Part shown: piece by piece, positions 1-64,000 of the stretch
Layout: each line of letters begins with the position of its first letter
How positions within the stretch are numbered: position 1 is the first letter of the stretch
Assembly (NCBI GenBank): GCA_026874595.1
Contig: CM049320.1
Coordinates: 53,719,070 to 53,783,069, forward strand
DNA from: Sipunculus nudus
Lineage: Eukaryota; Annelida; Sipuncula; Golfingiida; Sipunculidae
Length of the DNA: 64,000 bases
Direction of reading: 5' to 3'
Translations under genes and position numbers: made by a program
The notes under the pieces: generated by a model
What the model was told of the DNA's origin: nothing
The model's database searches: none
Seen by the model: only the letters and a program-made list of their open reading frames with translations

Positions 1-569
1 ATCATGCTTTTAAATGTTTTTTAATGTTCGGTTATCCTGTTTTGTTTCGATTACATTCGTTTATTTAAAAAAAATTAATTCGAAAAATGCTCATAAGATT
101 TACTTAGTATAAGTTTATTTAATAGTTTAATGCCCTCTTATTATATATTACTATTTTTCGTCATATTATTTTATTCATAAACAAATTTATTACATTTTTA
201 TGTCCGTGGAATATTTTGGGGATTTTTCTTTTTTTTTTTGGTTTAATGTTACGTTGAAAATAAGTGCAACTTATTGAAAAATGTTTATACCCAGGTCAAT
301 TGTTTTGTGATATATGCGAGATACACAGACGTTAAATTACCAATTTCAATAAACCATTAGATTGACATAGTTATACAGTGCTGGGTCATTCTGGTATACT
401 TTTATTTTCTAGTCACCTGAACACTCAAAACACAAGTGAACAGGATATCGTAGTCTCCCCTGAAACGTCTGTTTAAATGCGGAGGTAGCCTGATTTGAAT
501 CCTACACAGGGGCAGTCCAACACGCGGTCTATTCCAATATATTTTTCTTGTATGTATGTAGGTATACTT

Positions 570-637
<68 letters not shown>

Positions 638-862
638 GTCTTTGTTACAAAATAAAGTAAATAATCCATCTAAAAAATAGTAATTCTAATAATTAGCATA
701 ATAAATATTTTATAATCAAACTCAAACAGAATATACCTAAACAATAAAGTTTGAAGAGAACCCATTGTCAAAAGGTTATATACGTGATTTTAAATGATTT
801 GAAATATTTTCTTTTCCAATGCCACATCATAAGTATATTCAGTATATATAATTGTCTTTTAC
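1..862. other. AT-rich non-coding DNA, probable intron or 3' flank
   Basis: No credible coding exon is visible on either strand. The stretch lies just downstream (minus sense) of a splice donor at 861-862, so it is probably intron of the minus-strand gene, whose remaining exons would then lie outside the window. The only structured element is a (TA)n tract. Confidence 0.5.
573..634. repeat. (TA)n microsatellite
   Basis: About 31 uninterrupted TA dinucleotides. The short open frame running through it is only the repeat read as alternating Ile and Tyr and is not a gene. Confidence 0.98.
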
Positions 863-1759
863 CTGAATTTTAGCCAATTCAGCAAGAACAGCTTTTTCTC
901 CGTCACATTCTTCTCTCATATCCCTGGCAAGACCTCGCAAAAGTTCCCCAGCAGGAGTACTTGGATTTTTGTCCATCAAGATCTTTATTTGCGAATGAAG
1001 TTCCCGGACCGAGGGTAATATCATTGACGTGAAGGAAATAACCTTCTTGTATCCTGAAATGTCCTTCTGCGCTTCCCCTGTCTTGTTTTCTCTGCAGAAG
1101 CAACCTCTCTTGTCAGGCTTCGATTTCAATTTCCCCCCAGCTCCTTTATCTCCGTTCAATTTTGCCTGTTGCCAATTAAAAAATGTCTTTATGCCATACT
1201 TAACCACAACATTAGTCAATAATGTTCCCTTCTCTGAATAGAGGGTGCCCAGTGTGTCTGTCAGTGGGCTTTTTCCCACATCTTTATTCTTTTTCCATGC
1301 TGTTTCCAATAACGTGAGGGAATCGAGGATGACTTTTTTGTCAACACCATGTAACTTTACGGACAGTCCATTGAAGAACTGATTCTATTCCATCTTAAGC
1401 TTAATGAGTGAGCTCGTGATTTCCCGGTCTTTTTCCAATAACTCATTTACTTCTCTTCTATTTAAATATTCCATAAGATATCTGGTTATGTCCCCGGCCC
1501 CTCTTATGAAGGGCGAAGCCATTATCAGATTTTCTCCCCACTCCACATATTTAGACCCCTCTTCACATAAAAACTGGAGTGCTGTACCTGCTATATCGGC
1601 AACATTGCTCAAAGCCCCAGTCGTCGCATTGATCCTAGGAATACGATCGGCTCCATGCGCCAGAGTTTCCAGATGTTGAATAATTTCTTTTCGGCCTTTC
1701 CGCCACGTCTTAATCTGTTCTGTTATATTTTCCTTTCTTTTTACGAATTGCTCAATCGT
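863..1759 (-). pseudogene. Large exon of an apolipoprotein-L-like gene with an in-frame TAG
   Basis: The exon is read on the minus strand from a pyrimidine-rich acceptor (ttttctttag before 1759) to a donor after CAG (gtaaaa, 862 downward). It is 897 nt, exactly 299 codons, phase 0 at both ends. Codon 125 (1387-1385) is TAG, yet the same frame stays open for 124 codons before it and 174 after it. The first part is rich in charged helices, with a segment containing RKGRKEIIQHLETLAHGADR followed by a small-residue stretch (ATTGALSNVADIAGTAL). That order, a helical RKEII-type segment then a Gly/Ala/Ser-rich stretch, recalls invertebrate apolipoprotein-L-like proteins, but the match is from memory and weak. 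The second part is Lys-rich and unrecognised. No other frameshift was seen, so the stop may be a recent inactivating mutation, a polymorphism or an assembly error. Confidence 0.6.
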
Positions 1760-2039
1760 CTAAAGAAAATTCAAACTTTTAATATTAAACGTTGCCAATG
1801 GTGAACTATGTAAATATGAACATTACAGGAAATTTGAATGTAAACTTACGGTAACATATGTATATAACAACGTATAACAAATAAAAGACTGACTCAAAGA
1901 AATGAATTAAAGGATATGATGTACGACATTTAAAAAAATTAACTGAAGAAATTGTGAAATCAAAATCGTTATTTTTTCTGGATCTTAGATATTTACTCTG
2001 TATTTTTTGTTATAGCTTTTTACCACGGCATTGAAACCA

Positions 2040-2460
2040 ATACGGCAAGGTCAAAAGCGCAGGGGGCGCTTACAGTCCAGCTGACGGACTAGCGGACAAC
2101 CCGGGGGTTAGAAGTCTTGTGAGGCGCAGAGTAGCAGACGAGCATCTGGAAGTCTGGTGCAACGCAATGTCGCAGACCAGTACCGCACGGTCGACGCAGG
2201 GGACGTCAACGAGGCCAAGAAAGGGCGCTCGAGTGGGGCCGGCGGAGGTGTGTGGCCTATCCGAGACGTTGCGGCAGGTATCGAGATACGGCTGATGAGG
2301 ACTTGGCAGCACGAGCCCAGCACAGAAGACCTGGGGTCTGGGTAAAGAGTACAGCGGATCGCGTGGGCGTCCAAGGATTTCCACCAGATCTCGTATTTTT
2401 GTTTAGATTAGATACCTTTGATGCAATAGATAGGGCTATCGCGTGGTTCAGATAGACAGA
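2040..2460. other. GC-rich island of unknown nature inside an AT-rich intron
   Basis: The composition changes sharply from the AT-rich flanks to a GC- and CpG-rich block, with overlapping short open frames on both strands of up to about 100 codons. No frame resembles a protein I know, and frames on opposite strands are equally open, as expected from GC-rich non-coding sequence. It could be a fragment of an inserted element or an unmethylated regulatory island. Confidence 0.35.
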
Positions 2461-2964
2461 CAACGACGTCACAGTGATCATCGATGCTTATATATATTGA
2501 ACGCCTCTCCAGAGAAAAGTAAGTGTATGTTTCCTTTAAAATATTGATTTTTTTGTTAACCTATGCCTTATTAATGTTTCTGGAGTGTAGGTATGTATGG
2601 GTTTTAGCCGGTTGGCTCGACATTTAAAGGAATCTGGACGTTCATATATTTAGTCATTCAACAAGAGTTTCAATCATCAATTTTAACATATTTTAAAATG
2701 TTTACAAAGGTTATGATTTGCCACAAAAGTCAATAGTATTCTTTTATTCCATTAATTAATTCATGTCAGGTATCAGTCGTACTAATATTCACATGTTCAA
2801 CTAACTTACGTATTTGAAGATTTGCATGCTATAAATAATTTTTGTCTTGATGCATAAGATTAAAGTTATGAAATGGCTGAACTTAGGTAAATTTCCTAAA
2901 TTTGATTCAGAAGTATGTGCTGAAGGCATTGATTAATATTATGTCAACTCACAGTCTGAATCAG

Positions 2965-3190
2965 AATTCGGGCTGGACCAGATCCTGACTAGGGTTAGGA
3001 CTAGTCAAAATCCCGACCGGGTTTGGTCTGGACCATTCGGTAATGCTCCAGACCATTCGGCGATCTGTCTGGACCAACTCCTGATCGTGATTCAGTCTGG
3101 CCTAAACCCGATCGGGATCCAGCCTGGCCTTAGCCCAGAACAGATCCCGGTCTTGGTTCAGGCCGGACTGAATCCAGACAGGGATTCTAG
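2965..3190. repeat. Degenerate minisatellite
   Basis: Irregular repeats built around variants of GTCTGGACCA, CCGATCGGGAT and CAGNCTGGCCT recur every roughly 25-35 bases. The copies are diverged and spacing varies, so this is an old or decaying tandem array. Confidence 0.5.
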
Positions 3191-3505
3191 ATGAGGATCT
3201 GGGTTTTGACATATACATTGTACCGGAACAATGTGCTCTTTAACATAAATCGATAATAGTAAAATTTATTATCCTACCTCTGCCTCTGGAAATTGATAGT
3301 TTGGAGCCATGTTGAATTAGAAGGCGTGAGAAATGAGCATCAACCGTAGCCACATAACTCCCTTTTTGCCCTGCAGATGTGTTAGCTTAGTCGATAAAAA
3401 ACAAATGCCTAAAGTTTGATTTCTTTTACCAGAAGGATGTGGTGTAACATTTTATTAATTGAGACAGCTCTGCTAAACTGACGATTAAAACCCCCTAAAA
3501 TCTAA

Positions 3506-3509
<4 letters not shown>

Positions 3510-3565
<56 letters not shown>
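3510..3565. repeat. (TA)n microsatellite
   Basis: About 28 TA units within the predicted intron. Confidence 0.97.
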
Positions 3566-3568
<3 letters not shown>

Positions 3569-3642
3569 TCACATAATAATAAATAGAATTGATATATTCT
3601 CCAATTAGTCTCAAAGCGCAATATGCACATACCAATACTTAC

Positions 3643-3735
3643 AAAGTACTGTTTCTCGGAAAACAACTTCCTGTGCCATTCCCTTAGTCCATTGTCTTTC
3701 TCATCATCTGTCACGTGGTTATCCAGGGTATCTGA
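3643..3735 (-). CDS. 31-codon upstream exon of the apolipoprotein-L-like gene
   Basis: On the minus strand a pyrimidine/A-rich tract ending CAAG (acceptor AG at 3737-3736) precedes 93 nt of open sequence. The exon ends before a consensus GTAAGTATT donor at 3642. It is phase 0 on both sides and joins in frame to the exon starting at 1759. The peptide is acidic then basic (for example NHVTDDEKDNGLREWHRKLF) and continues naturally into the Lys/Glu helix of the next exon. The start codon and any earlier exon were not found; they would lie at higher coordinates. Function is unknown. Confidence 0.5.
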
Positions 3736-6700
3736 CTTGAAAAAAATGGTCCACATTAACTACCAGAAGCTTGCAGAAAGTGACCAGTTTTTAAACTAGT
3801 TTAACATTATGAAAGAGTAGGAGATTCTCTAAGTAAAGTAGAAAGCGAATTGAAGACTTTAGGGCTATGAAACGGAAGGAACCTTCGCCTCCCTGTTTCA
3901 CTTTAGATCTTTAATTAGAGTGTACGCAAAGCCCAGTAGTTTGTCAATATTTTTTAGAAAAACACAATCATAGTGAGCCATCGAAATGGCCGTACACAAA
4001 AACAGTATTTTTATATATTCCGCGGTATTTGACGAGAAGCCAATGGGGCTGTTTGATCAGAGCACGTGATGTGGTCAGACTAACGCGTCTTCAGACTGAG
4101 AGGTGCAGAATAATTCTGAACCATATGCAAGGACCATCAAGGACTGTATTAAATTAATACAGGCGAGAGAATACTTGGCGGAAATTAGAATGAAGCAAGC
4201 GTTATGAGCGAGGAAACGCCGAATTCAATCTATATGGCGGAGTCGAGTACGGCCGCGAGGCTACTACCACTAAAATAATCATGCATTGAAGAATTCCGAT
4301 CAACCTTAACATCGAGACAGTTCACGGAAGTTTGATTGCCAATCATCCGCAGACAGGGCTTAAATCCAACAGGACAATTTCAGCTGTGTCGGTATTCGTG
4401 GATTGAAATAAGTATATTTTGTTTAATATTTGCGTGCATGTTTTTATATCATAATAGGTAAAATACATTATACTTTTACCTATTATTAGATAACATGGTT
4501 GTCCATATCTTCTAGAAACATATTGATATAAACTGCATATTCATATCAGAATCCAACTGTTAAACATTTATGTTTACTACATACTATCGTTTCTGAGTAA
4601 TGCATCTACTTGTGGCACTTTTCAGGACACTTTCCGTTTGATCTCCAACCCGTATTTGTTAGTTTGGTGGTGACCGCCTAATGGACTTCAGTCTGACAAA
4701 ATACACCAGCTGCAATGAAGGATTGCTTGTAATTAAATACAATGGTCTAAATCACAGTGTAAATATCAATATTCAACAGTCCTGTTTCGCACAATGGATG
4801 TGTGCACCTATGAATGTGGTTAAAAACCTATAGGTTGTTTTTACAGCTTTTGTGAAGCAGCTGAGAAGACATGAGGAAGAGCAGAGCTTTAATGCCACTT
4901 ACAAAATACATTAAATATCCAAGATAATTGTATGCATTTATCAAAACAGAACAATACGGGCAACACAAAACCTAAAGAAAACCTAAAAAAATTAAGTCAT
5001 ATATTAAGTCATATTTTATGGAGTTATTGAAATTTCTCTGAAGCAATTACCTGGCCCATGCCACCCAGGTAATGTGTCAATATAATAGATGCTGTTTCAT
5101 CTATATCCCATTTGTTCGAAATTCACAGTGTAGTTGATCTGCTCCATCAATATGTCTAGGCATGGACTTCGGCGTATAATAAAAAAAGGTTCACTTAGAC
5201 TAACCGATCGAAATAACACGTTAATACATGAAACCCGAAAGGCAGTCGGCCATATGTATTTCATGTGTTTTCGACACTTAATGATAAATATAGGTGGCTC
5301 GTTCAAGCATTTGATCGGAATGCCGTCTTACTGATCACATGCAGGTGAATAATAAAGTAAGAGCGGGAATATGTTGTACATATGTAACTCAGTTAGACGG
5401 GCAATATATTACGTGATGAAATGGAATTGCCATATTGGAGATATTTAAAGGAGCTAAAGAGGATTAATCAAGTTTCTTTAACTAGACAAGGAATATAAAC
5501 CGACCAACCAGATATGTTACGGACGGGGCTTCAACTGCAGTTTAATATTACTATGAAAATGTTCCAATGAATTAAAGCCTAAAAGAAATAGATCATTTAA
5601 ACACTTCTTTAACATTAATTAATGGTTATCATCTTTTCAAAATATTTAAACACTCGATGGAATAATGTGCTGGCTGCGAGTGATATCAATGGTTTTGATC
5701 CCTATATTCTGCTTATTTTGTGGGAGCGGCTCACATGATTGGCAACATATATTATTGTACTAATTCCATATATGTAAATTGTTGCCGAATGGGTTCTAGC
5801 ATTCAGATTTGAATGCGTTTTAATAGCATTTTTCGATTGACCAATACGTATAATATAGGTGCACGAATGCAGAAATAATAAACATTATAAGAGCTGTGTG
5901 AATAATAATAAAATATCTCCATAACATTTTTATAGATGATCAGCTTTGCTGTATCAGTAGACGCAAGTAGATCTCCTTTTGAATTGAAAATATGTTTTGC
6001 ATGTCAAAAAAGCTGAAGAAAATGTGTGAACAGCTCAATAAAATCATTCATTTTGTCATTTCCCAGTGCACACTGTTTTGTTGCATGTGCAGTTTACATA
6101 GAGCATATATGATATTTAGACCTACATTTATATATTCCTCTAGAAGGATAAAATATCAAATGAACATATGGTATATAAAATAACATATCTGTAGTACAGT
6201 GCAACGATAACGACTTTTTCACCCGCACCTCTTCCAAAAATAACATTTCAATAATGGTAGTAATAATTCAGTCAGGCTGAATAAACTATTAGCTGTTTAT
6301 CCACAAATTCCCTTTTTGTAACATCTGAGGGGAAATTTTCCATGCGATATAAACTGCTAATTGCATTGCCGCAATAGAGCGCATTCTGTTTTATAGATTA
6401 CAGGCTAACACAATGGGAAGTCGTGTGCAGAGAAATTTTCCCTCACAACACGGCTGGAAAATGAGATTCAAAAATATTTTTGTCCCTCTCGTCTGAACCT
6501 AGCTCAATCAAACAATCTTTTAAATTGACACGTTTATTATTTTCAATGTTAGCTTGCAATGATTACTTTGAATTACGTAAATGTTGGTTTTAACAAACTT
6601 GCTCTGGCGTACTAATTTATAAATAGAAATGCATCGCCCTGAACGTGATCTTTCAGTTTTATATATCTACGATAAGTATAATTTTGTTCACAAATTTCTA

Positions 6701-9061
6701 ATAATTCTACATTCTTTCCGATCTAAGCCATTGCACCACGTGGGACATTCGCCCCGTGAAAAAAAAAAAAAACTAAAGCCATTCCTGCTCTACACTTTTT
6801 ATAACATTATCTTTTCTGCAAGTTTCTAACATTAAATAACAATGTTTTGCCGCATTTATAGAGCAATCAGTTGTACATTGCCAGATATTTTTTTCAATCC
6901 CTCAAAGATTAACGTTAATACTTTAACATGAAACAGACTGTTTAAATAACCTAGACATTTCCATGGTCTGCCGACAACCTTTACGTCATAAACACACACA
7001 TAAATACTCTATTCTTTAACAATATTTATACCCCTTATTTGAAAACTTATATAATCTCATGACATCACTTTTTTATGGTGATTATATAGTGATTCAAAGA
7101 AATAACCAGGCAGGCGATTCACACAAAAATAAAATATTTTTTTTTCTTTTTCCACTGATACTACAACAAAGGAACAACTGGTTTACTCCTCTCCCCTCAA
7201 AACACATGCTATGCCTAATTAAAAGAGGTAAACAAGACAGGAACGTTCATGGATGAATGTAATCATTTTTTTTCCAGCTTCATAATAAAATGTAGAATAT
7301 TAACTAGTTTAATAAAAGATACTCTCTGGTAACAATATCAGGCAAACTCTCCATTTTTTGTGGGTAAAATCAAGGATTACAATCGATATTGTAATGTTCG
7401 ACAACGGTCGAAGGTGATGTGCATTTATTTACATGTCTGCCACATATACAATATTTGTTTTTTTATTAATCGTTGCAAAGACATATCTGCAGAACTTCAA
7501 TTAACTCCAGATCAAAGTTAACCTTGAAGATTAGCGTGACCCATATTCAAACCCATCCGAGAACGAGGAAAAATATGCAAAATGTCTTACGTTATTTGCT
7601 CCCAAATATTAATGTATTTCTGCTGATTTGATCTTGCTCAAAAATTGATAATATATTCAAAGTATCGCAAAATGTGCTTGACGAAAGAGTAGTAAATAAT
7701 TCTGGTATAGGACTGTCGTAGTCATCATTACAGTCACTATAGAGGTCTTAAAAGCGTCTTGACTGAGGCTACCTTGAGAGACTAACAAGAGCAAGGTTGA
7801 TTCTTCGTGCAGGTATTTCGAAGAAATATTTTTTCTATATTGAAAGAATTTAAAATTCTGATGAAATTATCAAAGTAAGGGCTGAATTTGCCGAACGTTT
7901 GTGAATATTTATGCTGGAGGTTACATTCAGTAGCTTTATATTTTCTATAATGCCAGGATCTTATGCTTAGTTTGCAGTCATCAGAACACTTTTCGTGAGC
8001 AAATATTTAAAGCAGCATAATATTTTGTTTTTCTTTTTGATCGATATAAATATGAAAGGCACCGATTTGAGATTAGAATAAAATTTGTGGAAAGAGTTAG
8101 GAAAGCAGGAGCATTCTATCTATGAAAACATGTGAATGATACACCTCACGTCCATGAACCAATTTTTTAATATACGGTTGGGTTAAGCTATTAGCACGAG
8201 TAAAGAGTATAACCGAAATAAAGATGAAATCTGGTTTAAAATATTACCCTTGTTATTGTCTAGGCCTTAAAAGCTATCACATTTTTGACTGATCATTTAC
8301 GAGTGAACAGTGAAATATTCACTCACTTATCAAGGACAAGGTCTATCGTCTTACCAGACATAATTTGGATGGACTTAATCACCTGATTATCTTACCACCG
8401 GCCACTGCCCCCAGCAACCCATGCGGACTCGGGGTTGCTTGACAGTTATTAAAGTTCAGAATGGTGTTATTTCGGTTTGACCGACTAAGAGATTAACGTA
8501 CCAAGTAAACAATAAAGCCATTTTTACACAAATGATATCACAACATCACTAAAAAATTATCTCATTATTAAAAGAAACAAGTTGATTTGTAGAGATTATA
8601 TAAATAAAGCGGAACTTCTCCATGGTAAATTCCATAAAGTGGCCACCTCCACCGAGTGGAGAGTTCTTGACATCCCATCTTATTATTTATCTGGACCTCA
8701 ATATAGTGAGAACCTTTACAAAATAAGAAGTTTGAAGGGTAACAATGGTGCCTACATTATATATATTTCACGGTATATTAAAATAGTATTTTTCTTGGAT
8801 CAACGGTCATTTATGGATATTTATAGCACCATGCTTGTACCACAGTAATATCATGGTGTTAGATATAAATTAATAAAAAATGTAATATCAGCAGTCAAAT
8901 AATGACATAAATAATATAATTAAAATTCATAATATAATTGCAGAGATTTTAAATGCACATAAAAAAATGTTCCGAAAGTCCCAGCTCTCACGATATGGAG
9001 AACAGTAATAAAAAAAAATTGCTATGAGATAAGGTTTATAACGACAATTAACGTTGGCTTA

Positions 9062-9063
<2 letters not shown>
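3736..9063. other. Non-coding AT-rich DNA, no gene seen
   Basis: All open frames are short, lack splice context or conserved composition, and look random. A modest GC-richer patch occurs near 4,020-4,260. I see no RNA gene, mobile element or tandem array that can be supported here. Confidence 0.5.

Positions 9064-9064
<1 letters not shown>

Positions 9065-9128
<64 letters not shown>
9065..9128. repeat. (TA)n microsatellite
   Basis: About 32 TA units, directly preceding the candidate Tigger-like element end. Confidence 0.97.
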
Positions 9129-9134
<6 letters not shown>

Positions 9135-9590
9135 TAGTGAAACTTTGGTGTGTCTGATTCAGTTTAGTCGAATTCCTGCATGTGTCGAAGTCGAATGTGG
9201 AGTCCCTGTAAAACAGTTAAAACCTTACTTATTTAACTCCGTTTGTGTCGGGCTCGGTTGTGTCGAATAAAAAAAAACGTGTCAAGGTGTTTTGTTGGTC
9301 CCCAGGTAGTATTTCTATCGCTTAACTCGAAGTCATGTTGATTGAGTGTTTGGATAACAGTTGTGCACGGCCCGTCAATCGTGATTTAGCCGTGATGACC
9401 AGTTATACGTAGTTAAATACCAGCTAGGACTTTGTTCATCAAGCGTCATGACTCTAACGCTTCACACGAGGTCATGCCGCTAAATTGTCTGGATAACAGT
9501 TGAGCAGGATCCATCAATCATACCTACTGGCGTGGTGACCGATGACAAAATTATACCGGCAAGGATCTGACTCATCAGGCGCGATTGTTA
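9135..9590. mobile_element. Decayed candidate Tigger/pogo-like element with internal tandem duplication
   Basis: Sequence starting AGTGAAACTTTGG right after the TA tract resembles the Tigger/pogo terminus (CAGTGAAACC-type), and TGTCGAA motifs follow. Within it, a ~139-bp unit is duplicated in tandem: 9319-9457 and 9458-9590 share CGCTT, GTCATG, TGGATAACAGTTG and TCATCA(A/G)GCG in the same order. A matching opposite terminus was not found and no transposase remains. Assignment to Tigger is inference; the tandem duplication is seen directly. Confidence 0.3.
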
Positions 9591-9944
9591 ACACATCCTT
9601 TGTTTATCTGTTCAGGCACTAAAATCTTTACTTCTATCGCCGACGATGCATTAATTCGAAATGACTGTCACTGCATTTTTATAACATCGATGGGATTAAA
9701 TGAAAATGACACGTGGCAATCATTTGATGATTTGTGTGCTTTGATACATGTATTTGCTCTTATTTCACTTTCTTGGTTAACCTAATCATATTTTGAAGGT
9801 GTATATGTGCTATTATATTACTGATGAAGTTTATCAAAAAAAATTATGTTGTTCTGACCATATAGTATAGGCCCTGTACATGTGCAGTATTTATCAATGA
9901 TAAACAAGGGTGAAGACGGTAACTCCGGTTGTGTCGAAGTAAAT

Positions 9945-9951
9945 TCTCTCT

Positions 9952-10029
<78 letters not shown>

Positions 10030-10034
10030 GATTA

Positions 10035-10070
<36 letters not shown>
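9945..10070. repeat. Compound (CT)n-(TA)n microsatellite
   Basis: A long (CT)n run with a single interruption passes into (TA)n, a short unique stretch and a second (TA)n. Confidence 0.95.
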
Positions 10071-10072
<2 letters not shown>

Positions 10073-10230
10073 GTAGATTTAACCTCTGTTGTAAAGTGCT
10101 CTATGGCCTACAGACTAGGCCAGATCGATAAAACACTGACGAAAAACACTTTAAATTCACGACACTCTGTTTTTACGGGATGCGTCCCGATCATTAGGTG
10201 AATTTTGTTGGAATCTCTATACAGATAATC

Positions 10231-10234
<4 letters not shown>

Positions 10235-10297
<63 letters not shown>
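10235..10297. repeat. (TA)n microsatellite flanking a hAT-like element
   Basis: About 31 TA units. The tract abuts the left terminal inverted repeat of the element at 10298 and supplies its left target-site copy. Confidence 0.97.
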
Positions 10298-10301
<4 letters not shown>

Positions 10302-11811
10302 CATGGGTCGAATACAGGAGAAATGTATACGAATACAAATACAGCAGGGGTACACGAATACGAATACGAATACAAATACTCCAAAACAGAAATGTATTCG
10401 AATATGAATACGAATACAAATATAAATGTATTCATGAATATCAATATGAATACAATATACTGAAACATTTTTTTAATACTACTTATTGCAATCATCATAT
10501 TTTCACACTTTAAAAAAAAATATTTAAATTCAAAATTCAAAATATTCATGTAATCCACTGTGTATGTACTGTGCATGTGTTTCCATACCACATAATGACG
10601 GAGTATTATTTATTATGGAAGTTTGTTTCACAAAATATAAAAATGAATGTTCCTTTCAGGGTTTGTTACTTGTACCTTTACCTAGGTTAACATTTCAGAG
10701 TACATGTACCTGGCTTTCATGAGTGGGAAGTACCCTGTACCTGTACCTGGAACTAAAGTTGCTGTACCTGGTATAGGGTACTGTATAGGGTACTCCAGGT
10801 ACAATTTTGATAATGGTACTTGAAATGGACACCAGGCTTTAATCAATTGCCTGTACAAAGCTGTCACCCCTGTCAGGGCAGTTAGGCGTCTTAGGCAGGG
10901 CTTATTAACAAGCATTCATCCTTGCTGCCTTTGTAGCTAGCTACCTGGCTAGCAAGCTGGTCAACCTCCAGCCTCTTAAACAGAAAGTTCATTGCAACAT
11001 GTATACTGGGGGTTGCCTACATGCCCCATGTCCCCAGTTGGCTCATATGTACACGGAACAGGGTTTGGGCCAGTTACTTGAACCTGTATCTAGGTACACG
11101 ATTCACGTCATGTGATTTACAGGTTTACCAAGACACTGGAATGGACATCTGGTTTGGTCAAGTAAGATAATGGGCTGTCATGCCTGTCACTAGTGTCAGG
11201 GTTATTACCTAGACCAGGCAGGGGTTATTACTAAGCTTTCAACCCTTTGAACTTGAGCGGACTTGGGTTGGTAGCATGCTGGCCGAGCTACCTCCAGCCT
11301 CTACACAGCAAGTTCATTGTGGCATTATCAGACATAAAGGGTGTAGTGCAAAGGATATGGACAGCGTTGCTTGCCCCATGTAGATTGCTGTTTTCTTGTA
11401 TGTTTAACGAACATTGGTGTTGGATAAATGTAGAAGTAAAAAGAGGGTCTGACTGATGGAGATGTACAAACACATGACAAAATAAACACATTAATATTTA
11501 ACATGAAAAAAGAAAAATGTGAAAATATGTATATAAGATTGTTAATGTGCATGTGGTAAGTGGGTCAAAATCAATCACTGTTGGCACATTTTCCCAAATA
11601 GATAAAGGACAAAAGGTAAACAACATGAATGTATACTGCATGTTTTCATGAAAAATATTCATGAATGTGAATACTTCTGCAATGTATTTGAATACGAATA
11701 CGAATACTTTTGTACTTTTTACAAATAGATTCGAATACGAATACGAATACAGAAAATACCAGCATTCGAATACAATGAATACGAATACTGAATACGAATA
11801 CTCCATGTCTG
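10298..11811. mobile_element. Non-autonomous hAT-like transposon
   Basis: The ends carry a perfect 9-bp terminal inverted repeat, CAGACATGG at 10298 and its reverse complement CCATGTCTG ending at 11811. The 8 bp outside each end, ATATATAT and ATATGTAT, differ at one base, consistent with the 8-bp target duplication typical of hAT elements. Both ends carry clusters of GAATAC hexamers (10,309-10,440 and about 11,660-11,800), as expected for subterminal transposase-binding repeats. The interior is largely two diverged tandem copies of a ~370-bp unit (about 10,680-11,035 and 11,060-11,390) rich in GTACCTG-type motifs and sharing CCTCCAGCCTCT and AAGTTCATTG. No transposase frame is present, so movement would depend on an element elsewhere. 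Superfamily assignment rests on terminus and duplication length only. Confidence 0.75.

Positions 11812-11877
<66 letters not shown>
11812..11877. repeat. (TA)n microsatellite
   Basis: Right-hand continuation of the TA tract into which the hAT-like element appears to have inserted. Confidence 0.95.
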
Positions 11878-11879
<2 letters not shown>

Positions 11880-11885
<6 letters not shown>

Positions 11886-13573
11886 ACATCCAGGTAGTGA
11901 TGTGATTACAGAAGCTTAGACAAAATGAAAACCAATTATTTTATATAATTATTGATAACATGTAAACTATTTTTGCTGGAAACAATACATATTATTATTG
12001 CAGCGTTTCTGCTAGGTTACCCCACCCCCCCCCACTCCTCAGAGAGACAGGTGTCGTATTTCAGTGTTGGTCGTTTTCTGTTAGTAATAACGCAAAACAC
12101 ACCTAATTATATCATCCTGTGCTGGTATGGTTAATGGGTCCAGCGCTGCATTGTTGTGGCAGGGGAATTCCGTTGGAAATAAAGATATGCCTGACGTCGC
12201 CGGCTGTTTCATCATGGCCGGTCTAAGGTATATATTCCCAACATCTAATCATTATCTTTAATAAACAATTCTTGGCCCTGCTACCCTAACACAAAGACAC
12301 ATGGCTATATTCAGAGCAAATCAGACTGGTGACTGGTTTGGCCGAGGGGTAGCAGTTTCAAGTAGGCCCACCTTTTTTTTGTTCCAAGATGGAGATACAA
12401 AGTACGTAAACTTTTATCTGATTGATTGAAATGGACTTATACCTTATACTGACACTTGGAAAATGTCTATTTTACCTGGCTACCAGGTAAGCTTAAAGTG
12501 CTGAGAAAGTAATTTTCATAGCAACGGTAAGTATTTGGTCAACTCTGTAGACTTCTTGTCAATATTAAGAGGAGTGACTAAACATGAAATGACGCCGAAA
12601 AGATGTTTTGACTACAAAAGTTTGAGTAAATACATTATTTGGATTACTGTATTATTTCGTATACTTTTGTCAGTTATTACAACCGTGGATAACATTTTCT
12701 TCAGAAAGCAGATTTCGAGAGTGTGACTATAAGTCATCTGAGCTATAGTTATGATCCATTGTTAGTCGTCCGTCCGTACCGTTCCTTAGACTTTCACGTT
12801 TTGAAGCCCGTTTTGATGTCCCGATAATAATCAACCAAACCGCAAACTGGATCAGTTTGGGAAAAGTGAGGAATACCTTGAGGAAAAACTTGAAGAAAAA
12901 TCTAAATTAAAAAAGTACCTATTTTCACACTTCCGGACTGTCTGATATAAAAACCTATTTTTTTTTTCTTTTTCTTCATATTTACCAAAAAATTTCCCCT
13001 AATTATAGCCCTAAACATAATGTACTAAGTAAAAAAATCAGGAAAGATATGTATTAACTAAACATGATAATTTGTAGAAGCCAATGACTCTTTCTGGAAT
13101 ATTAGATTATTATATCAAGATCCAGATCTCACCCTGGGTTGGGAATATCTGATATGTAAACGTCCAGGCTTTTAGTCTTGTGCTCTACCCCGAGGCACAG
13201 ACGCCGATTGCAAAATAAGAATTGTAAATTCTGAGCTTATTGTTCTTTATATTTATTTATCTATCCAAATTAGGGATAAATATTGAAAATATTTAATATT
13301 TATAAATAATCTGTTTTTACTGTAAGCACTGTTAAATCGTATTTCATATCCTTTATGTATATGCAGTAGTGTTGTAACCTCCAATATACCCCTCCCCTGC
13401 ATTTATTCATAACGCACACCCAGTTTTGTATTATGTACAAATTTGCGATGTATACTTATAATATATTTGTGTGATTATTTAGATTTATATATGTATATAT
13501 ATATTACAAATCTTGTTTCATTGAATATGTTTTTTTGATGTGATCTAAAAAATTTTTGTTTAGTGATATATAA
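11880..13573. other. Non-coding DNA, no gene seen
   Basis: No supported exon. A C-rich run lies near 12,020-12,035. A possible tRNA-derived remnant is listed separately. Confidence 0.5.
13140..13230 (-). mobile_element. Possible decayed tRNA-derived SINE fragment
   Basis: On the minus strand GGTAGAGCACAAGACTAAAAG resembles a tRNA D-arm to anticodon segment. No intact B box or acceptor stem follows, so this is not a functional tRNA. A chance match cannot be excluded. Confidence 0.2.
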
Positions 13574-13584
13574 AATTATTATTA

Positions 13585-13623
<39 letters not shown>

Positions 13624-13630
13624 TTTATTA
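13574..13630. repeat. (ATT)n trinucleotide microsatellite
   Basis: Near-perfect ATT/TTA repeats with a few interruptions. Confidence 0.95.
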
Positions 13631-13711
13631 TGTATATATGTTTACAGTGACTTTTCAACGTAAATGTTTTCCATTGCTATAAAACATTCATCAATACCAT
13701 ATATATTTGCA

Positions 13712-13713
<2 letters not shown>

Positions 13714-13757
<44 letters not shown>
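13714..13757. repeat. (TA)n microsatellite
   Basis: About 22 TA units. Confidence 0.97.
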
Positions 13758-13764
<7 letters not shown>

Positions 13765-14309
13765 CCTATAAATATCCAATATTGGAAACCATACGACGTT
13801 ATCATGATCCAGTAAATAATTGGATTGATCCATTATCAAAATGTATATGGAACAGAAATATAACTGCCTCAATTATCTCTACAGGTTATGTTTTACTGTC
13901 TTAAATTTCATAACTGTTTTATGATTGTTATACCAAAATCGAATATCTCATTAAATATTAATACTTCAGAGTTGATATAATCATAATATTTCAGACATAT
14001 AATATGACATTCGGTATTTTGTATGTATTTTTATATTGATTTCTTTTGTCAAAGTAGTTGAAATTATCCAATTACTATCCGTCTGTCAATATTCAAATGT
14101 AGTGTTTATGATATTTTGATCATTACGATATTTATGGAAATGGCATGCTGACAATCGTATATTCTCGGAGCAGAGCACAATGTGCCCCAAATTTGTTACT
14201 TCCGCTTGACTTGTTGGGCTAATGACCCCAACGTAGAATGGTTACTGCAGCTTCCTATCTTTACCACTGAATCATCAACCTCAACACCTGTCAATATTTT
14301 AAAGCCGCA

Positions 14310-14313
<4 letters not shown>
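13758..14313. other. Non-coding DNA, no gene seen
   Basis: AT-rich unique sequence. It lies outside the left inverted arm and has no recognised counterpart beyond the right arm. Confidence 0.45.
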
Positions 14314-14345
<32 letters not shown>

Positions 14346-14361
14346 TATATATATATATTCA
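14314..14361. repeat. Interrupted (TA)n microsatellite
   Basis: TA repeats broken by TTCATA. The tract sits at the outer limit of the left inverted arm. Confidence 0.93.
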
Positions 14362-14374
14362 TATTAACAATATC

Positions 14375-15890
14375 CTTGTTAATTTGACAAACGTGTGTAA
14401 ACAATCATGTACGAATGATGTAATGCTTATGGGATTTTGATTTTGTATTTAGTTTCACAGATTTAAAACTTATTGCCATACCTTGTATGATAATAACATC
14501 ACCGTGACCACATGGGTCTGATAAGGCTTAGAGGTTAAGGAAGGGCATACTGCAGATAGAAAGCTACTTCGTATTAATGTGAATTAATCAAAAATCAACT
14601 TACCTTCAAATGAACCCCTCACCTATGTTATCATCATATTAATACATATGTAGGTCTCTTGCTTTAAGCCTTATGTATCAGTAAAACACAAGAACTAACA
14701 AAATAAATAACATAATAAATAATAATATTTTTTCCAAACAGGTATTTATAACTAAAACAAAATAATATCATAACAAGTTCTTAGTAATTTAACCTAAATA
14801 TTGTTTCAAAATGATCAACTCTTTGTTAAGTTCATTGCACTATACATGTATAGTAAGACCTTGACACGAACTAAAATTGGAATATTAAAAAAATCCTTTT
14901 AAAAACACAATAACAAACATTAAGATTTGAAATTCTGAAAATAAGAGCAGTGTTCAGGATTTTTCCTTGTATTTTTCATGCGGACCAAATAAAAAGACAA
15001 GTCAATAAAAATATTTTACTTTAAATTGACTGCTGAATAAGAAGTTAATTTCAATGGGCTTCGATCAGACTTTTTTTCAGCACATACAACTGTAACACAT
15101 ACATATATTAACACAATAATCTAATTGTCATAAAAGAGGCATGTTATCATTTAAAAAATCACATCAATTTTTATAAATCACAACAGCAAATCTCAACAAC
15201 AACAATGTTTATTTGGAAAAGCATACAAATTTCAATAATAATTATATAAAAATAACAATACTTCTATTAGATAACATCTGGAACCCATATACAATAAAAC
15301 AATGCATATGGCCTAAGGATAAGATTGATAATATATATATATATATATATATATTATAATTAAATATGTCAGATATCTACAGCAGTTTGTTAGTATACAC
15401 AGAACTGAATACGTTCTGTCACGGATTATTAGGCAACGCAAAATTATTAATCGTTTAAGATACTCATTTAATTCATTTCTGTAAGCATTTGTTTAAGAGA
15501 ACCGTTAATGGGCTGTTTAAAATTACTTTTTCCGAATGATACACAAGAAACAATTACGACCAGAAAAAATCCCAGGATACATGTAAGCTAATCCAAATTA
15601 CGATATAATGATGTAAACTATAAACTGTATTTCTTTTTTGATCTTACAAGCCATATTTTTTGTCGCATGTATTATCTTAGTATGCGTTTTTTCAAAATCT
15701 AAAGGAACATGACCTACATGTGACGGACGGAATTAAGGTCCACAGTTTTACAATAGTTCTATGTGTCCTTTCTTCAAGTTTCTCTAATATTTTGTAGCTC
15801 TTCTTCAAATATTTTTTTAAAGGAGCAATGGATAAAACTCTTGATTTCTCAGCTCCCAATGCAAGTAAACTACAATTTTATTTTATATCA
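14375..15890. repeat. Left arm of a large diverged inverted repeat
   Basis: Reverse complements of successive blocks here recur in reverse order at 37,405-40,090. Examples are 14,380-14,520 with about 39,960-40,085 (GTGAAACT, ATCATTCGTACATG), 14,940-15,010 with 39,530-39,680 (TATCCTGAACACTGCTCT against ATCCTGAACACTGCTCTTA), 15,360-15,480 with 38,850-38,980 (ATACTAACAAACTGCTGTA), 15,540-15,600 with 38,720-38,790 (ACATGTATCCTGGGAT) and 15,710-15,880 with 37,410-37,560 (TAGTTTACTTGCATTGGG). A short (TA)n at 15,330-15,353 occupies the same relative place as the one at 38,983. No gene lies in the arm. Confidence 0.8.
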
Positions 15891-16870
15891 GTGACAGGGG
15901 CGCAATTTCCTTTTACAATGTCAGGGGGACGACTGACAATCATGACGTTATATGCAAGTTTTCTTGAAATATAATTTAATGGATGTTAAATTACTGAAGT
16001 ATCTTAAAAGGCCTGTGCAAATATTTTTTTCATTATTTTAGTCATTAACTAAATGAGACATTAAATAAGGGCCACAAAGCAGCTTGCCTTTCCACTGAAG
16101 GCCTATGGGACAATAGGTAAACGGAGCAGATACTCGATCTCAAAGATGCTTAGTATAACTCATATACTGATCTGTTGCAAGAATTCGAAGAATGAAAAGC
16201 TGCATGGTTAAAGATTAACAACTAAATAGTTAATGTAATGATATACGTAAAGTTTAGTTTCTCTGTTTAACAGCCTTTCATCAACTGATATTGCTGATCA
16301 CCACGTGTAACTCTTCATCTTTTAGATTTAACCATCCAGTAACATTCACATATATCAAATACAAATGAGAACTGTCAAGTTAAACGGGTGTCTGTTGAAA
16401 ATTCAATCTGAAGAAAAAAAAACAATGAAAAAAGAAATACATAGTTACTGAATTATAAAAGTTTAAGATTTTACTCAAGCTAAGAATCATGCCGACGTGG
16501 ATGACGGCGTAGCTTTTGTATAAGATCTCAAATGAAATAAAATGGTAGTCTTTTATTCAGACAGTATTTCAAATTATGAAGCTTGCATCCATAATCAGAT
16601 AGTACAATAATTCAAGATTAGGCTTGACAAATATAAATATTCACAGTTATAAATACATTTGAGATGCGATCAGGTCATGAATTTTTTTATCATGAAATCA
16701 AGCAAAAGATAATGATGATTAAAACATATTTGAGGTTTCAAATGTTGAATGCTCGCAAATGTTCCTCGCTACTGTTATCTAGAAGACATGTCTAATCACA
16801 ATAACTGAGAAATTATTCCCCAGATGTCTATTGAGTCAAGACGTCTTTTATGTGATTGGATCATCAGTTG
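15891..16870. other. Non-coding DNA between the left arm and the transposase fragment
   Basis: AT-rich, with no supported exon. It is not matched by the corresponding part of the right side (37,000-37,400), so the two arms differ here. Confidence 0.45.
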
Positions 16871-17928
16871 TCAGTGGAATACACGTAATACACTATTTGT
16901 TTCACTTTTAGAATTTACCAAAAACTTGCATTCGCGTTTACCAATTTCTCCGCTATTTGCTGACAAGACACTTTCCCAAGACCTTTTTTTGTGAACATGA
17001 CAGATCATAACATGGTTTAACCTTCTGTGCGTCATGGTGGAACGCAGCCATGTCTTTAACCTCCTAAGGGCACTGAAAGACCTCTTAGCTGCACGGGAAC
17101 TACTTGGTGATACCAACAGCAGCCTCAGGAGCCTCTCTACTTGCGGGAACATTTTCCTTGTCCCCTTTTCCATGGACTGGAAAATAAGTCTGTGTTCTTC
17201 CAAATTGGCTACCCTGTGGTGCTGTCTGTAAAAATTCAGTTCAAGCTCCAAAGAAGGTTCTAGCTCAGGATACTTCTGGTTGGATAATTTCCTGTATTCC
17301 TCCAGATCTGATGATTCAAAGTAATCGTCAAGGTGTCTTACAGCCACGTCGATTACACTGAAGAACTGGCAACGATACAGTGCTTCCACAGATTCAAACT
17401 CGTGCTGTGGAGCAGTTCCTTGACCATATCTCTTTGGTAGCTTCCTCCTCCTTGGAGCTACTAATGGGTTGAGATCCAAATCAGATATTTTTGTCTTCAG
17501 CCATTCAAAATATACGGCTGAACTTTTTATCTGAACGAAGGTGTTGAAGTTCAGCCTTAACGAGATTTACGGATTGCAGCATGCTTGCCACGTTGACATT
17601 TGTTCCCTGTAAAGCTCTGTTCGATTTCTCCGTGCAATTTAAAACGGGTAATGCAGACAAGAGGCCCAGCATAATCTTGCCTGATGAAAAAAATTGTGAG
17701 CAAACCATTTGCTCTGGAAGCAACATTGCTCCAAAAGGTGGCTGCTGTTTTCTGCAGTGCATCTAGAATATCAGAGTAATTCTTCAAGACAGCATCGACT
17801 GCTGAAATTCTGGTCAACCAAAGAGTTTGGCATATAAGGTTTGAGATAGGCGGGGAACTGTCGGTTTTCGGTAGCGGCCTGTAGTAAAGCTTATGGGACT
17901 TTTCGATTTTTCGCAGGCAGTTTCTCAT
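16871..17928 (-). pseudogene. C-terminal fragment of a hAT-family transposase, frameshifted
   Basis: The 202-codon frame at 17,479-16,871 ends with a typical hAT dimerisation region: after a Pro-Ser-Ser-Ser-Arg segment comes AAKRSFSALRRLKTWLRSTM and then RLNHVMICHVH. Upstream fragments in other frames continue the same protein. A segment with SAVDAVLKNYSDILDALQ is frame 1; NRALQGTNVNVASMLQSVNL is frame 2; YFEWLKTKISDLDLNPLVAP leads into a basic RRRKLPKRYG motif seen before the dimerisation region in many hAT proteins. At least two frameshifts, near 17,660 and 17,525, are needed. The N-terminal zinc finger and most of the catalytic core are missing, because the coding homology stops at the poly-G and satellite border near 17,930. 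It resembles transposases often labelled as P52rIPK-like or ZMYM1-like. It is not functional as it stands. Confidence 0.85.
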
Positions 17929-17935
17929 TAGTGCC

Positions 17936-17950
17936 GGGGGGGGGGGGGGG
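17936..17950. repeat. Poly-G tract at the transposase/satellite border
   Basis: Fifteen consecutive G residues separate the transposase remnant from the first diverged SatA unit. Homopolymers of this kind are prone to sequencing and assembly error. Confidence 0.9.
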
Positions 17951-17974
17951 TTGCTGGAAGCTTTGGCAGCCTGT

Positions 17975-20900
17975 AGTACCCTACAAAAAATTGGGAGGGG
18001 ATAAAATTTATCGCATTAATGTTAAGGTTGCCGGCAGGGGGAGTGAAATGAGAGCGGCCAGCCACTGGGGCCCCATGAATCGCACACGCAAATAGCAGCT
18101 ATTTGCGACCCAAAAAATTTAGGAGGGGGTAAAATTTCTGGTAGCATCGCATTGAGAGTTAAGATTGCCGCCAGGGGGAGTGGACATGATTGCGGGCAGA
18201 CAGAGGGGCCCCCATGAATCGCACGCGCAAATAGCAGCTATTTGCTACCCTAAAAAATTGAGGAAGGGGTAAAATTTCTGGTAGCATCGCATTGAGAGTT
18301 AAGATTGCCGCCAGAGGGAGTGGACAAGAGACAGGACTGCCACAGAGGCCCTATGAATCGCACGCGCAAATAGCAGCTATTTGCTACCCTAAAAATTAGG
18401 AGGAAGTAAAATAATAGTAGCAGCGCATGGAGTGTTAAGACTGCCACCAGGGGGAGTGGAGATCTCAAAGCCTGCCACAGCGGCCCAATGAATTGCACGC
18501 GCAAATAGCAGCTATTTGCTACCATAAAAGTTGTGAAGACTGCCGCCAGGGGGAGAGGAGATCTCAGCGGCCTGGCAGAGGGGTCCCCACGAGTCGCACG
18601 CGCAAATAGCAGCTATTTGCTACCACAAAATATGTCAAGACTGCCACCAGGGGATGTGGACATGAGAGTGGACAGACAGAGGGGCCCACATGAGTCGCAA
18701 GCGCAAATAGCAGCTATTTGCTACCATAAAAAGTGTCAAGACTGCCGCCAGGAGGGGTGGACACAGAGCGGGCGGCCAGAGGAGGCCCCATTAATCGAAA
18801 GCGCAAATAGCAGCTATTTGCTACCATAAAAAGTGTCAAGACTGCCGCCAGGAGGGGTGGACACAGAGCGGGCGGCCAGAGGAGGCCCCATTAATCGAAA
18901 GCGCAAATAGCAGCTATTTGCTACCGTAAACAGTGTCAAGACTGCCGCCAGGAGGGGTGGGCACAGAGCGGGCGGCCAGAGGAGGCCCCATGAATCGCAA
19001 GCGCAAATAGCAGCTATTTGCTACCTTAAAAGTTGCCAAGACTGCCGCCAGGGGGAGTTGATATGAGAGCGGCCAGCGAAGAGGCCCCATGAATCGCAAG
19101 CGCAAATAGCAGCTATTTGCTACCTTAAAAGTTGCCAAGACTGCCGCCAGGGGGAGTGGATATGACAGCGGCCAGAGGGGGCCCCATGAATCACACGCGC
19201 AAATAGCAGCTATTTGCTACCTTAACAGTTGCCAAGACTGCCGCCAGGGGGAGTGGAAATGAGAACAGCCTGACAGAGAGGCCCCCATGAGTCACAAGCG
19301 CAAATAGCAGCTATTTGTTACCATAAAAACTGTCAAGACTGCCGCCAGGAGGAGTGGACACAGAGCGGGCGGCCAGAGGAGGCCCCATGAATCGCAAGCG
19401 CAAATAGCAGCTATTTGCTACCTTAAAAGTTGCCAAGACTGCCGCCAGGGGGAGTAGATATGACAGCGGCCAGAGGGGGCCCCATGAGTCGCACGCGCAA
19501 ATAGCAGCTATTTGCTACCTTAAAAGGTGCCAAGACTGCCGCCAGGGGGAATGGATATGAGAGCGGCCAGACAGAGAGGCCCCCATGAGTCGCAAGCGCA
19601 AATAGCAGCTATTTGCTACCTTAAAAGTTGCCAAGACTGCCGCCAGGGGGAGTGGATATGACAGCGGCCAGACAGAGAGGCCCCCATGAGTCGCAAGCGC
19701 AAATAGCAGCTATTTGCTACCTTAAAAGTTGTCAAGACTGCAGCCAGTGGGAGTGGACACAGAGGGGGTTGCCAGAGGGGGCCCCACGAATCGCACGCGC
19801 AAATAGCAGCTATTTGCTACCTTAAAAGTTGTCAAGACTGCCGCCAGGAGGTTGATATGAGAGCGGCCAGCGAAGAGGCCCCCATGAATCGCAAGCGCAA
19901 ATAGCAGCTATTTGCTACCTTAAAAGTTGCCAAGACTGCCGCCAGGGGGAGTGGACAGAGAGCGGGCTGCCAGAGGGGCCCCCATGAATCGCAAGCGCAA
20001 ATAGCAGCTATTTGCTACCTTAAAAGTTGCCAAGACTGCCGCCAGGGGGAGTGGATATGACAGCGGCCAGACAGAGAGGCCCCTATGAGTCGCAAGCGCA
20101 AATAGCAGCTATTTGCTACCTTAAAAGTTGTCAAGACTGCAGCCAGTGGGAGTGGACACAGAGGGGGTTGCCAGAGGGGGCCCCACGAATCGCACGCGCA
20201 AATATCAGCTATTTGCTACCTTAAAAGTTGTCAAGACTGCCGCCAGGAGGTTGATATGAGAGCGGCCAGCGAAGAGGCCCCCATGAATCGCAAGCGCAAA
20301 TAGCAGCTATTTGCTACCTTAAAAGTTGCCAAGACTGCCGCCAGGGTGAGGTGATATGAGAGCGGCCAGCGAAGAGGCCCCCATGAATCGCAAGCGCAAA
20401 TAGCAGCTATTTGCTACCTTAAAAGTTGCCAAGACTGCCGCCAGGGGGAGTGGATATGACAGCGGCCAGAGGGGGCCCCATGAATCGCACGCGCAAATAG
20501 CAGCTATTTGCTACCTTAACAGTTGCCAAGACTGCCGCCAGGGGAAGTGGAATTGAGAACAGCCTGACAGAGAGGCCCCCATGAGTCGCAAGCGCAAATA
20601 GCAGCTATTTGCTACCATAAAAAATGTCAAGACTGCCGCCAGGAGGGTGGACACAGAGCGGGCAGCCAGAGGAGGCCCCATGAATCGCAAGCGCAAAATA
20701 GCAGCTATTTGCTACCTTAAAAGGTGCCAAGACTGCCGCCAGGGGGAGTGGATATGAGAGCGGCCAGACAGAGAGGCCCCCATGAGTCGCAAGCGCAAAT
20801 AGCAGCTATTTGCTACCTTTAAAGTTGTCAAGACTGCCGCCAGGGGGAGTGGACACAGAGGGGGTTGCCAGAGGGGGCCCCACGAATCGCACGCGCAAAT

Positions 20901-23900
20901 AGCAGCTATTTGCTACCTTAACAGTTGCCAAGACTGCCGCCAGGGGGAGTGGAAATGAGAACAGCCTGACAGAGAGGCCCCCATGAATCGCAAGCGCAAA
21001 TAACAGCTATTTGCTACCTTAAAAGTTGCCAAGACTGCCGCCAGGGGGAGTGGACAGAGAGCGGGCTGCCAGAGGGGCCCCCATGAATCGCAAGCGCAAA
21101 TAGCAGCTATTTGCTACCTTAAAAGTTGCCAAGACTGCCGCCAGGGGAAGTGGATATGACAGCGGCCAGACAGAGAGGCCCCTATGAGTCGCAAGCGCAA
21201 ATAGCAGCTATTTGCTACCTTAAAAGTTGTCAAGACTGCAGCCAGTGGGAGTGGACACAGAGGGGGTTGCCAGAGGGGGCCCAACGAATCGCACGCGCAA
21301 ATATCAGCTATTTGCTACCTTAAAAGTTGTCAAGACTGCCGCCAGGAGGTTGATATGAGAGCGGCCAGCGAAGAGGCCCCCATGAATCGCAAGCGCAAAT
21401 AGCAGCTATTTGCTACCTTAAAAGTTGCCAAGACTGCCGCCAGGGGGAGTTGATATGAGAGCGGCCAGCGAAGGGGCCCTCATGAATCGCAAGCGCAAAT
21501 AGCAGCTATTTGCTACCTTAAAAGTTGTCAAGACTGCCGCCAGGAGGTTGATATGAGAGCGGCCAGCGAAGAGGCCCCCATGAATCGCAAGCGCAAATAG
21601 CAGCTATTTGCTACCTTAAAAGTTGCCAAGACTGCCGCCAGGGGGAGTGGACAGAGAGCGGGCTGCCAGAGGGGCCCCCATGAATCGCAAGCGCAAATAG
21701 CAGCTATTTGCTACCTTAAAAGTTGCCAAGACTGCCGCCAGGGGGAGTGGATATGACAGCGGCCAGACAGAGAGGCCCCTATGAGTCGCAAGCGCAAATA
21801 GCAGCTATTTGCTACCTTAAAAGTTGTCAAGACTGCAGCCAGTGGGAGTGGACACAGAGGGGGTTGCCAGAGGGGGCCCCACGAATCGCACGCGCAAATA
21901 TCAGCTATTTGCTACCTTAAAAGTTGCCAAGACTGCCGCCAGGGGAAGTGGAATTGAGAACAGCCTGACAGAGAGGCCCCCATGAGTCGCAAGCGCAAAT
22001 AGCAGCTATTTGCTACCATAAAAAATGTCAAGACTGCCGCCAGGAGGGGTGGACACAGAGCGGGCAGCCAGAGGAGGCCCCATGAATCGCAAGCGCAAAA
22101 TAGCAGCTATTTGCTACCTTAAAAGGTGCCAAGACTGCCGCCAGGGGGACTGGATATGAGAGCGGCCAGACAGAGAGGCCCCCATGAGTCGCAAGCGCAA
22201 ATAGCAGCTATTTGCTACCTTTAAAGTTGTCAAGACTGCCGCCAGGGGGAGTGGACACAGAGGGGGTTGCCAGAGGGGGCCCCACGAATCGCACGCGCAA
22301 ATAGCAGCTATTTGCTACCTTAACAGTTGTCAAGACTGCCGCCAGGAGGTTGATATGAGAGCGGCCAGCGAAGAGGCCCCCATGAATCGCAAGCGCAAAT
22401 AGTAGCTATTTGCTACCTTAAAAGTTGCCAAGACTGCCGCCAGGGGGAGTTGATATGAGAGCGGCCAGCGAAGAGGCCCCATGAATCGCAAGCGCAAATA
22501 GCAGCTATTTGCTACCTTAAAAGTTGCCAAGACTGCCGCCAGGGGGAGTGGATATGACAGCGGCCAGAGGGGGCCCCATGAATCGCACGCGCAAATAGCA
22601 GCTATTTGCTACCTTAACAGTTGCCAAGACTGCCGCCAGGGGGAGTGGAAATGAGAACAGCCTGACAGAGAGGCCCCCATGAGTCACAAGCGCAAATAGC
22701 AGCTATTTGCTACCATAAAAAGTGTCAGGACTGCCGCCAGGCGGAGTGGACACAGAGCGGGCGGCCAGAGGAGGCCCAATGAATCGCAAGCGCAAATAGC
22801 AGCTATTTGCTACCTTAAAAGTTGCCAAGACTGCCGCCAGGGGGAGTAGATATGACAGCGGCCAGAGGGGGCCCCATGAATCGCACGCGCAAATAGCAGC
22901 TATTTGCTACCTTAAAAGGTGCCAAGACTGCCGCCAGGGGGAATGGATATGAGAGCGGCCAGACAGAGAGGCCCCCATGAGTCGCAAGCGCAAATAGCAG
23001 CTATTTGCTACCTTAAAAGGTGCCAAGACTGCCGCCAGGGGGAGTGGACAAAGAGCAGGCTGCCAGAGGGGCCCCCATGAATCGCAAGCGCAAATAGCAG
23101 CTATTTGCTACCTTAAAAGTTGCCAAGACTGCCGCCAGGGGGAGTGGATATGACAGCGGCCAGACAGAGAGGCCCCCATGAGTCGCAAGCGCAAATAGCA
23201 GCTATTTGCTACCTTAAAAGTTGTCAAGACTGCAGCCAGTGGGAGTGGACACAGAGGGGGTTGCCAGAGGGGGCCCCACGAATCGCACGCGCAAATAGCA
23301 GCTATTTGCTACCTTAAAAGTTGTCAAGACTGCCGCCAGGAGGTTGATATGAGAGCGGCCAGCGAAGAGGCCCCCATGAATCGCAAGCGCAAATAGCAGC
23401 TATTTGCTACCTTAAAAGTTGCCAAGACTGCCGCCAGGGGGAGTGGACAAAGAGGGGGCTGCCAGAGGGGCCCCCATGAATCGCAAAATAAAATAGCAGC
23501 TATTTGCTACCTTAAAAGTTGCCAAGACTGCCGCCAGGGGGAGTGGACAGAGCCGGCTGCCAGAGGGGCCCCCATGAATCGCAAGCGCAAATAGCAGCTA
23601 TTAGCTACCTTAAAAGTTGCCAAGACTGCCGCCAGGGGGAGTGGATATGACAGCGGCCAGACAGAGAGGCCCCCATGAGTCGCAAGCGCAAATAGCAGCT
23701 ATTTGCTACCTTAAAAGTTGTCAAGACTGCAGCCAGTGGGAGTGGACACAGAGGGGGTTGCCAGAGGGGGCCCCACGAATCGCACGCGCAAATAGCAGCT
23801 ATTTGCTACCTTAAAAGTTGTCAAGACTGCCGCCAGGAGATTGATATGAGAGCGGCCAGCGAAGAGGCCCCCATGAATCGCAAGCGCAAATAGCAGCTAT

Positions 23901-26660
23901 TTGCTACCTTAAAAGTTGCCAAGACTGCCGCCAGGGGGAGTGGACAGAGAGCGGGCTGCCAGAGGGGCCCCCATGAATCGCAAGCGCAAATAGCAGCTAT
24001 TTGCTACCTTAAAAGTTGCCAAGACTGCCGCCAGGGGGAGTGGATATGACAGCGGCCAGACAGAGAGGCCCCCATGAGTCGCAAGCGCAAATAGCAGCTA
24101 TTTGCTACCTTAAAAGTTGTCAAGACTGCAGCCAGTGGGAGTTGACACAGAGGGGGTTGCCAGAGGGGGCCCCACGAATCGCACGCGCAAATAGCAGCTA
24201 TTTGCTACCTTAAAAGTTGTCAAGACTGCCGCCAGGAGGTTGATATGAGAGCGGCCAGCGAAGAGGCCCCCATGAATCGCAACTGCAAATAGCAGCTATT
24301 TGCTACCTTAAAAGTTGCCAAGACTGCCGCCAGGGGGAGTGGATATGACAGCGGCCAGAGGGGGCCCCATGAATCGCACGCGCAAATAGCAGCTATTTGC
24401 TACCTTAACAGTTGCCAAGACTGCCGCCAGGGGAAGTGGAATTGAGAACAGCCTGACAGAGAGGCCCCCATGAGTCGCAAGCGCAAATAGCAGCTATTTG
24501 CTACCATAAAAAGTGTCAAGACTGCCGCCAGGAGGGGTGGACACAGAGCGGGCGGCCAGAGGAGGCCCCATGAATCGCAAGCGCAAAATAGCAGCTATTT
24601 GCTACCTTAAAAGGTGCCAAGACTGCCGCCAGGGGGAGTGGATATGAGAGCGGCCAGACAGAGAGGCCCCCATGAGTCGCAAGCGCAAATAGCAGCTATT
24701 TGCTACCTTAAAAGTTGTCAAGACTGCCGCCAGGGGGAGTGGACAAAGAGCGGGCTGCCAGAGGGGCCCCCGTGAATCGCACGCGCAAATAGCAGCTATT
24801 TGCTACCTTAAAAGTTGCCAAGACTGCCGCAAGGGGGAGTGGATATGAGAGCGGCCAGCGAAGAGGCCCCCATGAATCGCAAGCGCAAATAGCAGCTATT
24901 TGCTACCTTAAAAGTTGCCAAGACTGCCGCCAGGGGGAGTGGAAATGACAGCGGCCAGACAGAGAGGCCCCCATGAGTCGCAAGCGCAAATAGCAGCTGT
25001 TTGCTACCTTAAAAGTTGTCAAGACTGCAGCCAGTGGGAGTGGACACAGAGGGGGTTGCCAGAGGGGGCCCCACGAATCGCACGCGCAAATAGCAGCTAT
25101 TTGCTACCTTAACAGTTGCCAAGACTGCCGCCAGGGGGAGTGGACAGAGAGCGGCCAGACAGAGAGGCCCCCATGAGTCGCAAGCGCAAATAGCAGCTAT
25201 TTGCTTCCTTACAAGTTGTCAAGACTGCCGCCAGGGGGAGTGGACAGAGCCGGCTGCCAGAGGGGCCCCCATGAATCGCACGCGCAAATAGAAGCTATTT
25301 GCTACCTTAAAAGTTGTCAAGACTGCCGCCAGGAGGTTGATATGAGAGCGGCCAGCGAAGAGGCCCCCATGAATCGCAAGCGCAAATAGCAGCTATTTGC
25401 TACCTTAAAAGTTGCCAAGACTGCCGCCAGGGGGAGTTGATATGAGAGCGGCCAGCGAAGAGGCCCCATGAATCGCAAGCGCAAATAGCAGCCATTTGCT
25501 ACCTTAAAAGTTGTCAAGACTGCCGCCAGGAGGTTGATATGAGAGCGGCCAGCGAAGAGGCCCCCATGAATCGCAAGCGCAAATAGCAGCTATTTGCTAC
25601 CTTAAAAGTTGCCAAGACTGCCGCCAGGGGGAGTTGATATGAGAGCGGCCAGCGAAGAGGCCCCATGAATCGCAAGCGCAAATAGCAGCCATTTGCTACC
25701 TTAAAAGTTGCCAAGACTGCCGCCAGGGGGAGTGGATATGACAGCGGCCAGAGGGGGCCCCATAAATCGCACGCGCAAATAGCAGCTATTTGCTACCTTA
25801 ACAGTTGCCAAGACTGCCGCCAGGGGGAGTGGAAATGAGAACAGCCTGACAGAGAGGCCCCCATGAGTCACAAGCGCAAATAGCAGCTATTTGCTACCAT
25901 AAAAAGTGTCAAGACTGCCGCCAGGAGGAGTGGACACAGAGCGGGCGGCCAGAGGAGGCCCCATGAATCGCAAGCGCAAATAGCAGCTATTTGCTACCTT
26001 AAAAGGTGCCAAGACTGCCGCCAGGGGGAGTGGATATGAGAGCGGCCAGACAGAGAGGCCCCCATGAGTCGCAAGCGCAAATAGCAGCTATTTGCTACCT
26101 TAAAAGTTGTCAAGTCTGCCGCCAGGGGGATTGGACAAAGAGCGGGCTGCCAGAGGGGCCCCCATGAATCGCACGCGCAAATAGCAGCTATTTGCTACCT
26201 TAAAAGTTGCCAAGACTGCCGCCAGGGGGAGTGGATATGACCGCGGCCAGACAGAGAGGCCCGCATGAGTCGCAAGCGCAAATAGCAGCTATTTGATACC
26301 TTAAAAGTTGCCAAGACTGCCGCCAGGTGGAGTGGACAGAGAGCGGGCTGCCAGAGGGGGCCCCATGAATCGCACGCGCAAATAGCAGCTATTTGCTACC
26401 TTAACAGTTGCCAAGACTGCCGCCAGGGGGAGTGGAAATGAGAACAGCCTGACAGAGAGGCCCCCATGAGTCACAAGCGCAAATAGCAGCTATTTGCTAC
26501 CATAAAAAGTGTCAAGACTGCCGCCAGGAGGAGTGGACACAGAGCGGGCGGCCAGAGGAGGCCCCATGAATCGCAAGCGCAAATAGCAGCTATTTGCTAC
26601 CTTAAAAGTTGCTAAGACTGCCGCCAGGGGGAGTAGATATGACAGCGGCCAGACAGAGAA
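17975..26660. repeat. SatA: ~100-bp satellite array with a 19-bp palindromic core
   Basis: Roughly 85 head-to-tail units run almost without interruption. Each unit carries GCAAATAGCAGCTATTTGC, an odd-length perfect palindrome (9-bp stem around a central A), then TACC, a short A-rich segment, and a GC-rich part with AAGACTGCCGCCAGGGGGAG and variants of GCGGCCAGACAGAGAGGCCC. Core units are 97-102 bp. The first units at the left edge are longer (139, 139 and 135 bp between palindromes), with an extra segment containing GGTAGCATCGCATTGAGAG. Multi-unit blocks recur nearly unchanged, for example the two-unit block starting at 19,628, 20,027, 21,723, 23,120, 23,617 and 24,016, which is higher-order structure. 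Recurring 65-codon open frames arise from this periodicity and are not genes. The right edge is abrupt at about 26,660. Confidence 0.97.
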
Positions 26661-28359
26661 CTCCTTGACAGGTGTCATTGGCTGAGCTGATGAGTCATCT
26701 CGGGTACAGTCGTGATCCTTTGTCCTTCAAATGTGCAACTGCCCGTCCATCAAACAGGCACATTTTAAACCGTTGGACCTTCAAATCTGAAATTAGGTAT
26801 ACAGTTAGATTTTCCCAAAATCTACTAGCATACCATAATTCGGTTACTCTGACTTTCTTCCTTTTAGATATTAAGGAAACCCCTCCGTTTTCCATTGAGA
26901 ACCCATTGTTACGCCTCAAGACTGCCTAAAATCAGAACCACTGTTGTGAGGTTGATCGTAGATAAATGGATATTGCTTCATACATTTCCTATGAACACAC
27001 AAAAATAGGGTCAGTATTGCATATAAGTTGAAGATATGGGCTGAAGAAATGCACCTTTAATAAATCCAAAAGTATATTTTCCCACCGAACCAAAAAATTG
27101 CTGAGGGTAAAGACTGTTGTAATCAGGGATAAACTACAATGAATCAAGATTGAATTGTAAATGAGGTATGAATATTTAAAATAATAAATTATTCATATAA
27201 ATATAAAATTATATTTAAACCACAAATTATGCCCAAATGTGGTCATGGCCCGTTTTTCGCTGTAAGCACAGTAAATTTAATAGCATATCATGAACACGTA
27301 AGGTTGTCAGCTACTACTTTGTAAAAAAGGAAAGGAATTCACCATAAATTGTAGCTTTTATTACAGTTGTAATGAGACCTTGTCACACCAAGGCTATACT
27401 GAAGGCAATGTGTATATCCTCTTATGGACCTTTCAGGCCAATTATGCTTGCTTGAAGCATGGCCTCAATACAGCCAGGCAGCTCTCGTGTGGTTCCAGCT
27501 GGACCTATCTGTCCACCCCCTGCAGTAGTAGTAATTGTGGCCAGAAATGTCGTATTAAACAAATGATTAAAAATAATTGTTTTAAAATAAAGAGTCTGAG
27601 AAATATGAATGGAAAGAAATTTTAATTTAATAAATATCCAGGTCTGAACCGGGTGTTTAATTTGTTGATTAATATTTATTACAAAATTTTAAAAAAATAT
27701 AAAAATATGTGCAAAATATAAAATTTTACTCCGACAAGTGCTAATTGAAGATGCGAATATGTTTGACCAATGGTATTAAGCCTCCTGTCTGTAGCAGATG
27801 GTACATGATACTGGCTAAAAAATCAGAATGTATAATACTGGTTCCTTAACGTTGACTTCAATTAATAAAATTAAACAATGCCAACTCCAGTTTCCTCCTT
27901 GTATAATTGCTCCCTGTTTTGATCATTAGGTTATTTTTAACACCTGTATTAGTTACATAGCTGGATTACTTTTTTGGCCTGATACGTGTTAAAAAATGGA
28001 AAGTTATGCAAATAACATAAAATAAAGAAAGCAGATGTGTTCTCATTATAATGTGTATAATGTTAAAAATTGTCATAAGTGTCGTGCTATGTTTAGATTA
28101 TGGACAGTGGTGTGACAGTATTCATAAGTGAACACACATTTTTTTAATGACAGCCTTAAAACAGGGTACTTATGATCATTAATAAAAATAGTGAAATTGG
28201 TATAGCCGAAAAGATCCACAATATCGTAGGACTAAAACTGAAGAAAAAAAAGAGCAATTAGTAAAGACTGTATAATTGTATTTGATTATGAATAAGAAAA
28301 ACAATATTTCAAGTATGAAAATAAATACAAACACAAATACAAGGAAAAAGATATGACTG
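26661..28359. other. Spacer between SatA and the small inverted-repeat element
   Basis: Unique AT-rich sequence. An 85-codon open frame at 26,672-26,929 (+) overlaps an open frame on the other strand and has no recognisable motif, so I do not call it a gene. Confidence 0.5.
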
Positions 28360-28959
28360 TGGAAGTGGTTAATTTGCCGTATCTGTATTATCGCGCATTT
28401 GTCATTTCATGGCATTGGCGCATTTAGGATTTTCGCGCAAATCCGTAAGGTAATAAATGGTGTTTCAAAAATTAAGATATTAATAACAGGTAGGTTTATG
28501 AAGTAACCTACATCCCACCTAACAAATTATCTACAATTATACTAACCAGAAGCAGCCAAGTATATGTCAGGACAACAAACAGAACTGACAACAGTCGCTG
28601 GTCTTTCTCAGCTCAGCCGTACTTCAAAGCTATATGGGAAGGCTATGGGTGTCTTAAAAAGCTCCTTATTGTTTCAAAATTGTTTCTACGAATCACTATA
28701 AAGGAAAGAGGTCTTTCTCGAGAAATCACTTGCTAGGAAGTCTTACGACAATATGACTTCTTTAACAATCTGGTTAAAGAAACCTCAACCAAAGCGAACT
28801 CGATGGCGGGATTACAAGGCCCACATGACTGTGTATCAGGCGAGAACGTTGTAATTTGCCGAACCATCGCATGGAATTTACGCGTGTTCTGATTTTAGCG
28901 CAAATGTACCTGCCGCTAAAAAGGCGAAAATTAAAACCCCGCTAACAAAACCACTTCCA
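28360..28959. mobile_element. Small non-autonomous DNA transposon candidate (600 bp)
   Basis: TGGAAGTGGTT at 28360-28370 is matched by its reverse complement AACCACTTCCA at 28949-28959. Subterminal sequences on both sides are rich in GCGCAAAT, TTTCGC and GCGCATTT-type motifs in opposed orientation. No coding frame is present. A target-site duplication is not obvious, so the superfamily is undetermined. Confidence 0.45.
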
Positions 28960-29112
28960 AAGTATGTAAATGCGAGTGCAAATACTTTGAAATTGTATTC
29001 CTGAATGCTGTCGTGAATAAATTTTATAATAGAATTTTAAAAATCAGTTATTTCATGTATATTATAAACCGAAATATTTTCGGATGTTATTGTTAAAATT
29101 TAACATATATAA

Positions 29113-32100
29113 AATCAAGTAAGTGTTTGTCAGTTTTAATATATGCTATATCCGGTATATGGGTTACCCTAACCCTTCGGGCATGACATACTCCAGTAAG
29201 TGTTTGTGACTATTAATATATGCTATATCCGGGATACGGGTTACCCTAACCCTTCAGGCTTGAAATGCTCCAGTAAGTGTTTGTCATTATTGATACGTGC
29301 TATACCCGGGATACGGGTTTTATGCTATATCGGGGATACGGGTTACCCTCTAAGTGTTTGTCACTATCAATATATGCTATATCCGGGATAGGGGTTACCC
29401 TAACCCTTCGGGCATGAAATACTCCAGTAAGTTTTTGTCACTATTGATATATGCTATTTGCCGGGTTACGGGTTACCCAAACCCTTTGGGAATAAACTAC
29501 TCTTGTAAGTGTTTGTCATTATTAATATATGCTGTATCCGGGATGCGGGTTACCCTAACCCCTCGGGCATGAAATACTCCAGTAAGTGTGTGTCACTATT
29601 AATATATGCTATATCCGGGATACGGGTTACGCCAACCCTTCGGGCATGAAATACTCAAGTAAGTGTTTGTCAGTATTAATATAGGCTATATCCGGTATAC
29701 GGGTTACCCTAACCCTTCGGACATGAAATACTCCAGTGAGTGTTTGTCACTATTATGTATGCTATATCAGGGATACGGGTAACCCTGACCCTTCGGGCAT
29801 GAAATCCTCCTGTAAGTATTTGTCACTATTAATATACGCTATATCCAGGATACGGGTTAACGTAACCCATCGGTGTGAAATGCTCCAGTAAGTGTGTGTG
29901 ACTATTCATATATGCTATATGCAGTAAACGAGTCTACGTTACCCAGCGGGTATGTAATACTCCAGTTAGTGTTGGTGACTATTCATATATGCTATATCCG
30001 TGACACAGGTTACCGTAACCCACGCGGCGTGAAAAGCTCGAATGTTTATCGCTATTAATATATGCTGTATCCAGGATAAGGTTTACCCTAACCCCTCGGG
30101 CATGAAATACTCCTGTAAGTATTTGTCACTATTAATATACGCTATATGCAGTAAACGGGTCTACGTTACCCAGCGGGTATGAAATACTCCAGTTAGTGTT
30201 TGTGACTATTCATATATGCTATATCCGTGACACAGGTTACCGTAACCCACGCGGCGGGAAAAGCTCGAATGTTTGTCGCTATTAATATATGCTATATCCG
30301 GGATACGGGTTACACTAAATCTCGGGCAAGAAATACTCCTGTAAGTGTTTGTCACTATTAATATATGCTATATCCAGGATACGGGTTACCCTAACCCTTC
30401 GGGCATGAAATACTCCTGTAAGTGTTTGTCACTATCAATATATGCTATATCCGGGATAGGGGTTACCCTAACCCTTCGGGCATGAAATACTCCAGTAAGT
30501 GTTTGTCACTATAGATATATGCTATATCCGGGTTACGGGTTACCCAAACCCTTTGGGAATAAAATACTCTTGTAAGTGTTTGTCATTATTAATATATGCT
30601 GTATCCGGGATGCGGGTTACCCTTACCCTTCGGGGATGAAATACTCCAGTAAGTGTGTGTCACTATTAATATTTGCTATATCCAGGATACAGGTTACCCA
30701 AACCCTTCGGGCATGAAATACTCCAGTAATTGTTTGTCATTATTGATACGTGCTATACCCGGGATACGGGTTTTATGCTATATCGGGGATACGGGTTACC
30801 CTAACGCTTCGGGCATGAATTACCCCAGTAGATGTTTGCCGTTATTAATATGTGCTATATCCGGGATACGGGTTACCCTAACCCTTCGGGCATGAAATAA
30901 TCCTATAAGTTGTTGTCCCTACTGATATATGCTGTATCCGGGATGCGGGTTACCCTAAACCTTTGGGCATGAAATACTCCTGTAAGTGTGTGTCACTATT
31001 AATATATGCTATATCCAGGATACGGGTTACCCTAAACCCTTCGAGCATGAAATACTCCCGTAAGTGTTTGTCACTATCAATATATGCTATATCCGGGATA
31101 GGGGTTACCCTAACCCTTCGGGCATGAAATACTACAGTAAGTGTTTGTCACTATTGATATATGCTATATCCGGGATACGGGTTACCCAAACCCTTCGGGC
31201 ATGAAATACTCCAGTAAGTGTTTGTCACTATTGATATATGCTATATCCGGGTTACGGGTTACCCAAACCCTTTGGGAATAAAATACTCTTGTAAGTGTTT
31301 GTCATTATTAATATATGCTGTATCCGGGATGCGGGTTACCCTTACCCTTCGGGCATGAAATACTCCGGTAAGTGTGTGTCACTATTAATATATGCTATAT
31401 CCAGGATACGGGTTACCCTAACCCTTCGGGCATGAAATACTCCAGTAATTGTTTGTCATTATTGATACGTGCTATACCCGGGATACGGGTTTTATGCTAT
31501 ATCGGGGATACGGGTTACCCTAACGCTTCGGGCATGAATTACCCCAGTAGATGTTTGCCATTATTAATATGTGCTATATCCAGGATACGGGTTACCCTAA
31601 CCCTTCGGGTATGAAATAATACAGTAAGTTGTTGTCCCTATTGATTTTTGCTATATCCGGGATACGGGTTACCCTAACCCTTCGGGCATGAAATAATCCA
31701 GTAAGTTGTTTTCCCTACTGATATATGCTGTATCCGGGATGCGGGTTACCCTAACCCTTTGGGCATGAAATACTCCTGTAAGTGTGTGTCACTATTAATA
31801 TATGCTATATCCAGGATACGGGTTACCCTAAACCCTTCGAGCATGAAATACTCCCGTAAGTGTTTGTCACTATCAATATATGCTCTATCCGGGATAGGGG
31901 TTACCCTAACCCTTCGGGCATGAAATACTACAGTAAGTGTTTGTCACTATTGATATATGCTATATCCGGGATACGGGTTACCCAAACCCTTCGGGAATAA
32001 TATACTCCTGTAAGTGTTTGTTATATTAATATATGCTATATCCGGGATACGGGTTACCTTAACCCTCCGGGCATGAAATACTCCAGTAAATGTGTGTCAT

Positions 32101-33504
32101 TATTAATACGTGCTATATCCGGGATACGGGTCACCCTAACCCTTCGGGCATGAAATACTCCAGTAATTGTTTGTCATTATTGATACGTGCTATACCCGGG
32201 ATACGGGTTACCCTCATCCTTCGGGCATGAAATAATCAAGTAATTTTTTGTCCCTATTGATTTATACTATATCGGGGATACGGGTTTCCCTAACCCTTCG
32301 GCATGAAATAATCCAGTAAATTGTTGTCCCTATTGATATATGCTATATCCAGGATACGGGTTACCCTAACCCTTCAGGCATGAAATACTCCCGTAAGGTT
32401 TTGTCACTATAAATATATGTTATGTCCGGGATACGGGTTACCCTAACCCTTCCGGCTTGAAATACTCCTGTGTGTGTCACTATTAATATATGCTATATCC
32501 AGGATACGGGTTACCCTAACCCTTCAGGCATGAAATACTCCCGTAAGGTTTTGTCACTATAAATATATGTTATGTCCGGTGATAGGGGTTACCCTAACCC
32601 TTCCGGCATGAAATACTCCAGTAAGTGTTTGTCACTATAGATATATGCTATATCCGGTATACCGGTTACCCAAACCCTTCGGGAATAAAATACTCCAACA
32701 AGTGTTTGTAACTATTCATATATGCTATATCCGGGATACGGGTTTCCTTAACCCTTCGGGCATGATATACTCCAGTAGATGTTTGTCATTATTAATATGT
32801 GCTATATCCGGGTTACGGGTTACGCAAACCCTTTGGGAATAAAATACTCTTGTAAGTGTTTGTCATTATTAATATATGCTGTATCCGGGATGCGGGTTAC
32901 CCTAACCCTTCGGGCATGAAATACTCCAGTAAGTGTGTGTCACTATTAATATATGCTATATCCGGGATACGGGTTACCCTAACCCTTCGGGCATGAAATA
33001 CTCCAGTAATTGTTTGTCATTATTGATACGTGCTATACCCGGGATACGGGTTTTATGCTATATCGGGGATACGGGTTACCCTAACGCTTCGGGCATGAAT
33101 TACCCCAGTAGATGTTTGCCATTATTAATATGTGCTATATCCGGGATACGGGTTACCCTAACCCTTCGGGCATCAAATACTCCAGTAAGTGTTTGTCACT
33201 ATTAATATATGCTATGTCCAGGAGTGGGTTGCCCTAACCCTTCGGGCATGAAGTACTCCAGTAATTGTTTGTCATTATTAATATGTGCTATATCCGGGAT
33301 ACAGGTTACCCTAAACCTTCGGGCATGAAATACTCCAGTAAGTGTTAGTGACCATTCATAGATGTTATATCCGGGATACGGGTTACCCTAACCCTTTGGG
33401 CATGAATTATTCCACTTAGTGTTTGTCACTGTTAATATATGCTGTATCGGGGGTACAAGTCCCTAACCCTTCTGGCATGAAACACCCCAGTAAGTCTGTG
33501 TCAC
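29113..33504. repeat. SatB array, block 1: ~77-bp satellite with telomere-like motif
   Basis: Tandem units of about 72-77 bp have the order TATATGCTATATCCGGGATA, then CGGGTTACCCTAACCC, then TTCGGGCATGAAATACTCC, then AGTAAGTGTTTGTCACTATT. The GGGTTA...TAACCC portion is a hairpin-capable inverted repeat around CCC. Variant units recur in blocks: the run starting at 30,653 reappears at 31,372 (719 bp later) and at 32,933, each including a shortened unit with the junction GGGTTTTATGCTATATCGGG. Small open frames in the array are periodicity artefacts. Confidence 0.96.
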
Positions 33505-34199
33505 GCGCTGTGGCAAGCTATGCAACGGTGACAGAACAATTGACAAAACCAAGTTAAATTTGTTTACAGATTTAACTTCCGTTATGTAGTGCCTTGATCA
33601 TATTTTAACCGTTTTTGTTATTGGCTTAACATTACGCCACTCGTGACCAATGATCACCGTGTAATAAATTGTTCCCCCACTACTGGTTTGTCTTATTTTG
33701 TGATACTTGCTAGAAAGAATCGTTCTAATATGCCTTTATATGGCGTGATCTCGAGCACGCTTCAAAAGAGCCCCCCCCCCCCCCCCCCCCCCCAACAACT
33801 GAACCGTCAGTCGGCACTGCATTTTCACTGGGACCGTATGACTGCAGTTTATCTCGAGGCCTTCTGAACATAAAACACAAATATGGGTTACCTGAACAAG
33901 ATAAAGAGGTCACTTTGGTGAAATACCAGTGAGCAGAAATGCAGGTATTACAGATTTACCTATTGTTACCTGTATTAACCTAACTTACATACATATGAGA
34001 AGGTATGCAGAAAAAACATATAATTGACATAAAGGAAATATACCTTACAGTAAATGCAGAAAATGTCACAAAGATACCTTGAAAGGGACTGAGTTAATGT
34101 GTCTTATATGGATTCATGTCAAAATGTGGGAAAAAAATGCAAAATTAATCTGAACAGTAGGAGTGTCACAAGCCGCCAGCCTAATCTGAACAATAAAGG
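33505..34199. other. Interruption between SatB blocks, beginning with SatC-like sequence
   Basis: At 33,505 SatB stops mid-unit and GCGCTGTGGCAAGCTATGC follows, closely matching GCGCGATGTGGCAAGCTATG in SatC near 36,794. The rest is unique AT-rich DNA with a 23-C homopolymer at 33,771-33,793. No gene is seen. Confidence 0.7.
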
Positions 34200-35631
34200 G
34201 TTAATATATGCTATATTCAGGATACGGGTGGCCCTACCCTTCGACCATGAAATACTCATGTAAATGTTTTTCACTATTGATATATGCTATATCCGGGATA
34301 CGGGTTACCCAAACCCTTCGGGCATGAAATACTCCTGTAAGTGTTTGTCACTATCAATAGATGATATATCCGGGATACGTGTTACCCTAACCCTTCGGGC
34401 ATGAAATACTCCAGTAAGTGTTTGTCACAATTGATATATGCTATATCCGGGATACGGGTTACCCTAACCCTTCGGGCATGAGATAATCAAGTAATTTTTT
34501 GTCCCTATTGATATATGCTATATCGGGGATACGGGGTACCCTAACGCTCCGGGCATTAGATACCCCAGTAGATGTTTGTCATTATTAATATGTGCTATAT
34601 CCGGGATACGGGTAACCCTAACCCTTCGGGCATGAAGTACCCCAGTAATTGTTTGCCATTATTAATATGTGCTATACCCTAACCCTTCGAGCATGAAATA
34701 CTCCAGTAAGTGTTTGTGACTATTCATATATGCTATATCCGGGATACGGGTTACCCTAACCCTTAGGGCATGAAATACTCCAGAAAGTGTTTGTGACTAT
34801 TCATATATGCAATATCCGGAATACGGGTTACCCTAACCCTTCGAGCATGAAATACTCCAGTAAGTTTTTGTGACTATTCATATATGCTATATCCGGGATA
34901 CGGGTTACCCTAACCCTTCAGGCATGAAATACTCCAGTAAGTGTTTGTGACTATTCATATATGCTATATCCGGGATACGGGCTACCCTAACCCTCGGGCA
35001 TGAAATAATCCAGTAAATTGTTGTCCATATTGATATAAGCTGTATCCGGGATGCGGGTTACCTGAACCCTTCGGGCATGAAAAACTCCTGTAAGTGTGTG
35101 TCACTGTTAATATATACTATATCCAGGATAGGGGTTAGCCTAACCTTTCGGGCATGAAATACTCCCGTAAGTGTTTGTCACTATCAATATATGCTATATC
35201 CGGGAAATGTTTGTCATTATTAATATATGCTATATCATGGGTACGGGTTACCTGAACCCTTCGGGCATGAAATACTCCAGTAAGTGTTTGTCACTATTAA
35301 TATATGCTATGTCCAGTATACGGGTTACCCTAACCCTTCGGGCATGAAGTACTCCAGTAATTGTTAGTCATTATTAAAATGTGCTATATCCGGGATACGG
35401 GTTACCCTAAACCTTCGGGCATGAAAAACTCCAGTAAGTGTTAGTGACTATTCATATATGTCATATCCGGGATACGGGTTACCCTAACCCTTTGGGCATG
35501 AATTACTCCACTAAGTGTTTGTCACTGTTAATATATGCTGTATCGGGGGTACAAGTCCCTAACCCTTCTGGCATGAAACACCCCAGTAAGTCTGTGTCAC
35601 TAATAATATGTGCTTTATCCGGGATACGGGG
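34200..35631. repeat. SatB array, block 2
   Basis: Same unit and orientation as block 1. Its last ~300 bp (about 35,285-35,600) is nearly the same, unit for unit, as the last ~300 bp of block 1 (33,190-33,504), including the odd TATCGGGGGTACAAGTCCC unit. Block 2 continues into TAATAATATGTGC and one more partial unit where block 1 is cut. Confidence 0.95.
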
Positions 35632-35835
35632 CATTATAAACAGTCATAATATTACGACTCGTTGACATTACATAGCTTAATATATGGTGTGTACTCAGTA
35701 TATTATTATACAATCCTTTCAACTTAAATAAATTTCCTACACACATGCTTCTATACAATGTTTGAGCGGGCATCTTGTTAAATGAAGAATAAATTACGCC
35801 ATATACATATGAACGGTTAGTAGAGTTTTCGGTGA

Positions 35836-36960
35836 AATGCGCACTGCGATCGCAGCTTAATATGACCAAAGGCATTTGCTACCGCGCATATCTGTTTGCT
35901 ACTTTGCGACTATTAATTGCTACCGCGCATATTGCTTTGAGTGTTCCTGTCCGAGCGACCTCTGGCAGCAAAGACTTGCACTACGTCAACAGTAGCAGAT
36001 TTTGCGATCGCAAATTCTTAGTCCCCATTGCGGTCGCAGTGGGTTGCGACCGCGCAGGTCTTTTTGCTACCGCGCACATTGCGCATTGCGATCGCAGCTT
36101 AATATGACCAAAGGCATTTGCCACCGCGCATATCTGTTTGCTACTTTGCGACTGTTAATTGCTACCGCGCATATTGCTTTGAGTGTTCCTGTCCGAGCGA
36201 CCTCTGGCAGCAAAGACTTGCACTACGTTTTGCTATCGCGCACATTGCGCATTGCGCTCGCAGCTTAATATGACCAAAGGCATTTGCTACCGCGCATATC
36301 TGTTTGCTACTTTGCGACTATTAATTGCTACCGCGCATATTGCTTTGAGTGTTCCTGTCCGAGCGACATCTGCCAGCAAAGACTTGCACTACGTCAACAG
36401 TAGCAGATTTTGCGATCGCAAATTCATAGTCCCCCTGGATAGCAAGGGACAGTAACTTGCGACCGCGCAGGTCTTTTTGCTACCGCGCACATTGCGCATT
36501 GCGATCGCAGCTTAATATGACAAAAGGCATTTGCTACCGGGCATATCTGTTTGCTACTTTGCGACTGTTAATTGCTACCGTGCATATTGCTTTGAGTGGT
36601 CCTGTCCGAACGACCTCTGGCAGCAAAGACTTGCACTACGTCAACAGTCGCAGATTTTGCGATCGCAAATTCATAGTTCCCATTGGTAGCAATGACAGCC
36701 ACTTGCTACCGCGCAGGTCTGATTTGCTACCGCGCACTTTGCGCTACGAGCCGGTCTGTGCCTGATGGTAGCAAGTCCGGTGGCTGTTCAGTGCGCGATG
36801 TGGCAAGCTATGCACAAGAGTAGCAAATGCTACCGTGCGACTGCCATTTGCTACCGCGCACTTTGCGCTGAATAGCCGCTGAGAGCAGAATGGTAGCAAA
36901 GTGAGTGGAAGCTGAGTGCGCGTTGTGCCGGGCTATGCGCAATGGTAGCAAAGAATCCCA
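35836..36960. repeat. SatC: CpG-rich, GCGATCGC-bearing repeat array
   Basis: Four copies of a unit starting near CAGCTTAATATGACCAAAGG (about 35,852; 36,094; 36,262; 36,508) are spaced 242, 168 and 246 bp, the short one lacking an internal segment. Units contain repeated TTTGCTACCGCGCA motifs and several GCGATCGC octamers. From about 36,725 the motif also appears inverted (GGTAGCAAA beside TTTGCTACC). TTTGCTACC is shared with SatA units. The CpG density contrasts with the AT-rich surroundings. Open frames of 90-100 codons here follow the repeat and are not credible genes. Confidence 0.92.
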
Positions 36961-36973
36961 GGGATAAGTCTGG

Positions 36974-36992
36974 AAAACCGACAGTTCCCCGC
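36974..36992. repeat. 19-bp inverted match to the hAT transposase remnant
   Basis: AAAACCGACAGTTCCCCGC here is the exact reverse complement of 17,850-17,868, inside the transposase fragment on the other side of the satellites. It lies at the inner edge of the right-hand region, where the remainder of the transposase would be expected if the arms were once complete. Confidence 0.7.
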
Positions 36993-37404
36993 ATATATGC
37001 TTGGCTGTCACGAGGTCACGCTTGTATCATGTTTCCTCAACAACTGGGGAGAATCTCAGAGCTCAAACATTTTTTTATGGTTCTGCGGGGTACTTTTGAG
37101 CCCCATAGCTCGGAGTAATGATATCGGTAATGGAGACGTAATTTCAGGTTTCCAAGGAAATTGTTAATAGACCTCTAAGACTGCACAATATTCATCATCC
37201 TAGCCCTTGCATTTACGATTAATACACTGCTATTGGACGACCCGACGGAAGGTGGCAGACAATAACCCATCGCTAAGCTCAGCATGACTGAAAGTCAGCT
37301 GAGCTAAAAGACGATAAACTGACGGCAAGACCATCTATCAATTCTTATCAAAAGAGACAAGAAAACCTGTTTTATCAATAATTCTTCATCAAAGAGACAA
37401 AAAA

Positions 37405-38981
37405 TGTAGTTTACTTGCATTGGGTCTGATAAAGCAAGAGTTTATCCATTGTTTTAAGTCTTGCAAAATATTAGAGAAACTTGAGGAAAGGACATATGGA
37501 AGCATGGTTACTCAGCAGTTTGGACCTTAATTCTTTCAGTCACATGTAGGTCATATTCCTGGAAATTTGAAAATAGCATACAATAAAATACATGTGACGG
37601 AATATCTTGCATGTCGATAAATAATGACATATAAGAGTTGATGTCTGAAACGAACATGAGCACGAAAAGAAACGCTTTGATGAGAGTTCTTCAAAATGAG
37701 CCATAGCAGATCGACCTTGCAAATATGGATTTCTTTCTAGTTTCAAAATTAACCTGTAACAATGTGATTGTACATACACCGATTTCCCTAGATCAAACTT
37801 TTGAGTCAGGCGTATGTTTCTGCTTTTTATTCTGATACCAAGCAATATTTATGAATGCTCTACCTGTGTCTGAAATAGGAAATATCGAATGGGGAAGATT
37901 AATATGACAAAAAAATCGGTTGGTTCTGATGTAATATCATGGATTATCCATTTTGTAAGGGAGTTGAAGAGATCTAATTTTTCCTTGAGAATTGCTTGAG
38001 AAATGCAACACCAAACACGTGTAAATCTATGGTTTGTTATAGAATGAATGTGACGTTTGTCATGGGAAATTTAAACAAGCTTAATCTGAATTATGGAATG
38101 AACTTTGAAATTGTGAAATAAACTGTATTATTTCTTAAACCAGTTCCTACAAACTCTACTAAACAAAGTATATGACAGGAATATCGATGTCTTCACAAGC
38201 CTACCTTGCCTTTCCCAAATATAAACTCTGCTTTTAATAGCAAGCGTCATAAAATTCCTAATCTGATGTAACAGCATGGGCTCCTGTTTGCCCAGCTTTA
38301 TTTTGCCTACCCAAATAAACATTGGACAGAGTATTAACAGTACGAGTTGTTTGAATACTTCACAGGAGAGCTACTCAAACAAAGTGTAAGGGTGGTTTAT
38401 GTCACGGCTCAGATATAAACATAGTCACAAAGTATTTCCTTGTAGCGGTGTCTACTTGATTAATCATAGGGGTTGGTAAGTAATTATCTTGCAGGTTGTT
38501 CATTTACATGTGTAAGAAATAAGTTCGGGTCTTGTAAAACACTCGCAAAATTTATAAGGTGTATCTGTTGGAGATGTGTTATTGACAATAATATAATTAA
38601 TGTTTCAAAGCATTGGAAGTTTTGACTTTAAAAGAATACTGTGCATTCATACCCTAACCACATTGTCCTGCCCTTATTTTTTTCTTAATACCAATATAGT
38701 CTTAATCATTTTATGGTAATTTGGATAACCTTACATGTATCCTGGGATTATTTTCTGGTCTTAATTGTTTCTTGTGTTTCATTTGGCAAAAGATTTATTC
38801 AAACATCCTATCAACGGTCATCAAAAACAAATGCTTATGGAAATAAATTAAAATGAGTATCTTAAGAGATTGAGGTTTCCGCGGATTGCCTTATAAGCCA
38901 TGACAGAACCTATTCATTTATGTAAATACTAACAAACTGCTGTATAGATCTGACATAATTAATTATGATATATATATTATT

Positions 38982-39017
<36 letters not shown>

Positions 39018-40090
39018 GCGAAGGTAAAGATAAAGAGTGACGCCTTTTAGACAGACTGACTAGTTTATTAATGAAGCCGTCACTCTTTATCTTTGCATCA
39101 ACTAGAGACTAACATGGCCATACCACATATATAATTATTATATACACACACACATATATATATATATATATATTTAAATATATATATATATATATTTAAA
39201 TATATATATATATATTTCAAATTTTACCCTCTTGCCGTATTCATTGATTATTCATATGGTTACCGGATGTAATCTAATAGGTGTTTTGCTCCTTTTTGTA
39301 TTATTATTGATATGTGTATACAATTTCGAAAAATATTTTAAGTTTTTTTGTGGGGATTTATAAAAAAATGCTATGATTTTTTAAAATGAAATGGAGCCTG
39401 TTTTTAGATGATTAAATAATGTATGAATAACGTGTTACAGTTGTATGTGCCGAAAAACATGTTCGATCGGAGAGCATTGCAAATGGCTTGCTATCCAGTA
39501 GTCAATTTAAATTAGAATAATTTTATTCCGCCCTTCATATGCTCTTTTATTTGGTCCTCATAGAAAAATATTGATATATTGCTCTACTGATATTGACTTG
39601 AATATCAGAGAATATCCTGAACACTGCTCTCATCATGAGAATTTCAAATCTTAACGTCTGTTATTGTCTTTTACAACTAGCATTTGTTTTAAGTTAAGGG
39701 CTTAATATACATGAACAGTGCAATGAAATATTTAGGTTATATCATGATTAATCGGTGATAATTTTATTTTGTTTTAGGTAAAAATTCCTATTTGTATATA
39801 ATTATCAATGATTCTAGTATTTATTTGGTTACTGCTTATGTTCAACTGACACTTAGGGCTTAAAGCATTTGATGGTAGTTGTATTTCTGATGAATTCTCA
39901 TTAATATGTGGTAGCTTTTTATCTGCGGTATTTCCTTTCATAACCTCTTAGCCACATCAGATCCATCGGGTCAGGGTTATGTTTTTGTCACACGAGGTAG
40001 GGTTACAAGTATTAAACCTGTGAAACTGATACCAAATCAAAATTCCATTAAGCTCATTATCATTCGTACATGGGTAGAACAAGTGTGCAT
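37405..40090. repeat. Right arm of the large inverted repeat
   Basis: This is the counterpart, in reverse complement, of 14,375-15,890. It is longer than the left arm mainly because about 1.1 kb (roughly 37,600-38,690) has no match on the left. A foldback element and TA tracts (38,983-39,017 and 39,141-39,215) also sit inside. No gene is supported; the 101- and 64-codon frames within the unmatched segment look random. Confidence 0.78.
39018..39119 (-). mobile_element. Short TA-flanked hairpin element
   Basis: A 17-bp stem, AAAGATAAAGAGTGACG at 39,026-39,042, is perfectly complementary in inverted order to 39,078-39,094, with a 35-base spacer. TA tracts lie on both sides. Read on the minus strand it starts GGCCATGTTAGTCTCT, similar to TAGCCGTGTTAGTCTT at 63,581, so it belongs to a repeat family with another member in this window. 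Confidence 0.6.
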
Positions 40091-40665
40091 GTCACGCACT
40101 TTGGTGGTGCATGTCTGTTTATACTCGTTTTACTTTAATTAATTATAAAGAAGGAGGCAAATTTTTTCTATTCATGTCAAATGTTTAAATTAATTGTAGA
40201 GGAACTTAGATATATCCTAGTCTTAGATATATCCTCGGGTGATATATTCATCGAATTCTACTGGATCTATAGGCATGATATGCGATTTTCTTTTAATATA
40301 TTAATATATCGCGTAAAAGAAGGATGACCTGTCAATAAGACAGACCTACCGCTTTTGTGTTCAATGATTCGTGTCGTTGCCATAATAACGGCTGTGATAA
40401 TTGTTGACCTTAGTGGTTCTTTTAAGTTAATGAAATTTGTAAATCGCAGATTTGCATTGTGACTAACATGGGATTTTTCACACTATACGCCTACAATGAA
40501 TCCATCAATGTTCCCAGGATCCTTCTCAAAGTTAAGTTTATGCAACCTTAAATCATCCATATAATAAAGGAAATTCCTTGTGTAGTTTACAATATGGTGT
40601 GATCTCGCAATGGTCAATTACACATTAACATCAGAACACTATTAGATTCGTTCTGCAAGCATAAT

Positions 40666-40670
<5 letters not shown>

Positions 40671-40714
<44 letters not shown>
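40671..40714. repeat. (TA)n microsatellite
   Basis: About 22 TA units abutting the foldback element at 40,715. Confidence 0.97.
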
Positions 40715-40718
<4 letters not shown>

Positions 40719-40846
40719 GGAACATGAATACCCAGAAAGGTCGGTTCACTGCCGATTGCGGAGCAAGCGAGACCGGCAATCGTAAGGTCATGGGTTCGAT
40801 TCCCATCGGCAGTGAACCGACTTTTCTGAGTATTCATGTTCCATTT
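40715..40846. mobile_element. 132-bp foldback element with tRNA-like B box
   Basis: The two ends are inverted copies: AAATGGAACATGAATACCCA at the left is matched in reverse complement by TGAGTATTCATGTTCCATTT at the right. The pairing runs on through TCGGTTCACTGCCGAT, giving arms of about 40 bp with few mismatches. The centre contains GGTTCGATTCC (40,793-40,803), a perfect pol III B-box sequence, within CATGGGTTCGATTCCCATCG, itself a short stem-loop. An A box is not evident, so a tRNA gene is unlikely. It may be a tRNA-related SINE or MITE. It sits beside a TA tract like the other small elements here. Confidence 0.7.
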
Positions 40847-43800
40847 CTTCGTAGAACGAACCAGCATGGCTATTCATTCATCTCTCTCCCTCTCTCTCTA
40901 TAAGAAATGAGGTGATAGTTATATGTAATAGAAATAGTATTAGAAAATTACAGGTTTTCAGGGTATAAGTAATAGTACTAGACAATAAATTTTAACCTGT
41001 AATAGTAATCGTAATACTAATAGGACTCCAAGTAATAGAATAATAGCTATTACTTAAACTAATACAGCCTTTAAATAATGCAGGATGGAGCGTCCTATAC
41101 TGAAACACAGGAAAAGGTGATTGTATTGTCGTTACTTCATGCCAGATGCTTTCATCGTCCAGTGGACTTGGGGCATCAGGCATTAACTTGAGACAATAAG
41201 TAATTGAATAAACCTTTTGCTTGTTTGTAGATTAATTAACTAGTCTTGGTCAGTAAACATTGCAGTGGTTCTCGACCAGTTTACCCAATATGTGGGGCAA
41301 GTTATTATCAGCTTAAGCTAGACCGCTGCAGTGCTGCTAATGTTTGAGTATTTCAGAGGTAGACAGTCTGATTGTCATAACCTTTGATATGAGTTTATTA
41401 TTGGTGCTACAGACCGTGAATTAGACCCTGTTTGTAATTTAACCGTGCAGTATATTGCAGTCTTAGGAGGCCTACTATGGCTTGACCAAACCTTGTTGAG
41501 TGGTTGAAAATCTAATGATTATCATGTGTAATAAACACCTGCTGAAGATAAATTTCAATGGACTAATATAGCGAAATGTAAATAATTTATGGCAGGCTGG
41601 AAATTCACCAGACCACGTGTTTTGATGAACAGGAACAGGTTGGAATTGTTACAAGCAAGAAGTACTATGTGTACATTGTCCCCCATGCGGCGTATTTTCC
41701 TTTGTTCTAGCTGTTTGTTCAAATCTACTTGCATCACAGGGTCATGAAAAGTGACCATGCAAGTGAAGTTGCATGGCGACCTTCCAAATATGGCAGAAAA
41801 CTGGTGCGAAGCAAAATTTGCTTGGCTTGTGGCAATCATCAGCCTAAACGGCTCGCCTCTCATGTGACACAAGCCTCGCAACCTTCACGGCTTGCATTAC
41901 ATTTTATTGGGCTATAACTGATTTGTCCCACATGCCCCGCCTCCTTGGTGGAAGATCACGCGTGTCATTTTTTTTTTGCTGATTTATAAATATTCTGTTG
42001 GCAGTTCAATAATTTCCCTTAATATCGCACAAGCACGTCCCCCTGAAATGTTTACACTAGAACAATATCAAACTTTATTTTAAAATAAAAACATATCCTA
42101 ACATGTCCTTTTTCAACATTTCGGGTGAAACATTCAAGAAAAATATGACATTTCTATCGCACTAAGCGGCATAGGAATGACACGAGAAAAGGGTACACAT
42201 ATTCGAATGTTCGTTACCCCGGTAACTAATGCACGCCCATGTAAACTCATTTGCATTACAGCAGGATTCGAATATAAAGTGTAAAGAACACTCATTTCGA
42301 ATATTGCCGAATACAGCTGAGTGCATAAAAGTGAGACATTAATAAGACAGTCGGTACTTCTTCCGGACTTTGCTGATAGTTTTGCAAAAATGTTCGCGTT
42401 AGTAGGCCTATAAGCGTAGCGGGGAAAAAATGTCCGGGTCATTTCAAAGGAGTAAGATTTCTGTCTAGTCGACCCGTTAACAGATTTATATTTGTTTTGA
42501 AATCTCTAAATAGTTGTCATGTTGAATGCCGAACAAAACAATTGTCTTACGCTTAAAGAATAGTAATTGGAAGTATCATTATGAAGATAAATTGCACATG
42601 CTAAATTAACGTGATTTTTACGCTCTCACCGAGCTACCTAATCCATTTTCAACAGATTCGTTGCGTACAATATAATAAGATGACATCTTGAGCAGTGCGT
42701 TTTTTATATGTCCGTCAGCAATGACATATTAAACAGATGATCCAATCGATGCGTGTCCATAAAAGGTAGTCAGTTCAACACATTAACTAGGACCATTCCT
42801 GTTGTATACAAATGAAATGTGCTTTTTATTATTATCTATATTTTATTATTTTGTAAAGCGATATAATGAAACAGGTGTAAAGAAGCTATTAATATTATCG
42901 CGCGCGGACAAGCACGCATATAAATATATATATGGTGTCTGTATATTATATGATAGTATCGATTATGGTCACATTAGGAAACTTATCTTTCGTGTTAATG
43001 CTTTTGCTTTTTTTTGTCCAATATATATGTCAAAATTTATATATAGTCACGGAACATAAAAGGAAGAGACATCAATAATATAATATTGAGATACATCAAT
43101 AAATATAAATACATATTTATACATATATATATATACATATATTTATATAGGCTGGACAGTTTATAATTTCCATTACTCTTATTTGTTAATCATGTGGCCT
43201 TTACGATATACAGAAGCTTACCAGTAAAACAATAATTAGATAAATATGATCAAACTTGTAGATTAAGTATCAATAAGCATTCAAAAAAAATAAGTACCCA
43301 TAAATACAATATCATCTAAATGCATATGCAGGCTACAATGCCAATCTGTTATGCTAGTATACGTGACAGCACAAACTTTTGGCAGGCTTTCCTGACGGTT
43401 TACATACCTGAAGATTATCACCACTGATATTCTATTACACTATTGATCGTGGTCAACTTAGCAAACTAATATTTCATGTCAATGTTTTTGTAATCTCCAT
43501 ATAATACAATTCAATTTACATATTATCATACTTACACTGAAATCTTTGAGTGCTATGTATAACCCGATACAGCACAATCGAAACATACTCACAGCTAGTA
43601 GATGTGTTCAACTGGCTACTTTTGCTTGTAATGTGTTCTCTGATAAAGAATCTAATTATAGTATCAGTCATATAATATCCCGAGTCATGTAACTGCGTGA
43701 ACATTTCAAATAAGTGTGTATGCCCTGCCTAACCTTGCCTTACACATAAAAACACTTGACAGGGCAAACAATGTTTGAACCCTTTATCAAGTTATCATAA

Positions 43801-46409
43801 AAAAAGTGTACGCAAGCTTTAGGTCCAGGTTCCAGTGATCGGAGCTTGAATAAGTTTATGTGTCTAGTAAGTGAAACCTGTATGTGATAATACAGATTCA
43901 TCAAAGAACAGGTGTAAGAAATGTTCGGCTGTGGAGAATGACTTGTATCTATCTGTGTTTGAGGCGTTTGATTGATTGTTTGGTCAATTTATTATTTAAT
44001 TGTTTATCTCAAAATCTGGACACACTATTAACGTGATGATTAAACTGTCAATTGGTGCTATTTCAGTCGTTAAGCGATCACTCTGGCATTGACTAGAACA
44101 CCAGGGAATATCCTGAGCACTGTATCATAAACCTTTACACCTGTCAATATCTTCAAGCAGCATGGTAATTAAAAATTCTAATAGTTTATGGATTACAGAA
44201 AAATTCAATTCAAAGTATTCTTACTTTAACTGTGGATATGTTGGTTGATGTGGCTTTTGTTGCCCGAAATAGCAAGGGACCTGGAAATTATCTTTGTTGT
44301 CTATGCCCCTGACTTATGACTATCACTAACTAAAACCCTTTACATCACGTGACATCCTAGTACCGAATATTCATTTGAATTCTATCAACGTGTACAAACA
44401 TCTGTCCCCTGAATATTATTTTTTAATTTGTCATGACATAACTAACAAACTTAAAATGAGGAATCTTCATTCACTGTAATTGCTTTTTTCAATTCATACT
44501 GCTTGCAATTATATACATTTACTACCTAATCACATGCAAATTTCATTTATGTTGTGGCATCGTTTCCTCTTTATTTGAATATTAAAAAGAAAACAAGAAT
44601 AAAGTAGTTCAAAGATTTCCAAGTGACAAGCATTTCGCTTCACAAAACTAATATCCGCATTGAAAGCAGGTCTTGAAGAATAATTGGACAATATACATTG
44701 AACGTCCTCTAAACACATTAACCACCTCTAGTATTACAAGAAGAAATTAATCTTTGACTGTGAAAATGTTCATCAGTGTGCTTAAGGTCTACTTAGATCT
44801 CATTGACACGATGTTTGGGGACCGTTTTATAAACCACTGGGCTCTTCCTTGTCACATACAATAGCATAGTGTTGCGCGTTATAATAAAAAGCCACTTGGA
44901 ACGGTTTCTTGCCGTGATACTCCAATAGCAGCACAACCGGGGTTAAAAAAACACAATCATGCCTGATGATAAGCCAACGCGGGTTTCGCCAATGCACACA
45001 CGTGAGTCAGAGTAAATGTCCCAACAGACTAACAGTAAATAGGGATGCAGCACGTAACAGCAGTTCAACTCATCTCTGCTAAGCCACAGTTTTAACTAAA
45101 CATCTCTTCCGTCAGAGTTTTTTTTTTCTACCCAAAACAAACCTTTCCTATTTAGGAATTGTGTGACGACCAGAACTGCTTGTATAAACCGCAAAACCCC
45201 AAAACCAAAATATGTCACAGTTCAGGAGAACTTTCTTCGTTTACATTGCAAATTTTTATAACTTCAATGTATGACTTATTCCGTTATGTCCTTCCCTTAA
45301 AACATTTATTTTAAAATTTAATTGGCCTTTTAACAAATCTATTACACCAGGTTAAAGTTCCTGTTCGTTCCATTTATACCTACCCTGCTGGTGTGTTTAG
45401 AAGCCCCAATTTACCGGCTGTCTCTAAGCAGTTACACTCTTTTGTCATGATTTGCGCATTGTGTCTTCAACAATAAAAATGCATAAAATAGCCTATGATG
45501 AACATCTGCAGTGGCGACACCACAGGACAACTAAAGAATCAGTTCCCTCTCATCAGGCTTCTTAGAACTGGTACAGGCTTTGATACAAAGACTTAAGACT
45601 GGTCGTGATCCCTGTGAGACAGTTCACGAGGATATAGTCTTGTAGGGAACACAAGAAACAATATGGATTTGCCTTTATTAAATCTTAAATAGCCGAACAG
45701 ACTTAAATAGCCAGTAACAAACTTAATTTATAAACCGAATGTCACAAAGAAAGACTCAGCTACTAGAGCAGCGGTTTCTGAAAGAAGCAATAAGAAAGCT
45801 GGACTAGGCAAAAATGTTTATGATCTAAGCAACCTTAAGAAGGAGTTGAGCCTGGAGCTTCTACAACAGCCTATGTCAAAGAGACATTAATATAAAAAGA
45901 GGAAACCAAACTTACCTCAGATGAACAGAAATAATCGCCTAACGATATGGTATGAACACACACACATACATGTATACCTTAACAATATCTGGACGCCAAA
46001 TCTAGGACTTACATGGACTATCATCGAACTTTCTACGCTGGTGAAGGAGTTAGCCAGGTAGCTGTTCCAGCTTAACGCACAGCGGGGTCAAACGATTGTT
46101 GCTGGCACTGCTGACATTAGTAGGCAGCCGATTTTAATGGCTCTACTCGCCATGGTACACTCAACTAACTTGAGATGGTTATATAGGGAATTATCTTTAT
46201 GTCAAAGAAAATTCAATATGTCTAATTTATGAAAAAAAGACAAGATAAGCTAAGTTAAATTTTTTTAATCCCAGACTCAAAAATAACATTGTGTCCGCAC
46301 AAATATAAACCTAAAAGAATATTTATTAATATAATCTGCCTAACATGAATATACTAAAATTCACCCTAAAAATATAAACAGTTCAAAACATGACCGGACA
46401 CAACATACA
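40847..46409. other. Mostly non-coding DNA, no supported gene
   Basis: The stretch 40,905-41,065 is enriched in TAATAG-type hexamers and might be a subterminal region of a decayed element. Elsewhere I see AT-rich unique sequence, a short TA/CATA tract near 43,110-43,150 and open frames of up to ~108 codons without recognisable motifs, such as 41,555-41,881 and 42,134-42,442 on the minus strand. Confidence 0.45.
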
Positions 46410-48400
46410 TGCATTTCTTATATGATATGCCTAAATAAATCCATATCAAGCCTGTCAATAACTAAATCTATATATTCATACTTTTTAACTCATTCAGCCA
46501 CTTCCCTCTTAATTTTAACATGTCCAGGGGCACTCTTTTACTTTCTAAAATCTCAAATGAGTTCCTTTGTTTTTTATACGTTTAAGGTAAAAACATTTGA
46601 ATCACACCTTTTCTTTAAAAAATCTATTTGTTGAATATAATGAATGAAATGGTCGATTCTTATATAGCCTGTAAATGAAGTGTCATCTGCAAACTTTACT
46701 AATGAACAAAATGGATGAATGTGTCTTCAGTCGGCCGTATAAAGAATGAACGATGCTGGAGATAAAACAGTCCCCTAAGGGGCACCATTGTTCGTGTATA
46801 CCATATCCGATTCTTTAAGTCATAATAAATCCAACTAAATATAAATGGTGAAAAATTCGTATTATCCAGTATTTGACACAAAGATGCGGTGATCAGTATT
46901 GTATGCACTTGAATGCACATGGCTTTACCTTGTCTGTAAAAGAAAGAGACCTGCGTCATCGACACCACGGCGGGGCGGTAAGTTCAGTTAAAATATCTTG
47001 GGGTACAAGTCGTCAGGGCTGCTGATCTAACTTGTACAATACAACGTTTCTCTGGAACTGAAACAAAACATGACTGGTTCCATCCATCATGTACCTTACA
47101 ATTAAAAGGCGAAATATTAAGAATGGTTGTAAGAATCCCTGCTAACTCTTCGTAACATGTTACGAGTTCCCGTCAGGCCCCGAGCTTTATTTCCATTAAT
47201 TTTTAAGGAACTGATGCACATCTTTCTCTTTGACAATTAATGTTGAAACACCATTTAACATTTTGGTCATATTCAGTAATTTTTTTATCTGCTGATGCTC
47301 ATTGCTAAAATTATGACAATCAAAACTCGTATAAAACTGATTCCACTGATTAGCACATTCAGGAATGGAAGTAGCTTGCTTTCCAGTAAAGCCAGTAATA
47401 CTCTTTGTAGCTTGCCACATATCCTTGGCATTATTACAACTGAATTTCATTTCAACCTCCTCTTTATATTTAATTTTGCATTTCTAAGTCTTTATAATCT
47501 CTGAATCCATGTAATATGAATCTGCTGATGCTCATTGCTAAAATTATGACAATCAAAACTCGTATAAAACTGATTCCACTGATTAGCACATTCAGGAATT
47601 GAAGTAGCTTGCTTTCCAGTAAAGCCAGTAATACTCTTTGTAGCTTGCCACATATCCTTGGCATTATTACAACTGAAAAGTCTTTATAATCTCTGAATCC
47701 ATGTAATATGATTCTTATTTTTACTTTCATTTAATAATGATTTTATTTCAACTGTAACCGACGGTTAACCATTTCACCACCGTTTTAGGAACGACCATGT
47801 CTTCACAAAAATAACATAGCAAGACACGACGTCAGCCTGTTAATTGATATGGCCGTTTAGAAAGTGAAGACGTGCCAATTTGATCGCGATCTGATCGCCC
47901 TAGCGGAGGGAGCGGGGCAAAAACATAAGCCTCTCTGACGTTGCCATAGCACAAATCCAGGACTCGATCGCGGCGGGACGGGCATGTTACTTACTGATCG
48001 TAATGCGGCATGGAGTATACACAGTTGTCACTATCACATAAGAAAATTGACGGGGAAAAGAATATGGTCGATAATACACCATGAATATTTCCACATTCGG
48101 AGAGCACTCTGTTTTACTGTAATATTAATACTCTGGCGCCACCTATTGTTTATACCCATACACACTCCCCCACCTTTCTTCTCTCACGAAGATGTAGACC
48201 CATTCTCCCCTCACAACAGTAAACGCATCAATTGTAAAGCTGAGTATTGTATATAATCAGTGATCCATGTTTCTGTAAAACACAGCATACTACATTCTGT
48301 GTAAGATCTTATGAATTTTTATATAGCATCAAGTTCATCAATGTTGTTAGTTAATGATCCTACATAACCGGGAATCATACAGGAAAAGTAAGATTTGGAC
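46410..48400 (-). mobile_element. Degraded Rex1/CR1-like non-LTR retrotransposon
   Basis: On the minus strand, pieces of a LINE polyprotein occur in the right order. Near 48,290 an endonuclease-like segment reads CSMLCFTETWITD, and near 48,160 KKGGGVCMGINNRW. At 47,450-47,330 the endonuclease/RT linker reads DMWQATKSITGFTGKQ then NQWNQFYTSFD. At 46,930-46,680 there is reverse transcriptase sequence with YRQGK, FSWIY, NNGAP-stop-GTVLSP, LYTAD and the catalytic-box remnant FADDT (46,693-46,682). Beyond it, LNV-stop-KTKELI and PGHVKIKREVAE match the post-RT part of this group. In-frame stops (for example TAG at 46,777-46,775 and TGA at 46,729-46,727) and frameshifts show it is dead. Confidence 0.85.
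47288..47711. repeat. Tandem duplication inside the LINE
   Basis: Positions 47,288-47,443 recur at 47,521-47,676 with about one mismatch. Each is followed by AAGTCTTTATAATCTCTGAA, at 47,486 and 47,678. The second copy lacks about 41 bp between these two parts. This duplicates the linker segment of the LINE and post-dates its insertion. Confidence 0.93.
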
Positions 48401-50550
48401 TTCCTCTGTTACAATCTCACTTTCACACCGCTTCTCCATTCTCTTTTCTGGGTTTCGTCTCAAATGATATCTCTATATTTAGATGCCCAAAGGCCGGCGA
48501 CGGACGTAGTTGATAGAGGGTGGCCCTACCGAGCTGAAAGCAAACGATCGGTCGAGGAAAATCATTTTGTCAAAGAATAAGGCAGAAGCAACACCAAACA
48601 AATACAAAAAAAACAGGTAAACTGATATTCCTCTTCATGTCTGCAGTCATTCAAGTTTCCAATGTGCGTGAATATATCGAAAACGCCATTTATTTTTTAT
48701 AAGAAGCAAGTTTGTTAACTTTTTACATGTGTTGCATTTTTTCAGACATGTTCAGAGCTGTTCCTTGCCTACATACTTAGTTGGGTTTTTTTCGTTGGAA
48801 GTTTCATTAATGAATACTTTACCTTTCCAGTTTCGAACGACAGTTAATTCATATAGACTAATTTGTGTTTTTTAGAAAAATGTTTCATAAATAAGTCCGA
48901 CCTAGTCGCACATATTCGACCGACCTTAATTAAATGCAGTTATTGCGTCATCTACAGACAAACTCGGCTTGGGTCGAGACAAGGTTGTTACAGATAGCGG
49001 CCCTCAAACACGGAGGCGCCGAGCTGCAGCCTAACGCACTGTGCGTCATGATGGTGTACAGTCCGCTTCCAATGCCTTAGCATAGATAGTTTTTTTAAAA
49101 GAAACCTGATACATCCCAATCACTACGGTAAGATTTTTACAATTTTTATCTGGGAAATGAATAATATGAGGTTTTTGTTAATACATTTATATAACAAATA
49201 ATTGTACATAGTGTAAGGGTACGGCAGTGGATATCGCAAATTGGACAGAGACTCTGTAATTCGGGGCAGAAGCTTAAATTAATTGTCACCTTGTAAAGGA
49301 AACCTGAACACAATTATATTGAAATATCGCAAAACAATTACCAACTAAACAATCGATGGAATTTCTTAAGCCCCCCCCCCAAAAAAAAAAAATGAATCAG
49401 GGACGTTGACGCAATGTGTTCATTAATGCGTGCACCATCGAGGATTATAATAAAGTGCCAAGGCCGCGAGACATTACTATTACGTCAGTGTTCATGCGGC
49501 CTGCTTTTATGTCGTTGACGTAACCAAGACGGCAAGAAACTTGGGTCAGTACAGCTGCCTTCCCTGTCTGCAGGATATATCATCAAAGTATCATAGAAGT
49601 TCACAGATACATACCCATGCAAACATCTAGCCGTTTCAAGCAGCATACACTTTTCCAGTCCTTTTATTTGTATTCCTGCCTTTCTCAAGTTTGCTTCCTG
49701 TCACCAAAGTGAACAGTAATGCTTTTAAGTTGGAGGCAAAACTGGATACAGATGCAATAAGGAATAAATGGTAAGGGTCAAACAATGTGTGAAACTGGGA
49801 TTATTATTACTATGACAAGTAGCGTTGTTTTAAAGTTACAAGTCTTGATATATGATCTGGAGGATTTTTATATTCTTTACAAAAAAATTCATGTAAGTGT
49901 ATCAAAATTTTGACATCCATGAATATTTGTATATGTACTTGTATAACTGTGTATTATTTCATTTTACTCAAAAACGTGTACTGGACAATATATAGGAATA
50001 TATTCCTAGTCTGTGGATTTTGTTTGGAAATAAAGTCATTTAAAACCGCAACACGTAACCCTTTTTTGAAAGTCGTTTCTTTTTGCTTTTGTTTTTTGTG
50101 AAACTACTGTCCTACCTGATCAGTTTTTGCTCTATAAGACGGTATAATATGTAGCAATACTGGATCGATTTCAAGATACGTACATTTATGTACTATTACT
50201 TATTCTCTAGCGAAGCTGAACCATGGTTTAGGAGAATTAAGCGGCAAATGGTTCTTTTATGTAGGCGTGCGCATGATGTTAACATGAAAATATATGGCAA
50301 ATAACTTACTGATTAAAAAAAATTTCAACAATAAGCTGGAACATCCTATGATTCGTCTCGCAAGAAAGGATTTAGTAATTATCTATAGGTGGACATTCTC
50401 TGAGGAGTGCATAATATACTAAAATTCACTCATGAGTACATAATATACTAAAATTCTATATTCATTAGAAATGCAGAAAATGTAAGAAAAAAATGGCAGG
50501 TTTAAATACACAAGAAATAATATGTTGTCCTGAAGATTGTTATCTCTTAA
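48401..50550. other. Non-coding DNA, no supported gene
   Basis: A GC-richer patch near 48,960-49,070 and a C10/A12 junction tract near 49,371-49,392 stand out. A 67-codon frame at 49,688-49,485 (-) is unrecognised and has no clear splice context. Confidence 0.45.
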
Positions 50551-50915
50551 ACCCAGTAAACCTTTTTAGTTGCTTGGTTTCTGCGAGTAAAAATGATCTC
50601 TTCCACTCTTAATATTTTAATCGCAAAATATATAAAAAAGCTTAGTTATTTTGTGATAGGTAATAATCTTTGGAGAAATGGACGTGAATTTAAATTTATC
50701 ATTTTCTTAAGTCAAATACAGATTTATTGGAAAAACTCGTTGATAATGACATACTAGGACATTCATTGTGACGTTTGACAGGGCAGAAACTATTAGTACG
50801 AAGATGTGTAAAGTTAATATTTCCGCAAATGCCACTGTGACTTATAGTTATGCGCTATAGCGTTGAGTGTTAACCCATGCTCAGCTGAGCGTGACTATCA
50901 AACTGCTATTGGCGT
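50551..50915 (+). repeat. 365-bp direct repeat, copy 1
   Basis: It begins ACCCAGTAAACC and ends ATTGGCGT. It is closely similar over its whole length to 52,491-52,856. It has no TG...CA termini and no primer-binding site next to it, so an LTR is not supported. Confidence 0.93.
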
Positions 50916-51287
50916 CTAGAATATATTTATCACAACAATATATGTTTGTAACGGGAAGAGATTCAAAAAGAGCTATGTGCCTGACAAGGACTGCTGATAC
51001 CATAGAGAAACCCTCAAGCAGAGATGTATGCGTAACAATGTCTGCTGATTTCAGAGTATGAGCTAAAGCAGTGCTGTCTGTCTGATAGTACCTGGTGATA
51101 CCGAGTCGATTCCGATGAAGAGAGGTATAGTAGACGCCTGGTAGGATTACGATTATGCGATAGATGACATCAAAATCCAAACAGCATTAATAAGATAAAA
51201 CCGTTTCCCTTTTTTTCCGGTGATGATGCACCATTGGGTGACTTTGGGTAACTAATCTACCAGATGTAGTTCATATTTTCCTTTATT

Positions 51288-51352
<65 letters not shown>

Positions 51353-52490
51353 GTCTATAATTCAAATGATGGCACGCAACATAAATGAACGATTAGTGTG
51401 TAACTCAGTCCCAGATAATCGAACCTGTAAGCGTATAAACCGGATATATATGGAACAAACGATAAATCATCATTTTCTTTCACCATGTTTTATTACATAA
51501 ATATTTATTTTTGCAATGTTACATGTATTAATTCTACATTACTTACAATAATGTGTTACATCAATGATGAAAATTTGTTACATTATAGGTATAATAATGT
51601 TTGAAAGGTTATAAGAAAATCATAGTTATTACTCTTTGTTTCTTATCAACCAAGTCACTGGCAATATAGGATGAGTACAAAATGTTTTTAATGAATAAAG
51701 CAATTTTATCAATTAATAAAAGTAATATATAAAGTAAATAAGCAGGCGTCAAGGGGCTTAAAGCGTTACTCAAAGTTGCCAACTAGTTTATAAAATATGT
51801 AACAAACTACTACAGAAAAATGACAGAAAAATTGTTCTCATAATTGAATATACTGGTTGTTTAGCCTGGATGAATTAAGAAAAACAAAATTGTCATTTAT
51901 TTGTTTTACCTTTGAATAACAAATTAACCATAATTGAGTGATTTACGAGTAATTGTTCTGAAAGAAGTTTTCTTAATGTTAAATATAAACAAAAAAAGAA
52001 GGCCAGTTCATTCATATTGTAAATGGGTGCTTTCTTTAATCAATATAGTTTTATGGAAGCTCAAGATGATAGTTTCACTTCCGTGACCCATACAATAGGA
52101 AGCATGTGTTATAACTGTTTAGAAAAAAAGCCAGTCAACATATCTATTCAGCTCAGCCCAATAAAGTTGAACTATATCGATTGGTCTTTGTCTGTCCATC
52201 CGTTAAACCAATGCTGATAGGCCTCGACATTCGACTTTGTACCTGGGAGTTCATATATAATTTTCTTTTCTAAACATGTCACAATTTCTTAAATTCTGCA
52301 GGTTTTAAAAAAAAATGATTTGTGACAAGACGAATGCAAAACTGTTCAGATTGTTCAAGCTTGTTGCGAAAATATTATTCGGTATGAATAATCGCAAATG
52401 TTGACGACTTATGATTTTGCTGTATATAGTATGTATTATATTCAAAATAACTCGAACATGGTGCGGACACCTTGTGACCGATGTGTCAAT
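50916..52490. other. DNA between the two direct-repeat copies
   Basis: AT-rich, containing a (TA)n tract at 51,290-51,344 and no recognisable coding region. The ~1.6 kb size and lack of protein motifs argue against an autonomous retroelement. Confidence 0.5.
51290..51344. repeat. (TA)n microsatellite
   Basis: About 27 TA units. Confidence 0.97.
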
Positions 52491-52856
52491 ACCCAGTAAA
52501 CCTTTTTTAGTTGCTTGGTTTCTGCGAGTAAAAATGATCTCTTCCACTCTTAATATTTAAATCGCAAAATATATAAAAAAGCTTAGTTATTTTGTGATAG
52601 GTAATAATCTTTGGAGAAATGGACGTGAATTTAAATTTATCATTTTCTAAAGTCAAGTACAGATTGATTGTAAAAACTCGTTGATAATGACATACTAGGA
52701 CTGTCAGTGTGACGTCTTCCAGGGCAGAAACTATTAGTACGAAGATGTGTAAAGTTAATATTTCCGCAGATGCCACTGTGACCTATAGTTATGCGCTATA
52801 GCGTTGAGTGTTAACCCATGCTCAGCTGGGCGTGACTATCAAACGGCCATTGGCGT
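52491..52856 (+). repeat. 365-bp direct repeat, copy 2
   Basis: Same orientation as copy 1 and offset by 1,940 bp, with scattered substitutions and one-base indels, for example one more T after AAACC. The shared sequence stops sharply at both ends. Confidence 0.93.
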
Positions 52857-55379
52857 TTGTAATCAAACGTTAAGCATTGTCTGGAAGGCATCGGAATTCT
52901 ATTTAAACAAATAAACTTATATAAGCCTGTCCCGTTTCTGATACACGCAGGGGGCGTATGAAGAATGTGTTCTTAGCATGTTGCAATTGGATTTGATTGG
53001 CAGTTGTGATTTCGACTCAAATACATCAGGTTTATTCATTTTCATGAGGCAGACGCCTAGCCACAGACTTGGTAGAATGAAGATACCAAGTTTCTGGCCA
53101 AGGGTTAATCACAATGTATGCCGGCACAGAACGTAGTAGCCACTTAGTCCGTAGTTACAGCTCCGGATGGACACCTGAACTAAAATAGATTCCATCAAAT
53201 TAAACAATTGATAAATATTAACATTTGAATATTAACATGACGATGTATCGTATATATTTTTCTGATATTGATTTAATTCTGAATAGAACGTCAACACAAG
53301 CGACTATGAAATAGTATTTACAGACTCTTTAGGTGATATTATTTAAACATATTAACACTTGGTAACAAGTTAAGATTGTCTGTTCTTCCCATAAGAACTG
53401 TTAGACAATACAGTTGATGCGATGTAAAATCATTTTAAACAAAACGAAAAATGACAATACGATTAAAGTGGCTAAAATGATACAGCATTATATCATAATA
53501 TATCATTTGTACATGCCATGCAGCATAATATACAGTAGATGAGAATGATAATACCTTAGCATATAACAGAATATGAAATCAAATGTTTTATATGGCATAT
53601 AAATAAGAATTAAGCACAAAGGTTCAATCCATTAACGAGATCATTTTAGATAACCTGTTATATTTCACGGAGCGGAAGGTTCTTTATTTAGAGGGTAAAC
53701 TAGAATTAACATGGGTCATATTTTCTAATAAGCTGTAAAAGCTGCACAATGGTTCTGATCATGTTTATTTAAATCAATTCAAAAGCAATAGCGGGGCAGA
53801 CACTATTATATCTCCTCTTGAAGATGCAGGTTGAATAATAAAACAGGATTACCAACAAGGAGACTAAATAAGAGAATTAGACGTATGAATATATCACCAT
53901 GATAATACTGTAACAACAGCTGGCAAGTGGACTGTGCAGCTTTTACAAACTTAGGGATTAGAATATATAAACTGAAGTATTATCCACTTTTCAGTGAAAA
54001 GTGATCAGTGAGCAGAAATTGAGATAAAAATGAAATCAATAACAATACGCGAATGGAAGTTAATTAATAAGATAAATTTATACTGAAATACCAGGACAAA
54101 GCATTTATGTAGGTACAGGGATAGGTTCTGTGTACATAAGCATTTTGTAAACGGAATAATATATGAAAGATAATGTTAAAAAAGTGCATGTATAACATCT
54201 ATGGAAATATGTTATGAATAGACCGTTTCGTTTGTAGACCCAGTAATATTTACCTGTACCTACGAGATTTAAATGATGGGTAAGGGAATGTCCTGTGGAT
54301 AAAGCTTTAATGATGTTACAATGTATTAAGAGGAGCCGTAAAATCTCCAAAAGACCGTAAAAGACAGTTCTGGTTGGGGATGAATTTTCTAACATTTTAA
54401 TTGTACAAGTAGCTGTCTGGCATTTTGAAATTTCCCTGTACATTTCGTGGGTTAAACCAAGTATCTCAAAAGGACAACATATCAATGTGTTTCATGCGTC
54501 TTAAGAAGCTGTATAAAATTTATTTAGCTATGATATAATACCAATTTTTTTTCGAGCTCAAACCATGCCACTTTTTATTTATTGATTTAATTTCTACCCT
54601 GGAACATTCCTTTAAACTCTAAAACACAGTATATACCTTATTGAATCGAACCCTTGCTCTTTGTGAAAATGTCATGTCTGCCGCAATTAGGCAATGTTTC
54701 ATACTTTAAGTTATCATTATAGATGCATTTAACAGCACGAGATTCTCTATCAGTATTCCCGAAACATCAGTAGCTGGTAAAAATAATTATGGAACTAAAG
54801 GATCGCCCTGAAATATTGCCCTTTCAAAGCCCCAAATATCTTGTTGTGCAACCATTATTAAGCAACTTTTTTTAGATTTTATACAATAGCTTTACCCGCC
54901 CCTTCCTCTAATAAAATCACATACTAAATTGACGTAAATAGCTGAATAAAGATATTTAATCTATTAAATAAATTGATGATGCAAAATATGACGCAAAAAA
55001 TATTCCCCCTGAATTTTTCCATGATAGAATAACGAGTGACACAATTGATTTGATCCGATTTATCTGATATTTTCGACCTTTGATAAATTCCGTTTTTGTT
55101 TATTAAATATCATTCTATCAATATTGAAGGAAATACAATTTTTACTGAGGAATTTCAACACTTCTTTTGAATTTTGAGTTAACTCATCTGCTTGTTTTTC
55201 CAGTGCTCCATATCAATCTCTTAAGGATTTGAGTGATACAGGATAATCTCTCTATGGTGCCGCTTTCGTATAAGCTGAAGTGACATACCAAACAGAAGGC
55301 TTGTTATTAATCATACTTTCTAGTTCTGGGTGTCCTAGATTTTGCTCAGCTATCTTATAGGTTGTTTAGACATCAAGCG
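52857..55379. other. Non-coding DNA, no supported gene
   Basis: A 126-codon open frame at 54,485-54,105 (-) is the longest here. It has no recognised domain and is rich in Leu, Tyr and Cys as AT-rich random frames are. I do not call it a gene. Confidence 0.45.
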
Positions 55380-56260
55380 CTGTTTAACCTCTCATCGTAT
55401 CTTGTAGATTTGTTGTGTTTTACAGCAGTTGAGGTGACAGTGTGCTGACTGTCGCAGTAGCAAGTGGGACATCCGTCTAGACAGTAATGGCACATGTTTG
55501 TCGTAGCTCAGGTTCTGTTGGACCATCTGTTGTTCTTGTAACGGTCCGACTGATTGGCTTTTCGTTTGCGAGATGTTGATATTTTTTTTTAATTTGCATT
55601 GCTGCTCTGACTAAATTCTTAATTAAAGTCTTAGTGATGGTAAATGAAGTCCTCCTTGAGGTTAGAATCTAACAGGAGAAATCTTGATTCGAGTTTTTAG
55701 ACATTGACGGTTCAGTATCCATGCGCTATATTATCCACGTATCATCCAGGCTGTCTGAGGTCTGGGATTCGGAATTCCTTGGATGTTTGAAGGTTCAAAG
55801 AAGGTCTGTTCATGAAATGGCTGGTAAAAGTTGTTTCTGGAGAAGCCGGTAGGTGGCGCAATTGCGGTAAGCGCTTAGGTGGTCTCCCTAGCAATTTAAA
55901 TGTATTGGTCTGGTAGCTAGGCAATCATATATGAACCGATATGAATCAGAGCATCGGATTTCAACAAGATGTTGTTTTTACATTCGGGGGTAGCACGGCC
56001 TGATTCACTACAACAGGCAACAAAAATAATTTGAATTTCTTGTATTGCACGGCTTTTAATTAATCGAACGTCAAGACAATGCCTTCTTGTAACGCTTGGT
56101 TGCCGCTCGTCTGGTCCGTGAGTACGACCTTGATCCGGTGCAAAGGTTCTTCACTAACGACACTGTGGAGCCGAATGACGTGGGATGTACCGGAATATTG
56201 TTCTTGAATCATCTGTTGTAAACCATTTAACTGGTAAAATCTCATGTTTAACCAATTCAA
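55380..56260 (-). pseudogene. Possible decayed coding region of unknown type
   Basis: Three minus-strand pieces have protein-like composition: 56,260-56,060 (66 codons, including HVIRLHSVVSEEPLHRIKVV), 55,924-55,742 (60 codons, Pro- and Arg-rich) and a stretch around 55,560-55,440 reading SRTVTRTTDGPTEPELRQT. They are in order but separated by stops. They could be exons, or remnants of a mobile element next to the Tigger-like end. I do not recognise the family. Confidence 0.25.
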
Positions 56261-56699
56261 TGGCGTTTTTACTATTATGGTTAATGTAATGTAGTCGTTA
56301 TCTCACTGATGTCACGCAATCCTAAGGTTCTTTTCAACTGTAGGATACCCTTGAGCCTTGGGTGGTTTCCGTAAAACCCCATACCAATTTTCTAATTGCT
56401 CACTCTCTTATGATCCGTATAACAAAATCCAAGAAACAATTGAAAGTGCGTTCTCTCTCCTCAAAACAGGTCATTCGGAACATGTTTATTAAGCCTCGGG
56501 TAGTTTTCGGTTATTAGCTTAAACTCTGTAATTTTATGTTATATTCAGCCATGCAATCCAATTTTCAAATTGAATTCCGGATAAATCGTAACCAATCAAA
56601 ATTTCGTTAAATACTTGCCCTATTCAAATATTTTTTTCCGAATATCCGTGATTATCTTTATTAAGAGCTTCTAAAAATAATTAATTTGTTATTCAAACC

Positions 56700-56771
56700 A
56701 TCAGTTAAACAGTCGATCCTCTATTATGTGGGCCCCCTTGGGAGATGTGTCCAATTGCAGAGGTTTCACTG
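56700..56771. mobile_element. Right terminus of a Tigger/pogo-like element
   Basis: The segment ends GCAGAGGTTTCACTG followed by TA. In reverse complement it starts CAGTGAAACCTCTGCAATTG and continues GGACACATCTCCCAAGG, which closely resembles Tigger/pogo terminal repeats (CAGTGAAACCTCT, then GGACACCT-type). The TA after it fits their TA target site. The left terminus was not located, so the extent is unknown. Confidence 0.45.
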
Positions 56772-57258
56772 TAGTTTTTTTTCTGTGTTCACTCTGTTTA
56801 CTACCACTTTATTTAATGTGATAGATGCTCAATTCATCACAAATATTTTATAGTAATAAAAGTGAGGTCCAACTGAATAAGTAAGATAAACGAGTATTTT
56901 CTATACGTTTCAATTTTTTTCATCGTGCAAATATGGGTGTTTAAATGTTTTATAATGTTTCTATCCATATGTGAAATAAAAGGAAAATAGAGACACTGTC
57001 ATATTATAAAACTCTCTCTTTGTTGTGCGCCAAATTTCTTTTGAATAACTTTATTTATAAGAAATAACACATCATAAATATAGAAAACAATAGAAATAAA
57101 AAAAATTGGTCGTTTGTAACGCCTTCGGGCGATTAATAACTAGGATAAATAATAGCCATAGTGAATCCATGTGTGAGAGGCTATGACCTACGAAGGAGTG
57201 AATTTTTGTCAAAGATAAAACTGTCAACTGATCCCGAAACATAAGCGAGACCACTTCG

Positions 57259-57262
<4 letters not shown>

Positions 57263-57315
<53 letters not shown>
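57263..57315. repeat. (TA)n microsatellite
   Basis: About 26 TA units. Confidence 0.97.
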
Positions 57316-57317
<2 letters not shown>

Positions 57318-59952
57318 ATTAATCTATATAATAAAACAAACAAATATTACATTAATGAAATGAATTTTATTAATGGGATGTATTTTGATGTATTATATTG
57401 AATTATTCAATACAGTATTCGAAAACCAATCTAGCGATGCTTGATTTAAGCGTTCACAGCCAAGAAAAAATGTACATCTAGTCTAAAAACTCAGGGTCTT
57501 AAATACAACACCATTTGATATTTAACAAAATTTTGTTACAGTTAATTTTTCTCTCTCTCTCTTAAACCAAGTTTGATATATGTCCTCCCTGTCAATTTCA
57601 AGACGTAGTCTGCCTTTCAGAAACGTGGTAGAAACGGCGGACAAAAACGTAACCATTTTTCGCCTGGGACATGGCTCTATCGATTGTATTGTATGAGGCT
57701 CCTTAATATCTATCCTCATCATATTCTTTTATTGTTTTCGGAGGAACTCAATGTTTTGACGATTGTCATTGTTTTTACATTTATTGGTTGTAAATGTCCT
57801 GTAAAGCTTCGAAATAATGAAATGATTTTCCTTCAATGCATCAAGTTTACAATTCTACTTTGCCAGAATAAAAAATGGCGATATATCATACCACACTTGA
57901 ACGATTAACAAGCAAAAGAAAAAGAAAAAACAAATTGAGCTTCAAGATAGAAATTTAACTAAGCGCACATGTATGTTGAATTGCATACTAGATGGGCGTA
58001 TATAATATTAGATAACAGGCACAAAGTGGTCGGGAATGTGTTGGGAGTAGTTTTAACACCAGAGAGATGATTTCTGTAAGCTCTTTTCCAGTCGCCTTTC
58101 CCGGCGTATTTTCAAAGGCGACACTATGAAAAACAGTATCCGTATTGGCCCGAATGAGGAGCAATAAACGATTTCACCGGGAGTGATTTCTAATAAGCAG
58201 CATTTTGATAAAAAAAATGTAGTTTCATACATGCAAACATTATAACAACAGTAAAAAAAAATTTATACACAATATATAGTAAATTTTTCGGACTTCTAAA
58301 CTTCTTTCAATCAATAGGAAATAACAATTAACCCTATTTCGATTAAAGTGACTAGGTAATTTACATTACCCGTTGTTAAAGCGGATATGACGTATTAATG
58401 ACTAACACTTGGCTTTGCTAAATTGTCTTATATTGTTATGGCTTAAATTTAAAAATACTTGAATGAAGAAGCATGCAGTCGTTATCCACATTATGACCCA
58501 CATCACGGGTCGCTCGGTAAAAGATGCTATTTCATCAAGCTGCCCTGCCCGATGCCAAAATTATTCTGGTAAAAGTGTTTGCCGACCCTGCTCCTTCAGT
58601 TAAAGAGGGGAAGGTACAATTTCCCATTCTGTCCGACTTGGTAGTTGTCTCTCTTGAACTGACAATCCGACCCATTAAATGTCACATCCGAGGTCGCCTG
58701 TATGTAAAGGATCTATTAAACATAAAAGTATTAACATTATTTAAATAAATAAAGTATAATATAAAAAGGATAAATGATTAAAAAATATTAACATCACAAA
58801 AAGCATACAATTATATAATACCATAAAGGATAAACAAACAGTATTAAGTAATACAATTTACTGTATTTAGAAAATTTATAATGTAATAAAACAAGAAATA
58901 ACCCCATAACATATAATATCACATAGATCAACATTAATTGGTCAATAAAGTAAAAATAAAATTAAATACAGAATTAAAGAAATAATCAGAAATAATAATG
59001 ATAAAATAATATTAATATTAATAACTAAATGATAATAATGTAAATAATATAAACATCTGCAAATTGAAACCGTCAGAAATCCGAACGGTCACATACGGTG
59101 ATTGGCAAGTCATGCGTTGACACTTTAACTTTGCCGGAACCGATTGCCATTTTCACTCAAGACGAAAATCAAAGCTAAAAACAAATCGCTAAATATGTGC
59201 GTATAGCGCTTAGTAATTTTAACTTGTGTTTCACTTTTTGCCAGGTATGATATGGGTTACAGTTATAATTTAACATATGCCTTTCATAGTGATGTATCAA
59301 TATCAATATGTAGAACATGGCCAACATAAATGCAAAATAAATAATATATAATAATATAGATATCTAAAAGCCGTCATCTCTTACTCCTTACCTACACCGT
59401 AGTAGCCATGAAATCCAAACTGAAATAATGTGTAATAGGCTATAACCTGATAATGAGTACATGTTATCGTTACATATAATTATGAATTTATCTAAAAGAG
59501 CAGATATCCAGATGTGTCTATTGCGTATCGGGGTAGAGGTCATTTGCAGGCCACTAGTCGTCTCGGAAACATTCTCGGTGGGACATATCTGAACATGTCC
59601 ATCCAAGAATACATTTTCGCCCTTTATGTGTACCTCGCAAAAACAGGGTCTCACAAACACAACCCATATGTTGTAATACAAACACATTATTTTTTTCTCT
59701 TTGCTTGAAGCCCAGATTAAAGCATATTAGGACTGGTTAGTGTCAATTTTTCTTTCCCAAAAGTACTTTTATTCTGATATCCGGCAAGTTTAAGTATTGC
59801 TGTGCATAACATGCTCTTTGTTCGACGACGAGACAACGTTACTAGTTCAGCCTGGGGAGGTTCTACCAGCTCTGTGAGATATCCCCTCTTATCATTCATG
59901 GGGTTAATGGTTAAAATATTTAGAAACCTTAAATAAGATTACTGTAAAATTT
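57316..59952. other. Non-coding DNA, no supported gene
   Basis: AT-rich with a simple-sequence-like stretch of ATAATA composition near 58,740-59,060. The 74-codon frame at 58,524-58,748 (+) is unrecognised; a possible donor (TAT|GTAAAG) near its end is the only hint of an exon. Confidence 0.4.
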
Positions 59953-60030
59953 TCATTAAAACAGATTGGTGACTCAGTAGTAGAAGACGAAGTCAGAAAA
60001 TTTCGTCAAAAGGACCCAGGAGAAAACTGA
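59953..60030 (+). pseudogene. Coding scrap, inverted copy of 60,139-60,291
   Basis: It reads on the plus strand as Ser followed by LKQIGDSVVEDEVRKFRQKD, then a stop at 60,028. It is the diverged inverted duplicate of part of the small minus-strand frame 150 bp away. Confidence 0.4.
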
Positions 60031-60138
60031 TTCGGTGAGATAAAAAAGTTAAAGAGTTTTTGCCTTGGGCAGGGCTCGGGAAACTCTGAGTTCCATCAAA
60101 GATTGTCCAGCTCCTCACTTAAATCACTTACAGTATTA

Positions 60139-60291
60139 TCAGAATTGCTCACACGCCTTTTCAGTGTCAACCTTTTGACTATTTTTTCTGACTTCTTCTT
60201 CTACTGCAGAGTCACTTATCTGTTTTAATGAAGATTTGTCAGTTTTATAACCGTTACTAGACACTGTGTGAATATTTAAAAAGTCCTCCAT
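60139..60291 (-). pseudogene. 50-codon acidic frame, possibly a transposase tail
   Basis: An ATG at 60,291 opens 50 codons with TDKSSLKQISDSAVEEEVRK before TGA at 60,141-60,139. The (T/S)-D...I-x-D-x-(A/V)-V-x-E-x-V pattern in an acidic tail resembles the C-terminal tail of Tigger/jerky-type transposases, but this is weak. The presence of an inverted copy argues for a repeat-derived fragment. Confidence 0.35.
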
Positions 60292-60836
60292 AGTTACAAC
60301 ACCCCATAAGTTTTGGTGTCCATCTCAAAATAGACATTCCTCAGAGAATTCTTCCACTATATTCAATTTTTATTGCTTCGCGCTCGATGGTTGAGTATCC
60401 AGCAGATGGTTAACTCGAAACTTCTTCCTTTTCTTTTTGCCGCGTGTGCCACCAATATTCATTTAACAATTTCTACCCCTGGATGAGAGAGAGAGATATA
60501 GAGATAGACACAAAGACCCATTCCCTTTGGTCTCTTTGAACCGCGAGTCTTAGACTCTTCCCGATTGAATTCCCTGATAAGTACATACATACAAAAACAC
60601 GTAATCGACTAGAAATAAATAACTAAAATACTTCCTAGTGATCGTGTTTAATTGCTGAATATCCATTTCCTGAAGGCTACACCCAATATTAAGAACTGAC
60701 ATCCACAGCTCGAGTGACGATATGCCAGGTGTATTGACACCCCAACTTATATATATGTCTTGCTGTCTTGCAGGTTTCCGAGTGCAAGCGGGGCCTACGA
60801 CAAAGGCTGTAGTGGTTTCATTCCACAAACTCACTC

Positions 60837-60840
<4 letters not shown>

Positions 60841-60914
<74 letters not shown>
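60841..60914. repeat. (TA)n microsatellite
   Basis: TA repeats interrupted once by an AA step near 60,870. Confidence 0.96.
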
Positions 60915-60918
<4 letters not shown>

Positions 60919-61227
60919 TTTGCCTCTAACATTGTTGATATATATATAGTTAATGAACATATAAAGAAGAGAGAAATCAATGCAAACATTTTACACGTTC
61001 ATATAATTTGGATAACAATTACAGATTGTTGTTAATTTTTAGCTACCCCTGTAGCCTTCGACACAGCGAGTGACTATCCGTTAACAAAGCTGTGTGACCC
61101 TCTGCTAGGTCAACGGGGCTGGCTTGCCAACTATACCCACTAATCTGCCTGATGTCTCGTCTGAAGTGGCTGAGACCGGTCAGACTCGAGGGGAAAGGTA
61201 TGTGCTGACTGCCGGGTATTTAGAAAG

Positions 61228-61228
<1 letters not shown>

Positions 61229-61272
<44 letters not shown>
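61229..61272. repeat. (TA)n microsatellite
   Basis: About 22 TA units. Confidence 0.97.
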
Positions 61273-61274
<2 letters not shown>

Positions 61275-61456
61275 ACAATGTTTCAGGCAAACTGTGTAAT
61301 CAGGCATTAAGTGACAAAAAGTTCCGGCCAGTCATTACGTGTAATGCCTGGTTTTATGGCTCAGTCGTTACACGAAATGCCTTATTTCTTGTTAAACTAC
61401 ATGTTACTGCTGAATGACAACACAGCTTTTTGGAAGAAAATTAGTTTTCGATTTTT

Positions 61457-61459
<3 letters not shown>

Positions 61460-61528
<69 letters not shown>
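61460..61528. repeat. (TA)n microsatellite
   Basis: About 34 TA units, ending about 455 bp upstream of the secreted-protein gene. Confidence 0.97.
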
Positions 61529-61531
<3 letters not shown>

Positions 61532-61983
61532 AGGGAGAGTGAGTGAGTCAGAAACTTGAACATCTCAATGCACATGAATACACAGAAATAACATCACACT
61601 TGTTAGAAACCACCCGAATACTGATTACACGAGTAATATTATTTGATTATGAAGCTACAGTGAACAAGACCTTTATGTTAAGACCTTTTAATTAAGACCT
61701 TTATGTTATCTAAAATATAAGTCACGGTGAGTCACTTACTCATCCCAGTAACCGAGAAGCAGGTGTTGGAGCTCGACCCTAACGCTGGCGCCTGATGGGT
61801 TCCATGTCACCACCCAATATACGATACTATTTACGTATGTGTATTCTTTGGAAATCTGCCAAACGCTTTTCATCACTGCTCTAAAAAAGTCTGTGATAGG
61901 TACATATACGTTCTTTGATCGGAAGCTGTTGTTGTTGGCCTGCGCCTTTGAACAGAAACCAGCACTACCCAAGGTATTCAAGG

Positions 61984-62084
61984 ATGCGAAGATTTATATT
62001 TTTAGCCGCGTTCCTGATAGGGGTGACATGGATCGCAGGTAAGACGAATTGTATCCACTGTCCCCCTCTCTGTCTCTGTCTCAG

Positions 62085-62115
<31 letters not shown>

Positions 62116-63014
62116 ACGAACACACACTTTTTCGTACATTTGCAAGTGTACAATGCACGGGGAGAATGTTTTTTTATTTCATAATTTCATCTTTCAAAAC
62201 AGGATGATATTTATAATTATCCACGTTTAAACGTGGCATTTAAATGTTCCCTAAGCCAGCGGAGAGTCATATTCCGAATAATTCCATGGCCTAGTCCCTA
62301 AGGAATATCCGAATCGTAAAACTCTGAGAAGTTAAGATTCATGCCTAATCGTTAAATGTGTGTTTGATGATGGTGAAAAATGATGGAATACCTAGTTATT
62401 TCATGTAAAAATAATTATTTCAACATCATATTGTCGTTCTGATAACCGCAGCTTGCACTATGCCTGTTTCTTGGGGTTTCTTGTGGCGCAGTTACGGTTC
62501 CGAGGGCATAAACCCGCCTGTTTCCAGTGTCATCAAATATGTTATGCATTCTACACAAACACGCCGTACTCGGAATTTGTGTACTGTAAGCCTCCTCAGA
62601 TCGTCTCTATTAACAACGGTCTTTATATATGAGTCAAATGCTGCAAAATGATCAGAAAAAAATGTTTATATTGTTTACTGGGAGGATGTGTGCTTTTTTA
62701 AAATACCAGGATGTATTCTCGGGGAGATGTGGCCTGTGTTCGCAATACGTGAAGCACAAGAAGATGTGCCCTGAATGACAGTTATTGTTCCAACTTTATT
62801 TTAAAACTTCTCTTCAGGAGCAGTCGATGAAGCCACATTGAAAGCCCAGGCGACGTGCAGTAGCTTACCAGCGCGTGCCGGATGGGTGTATGCTGTCATG
62901 AGACATTGCTCGAGCAACAGTACAACAACTTGTGCCGATATATGTGAAAGCCCTGCTTTGAAGATTCAGGACCAACAGCTTGTTAATCATGCGATAAGGT
63001 AACAATTTGCAACC

Positions 63015-63055
<41 letters not shown>

Positions 63056-63517
63056 TTGTGTAACGCAGAGAATATATTGATTGTATACAAAGTGAAAGGA
63101 AACTACATCATATCGAGAAAGATATCACATCTAAGCATTAGCTAACACGTACACTTCCTCAATTGTTAAGTGTGGCGTACATATCCCACATTTACAATCA
63201 ATCAGTTCGAATATGAATTCTATGTTTACAGATGTGGGTAACCTTCTATAGTGACGTTTTTTCGTTATGATCTACCATACTTAGACATACTCTGTATTTG
63301 AACCAAAATTGCATAATCCGTTGTAAAATAACATGACAATTAGTAAATACTGCAATGGGTGCAGTTTAGTATCACTCATATAAACTATATTTATATATTT
63401 GGGTCAGAACACCGGGCTGCATACAGATTTAAGAATTGTATTCAGCTTCAAATTGTAAACATGCGACACTCGCCCTCGAACCAACGAGAGCGGTTGTCCC
63501 GTTGTGGTTCAAACTGA

Positions 63518-63570
<53 letters not shown>

Positions 63571-63844
63571 AGGGAATATTTAGCCGTGTTAGTCTTCACG
63601 TAGTCAAGTATAAATAAGAGGTGACGCCTTTATATCGATATACATGTATATGTTCTTTTGTTCGGCATGACTTTACTTCTTAACATATCTATGTTACAGG
63701 GGATTTCGTCTTGAATCGATCCATGTTTATGGAAACAGGCCAGCATTGACCCTACCTCGCACGCTTGGGCCCAAGGTCTTCCGTTACCATTCCTGCTACT
63801 CAAGCACATGTGGCCCAAACTATTGTTGTTGCTGGTTCAGATAG
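61984..63844 (+). CDS. Three-exon gene for a 126-residue secreted cysteine-rich protein
   Basis: Exon 1 is 61,984-62,038 (donor CAG|GTAAGA), exon 2 is 62,818-62,998 (acceptor CTCTTCAG, donor AAG|GTAACA), exon 3 is 63,700-63,844 (acceptor TTACAG, stop TAG at 63,842). Introns are phase 1 and phase 2, and joining gives one uninterrupted frame. Residues 1-18 (MRRFIFLAAFLIGVTWIA) form a classic signal peptide, with likely cleavage around residue 19. The mature part has nine cysteines at 32, 49, 57, 61, 111, 116, 121, 122 and 123, ending CGPNYCCCWFR, plus one N-glycosylation sequon (NST, 52-54). The middle contains LESIHVYGNRPA. I do not recognise the family. Size, secretion and cysteine clustering would fit an effector, ligand or defence peptide, but no function is shown. 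No TATA box or poly(A) signal was found nearby. Confidence 0.8.
62039..62817 (+). other. Intron 1 of the secreted-protein gene
   Basis: GT...AG intron of 779 bp containing a (CT)n tract at about 62,073-62,114. No exon inside could be supported. Confidence 0.7.
63518..63570. repeat. (TA)n microsatellite in intron 2
   Basis: TA repeats with one CATA interruption. Confidence 0.95.
63571..63628 (+). mobile_element. Fragment of the TA-flanked hairpin repeat family
   Basis: TTAGCCGTGTTAGTCTTCAC followed by AGTATAAATAAGAGGTGACG parallels the minus-strand reading of 39,119-39,018 (GGCCATGTTAGTCTCTAG, then AAAGATAAAGAGTGACGG). It starts beside a TA tract, as does the other copy. Confidence 0.5.
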
Positions 63845-64000
63845 CTGGTCACGCCATGTGGATATGACATTTGTCTCAAATAACCTTCACGTAATATCAC
63901 GTATCAACGTCTTATTGTTATGTACGGAATGCAGAGGGTTAGCATCAGAACTTAAACAGAGATATGGATGTTCCCTCACCTGAGCAGTCAAATATTTCTC
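63845..64000 (+). other. 3' flank of the secreted-protein gene
   Basis: Probable 3' untranslated region. No AATAAA is present before the window ends. Confidence 0.4.

Follow-up and report, generated by a model that had tools for sequence, protein, structure and literature searches.

Three unrelated satellite arrays as probable cargo of a high-copy DNA transposon in Sipunculus nudus

Introduction

How long satellite arrays arrive at scattered sites is a long-standing question. Carriage by transposons is one route of satellite spread in the review excerpts used here, which mostly concern short arrays in Helitrons or MITEs. Bivalve Helitrons/Helentrons with central satellite arrays, such as Cg170/HindIII and pearl/CvA, are described in the literature, including different array types within one element (PMC12628747, PMC8268682, PMC5139131). 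In oyster Helitrons, Cg170 arrays contain about six monomers on average, and the maxima for most satellites range from 9 to 48 (PMC8268682, in excerpt). In Tetris (foldback, Drosophila virilis) and Galileo (P superfamily), inner tandem repeats can become satellite-like arrays; Galileo mediates inversions, and its longest copy in D. willistoni measures 9021 bp (excerpts of PMC4079207 and PMC4168063). The Xenopus MITEs Xstir and miDNA4 are non-autonomous; an array of variable length lies inside their terminal inverted repeats (excerpts of PMC12628747 and PMC9659126).

Here, a 64,000-nucleotide stretch of the S. nudus genome (the window) was analyzed. It contains three satellite arrays, SatA, SatB, and SatC, which are very probably carried inside a DNA transposon that is young and present in many copies; its terminal inverted repeats measure 27 bp and its target duplications 8 bp. 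As far as the excerpts describe the bivalve Helitrons/Helentrons, the element resembles them in having element ends around satellite-like arrays and in dispersing the satellites. It differs from the bivalve Helitrons in having terminal inverted repeats, a fixed set of three arrays, a length of 8-41 kb between its ends and, at some copies, 8-bp target duplications, and its arrays are longer than those of oyster Helitrons, with approximately 85 monomers in SatA and at least 62 in SatB of the window copy. Like Tetris and Galileo, it is a DNA transposon with tandem repeats inside, but the repeats of those two are described as lying within long inverted repeats at both ends, whereas the inverted repeats here measure 27 bp and the arrays are unmirrored. 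With Xstir and miDNA4 it has in common that terminal inverted repeats enclose tandem repeats of variable extent, and it may likewise be non-autonomous; in the excerpts those elements have one repeat type and are MITE sized, whereas the present element has three types and reaches tens of kilobases. Satellite-carrying transposons are thus already known, and the novelty lies in the three fixed unrelated arrays, the size, and the ends.

Results

Structure and ends of the element

The features of the locus are listed in Table 1. The first-pass annotation had proposed, as one of three readings, a giant element, delimited by inverted arms, that encloses three satellites. All three arrays were found between the arms, and an element enclosing them exists, but it ends at 17843 and 36999 rather than at the arms. 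Its parts are ordered left end, SatA, middle segment, SatB, SatC, and right end, with SatA on one side of the middle and SatB/SatC on the other.

Table 1. Coordinates of the element, its parts, and its surroundings in the window
Feature	Position	Strand	Remarks
Left arm, copy C2 of old local duplicate	14406..15879	+	
Old hAT transposase remnant, left of element and outside it	16871..17835	-	PF05699
Gap between hAT homology and element	17836..17842	.	7 bp
Whole element, very probably a DNA transposon, with SatA, SatB, and SatC	17843..36999	+ (strand label arbitrary)	19,157 bp
Left terminal inverted repeat	17843..17869	+	24/27 identical to right one
SatA array	~18001..26659	+	~100-bp monomers, 139-bp units at left edge; period 100/201 bp
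Middle segment	26660..29117	+	34% GC
SatB array	29118..35640	+	77-bp monomers; anchors 62 plus / 0 minus
Spacer between SatB and SatC	35641..35835	+	
SatC array	~35836..36955	+	about 165/247/413-bp repeats
Right terminal inverted repeat	36973..36999	-	
Full homology of copy C3 to copy C1	37070..43662	+	four collinear blocks, direct orientation
Right arm, part of copy C3	37400..40072	-	
AT-rich dispersed repeat inserted in right arm	38968..39215	.	matches on many contigs, best 40 of 1817 candidates

Self-BLAST revealed a 24-bp inverted match (17846-17869/36996-36973), absent from the first-pass annotation, that corresponds to the terminal inverted repeat. Its interpretation as a second hAT remnant was rejected, because breaks shared at other loci mark it as the end of the element. 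On the left, 36 of the 39 other loci (best 40 candidates) shared a break at window 17842-17845 (query 143-146), the remaining three breaks falling at query 123, 140, and 141. On the right, 37 of 39 loci (best 40 candidates) broke at query 200-206 (window 36999-37005), and two broke slightly further on, at 208 and 214. Most right-end matches (29/39) stopped at query 200 or 201; 21/39 extended beyond query 200, whereas chance would predict a quarter. The final base assigned to the element may therefore be off by one, or a target preference is possible. The 20-bp core of the terminal repeat had 191 exact copies in the genome, compared with 0 for a control read backwards.

SatA contained 85 anchors in one orientation. 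The anchor is nearly palindromic and therefore gave 69 matches on the minus strand too; orientation by TTTGCTACC was 80 plus and 0 minus. Among the matches listed, all 30 other SatA loci lay within element copies, 29 adjoining a middle segment and one near a left end. The three satellites had almost no mutual similarity, apart from a 21-bp SatB/SatC match, and the motif ATTTGCTACC was common to SatA and SatC. All array lengths are those of the assembly.

Copies across the genome

Four element queries were run against the 1.43-Gb assembly, and the best 40 candidates were scored for each. Every query returned 39 other loci, mostly 97-100% identical; scoring no more than some 40 candidates for each query biases these identities upwards. 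Identity was 98-100% for the right end (best 40 of 703 candidates), 94-99% for the left end (best 40 of 217), and 99-100% for the SatB-SatC junction (35560-35860; best 40 of 588). The matches of the middle query (26660-28340; best 40 of 5417) comprised 31 of full length, 30 of them at 98-99% and one at 96%, and 8 partial ones. The loci of the middle and junction queries (best 40 each) were spread over many contigs.

Three landmarks kept their order and orientation in 20 other copies and the window copy. Across these 21 copies, the total landmark-to-landmark length was 8.0-40.6 kb, with 2.5-18.6 kb on the SatA side and 4.6-25.1 kb on the SatB/C side, and the distance between the same landmarks was different in every copy. 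These lengths are distances between landmarks paired by hand from ends, cores, and middle matches; other insertions are possible in the interiors, which are mostly unread outside the window copy. Among the first 100 listed cores, 21 neighbor pairs within 41 kb faced each other (span, 2.3-40.6 kb) and none faced away, and 6 same-way neighbor pairs lay within 60 kb.

The presence of three nearly unrelated satellites side by side could suggest three independent captures at a hotspot, as had been proposed. However, the same junctions recur on many contigs, with 39 other loci for each query (best 40 candidates scored), and together with the single landmark order this makes such captures practically excluded. 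The element instead very probably illustrates how a transposon can disperse long tandem repeats: its near-identical copies carry the satellites, with fixed edges, from contig to contig. It may be non-autonomous and move by cut-and-paste, with a transposase encoded elsewhere that would act in trans and recognize the terminal repeats. Between jumps, the arrays may lengthen and shorten via unequal exchange or slippage, and the differing landmark distances of the 21 copies, which reach ~19 kb for the SatA side and 25 kb for the SatB/C side with most interiors unread, offer a natural series in which array growth between jumps could be measured.

Target duplications, coding content, and classification

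Exact 8-bp target duplications were present in 3 of 14 tested copies (TCCTCGAC, AAGTAAGC, and GGTACATC), and one further copy had a near-exact duplication (7/8). Another copy matched at 6/8, which can also arise by chance: among 180 wrong left/right pairings, none matched at 7/8 and two at 6/8. The other nine copies, including the window copy, had no target duplication. Because the flanks of two of these nine are identical, the tested copies amount to 13 independent sites. The 8-bp target duplication is a property of the family, not of the window copy.

Six-frame translation of the middle of the window copy (26601-29200) and one SatC frame gave no Pfam match. ATG ORFs of at least 80 aa were confined to the satellites and the left end, with none in the middle segment, which has one frame of 107 aa from stop to stop (27302-27622). 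Neither a transposase nor an autonomous partner was found in the window copy's middle, one SatC frame, and one short facing pair that was sampled. Three 300-base samples from this 6.3-kb pair, a candidate autonomous copy, contained SatA and SatB only. No RNA families or tRNAs were detected, and one arm and two satellite patterns had no matches in viral contigs.

Sharp shared ends with terminal inverted repeats very probably place the element among the TIR DNA transposons (class II). To our knowledge, its terminal repeats match no superfamily consensus. The hAT superfamily produces 8-bp target duplications, like those at some copies here (3/14 exact), but the element ends, 5'-GAGAT and 5'-CATAT, differ from the hAT consensus YARNG, and the only hAT sequence seen was an old flank repeat outside the element. 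A foldback element would have long inverted repeats containing tandem repeats, whereas those here are 27 bp, and a MITE would measure hundreds of base pairs, whereas the 21 facing pairs, taken from the first 100 cores listed, span 2.3-40.6 kb. Helitron ends are 5'-TC and CTRR-3', unlike the ends found here, and we know of no target duplications produced by Helitrons, in contrast to the three exact and one 7/8 duplications among the 14 copies. An oyster-like Helitron/Helentron with central satellite arrays is quite improbable on these grounds, although it would suit the inverted repeats at or near both ends, the nine copies without duplications, and the common occurrence of oyster satellites in Helitrons (PMC8268682 and PMC5139131, in excerpt).

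We consider it rather unlikely that the arrays are working parts of the element, in which repeated motifs (for example ATTTGCTACC in SatA/SatC, or the GC-rich SatA core) bind a transposase or host chromatin protein, selection for transposition keeps and enlarges the three satellites, and missing duplications reflect transposition between the ends of different copies. If so, the element would be specialized for dispersing satellites and would rearrange chromosomes as well.

Inverted arms and the insertion site

The inverted arms that had been noted around the satellites were confirmed by self-BLAST, in which three blocks matched collinearly in inverted orientation: 14406-15367/40072-39178 (66% gapped, E 1e-81), 15331-15622/38992-38695 (82.6%, E 3e-77), and 15628-15879/37631-37400 (72.8%, E 1e-30). 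Overall, the blocks were 66-83% identical between 14406-15879 and 40072-37400. In the 1.43-Gb assembly, searches that scored 9/9 candidates in one case and the best 40 of 1817 in the other found three arm copies, which share contig C15 and lie no more than about 61 kb apart. The third, C1, lies at window coordinates -21457 to -15920, 58 kb upstream of the right arm. The copies were 74-79% identical at ungapped sites (0.25-0.32 substitutions per site), a divergence far above that between the near-identical element copies, indicating that the arms were duplicated long before the element spread.

These results also bear on the proposal of a composite or foldback element of 25.7 kb, with the arms as its long terminal inverted repeats and the satellites as its interior. 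The collinear arms do bracket all three arrays, but only three arm copies, all local, were found (9 of 9 and the best 40 of 1817 candidates scored), compared with 39 other element loci per query, so the element's other loci lack arms. Moreover, C1 is in direct orientation relative to the right arm, C1/C3 homology continues 3.6 kb beyond the outer end of that arm, and the exact terminal-repeat core occurs in the 264-kb neighborhood only at 17852 and 36990, with none near C1. This proposal is therefore extremely improbable. The arms were likewise rejected as an interspersed repeat family, because three local copies were found and the many other matches (best 40 of 1817 candidates) belong to the AT-rich insert, and as coding sequence: six read-through frames gave no Pfam match save the hAT domain that adjoins the left arm, and tblastx matches of the arms lay on both strands (first 25 matches listed).

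That domain, a hAT C-terminal dimerization domain encoded at 16874-17566 (-) (Pfam PF05699, E 2e-5), bears out the reported hAT remnant between the arms, but the remnant is an older repeat and not part of the satellite-carrying element. It had 14 other genome matches at 68-92% identity (15/15 candidates scored); among the eight longest, seven begin at query 8 and one at 13.

The transposon reading thus preserves the time order of the earlier suggestion that an inverted duplication was later filled by satellites, but with one transposon as the filling. The element may have landed between two older, oppositely oriented local duplicates, beside the decayed hAT copy. The 8 bp left of the window copy matched its right flank at only 3/8, and the copy would accordingly have inserted abnormally or been rearranged later. 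As a tentative possibility compatible with the transposon reading, it may lie at a rearrangement breakpoint where ectopic recombination or alternative (hybrid-end) transposition involving different element copies joined unrelated flanks, events that perhaps also helped create the C2/C3 inverted arrangement. The absent duplication here and in the other copies that lack one, the end of hAT homology 7 bp before the element, and a right flank that turns C1-like from 70 bases beyond it are consistent with this. Against it, no partner end with the window's missing 8-base flank was found for either side (13 end and 8 flank bases, at most one mismatch), and because arm divergence exceeds that of the element copies, only a later inversion, not the duplication, could be attributed to the element. 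A striking palindrome around satellites can thus result from a young element sitting between old duplicates.

Satellite arrays lie within a single transposable unit

To define the unit that carries the three satellite arrays, the 1.43-Gb assembly (153 contigs; the window is C15:53719070-53783069) was searched with four queries, each of which recovered 39 other loci. Matches to the right-end query (36800-37150; best 40 of 703 candidates scored) were 98-100% identical and stopped at query position 200 in 18 loci, 201 in 11, 202-206 in 8, 208 in 1, and 214 in 1, indicating that the element ends at 36999 or within one base of it. Matches to the left-end query (17700-18000; best 40 of 217) were 94-99% identical and began at query positions 143-146 in 36 of the 39 loci (the others at 123, 140, and 141), placing the other end at 17843. 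The middle query (26660-28340; best 40 of 5417) matched at full length in 31/39 loci, and the SatB-SatC junction query (35560-35860; best 40 of 588) matched at 99-100%. Scoring was limited to the top candidates, which inflates these identities and may leave older copies undetected. The four queries define one mobile unit. A possible MITE, read from the sequence, lies within the middle segment at 28360-28959, with inverted TGGAAGTGGT at each end.

Features of the window and its left neighbourhood (window coordinates; negative values lie left of the window)
Feature	Coordinates	Strand	Basis
Third arm copy (C1)	-21131 to -18668		left-arm genome query
Left arm (C2), three blocks	14406-15367, 15331-15622, 15628-15879		self-BLAST
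hAT dimerisation domain	16874-17566	minus	domain match
Element (19,157 bp)	17843-36999		end queries
SatA	18001-26659		Tandem Repeats Finder
Middle segment	26660-29117		
SatB	29118-35640		Tandem Repeats Finder
SatC	35836-36955		Tandem Repeats Finder
Right arm (part of C3)	40072-37400		self-BLAST
ORF, 320 aa	-91156 to -90197	minus	
ORF, 181 aa	842-1384	minus	
ORF, 124 aa	1388-1759	minus	

Terminal inverted repeats and target site duplications

The terminal sequences are GAGATAGGCGGGGAACTGTCGGTTTTC at one end and, read on the complementary strand, CATATATGCGGGGAACTGTCGGTTTTC at the other; they are identical at 24/27 positions. The 20-base core of this repeat occurred at 191 genome places (89 and 102 on the two strands), and the core read backwards, used as a control, at none. 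In the first 100 of these places as listed, 21 pairs of adjacent cores within 41 kb faced each other and none faced away, and six neighbours within 60 kb pointed in the same direction. Same-direction clusters were seen at C8:30782900-30794951 (six cores) and C10:22690470-22691797 (two), with facing pairs elsewhere; these clusters are perhaps tandem or one-ended copies.

Target duplications were assessed in the flanks of 14 copies, including the window copy, drawn from copies with both ends paired by hand. Exact 8-bp duplications, directly adjoining the 17843 and 36999 boundaries, were present in three copies; one copy matched at 7/8 positions, one at 6/8, and nine had none. Since wrong left/right pairings (n = 180) also reached 6/8 as their maximum, twice, the 6/8 copy was left out of the duplication count. 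Two of the nine duplication-free copies, on C17, share identical flanks and represent a duplicated locus. Fixed ends, a fixed landmark order, near relatives across many contigs, and 8-bp duplications at some sites mark a single transposable unit.

Duplications of 8 bp are known from hAT, P, and other elements; the termini found here do not match the hAT end consensus. In the window copy, the middle segment showed no detectable coding capacity and has one 107-aa stop-to-stop frame. The element would move by cut-and-paste with transposase supplied in trans, and its satellite arrays would alter in length between jumps.

The window copy and its flanking arms

The two 8-base flanks of the window copy agreed at 3/8 positions, and no partner end with the missing flank was found for either side (13 end plus 8 flank bases, ≤1 mismatch, a search that misses more-altered ends); this copy therefore reflects an abnormal insertion or a later rearrangement, an event that may also have inverted C2 relative to C3. 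On its left the copy is bordered by the old remnant of a hAT element, with 14 other matches of 68-92% identity (15/15 candidates scored), and hAT homology ends at 17835, seven bases short of the element. On the right, similarity to C1 sets in at 37070, 70 bases beyond the element end. A repeat at about 37.2-37.3 kb resembles one from bivalves and would hint, as a lead, at a molluscan host.

The first-pass annotation had described, from sequence alone, inverted arms enclosing three satellites and a hAT remnant; the arms were confirmed by self-BLAST, the satellites by Tandem Repeats Finder, and the hAT piece by its domain. The arms form three collinear inverted blocks with 66-83% identity (lowest E-value 1e-81). 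The left-arm query (9/9 candidates scored) returned three full copies, all local, namely itself (C2), the right arm (C3), and C1, and otherwise short fragments on C15 only. The right-arm query (best 40 of 1817 candidates scored) recovered the same three copies, its numerous additional matches being confined to an AT-rich dispersed insert at 38968-39215. In the 264-kb neighbourhood, C1 and C3 were direct copies, collinear over four blocks (-21457/37070 to -15920/43662), and their homology extended 3.6 kb past the arm's outer end. Counting only ungapped positions in the main blocks of the arms, C1, C2, and C3 were pairwise 74-79% identical (Kimura distance 0.25-0.32). Given three local copies, this identity, and the direct arrangement of C1 and C3 beyond the arm end, the arms are pieces of an old local duplication, with C2 as the inverted copy. 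No Pfam domain was found in the arms in any frame, and the sole match nearby was the hAT domain adjoining the left arm.

This neighbourhood also has old segmental duplicates arranged in tandem (about 9 kb, ~74-85% identical) at -57090 to -38815, and a further inverted pair (10297-11583 and -33906 to -32584; 1.4 kb, 74% identical) that is not collinear with the arms. The three tabulated ORFs looked apolipoprotein-L-like by eye, and none had a Pfam match above the curated cut-off.

Length variation among copies

Both ends and the middle were located for 21 copies, including the window copy; their length ranged from 8.0 to 40.6 kb (median 19.2), the SatA side measuring 2.5-18.6 kb and the SatB/SatC side 4.6-25.1 kb, with a weak correlation between them (Spearman 0.37, p 0.10). 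Coordinates were paired by hand from end, core, and middle queries, a few ends being set by core position. The shortest facing core pair among the first 100 listed places spanned 2.3 kb, and a 6.3-kb pair, sampled at three places, contained SatA and SatB only. Two C17 copies, C17:54338891-54356530 (17.6 kb) and C17:54369432-54381191 (11.8 kb), are separated by 13 kb, share the same 16-base flank on either side, and are probably a local duplication whose satellite lengths diverged afterwards.

Satellite arrays within transposons are already well documented. Examples include oyster Helitron/Helentron elements with central satellite arrays (PMC8268682, PMC5139131), Tetris, whose internal repeats expand into satellites (PMC4079207), the MITEs Xstir and miDNA4 (PMC12628747, PMC9659126), and Galileo (PMC4168063). 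A literature search, largely at title level, found no description of a non-foldback element, 8-41 kb long, whose short inverted repeats bound three unrelated arrays.

Sequence features of the satellites

Tandem Repeats Finder gave periods of ~100 for SatA, 77 for SatB, and about 165-413 for SatC, and the three were mutually unrelated except for a single 21-bp SatB/SatC match. The final 161 bases of SatA had near-identical matches on many contigs (best 39 of 885 candidates scored). In 3 of 11 other fetched loci, the sequence to the right of SatA in the window was matched over 1.5 kb or more with 98.5-98.9% identity, and the pieces from the other eight lacked a flank match to the window. By hand comparison of listed matches, of 30 other SatA loci, 29 adjoined a listed middle segment or lay close to it, and the remaining locus was close to a listed left end. 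This query ends at the SatA/middle junction and so favours loci next to the middle segment; for this reason, and because the comparison covered listed matches, standalone SatA arrays may exist elsewhere.

Within the window array, SatA monomers had a mean identity of 86-89% at 11 tested distances; the right edge of SatA was 98-100% identical between loci (best match per top-scored locus). A plus-strand scan of the window located CCGCCAGGGGGAG at 61 places (≤1 mismatch), all in SatA monomers. This motif resembles the CTCF core, making these candidate CTCF-like sites; if the likeness is true, SatA would hold dozens of CTCF-core-like sites in one orientation. In addition, ATTTGCTACC was common to SatA (79 copies) and SatC (5 copies) on the same strand, in satellites that are otherwise unrelated.
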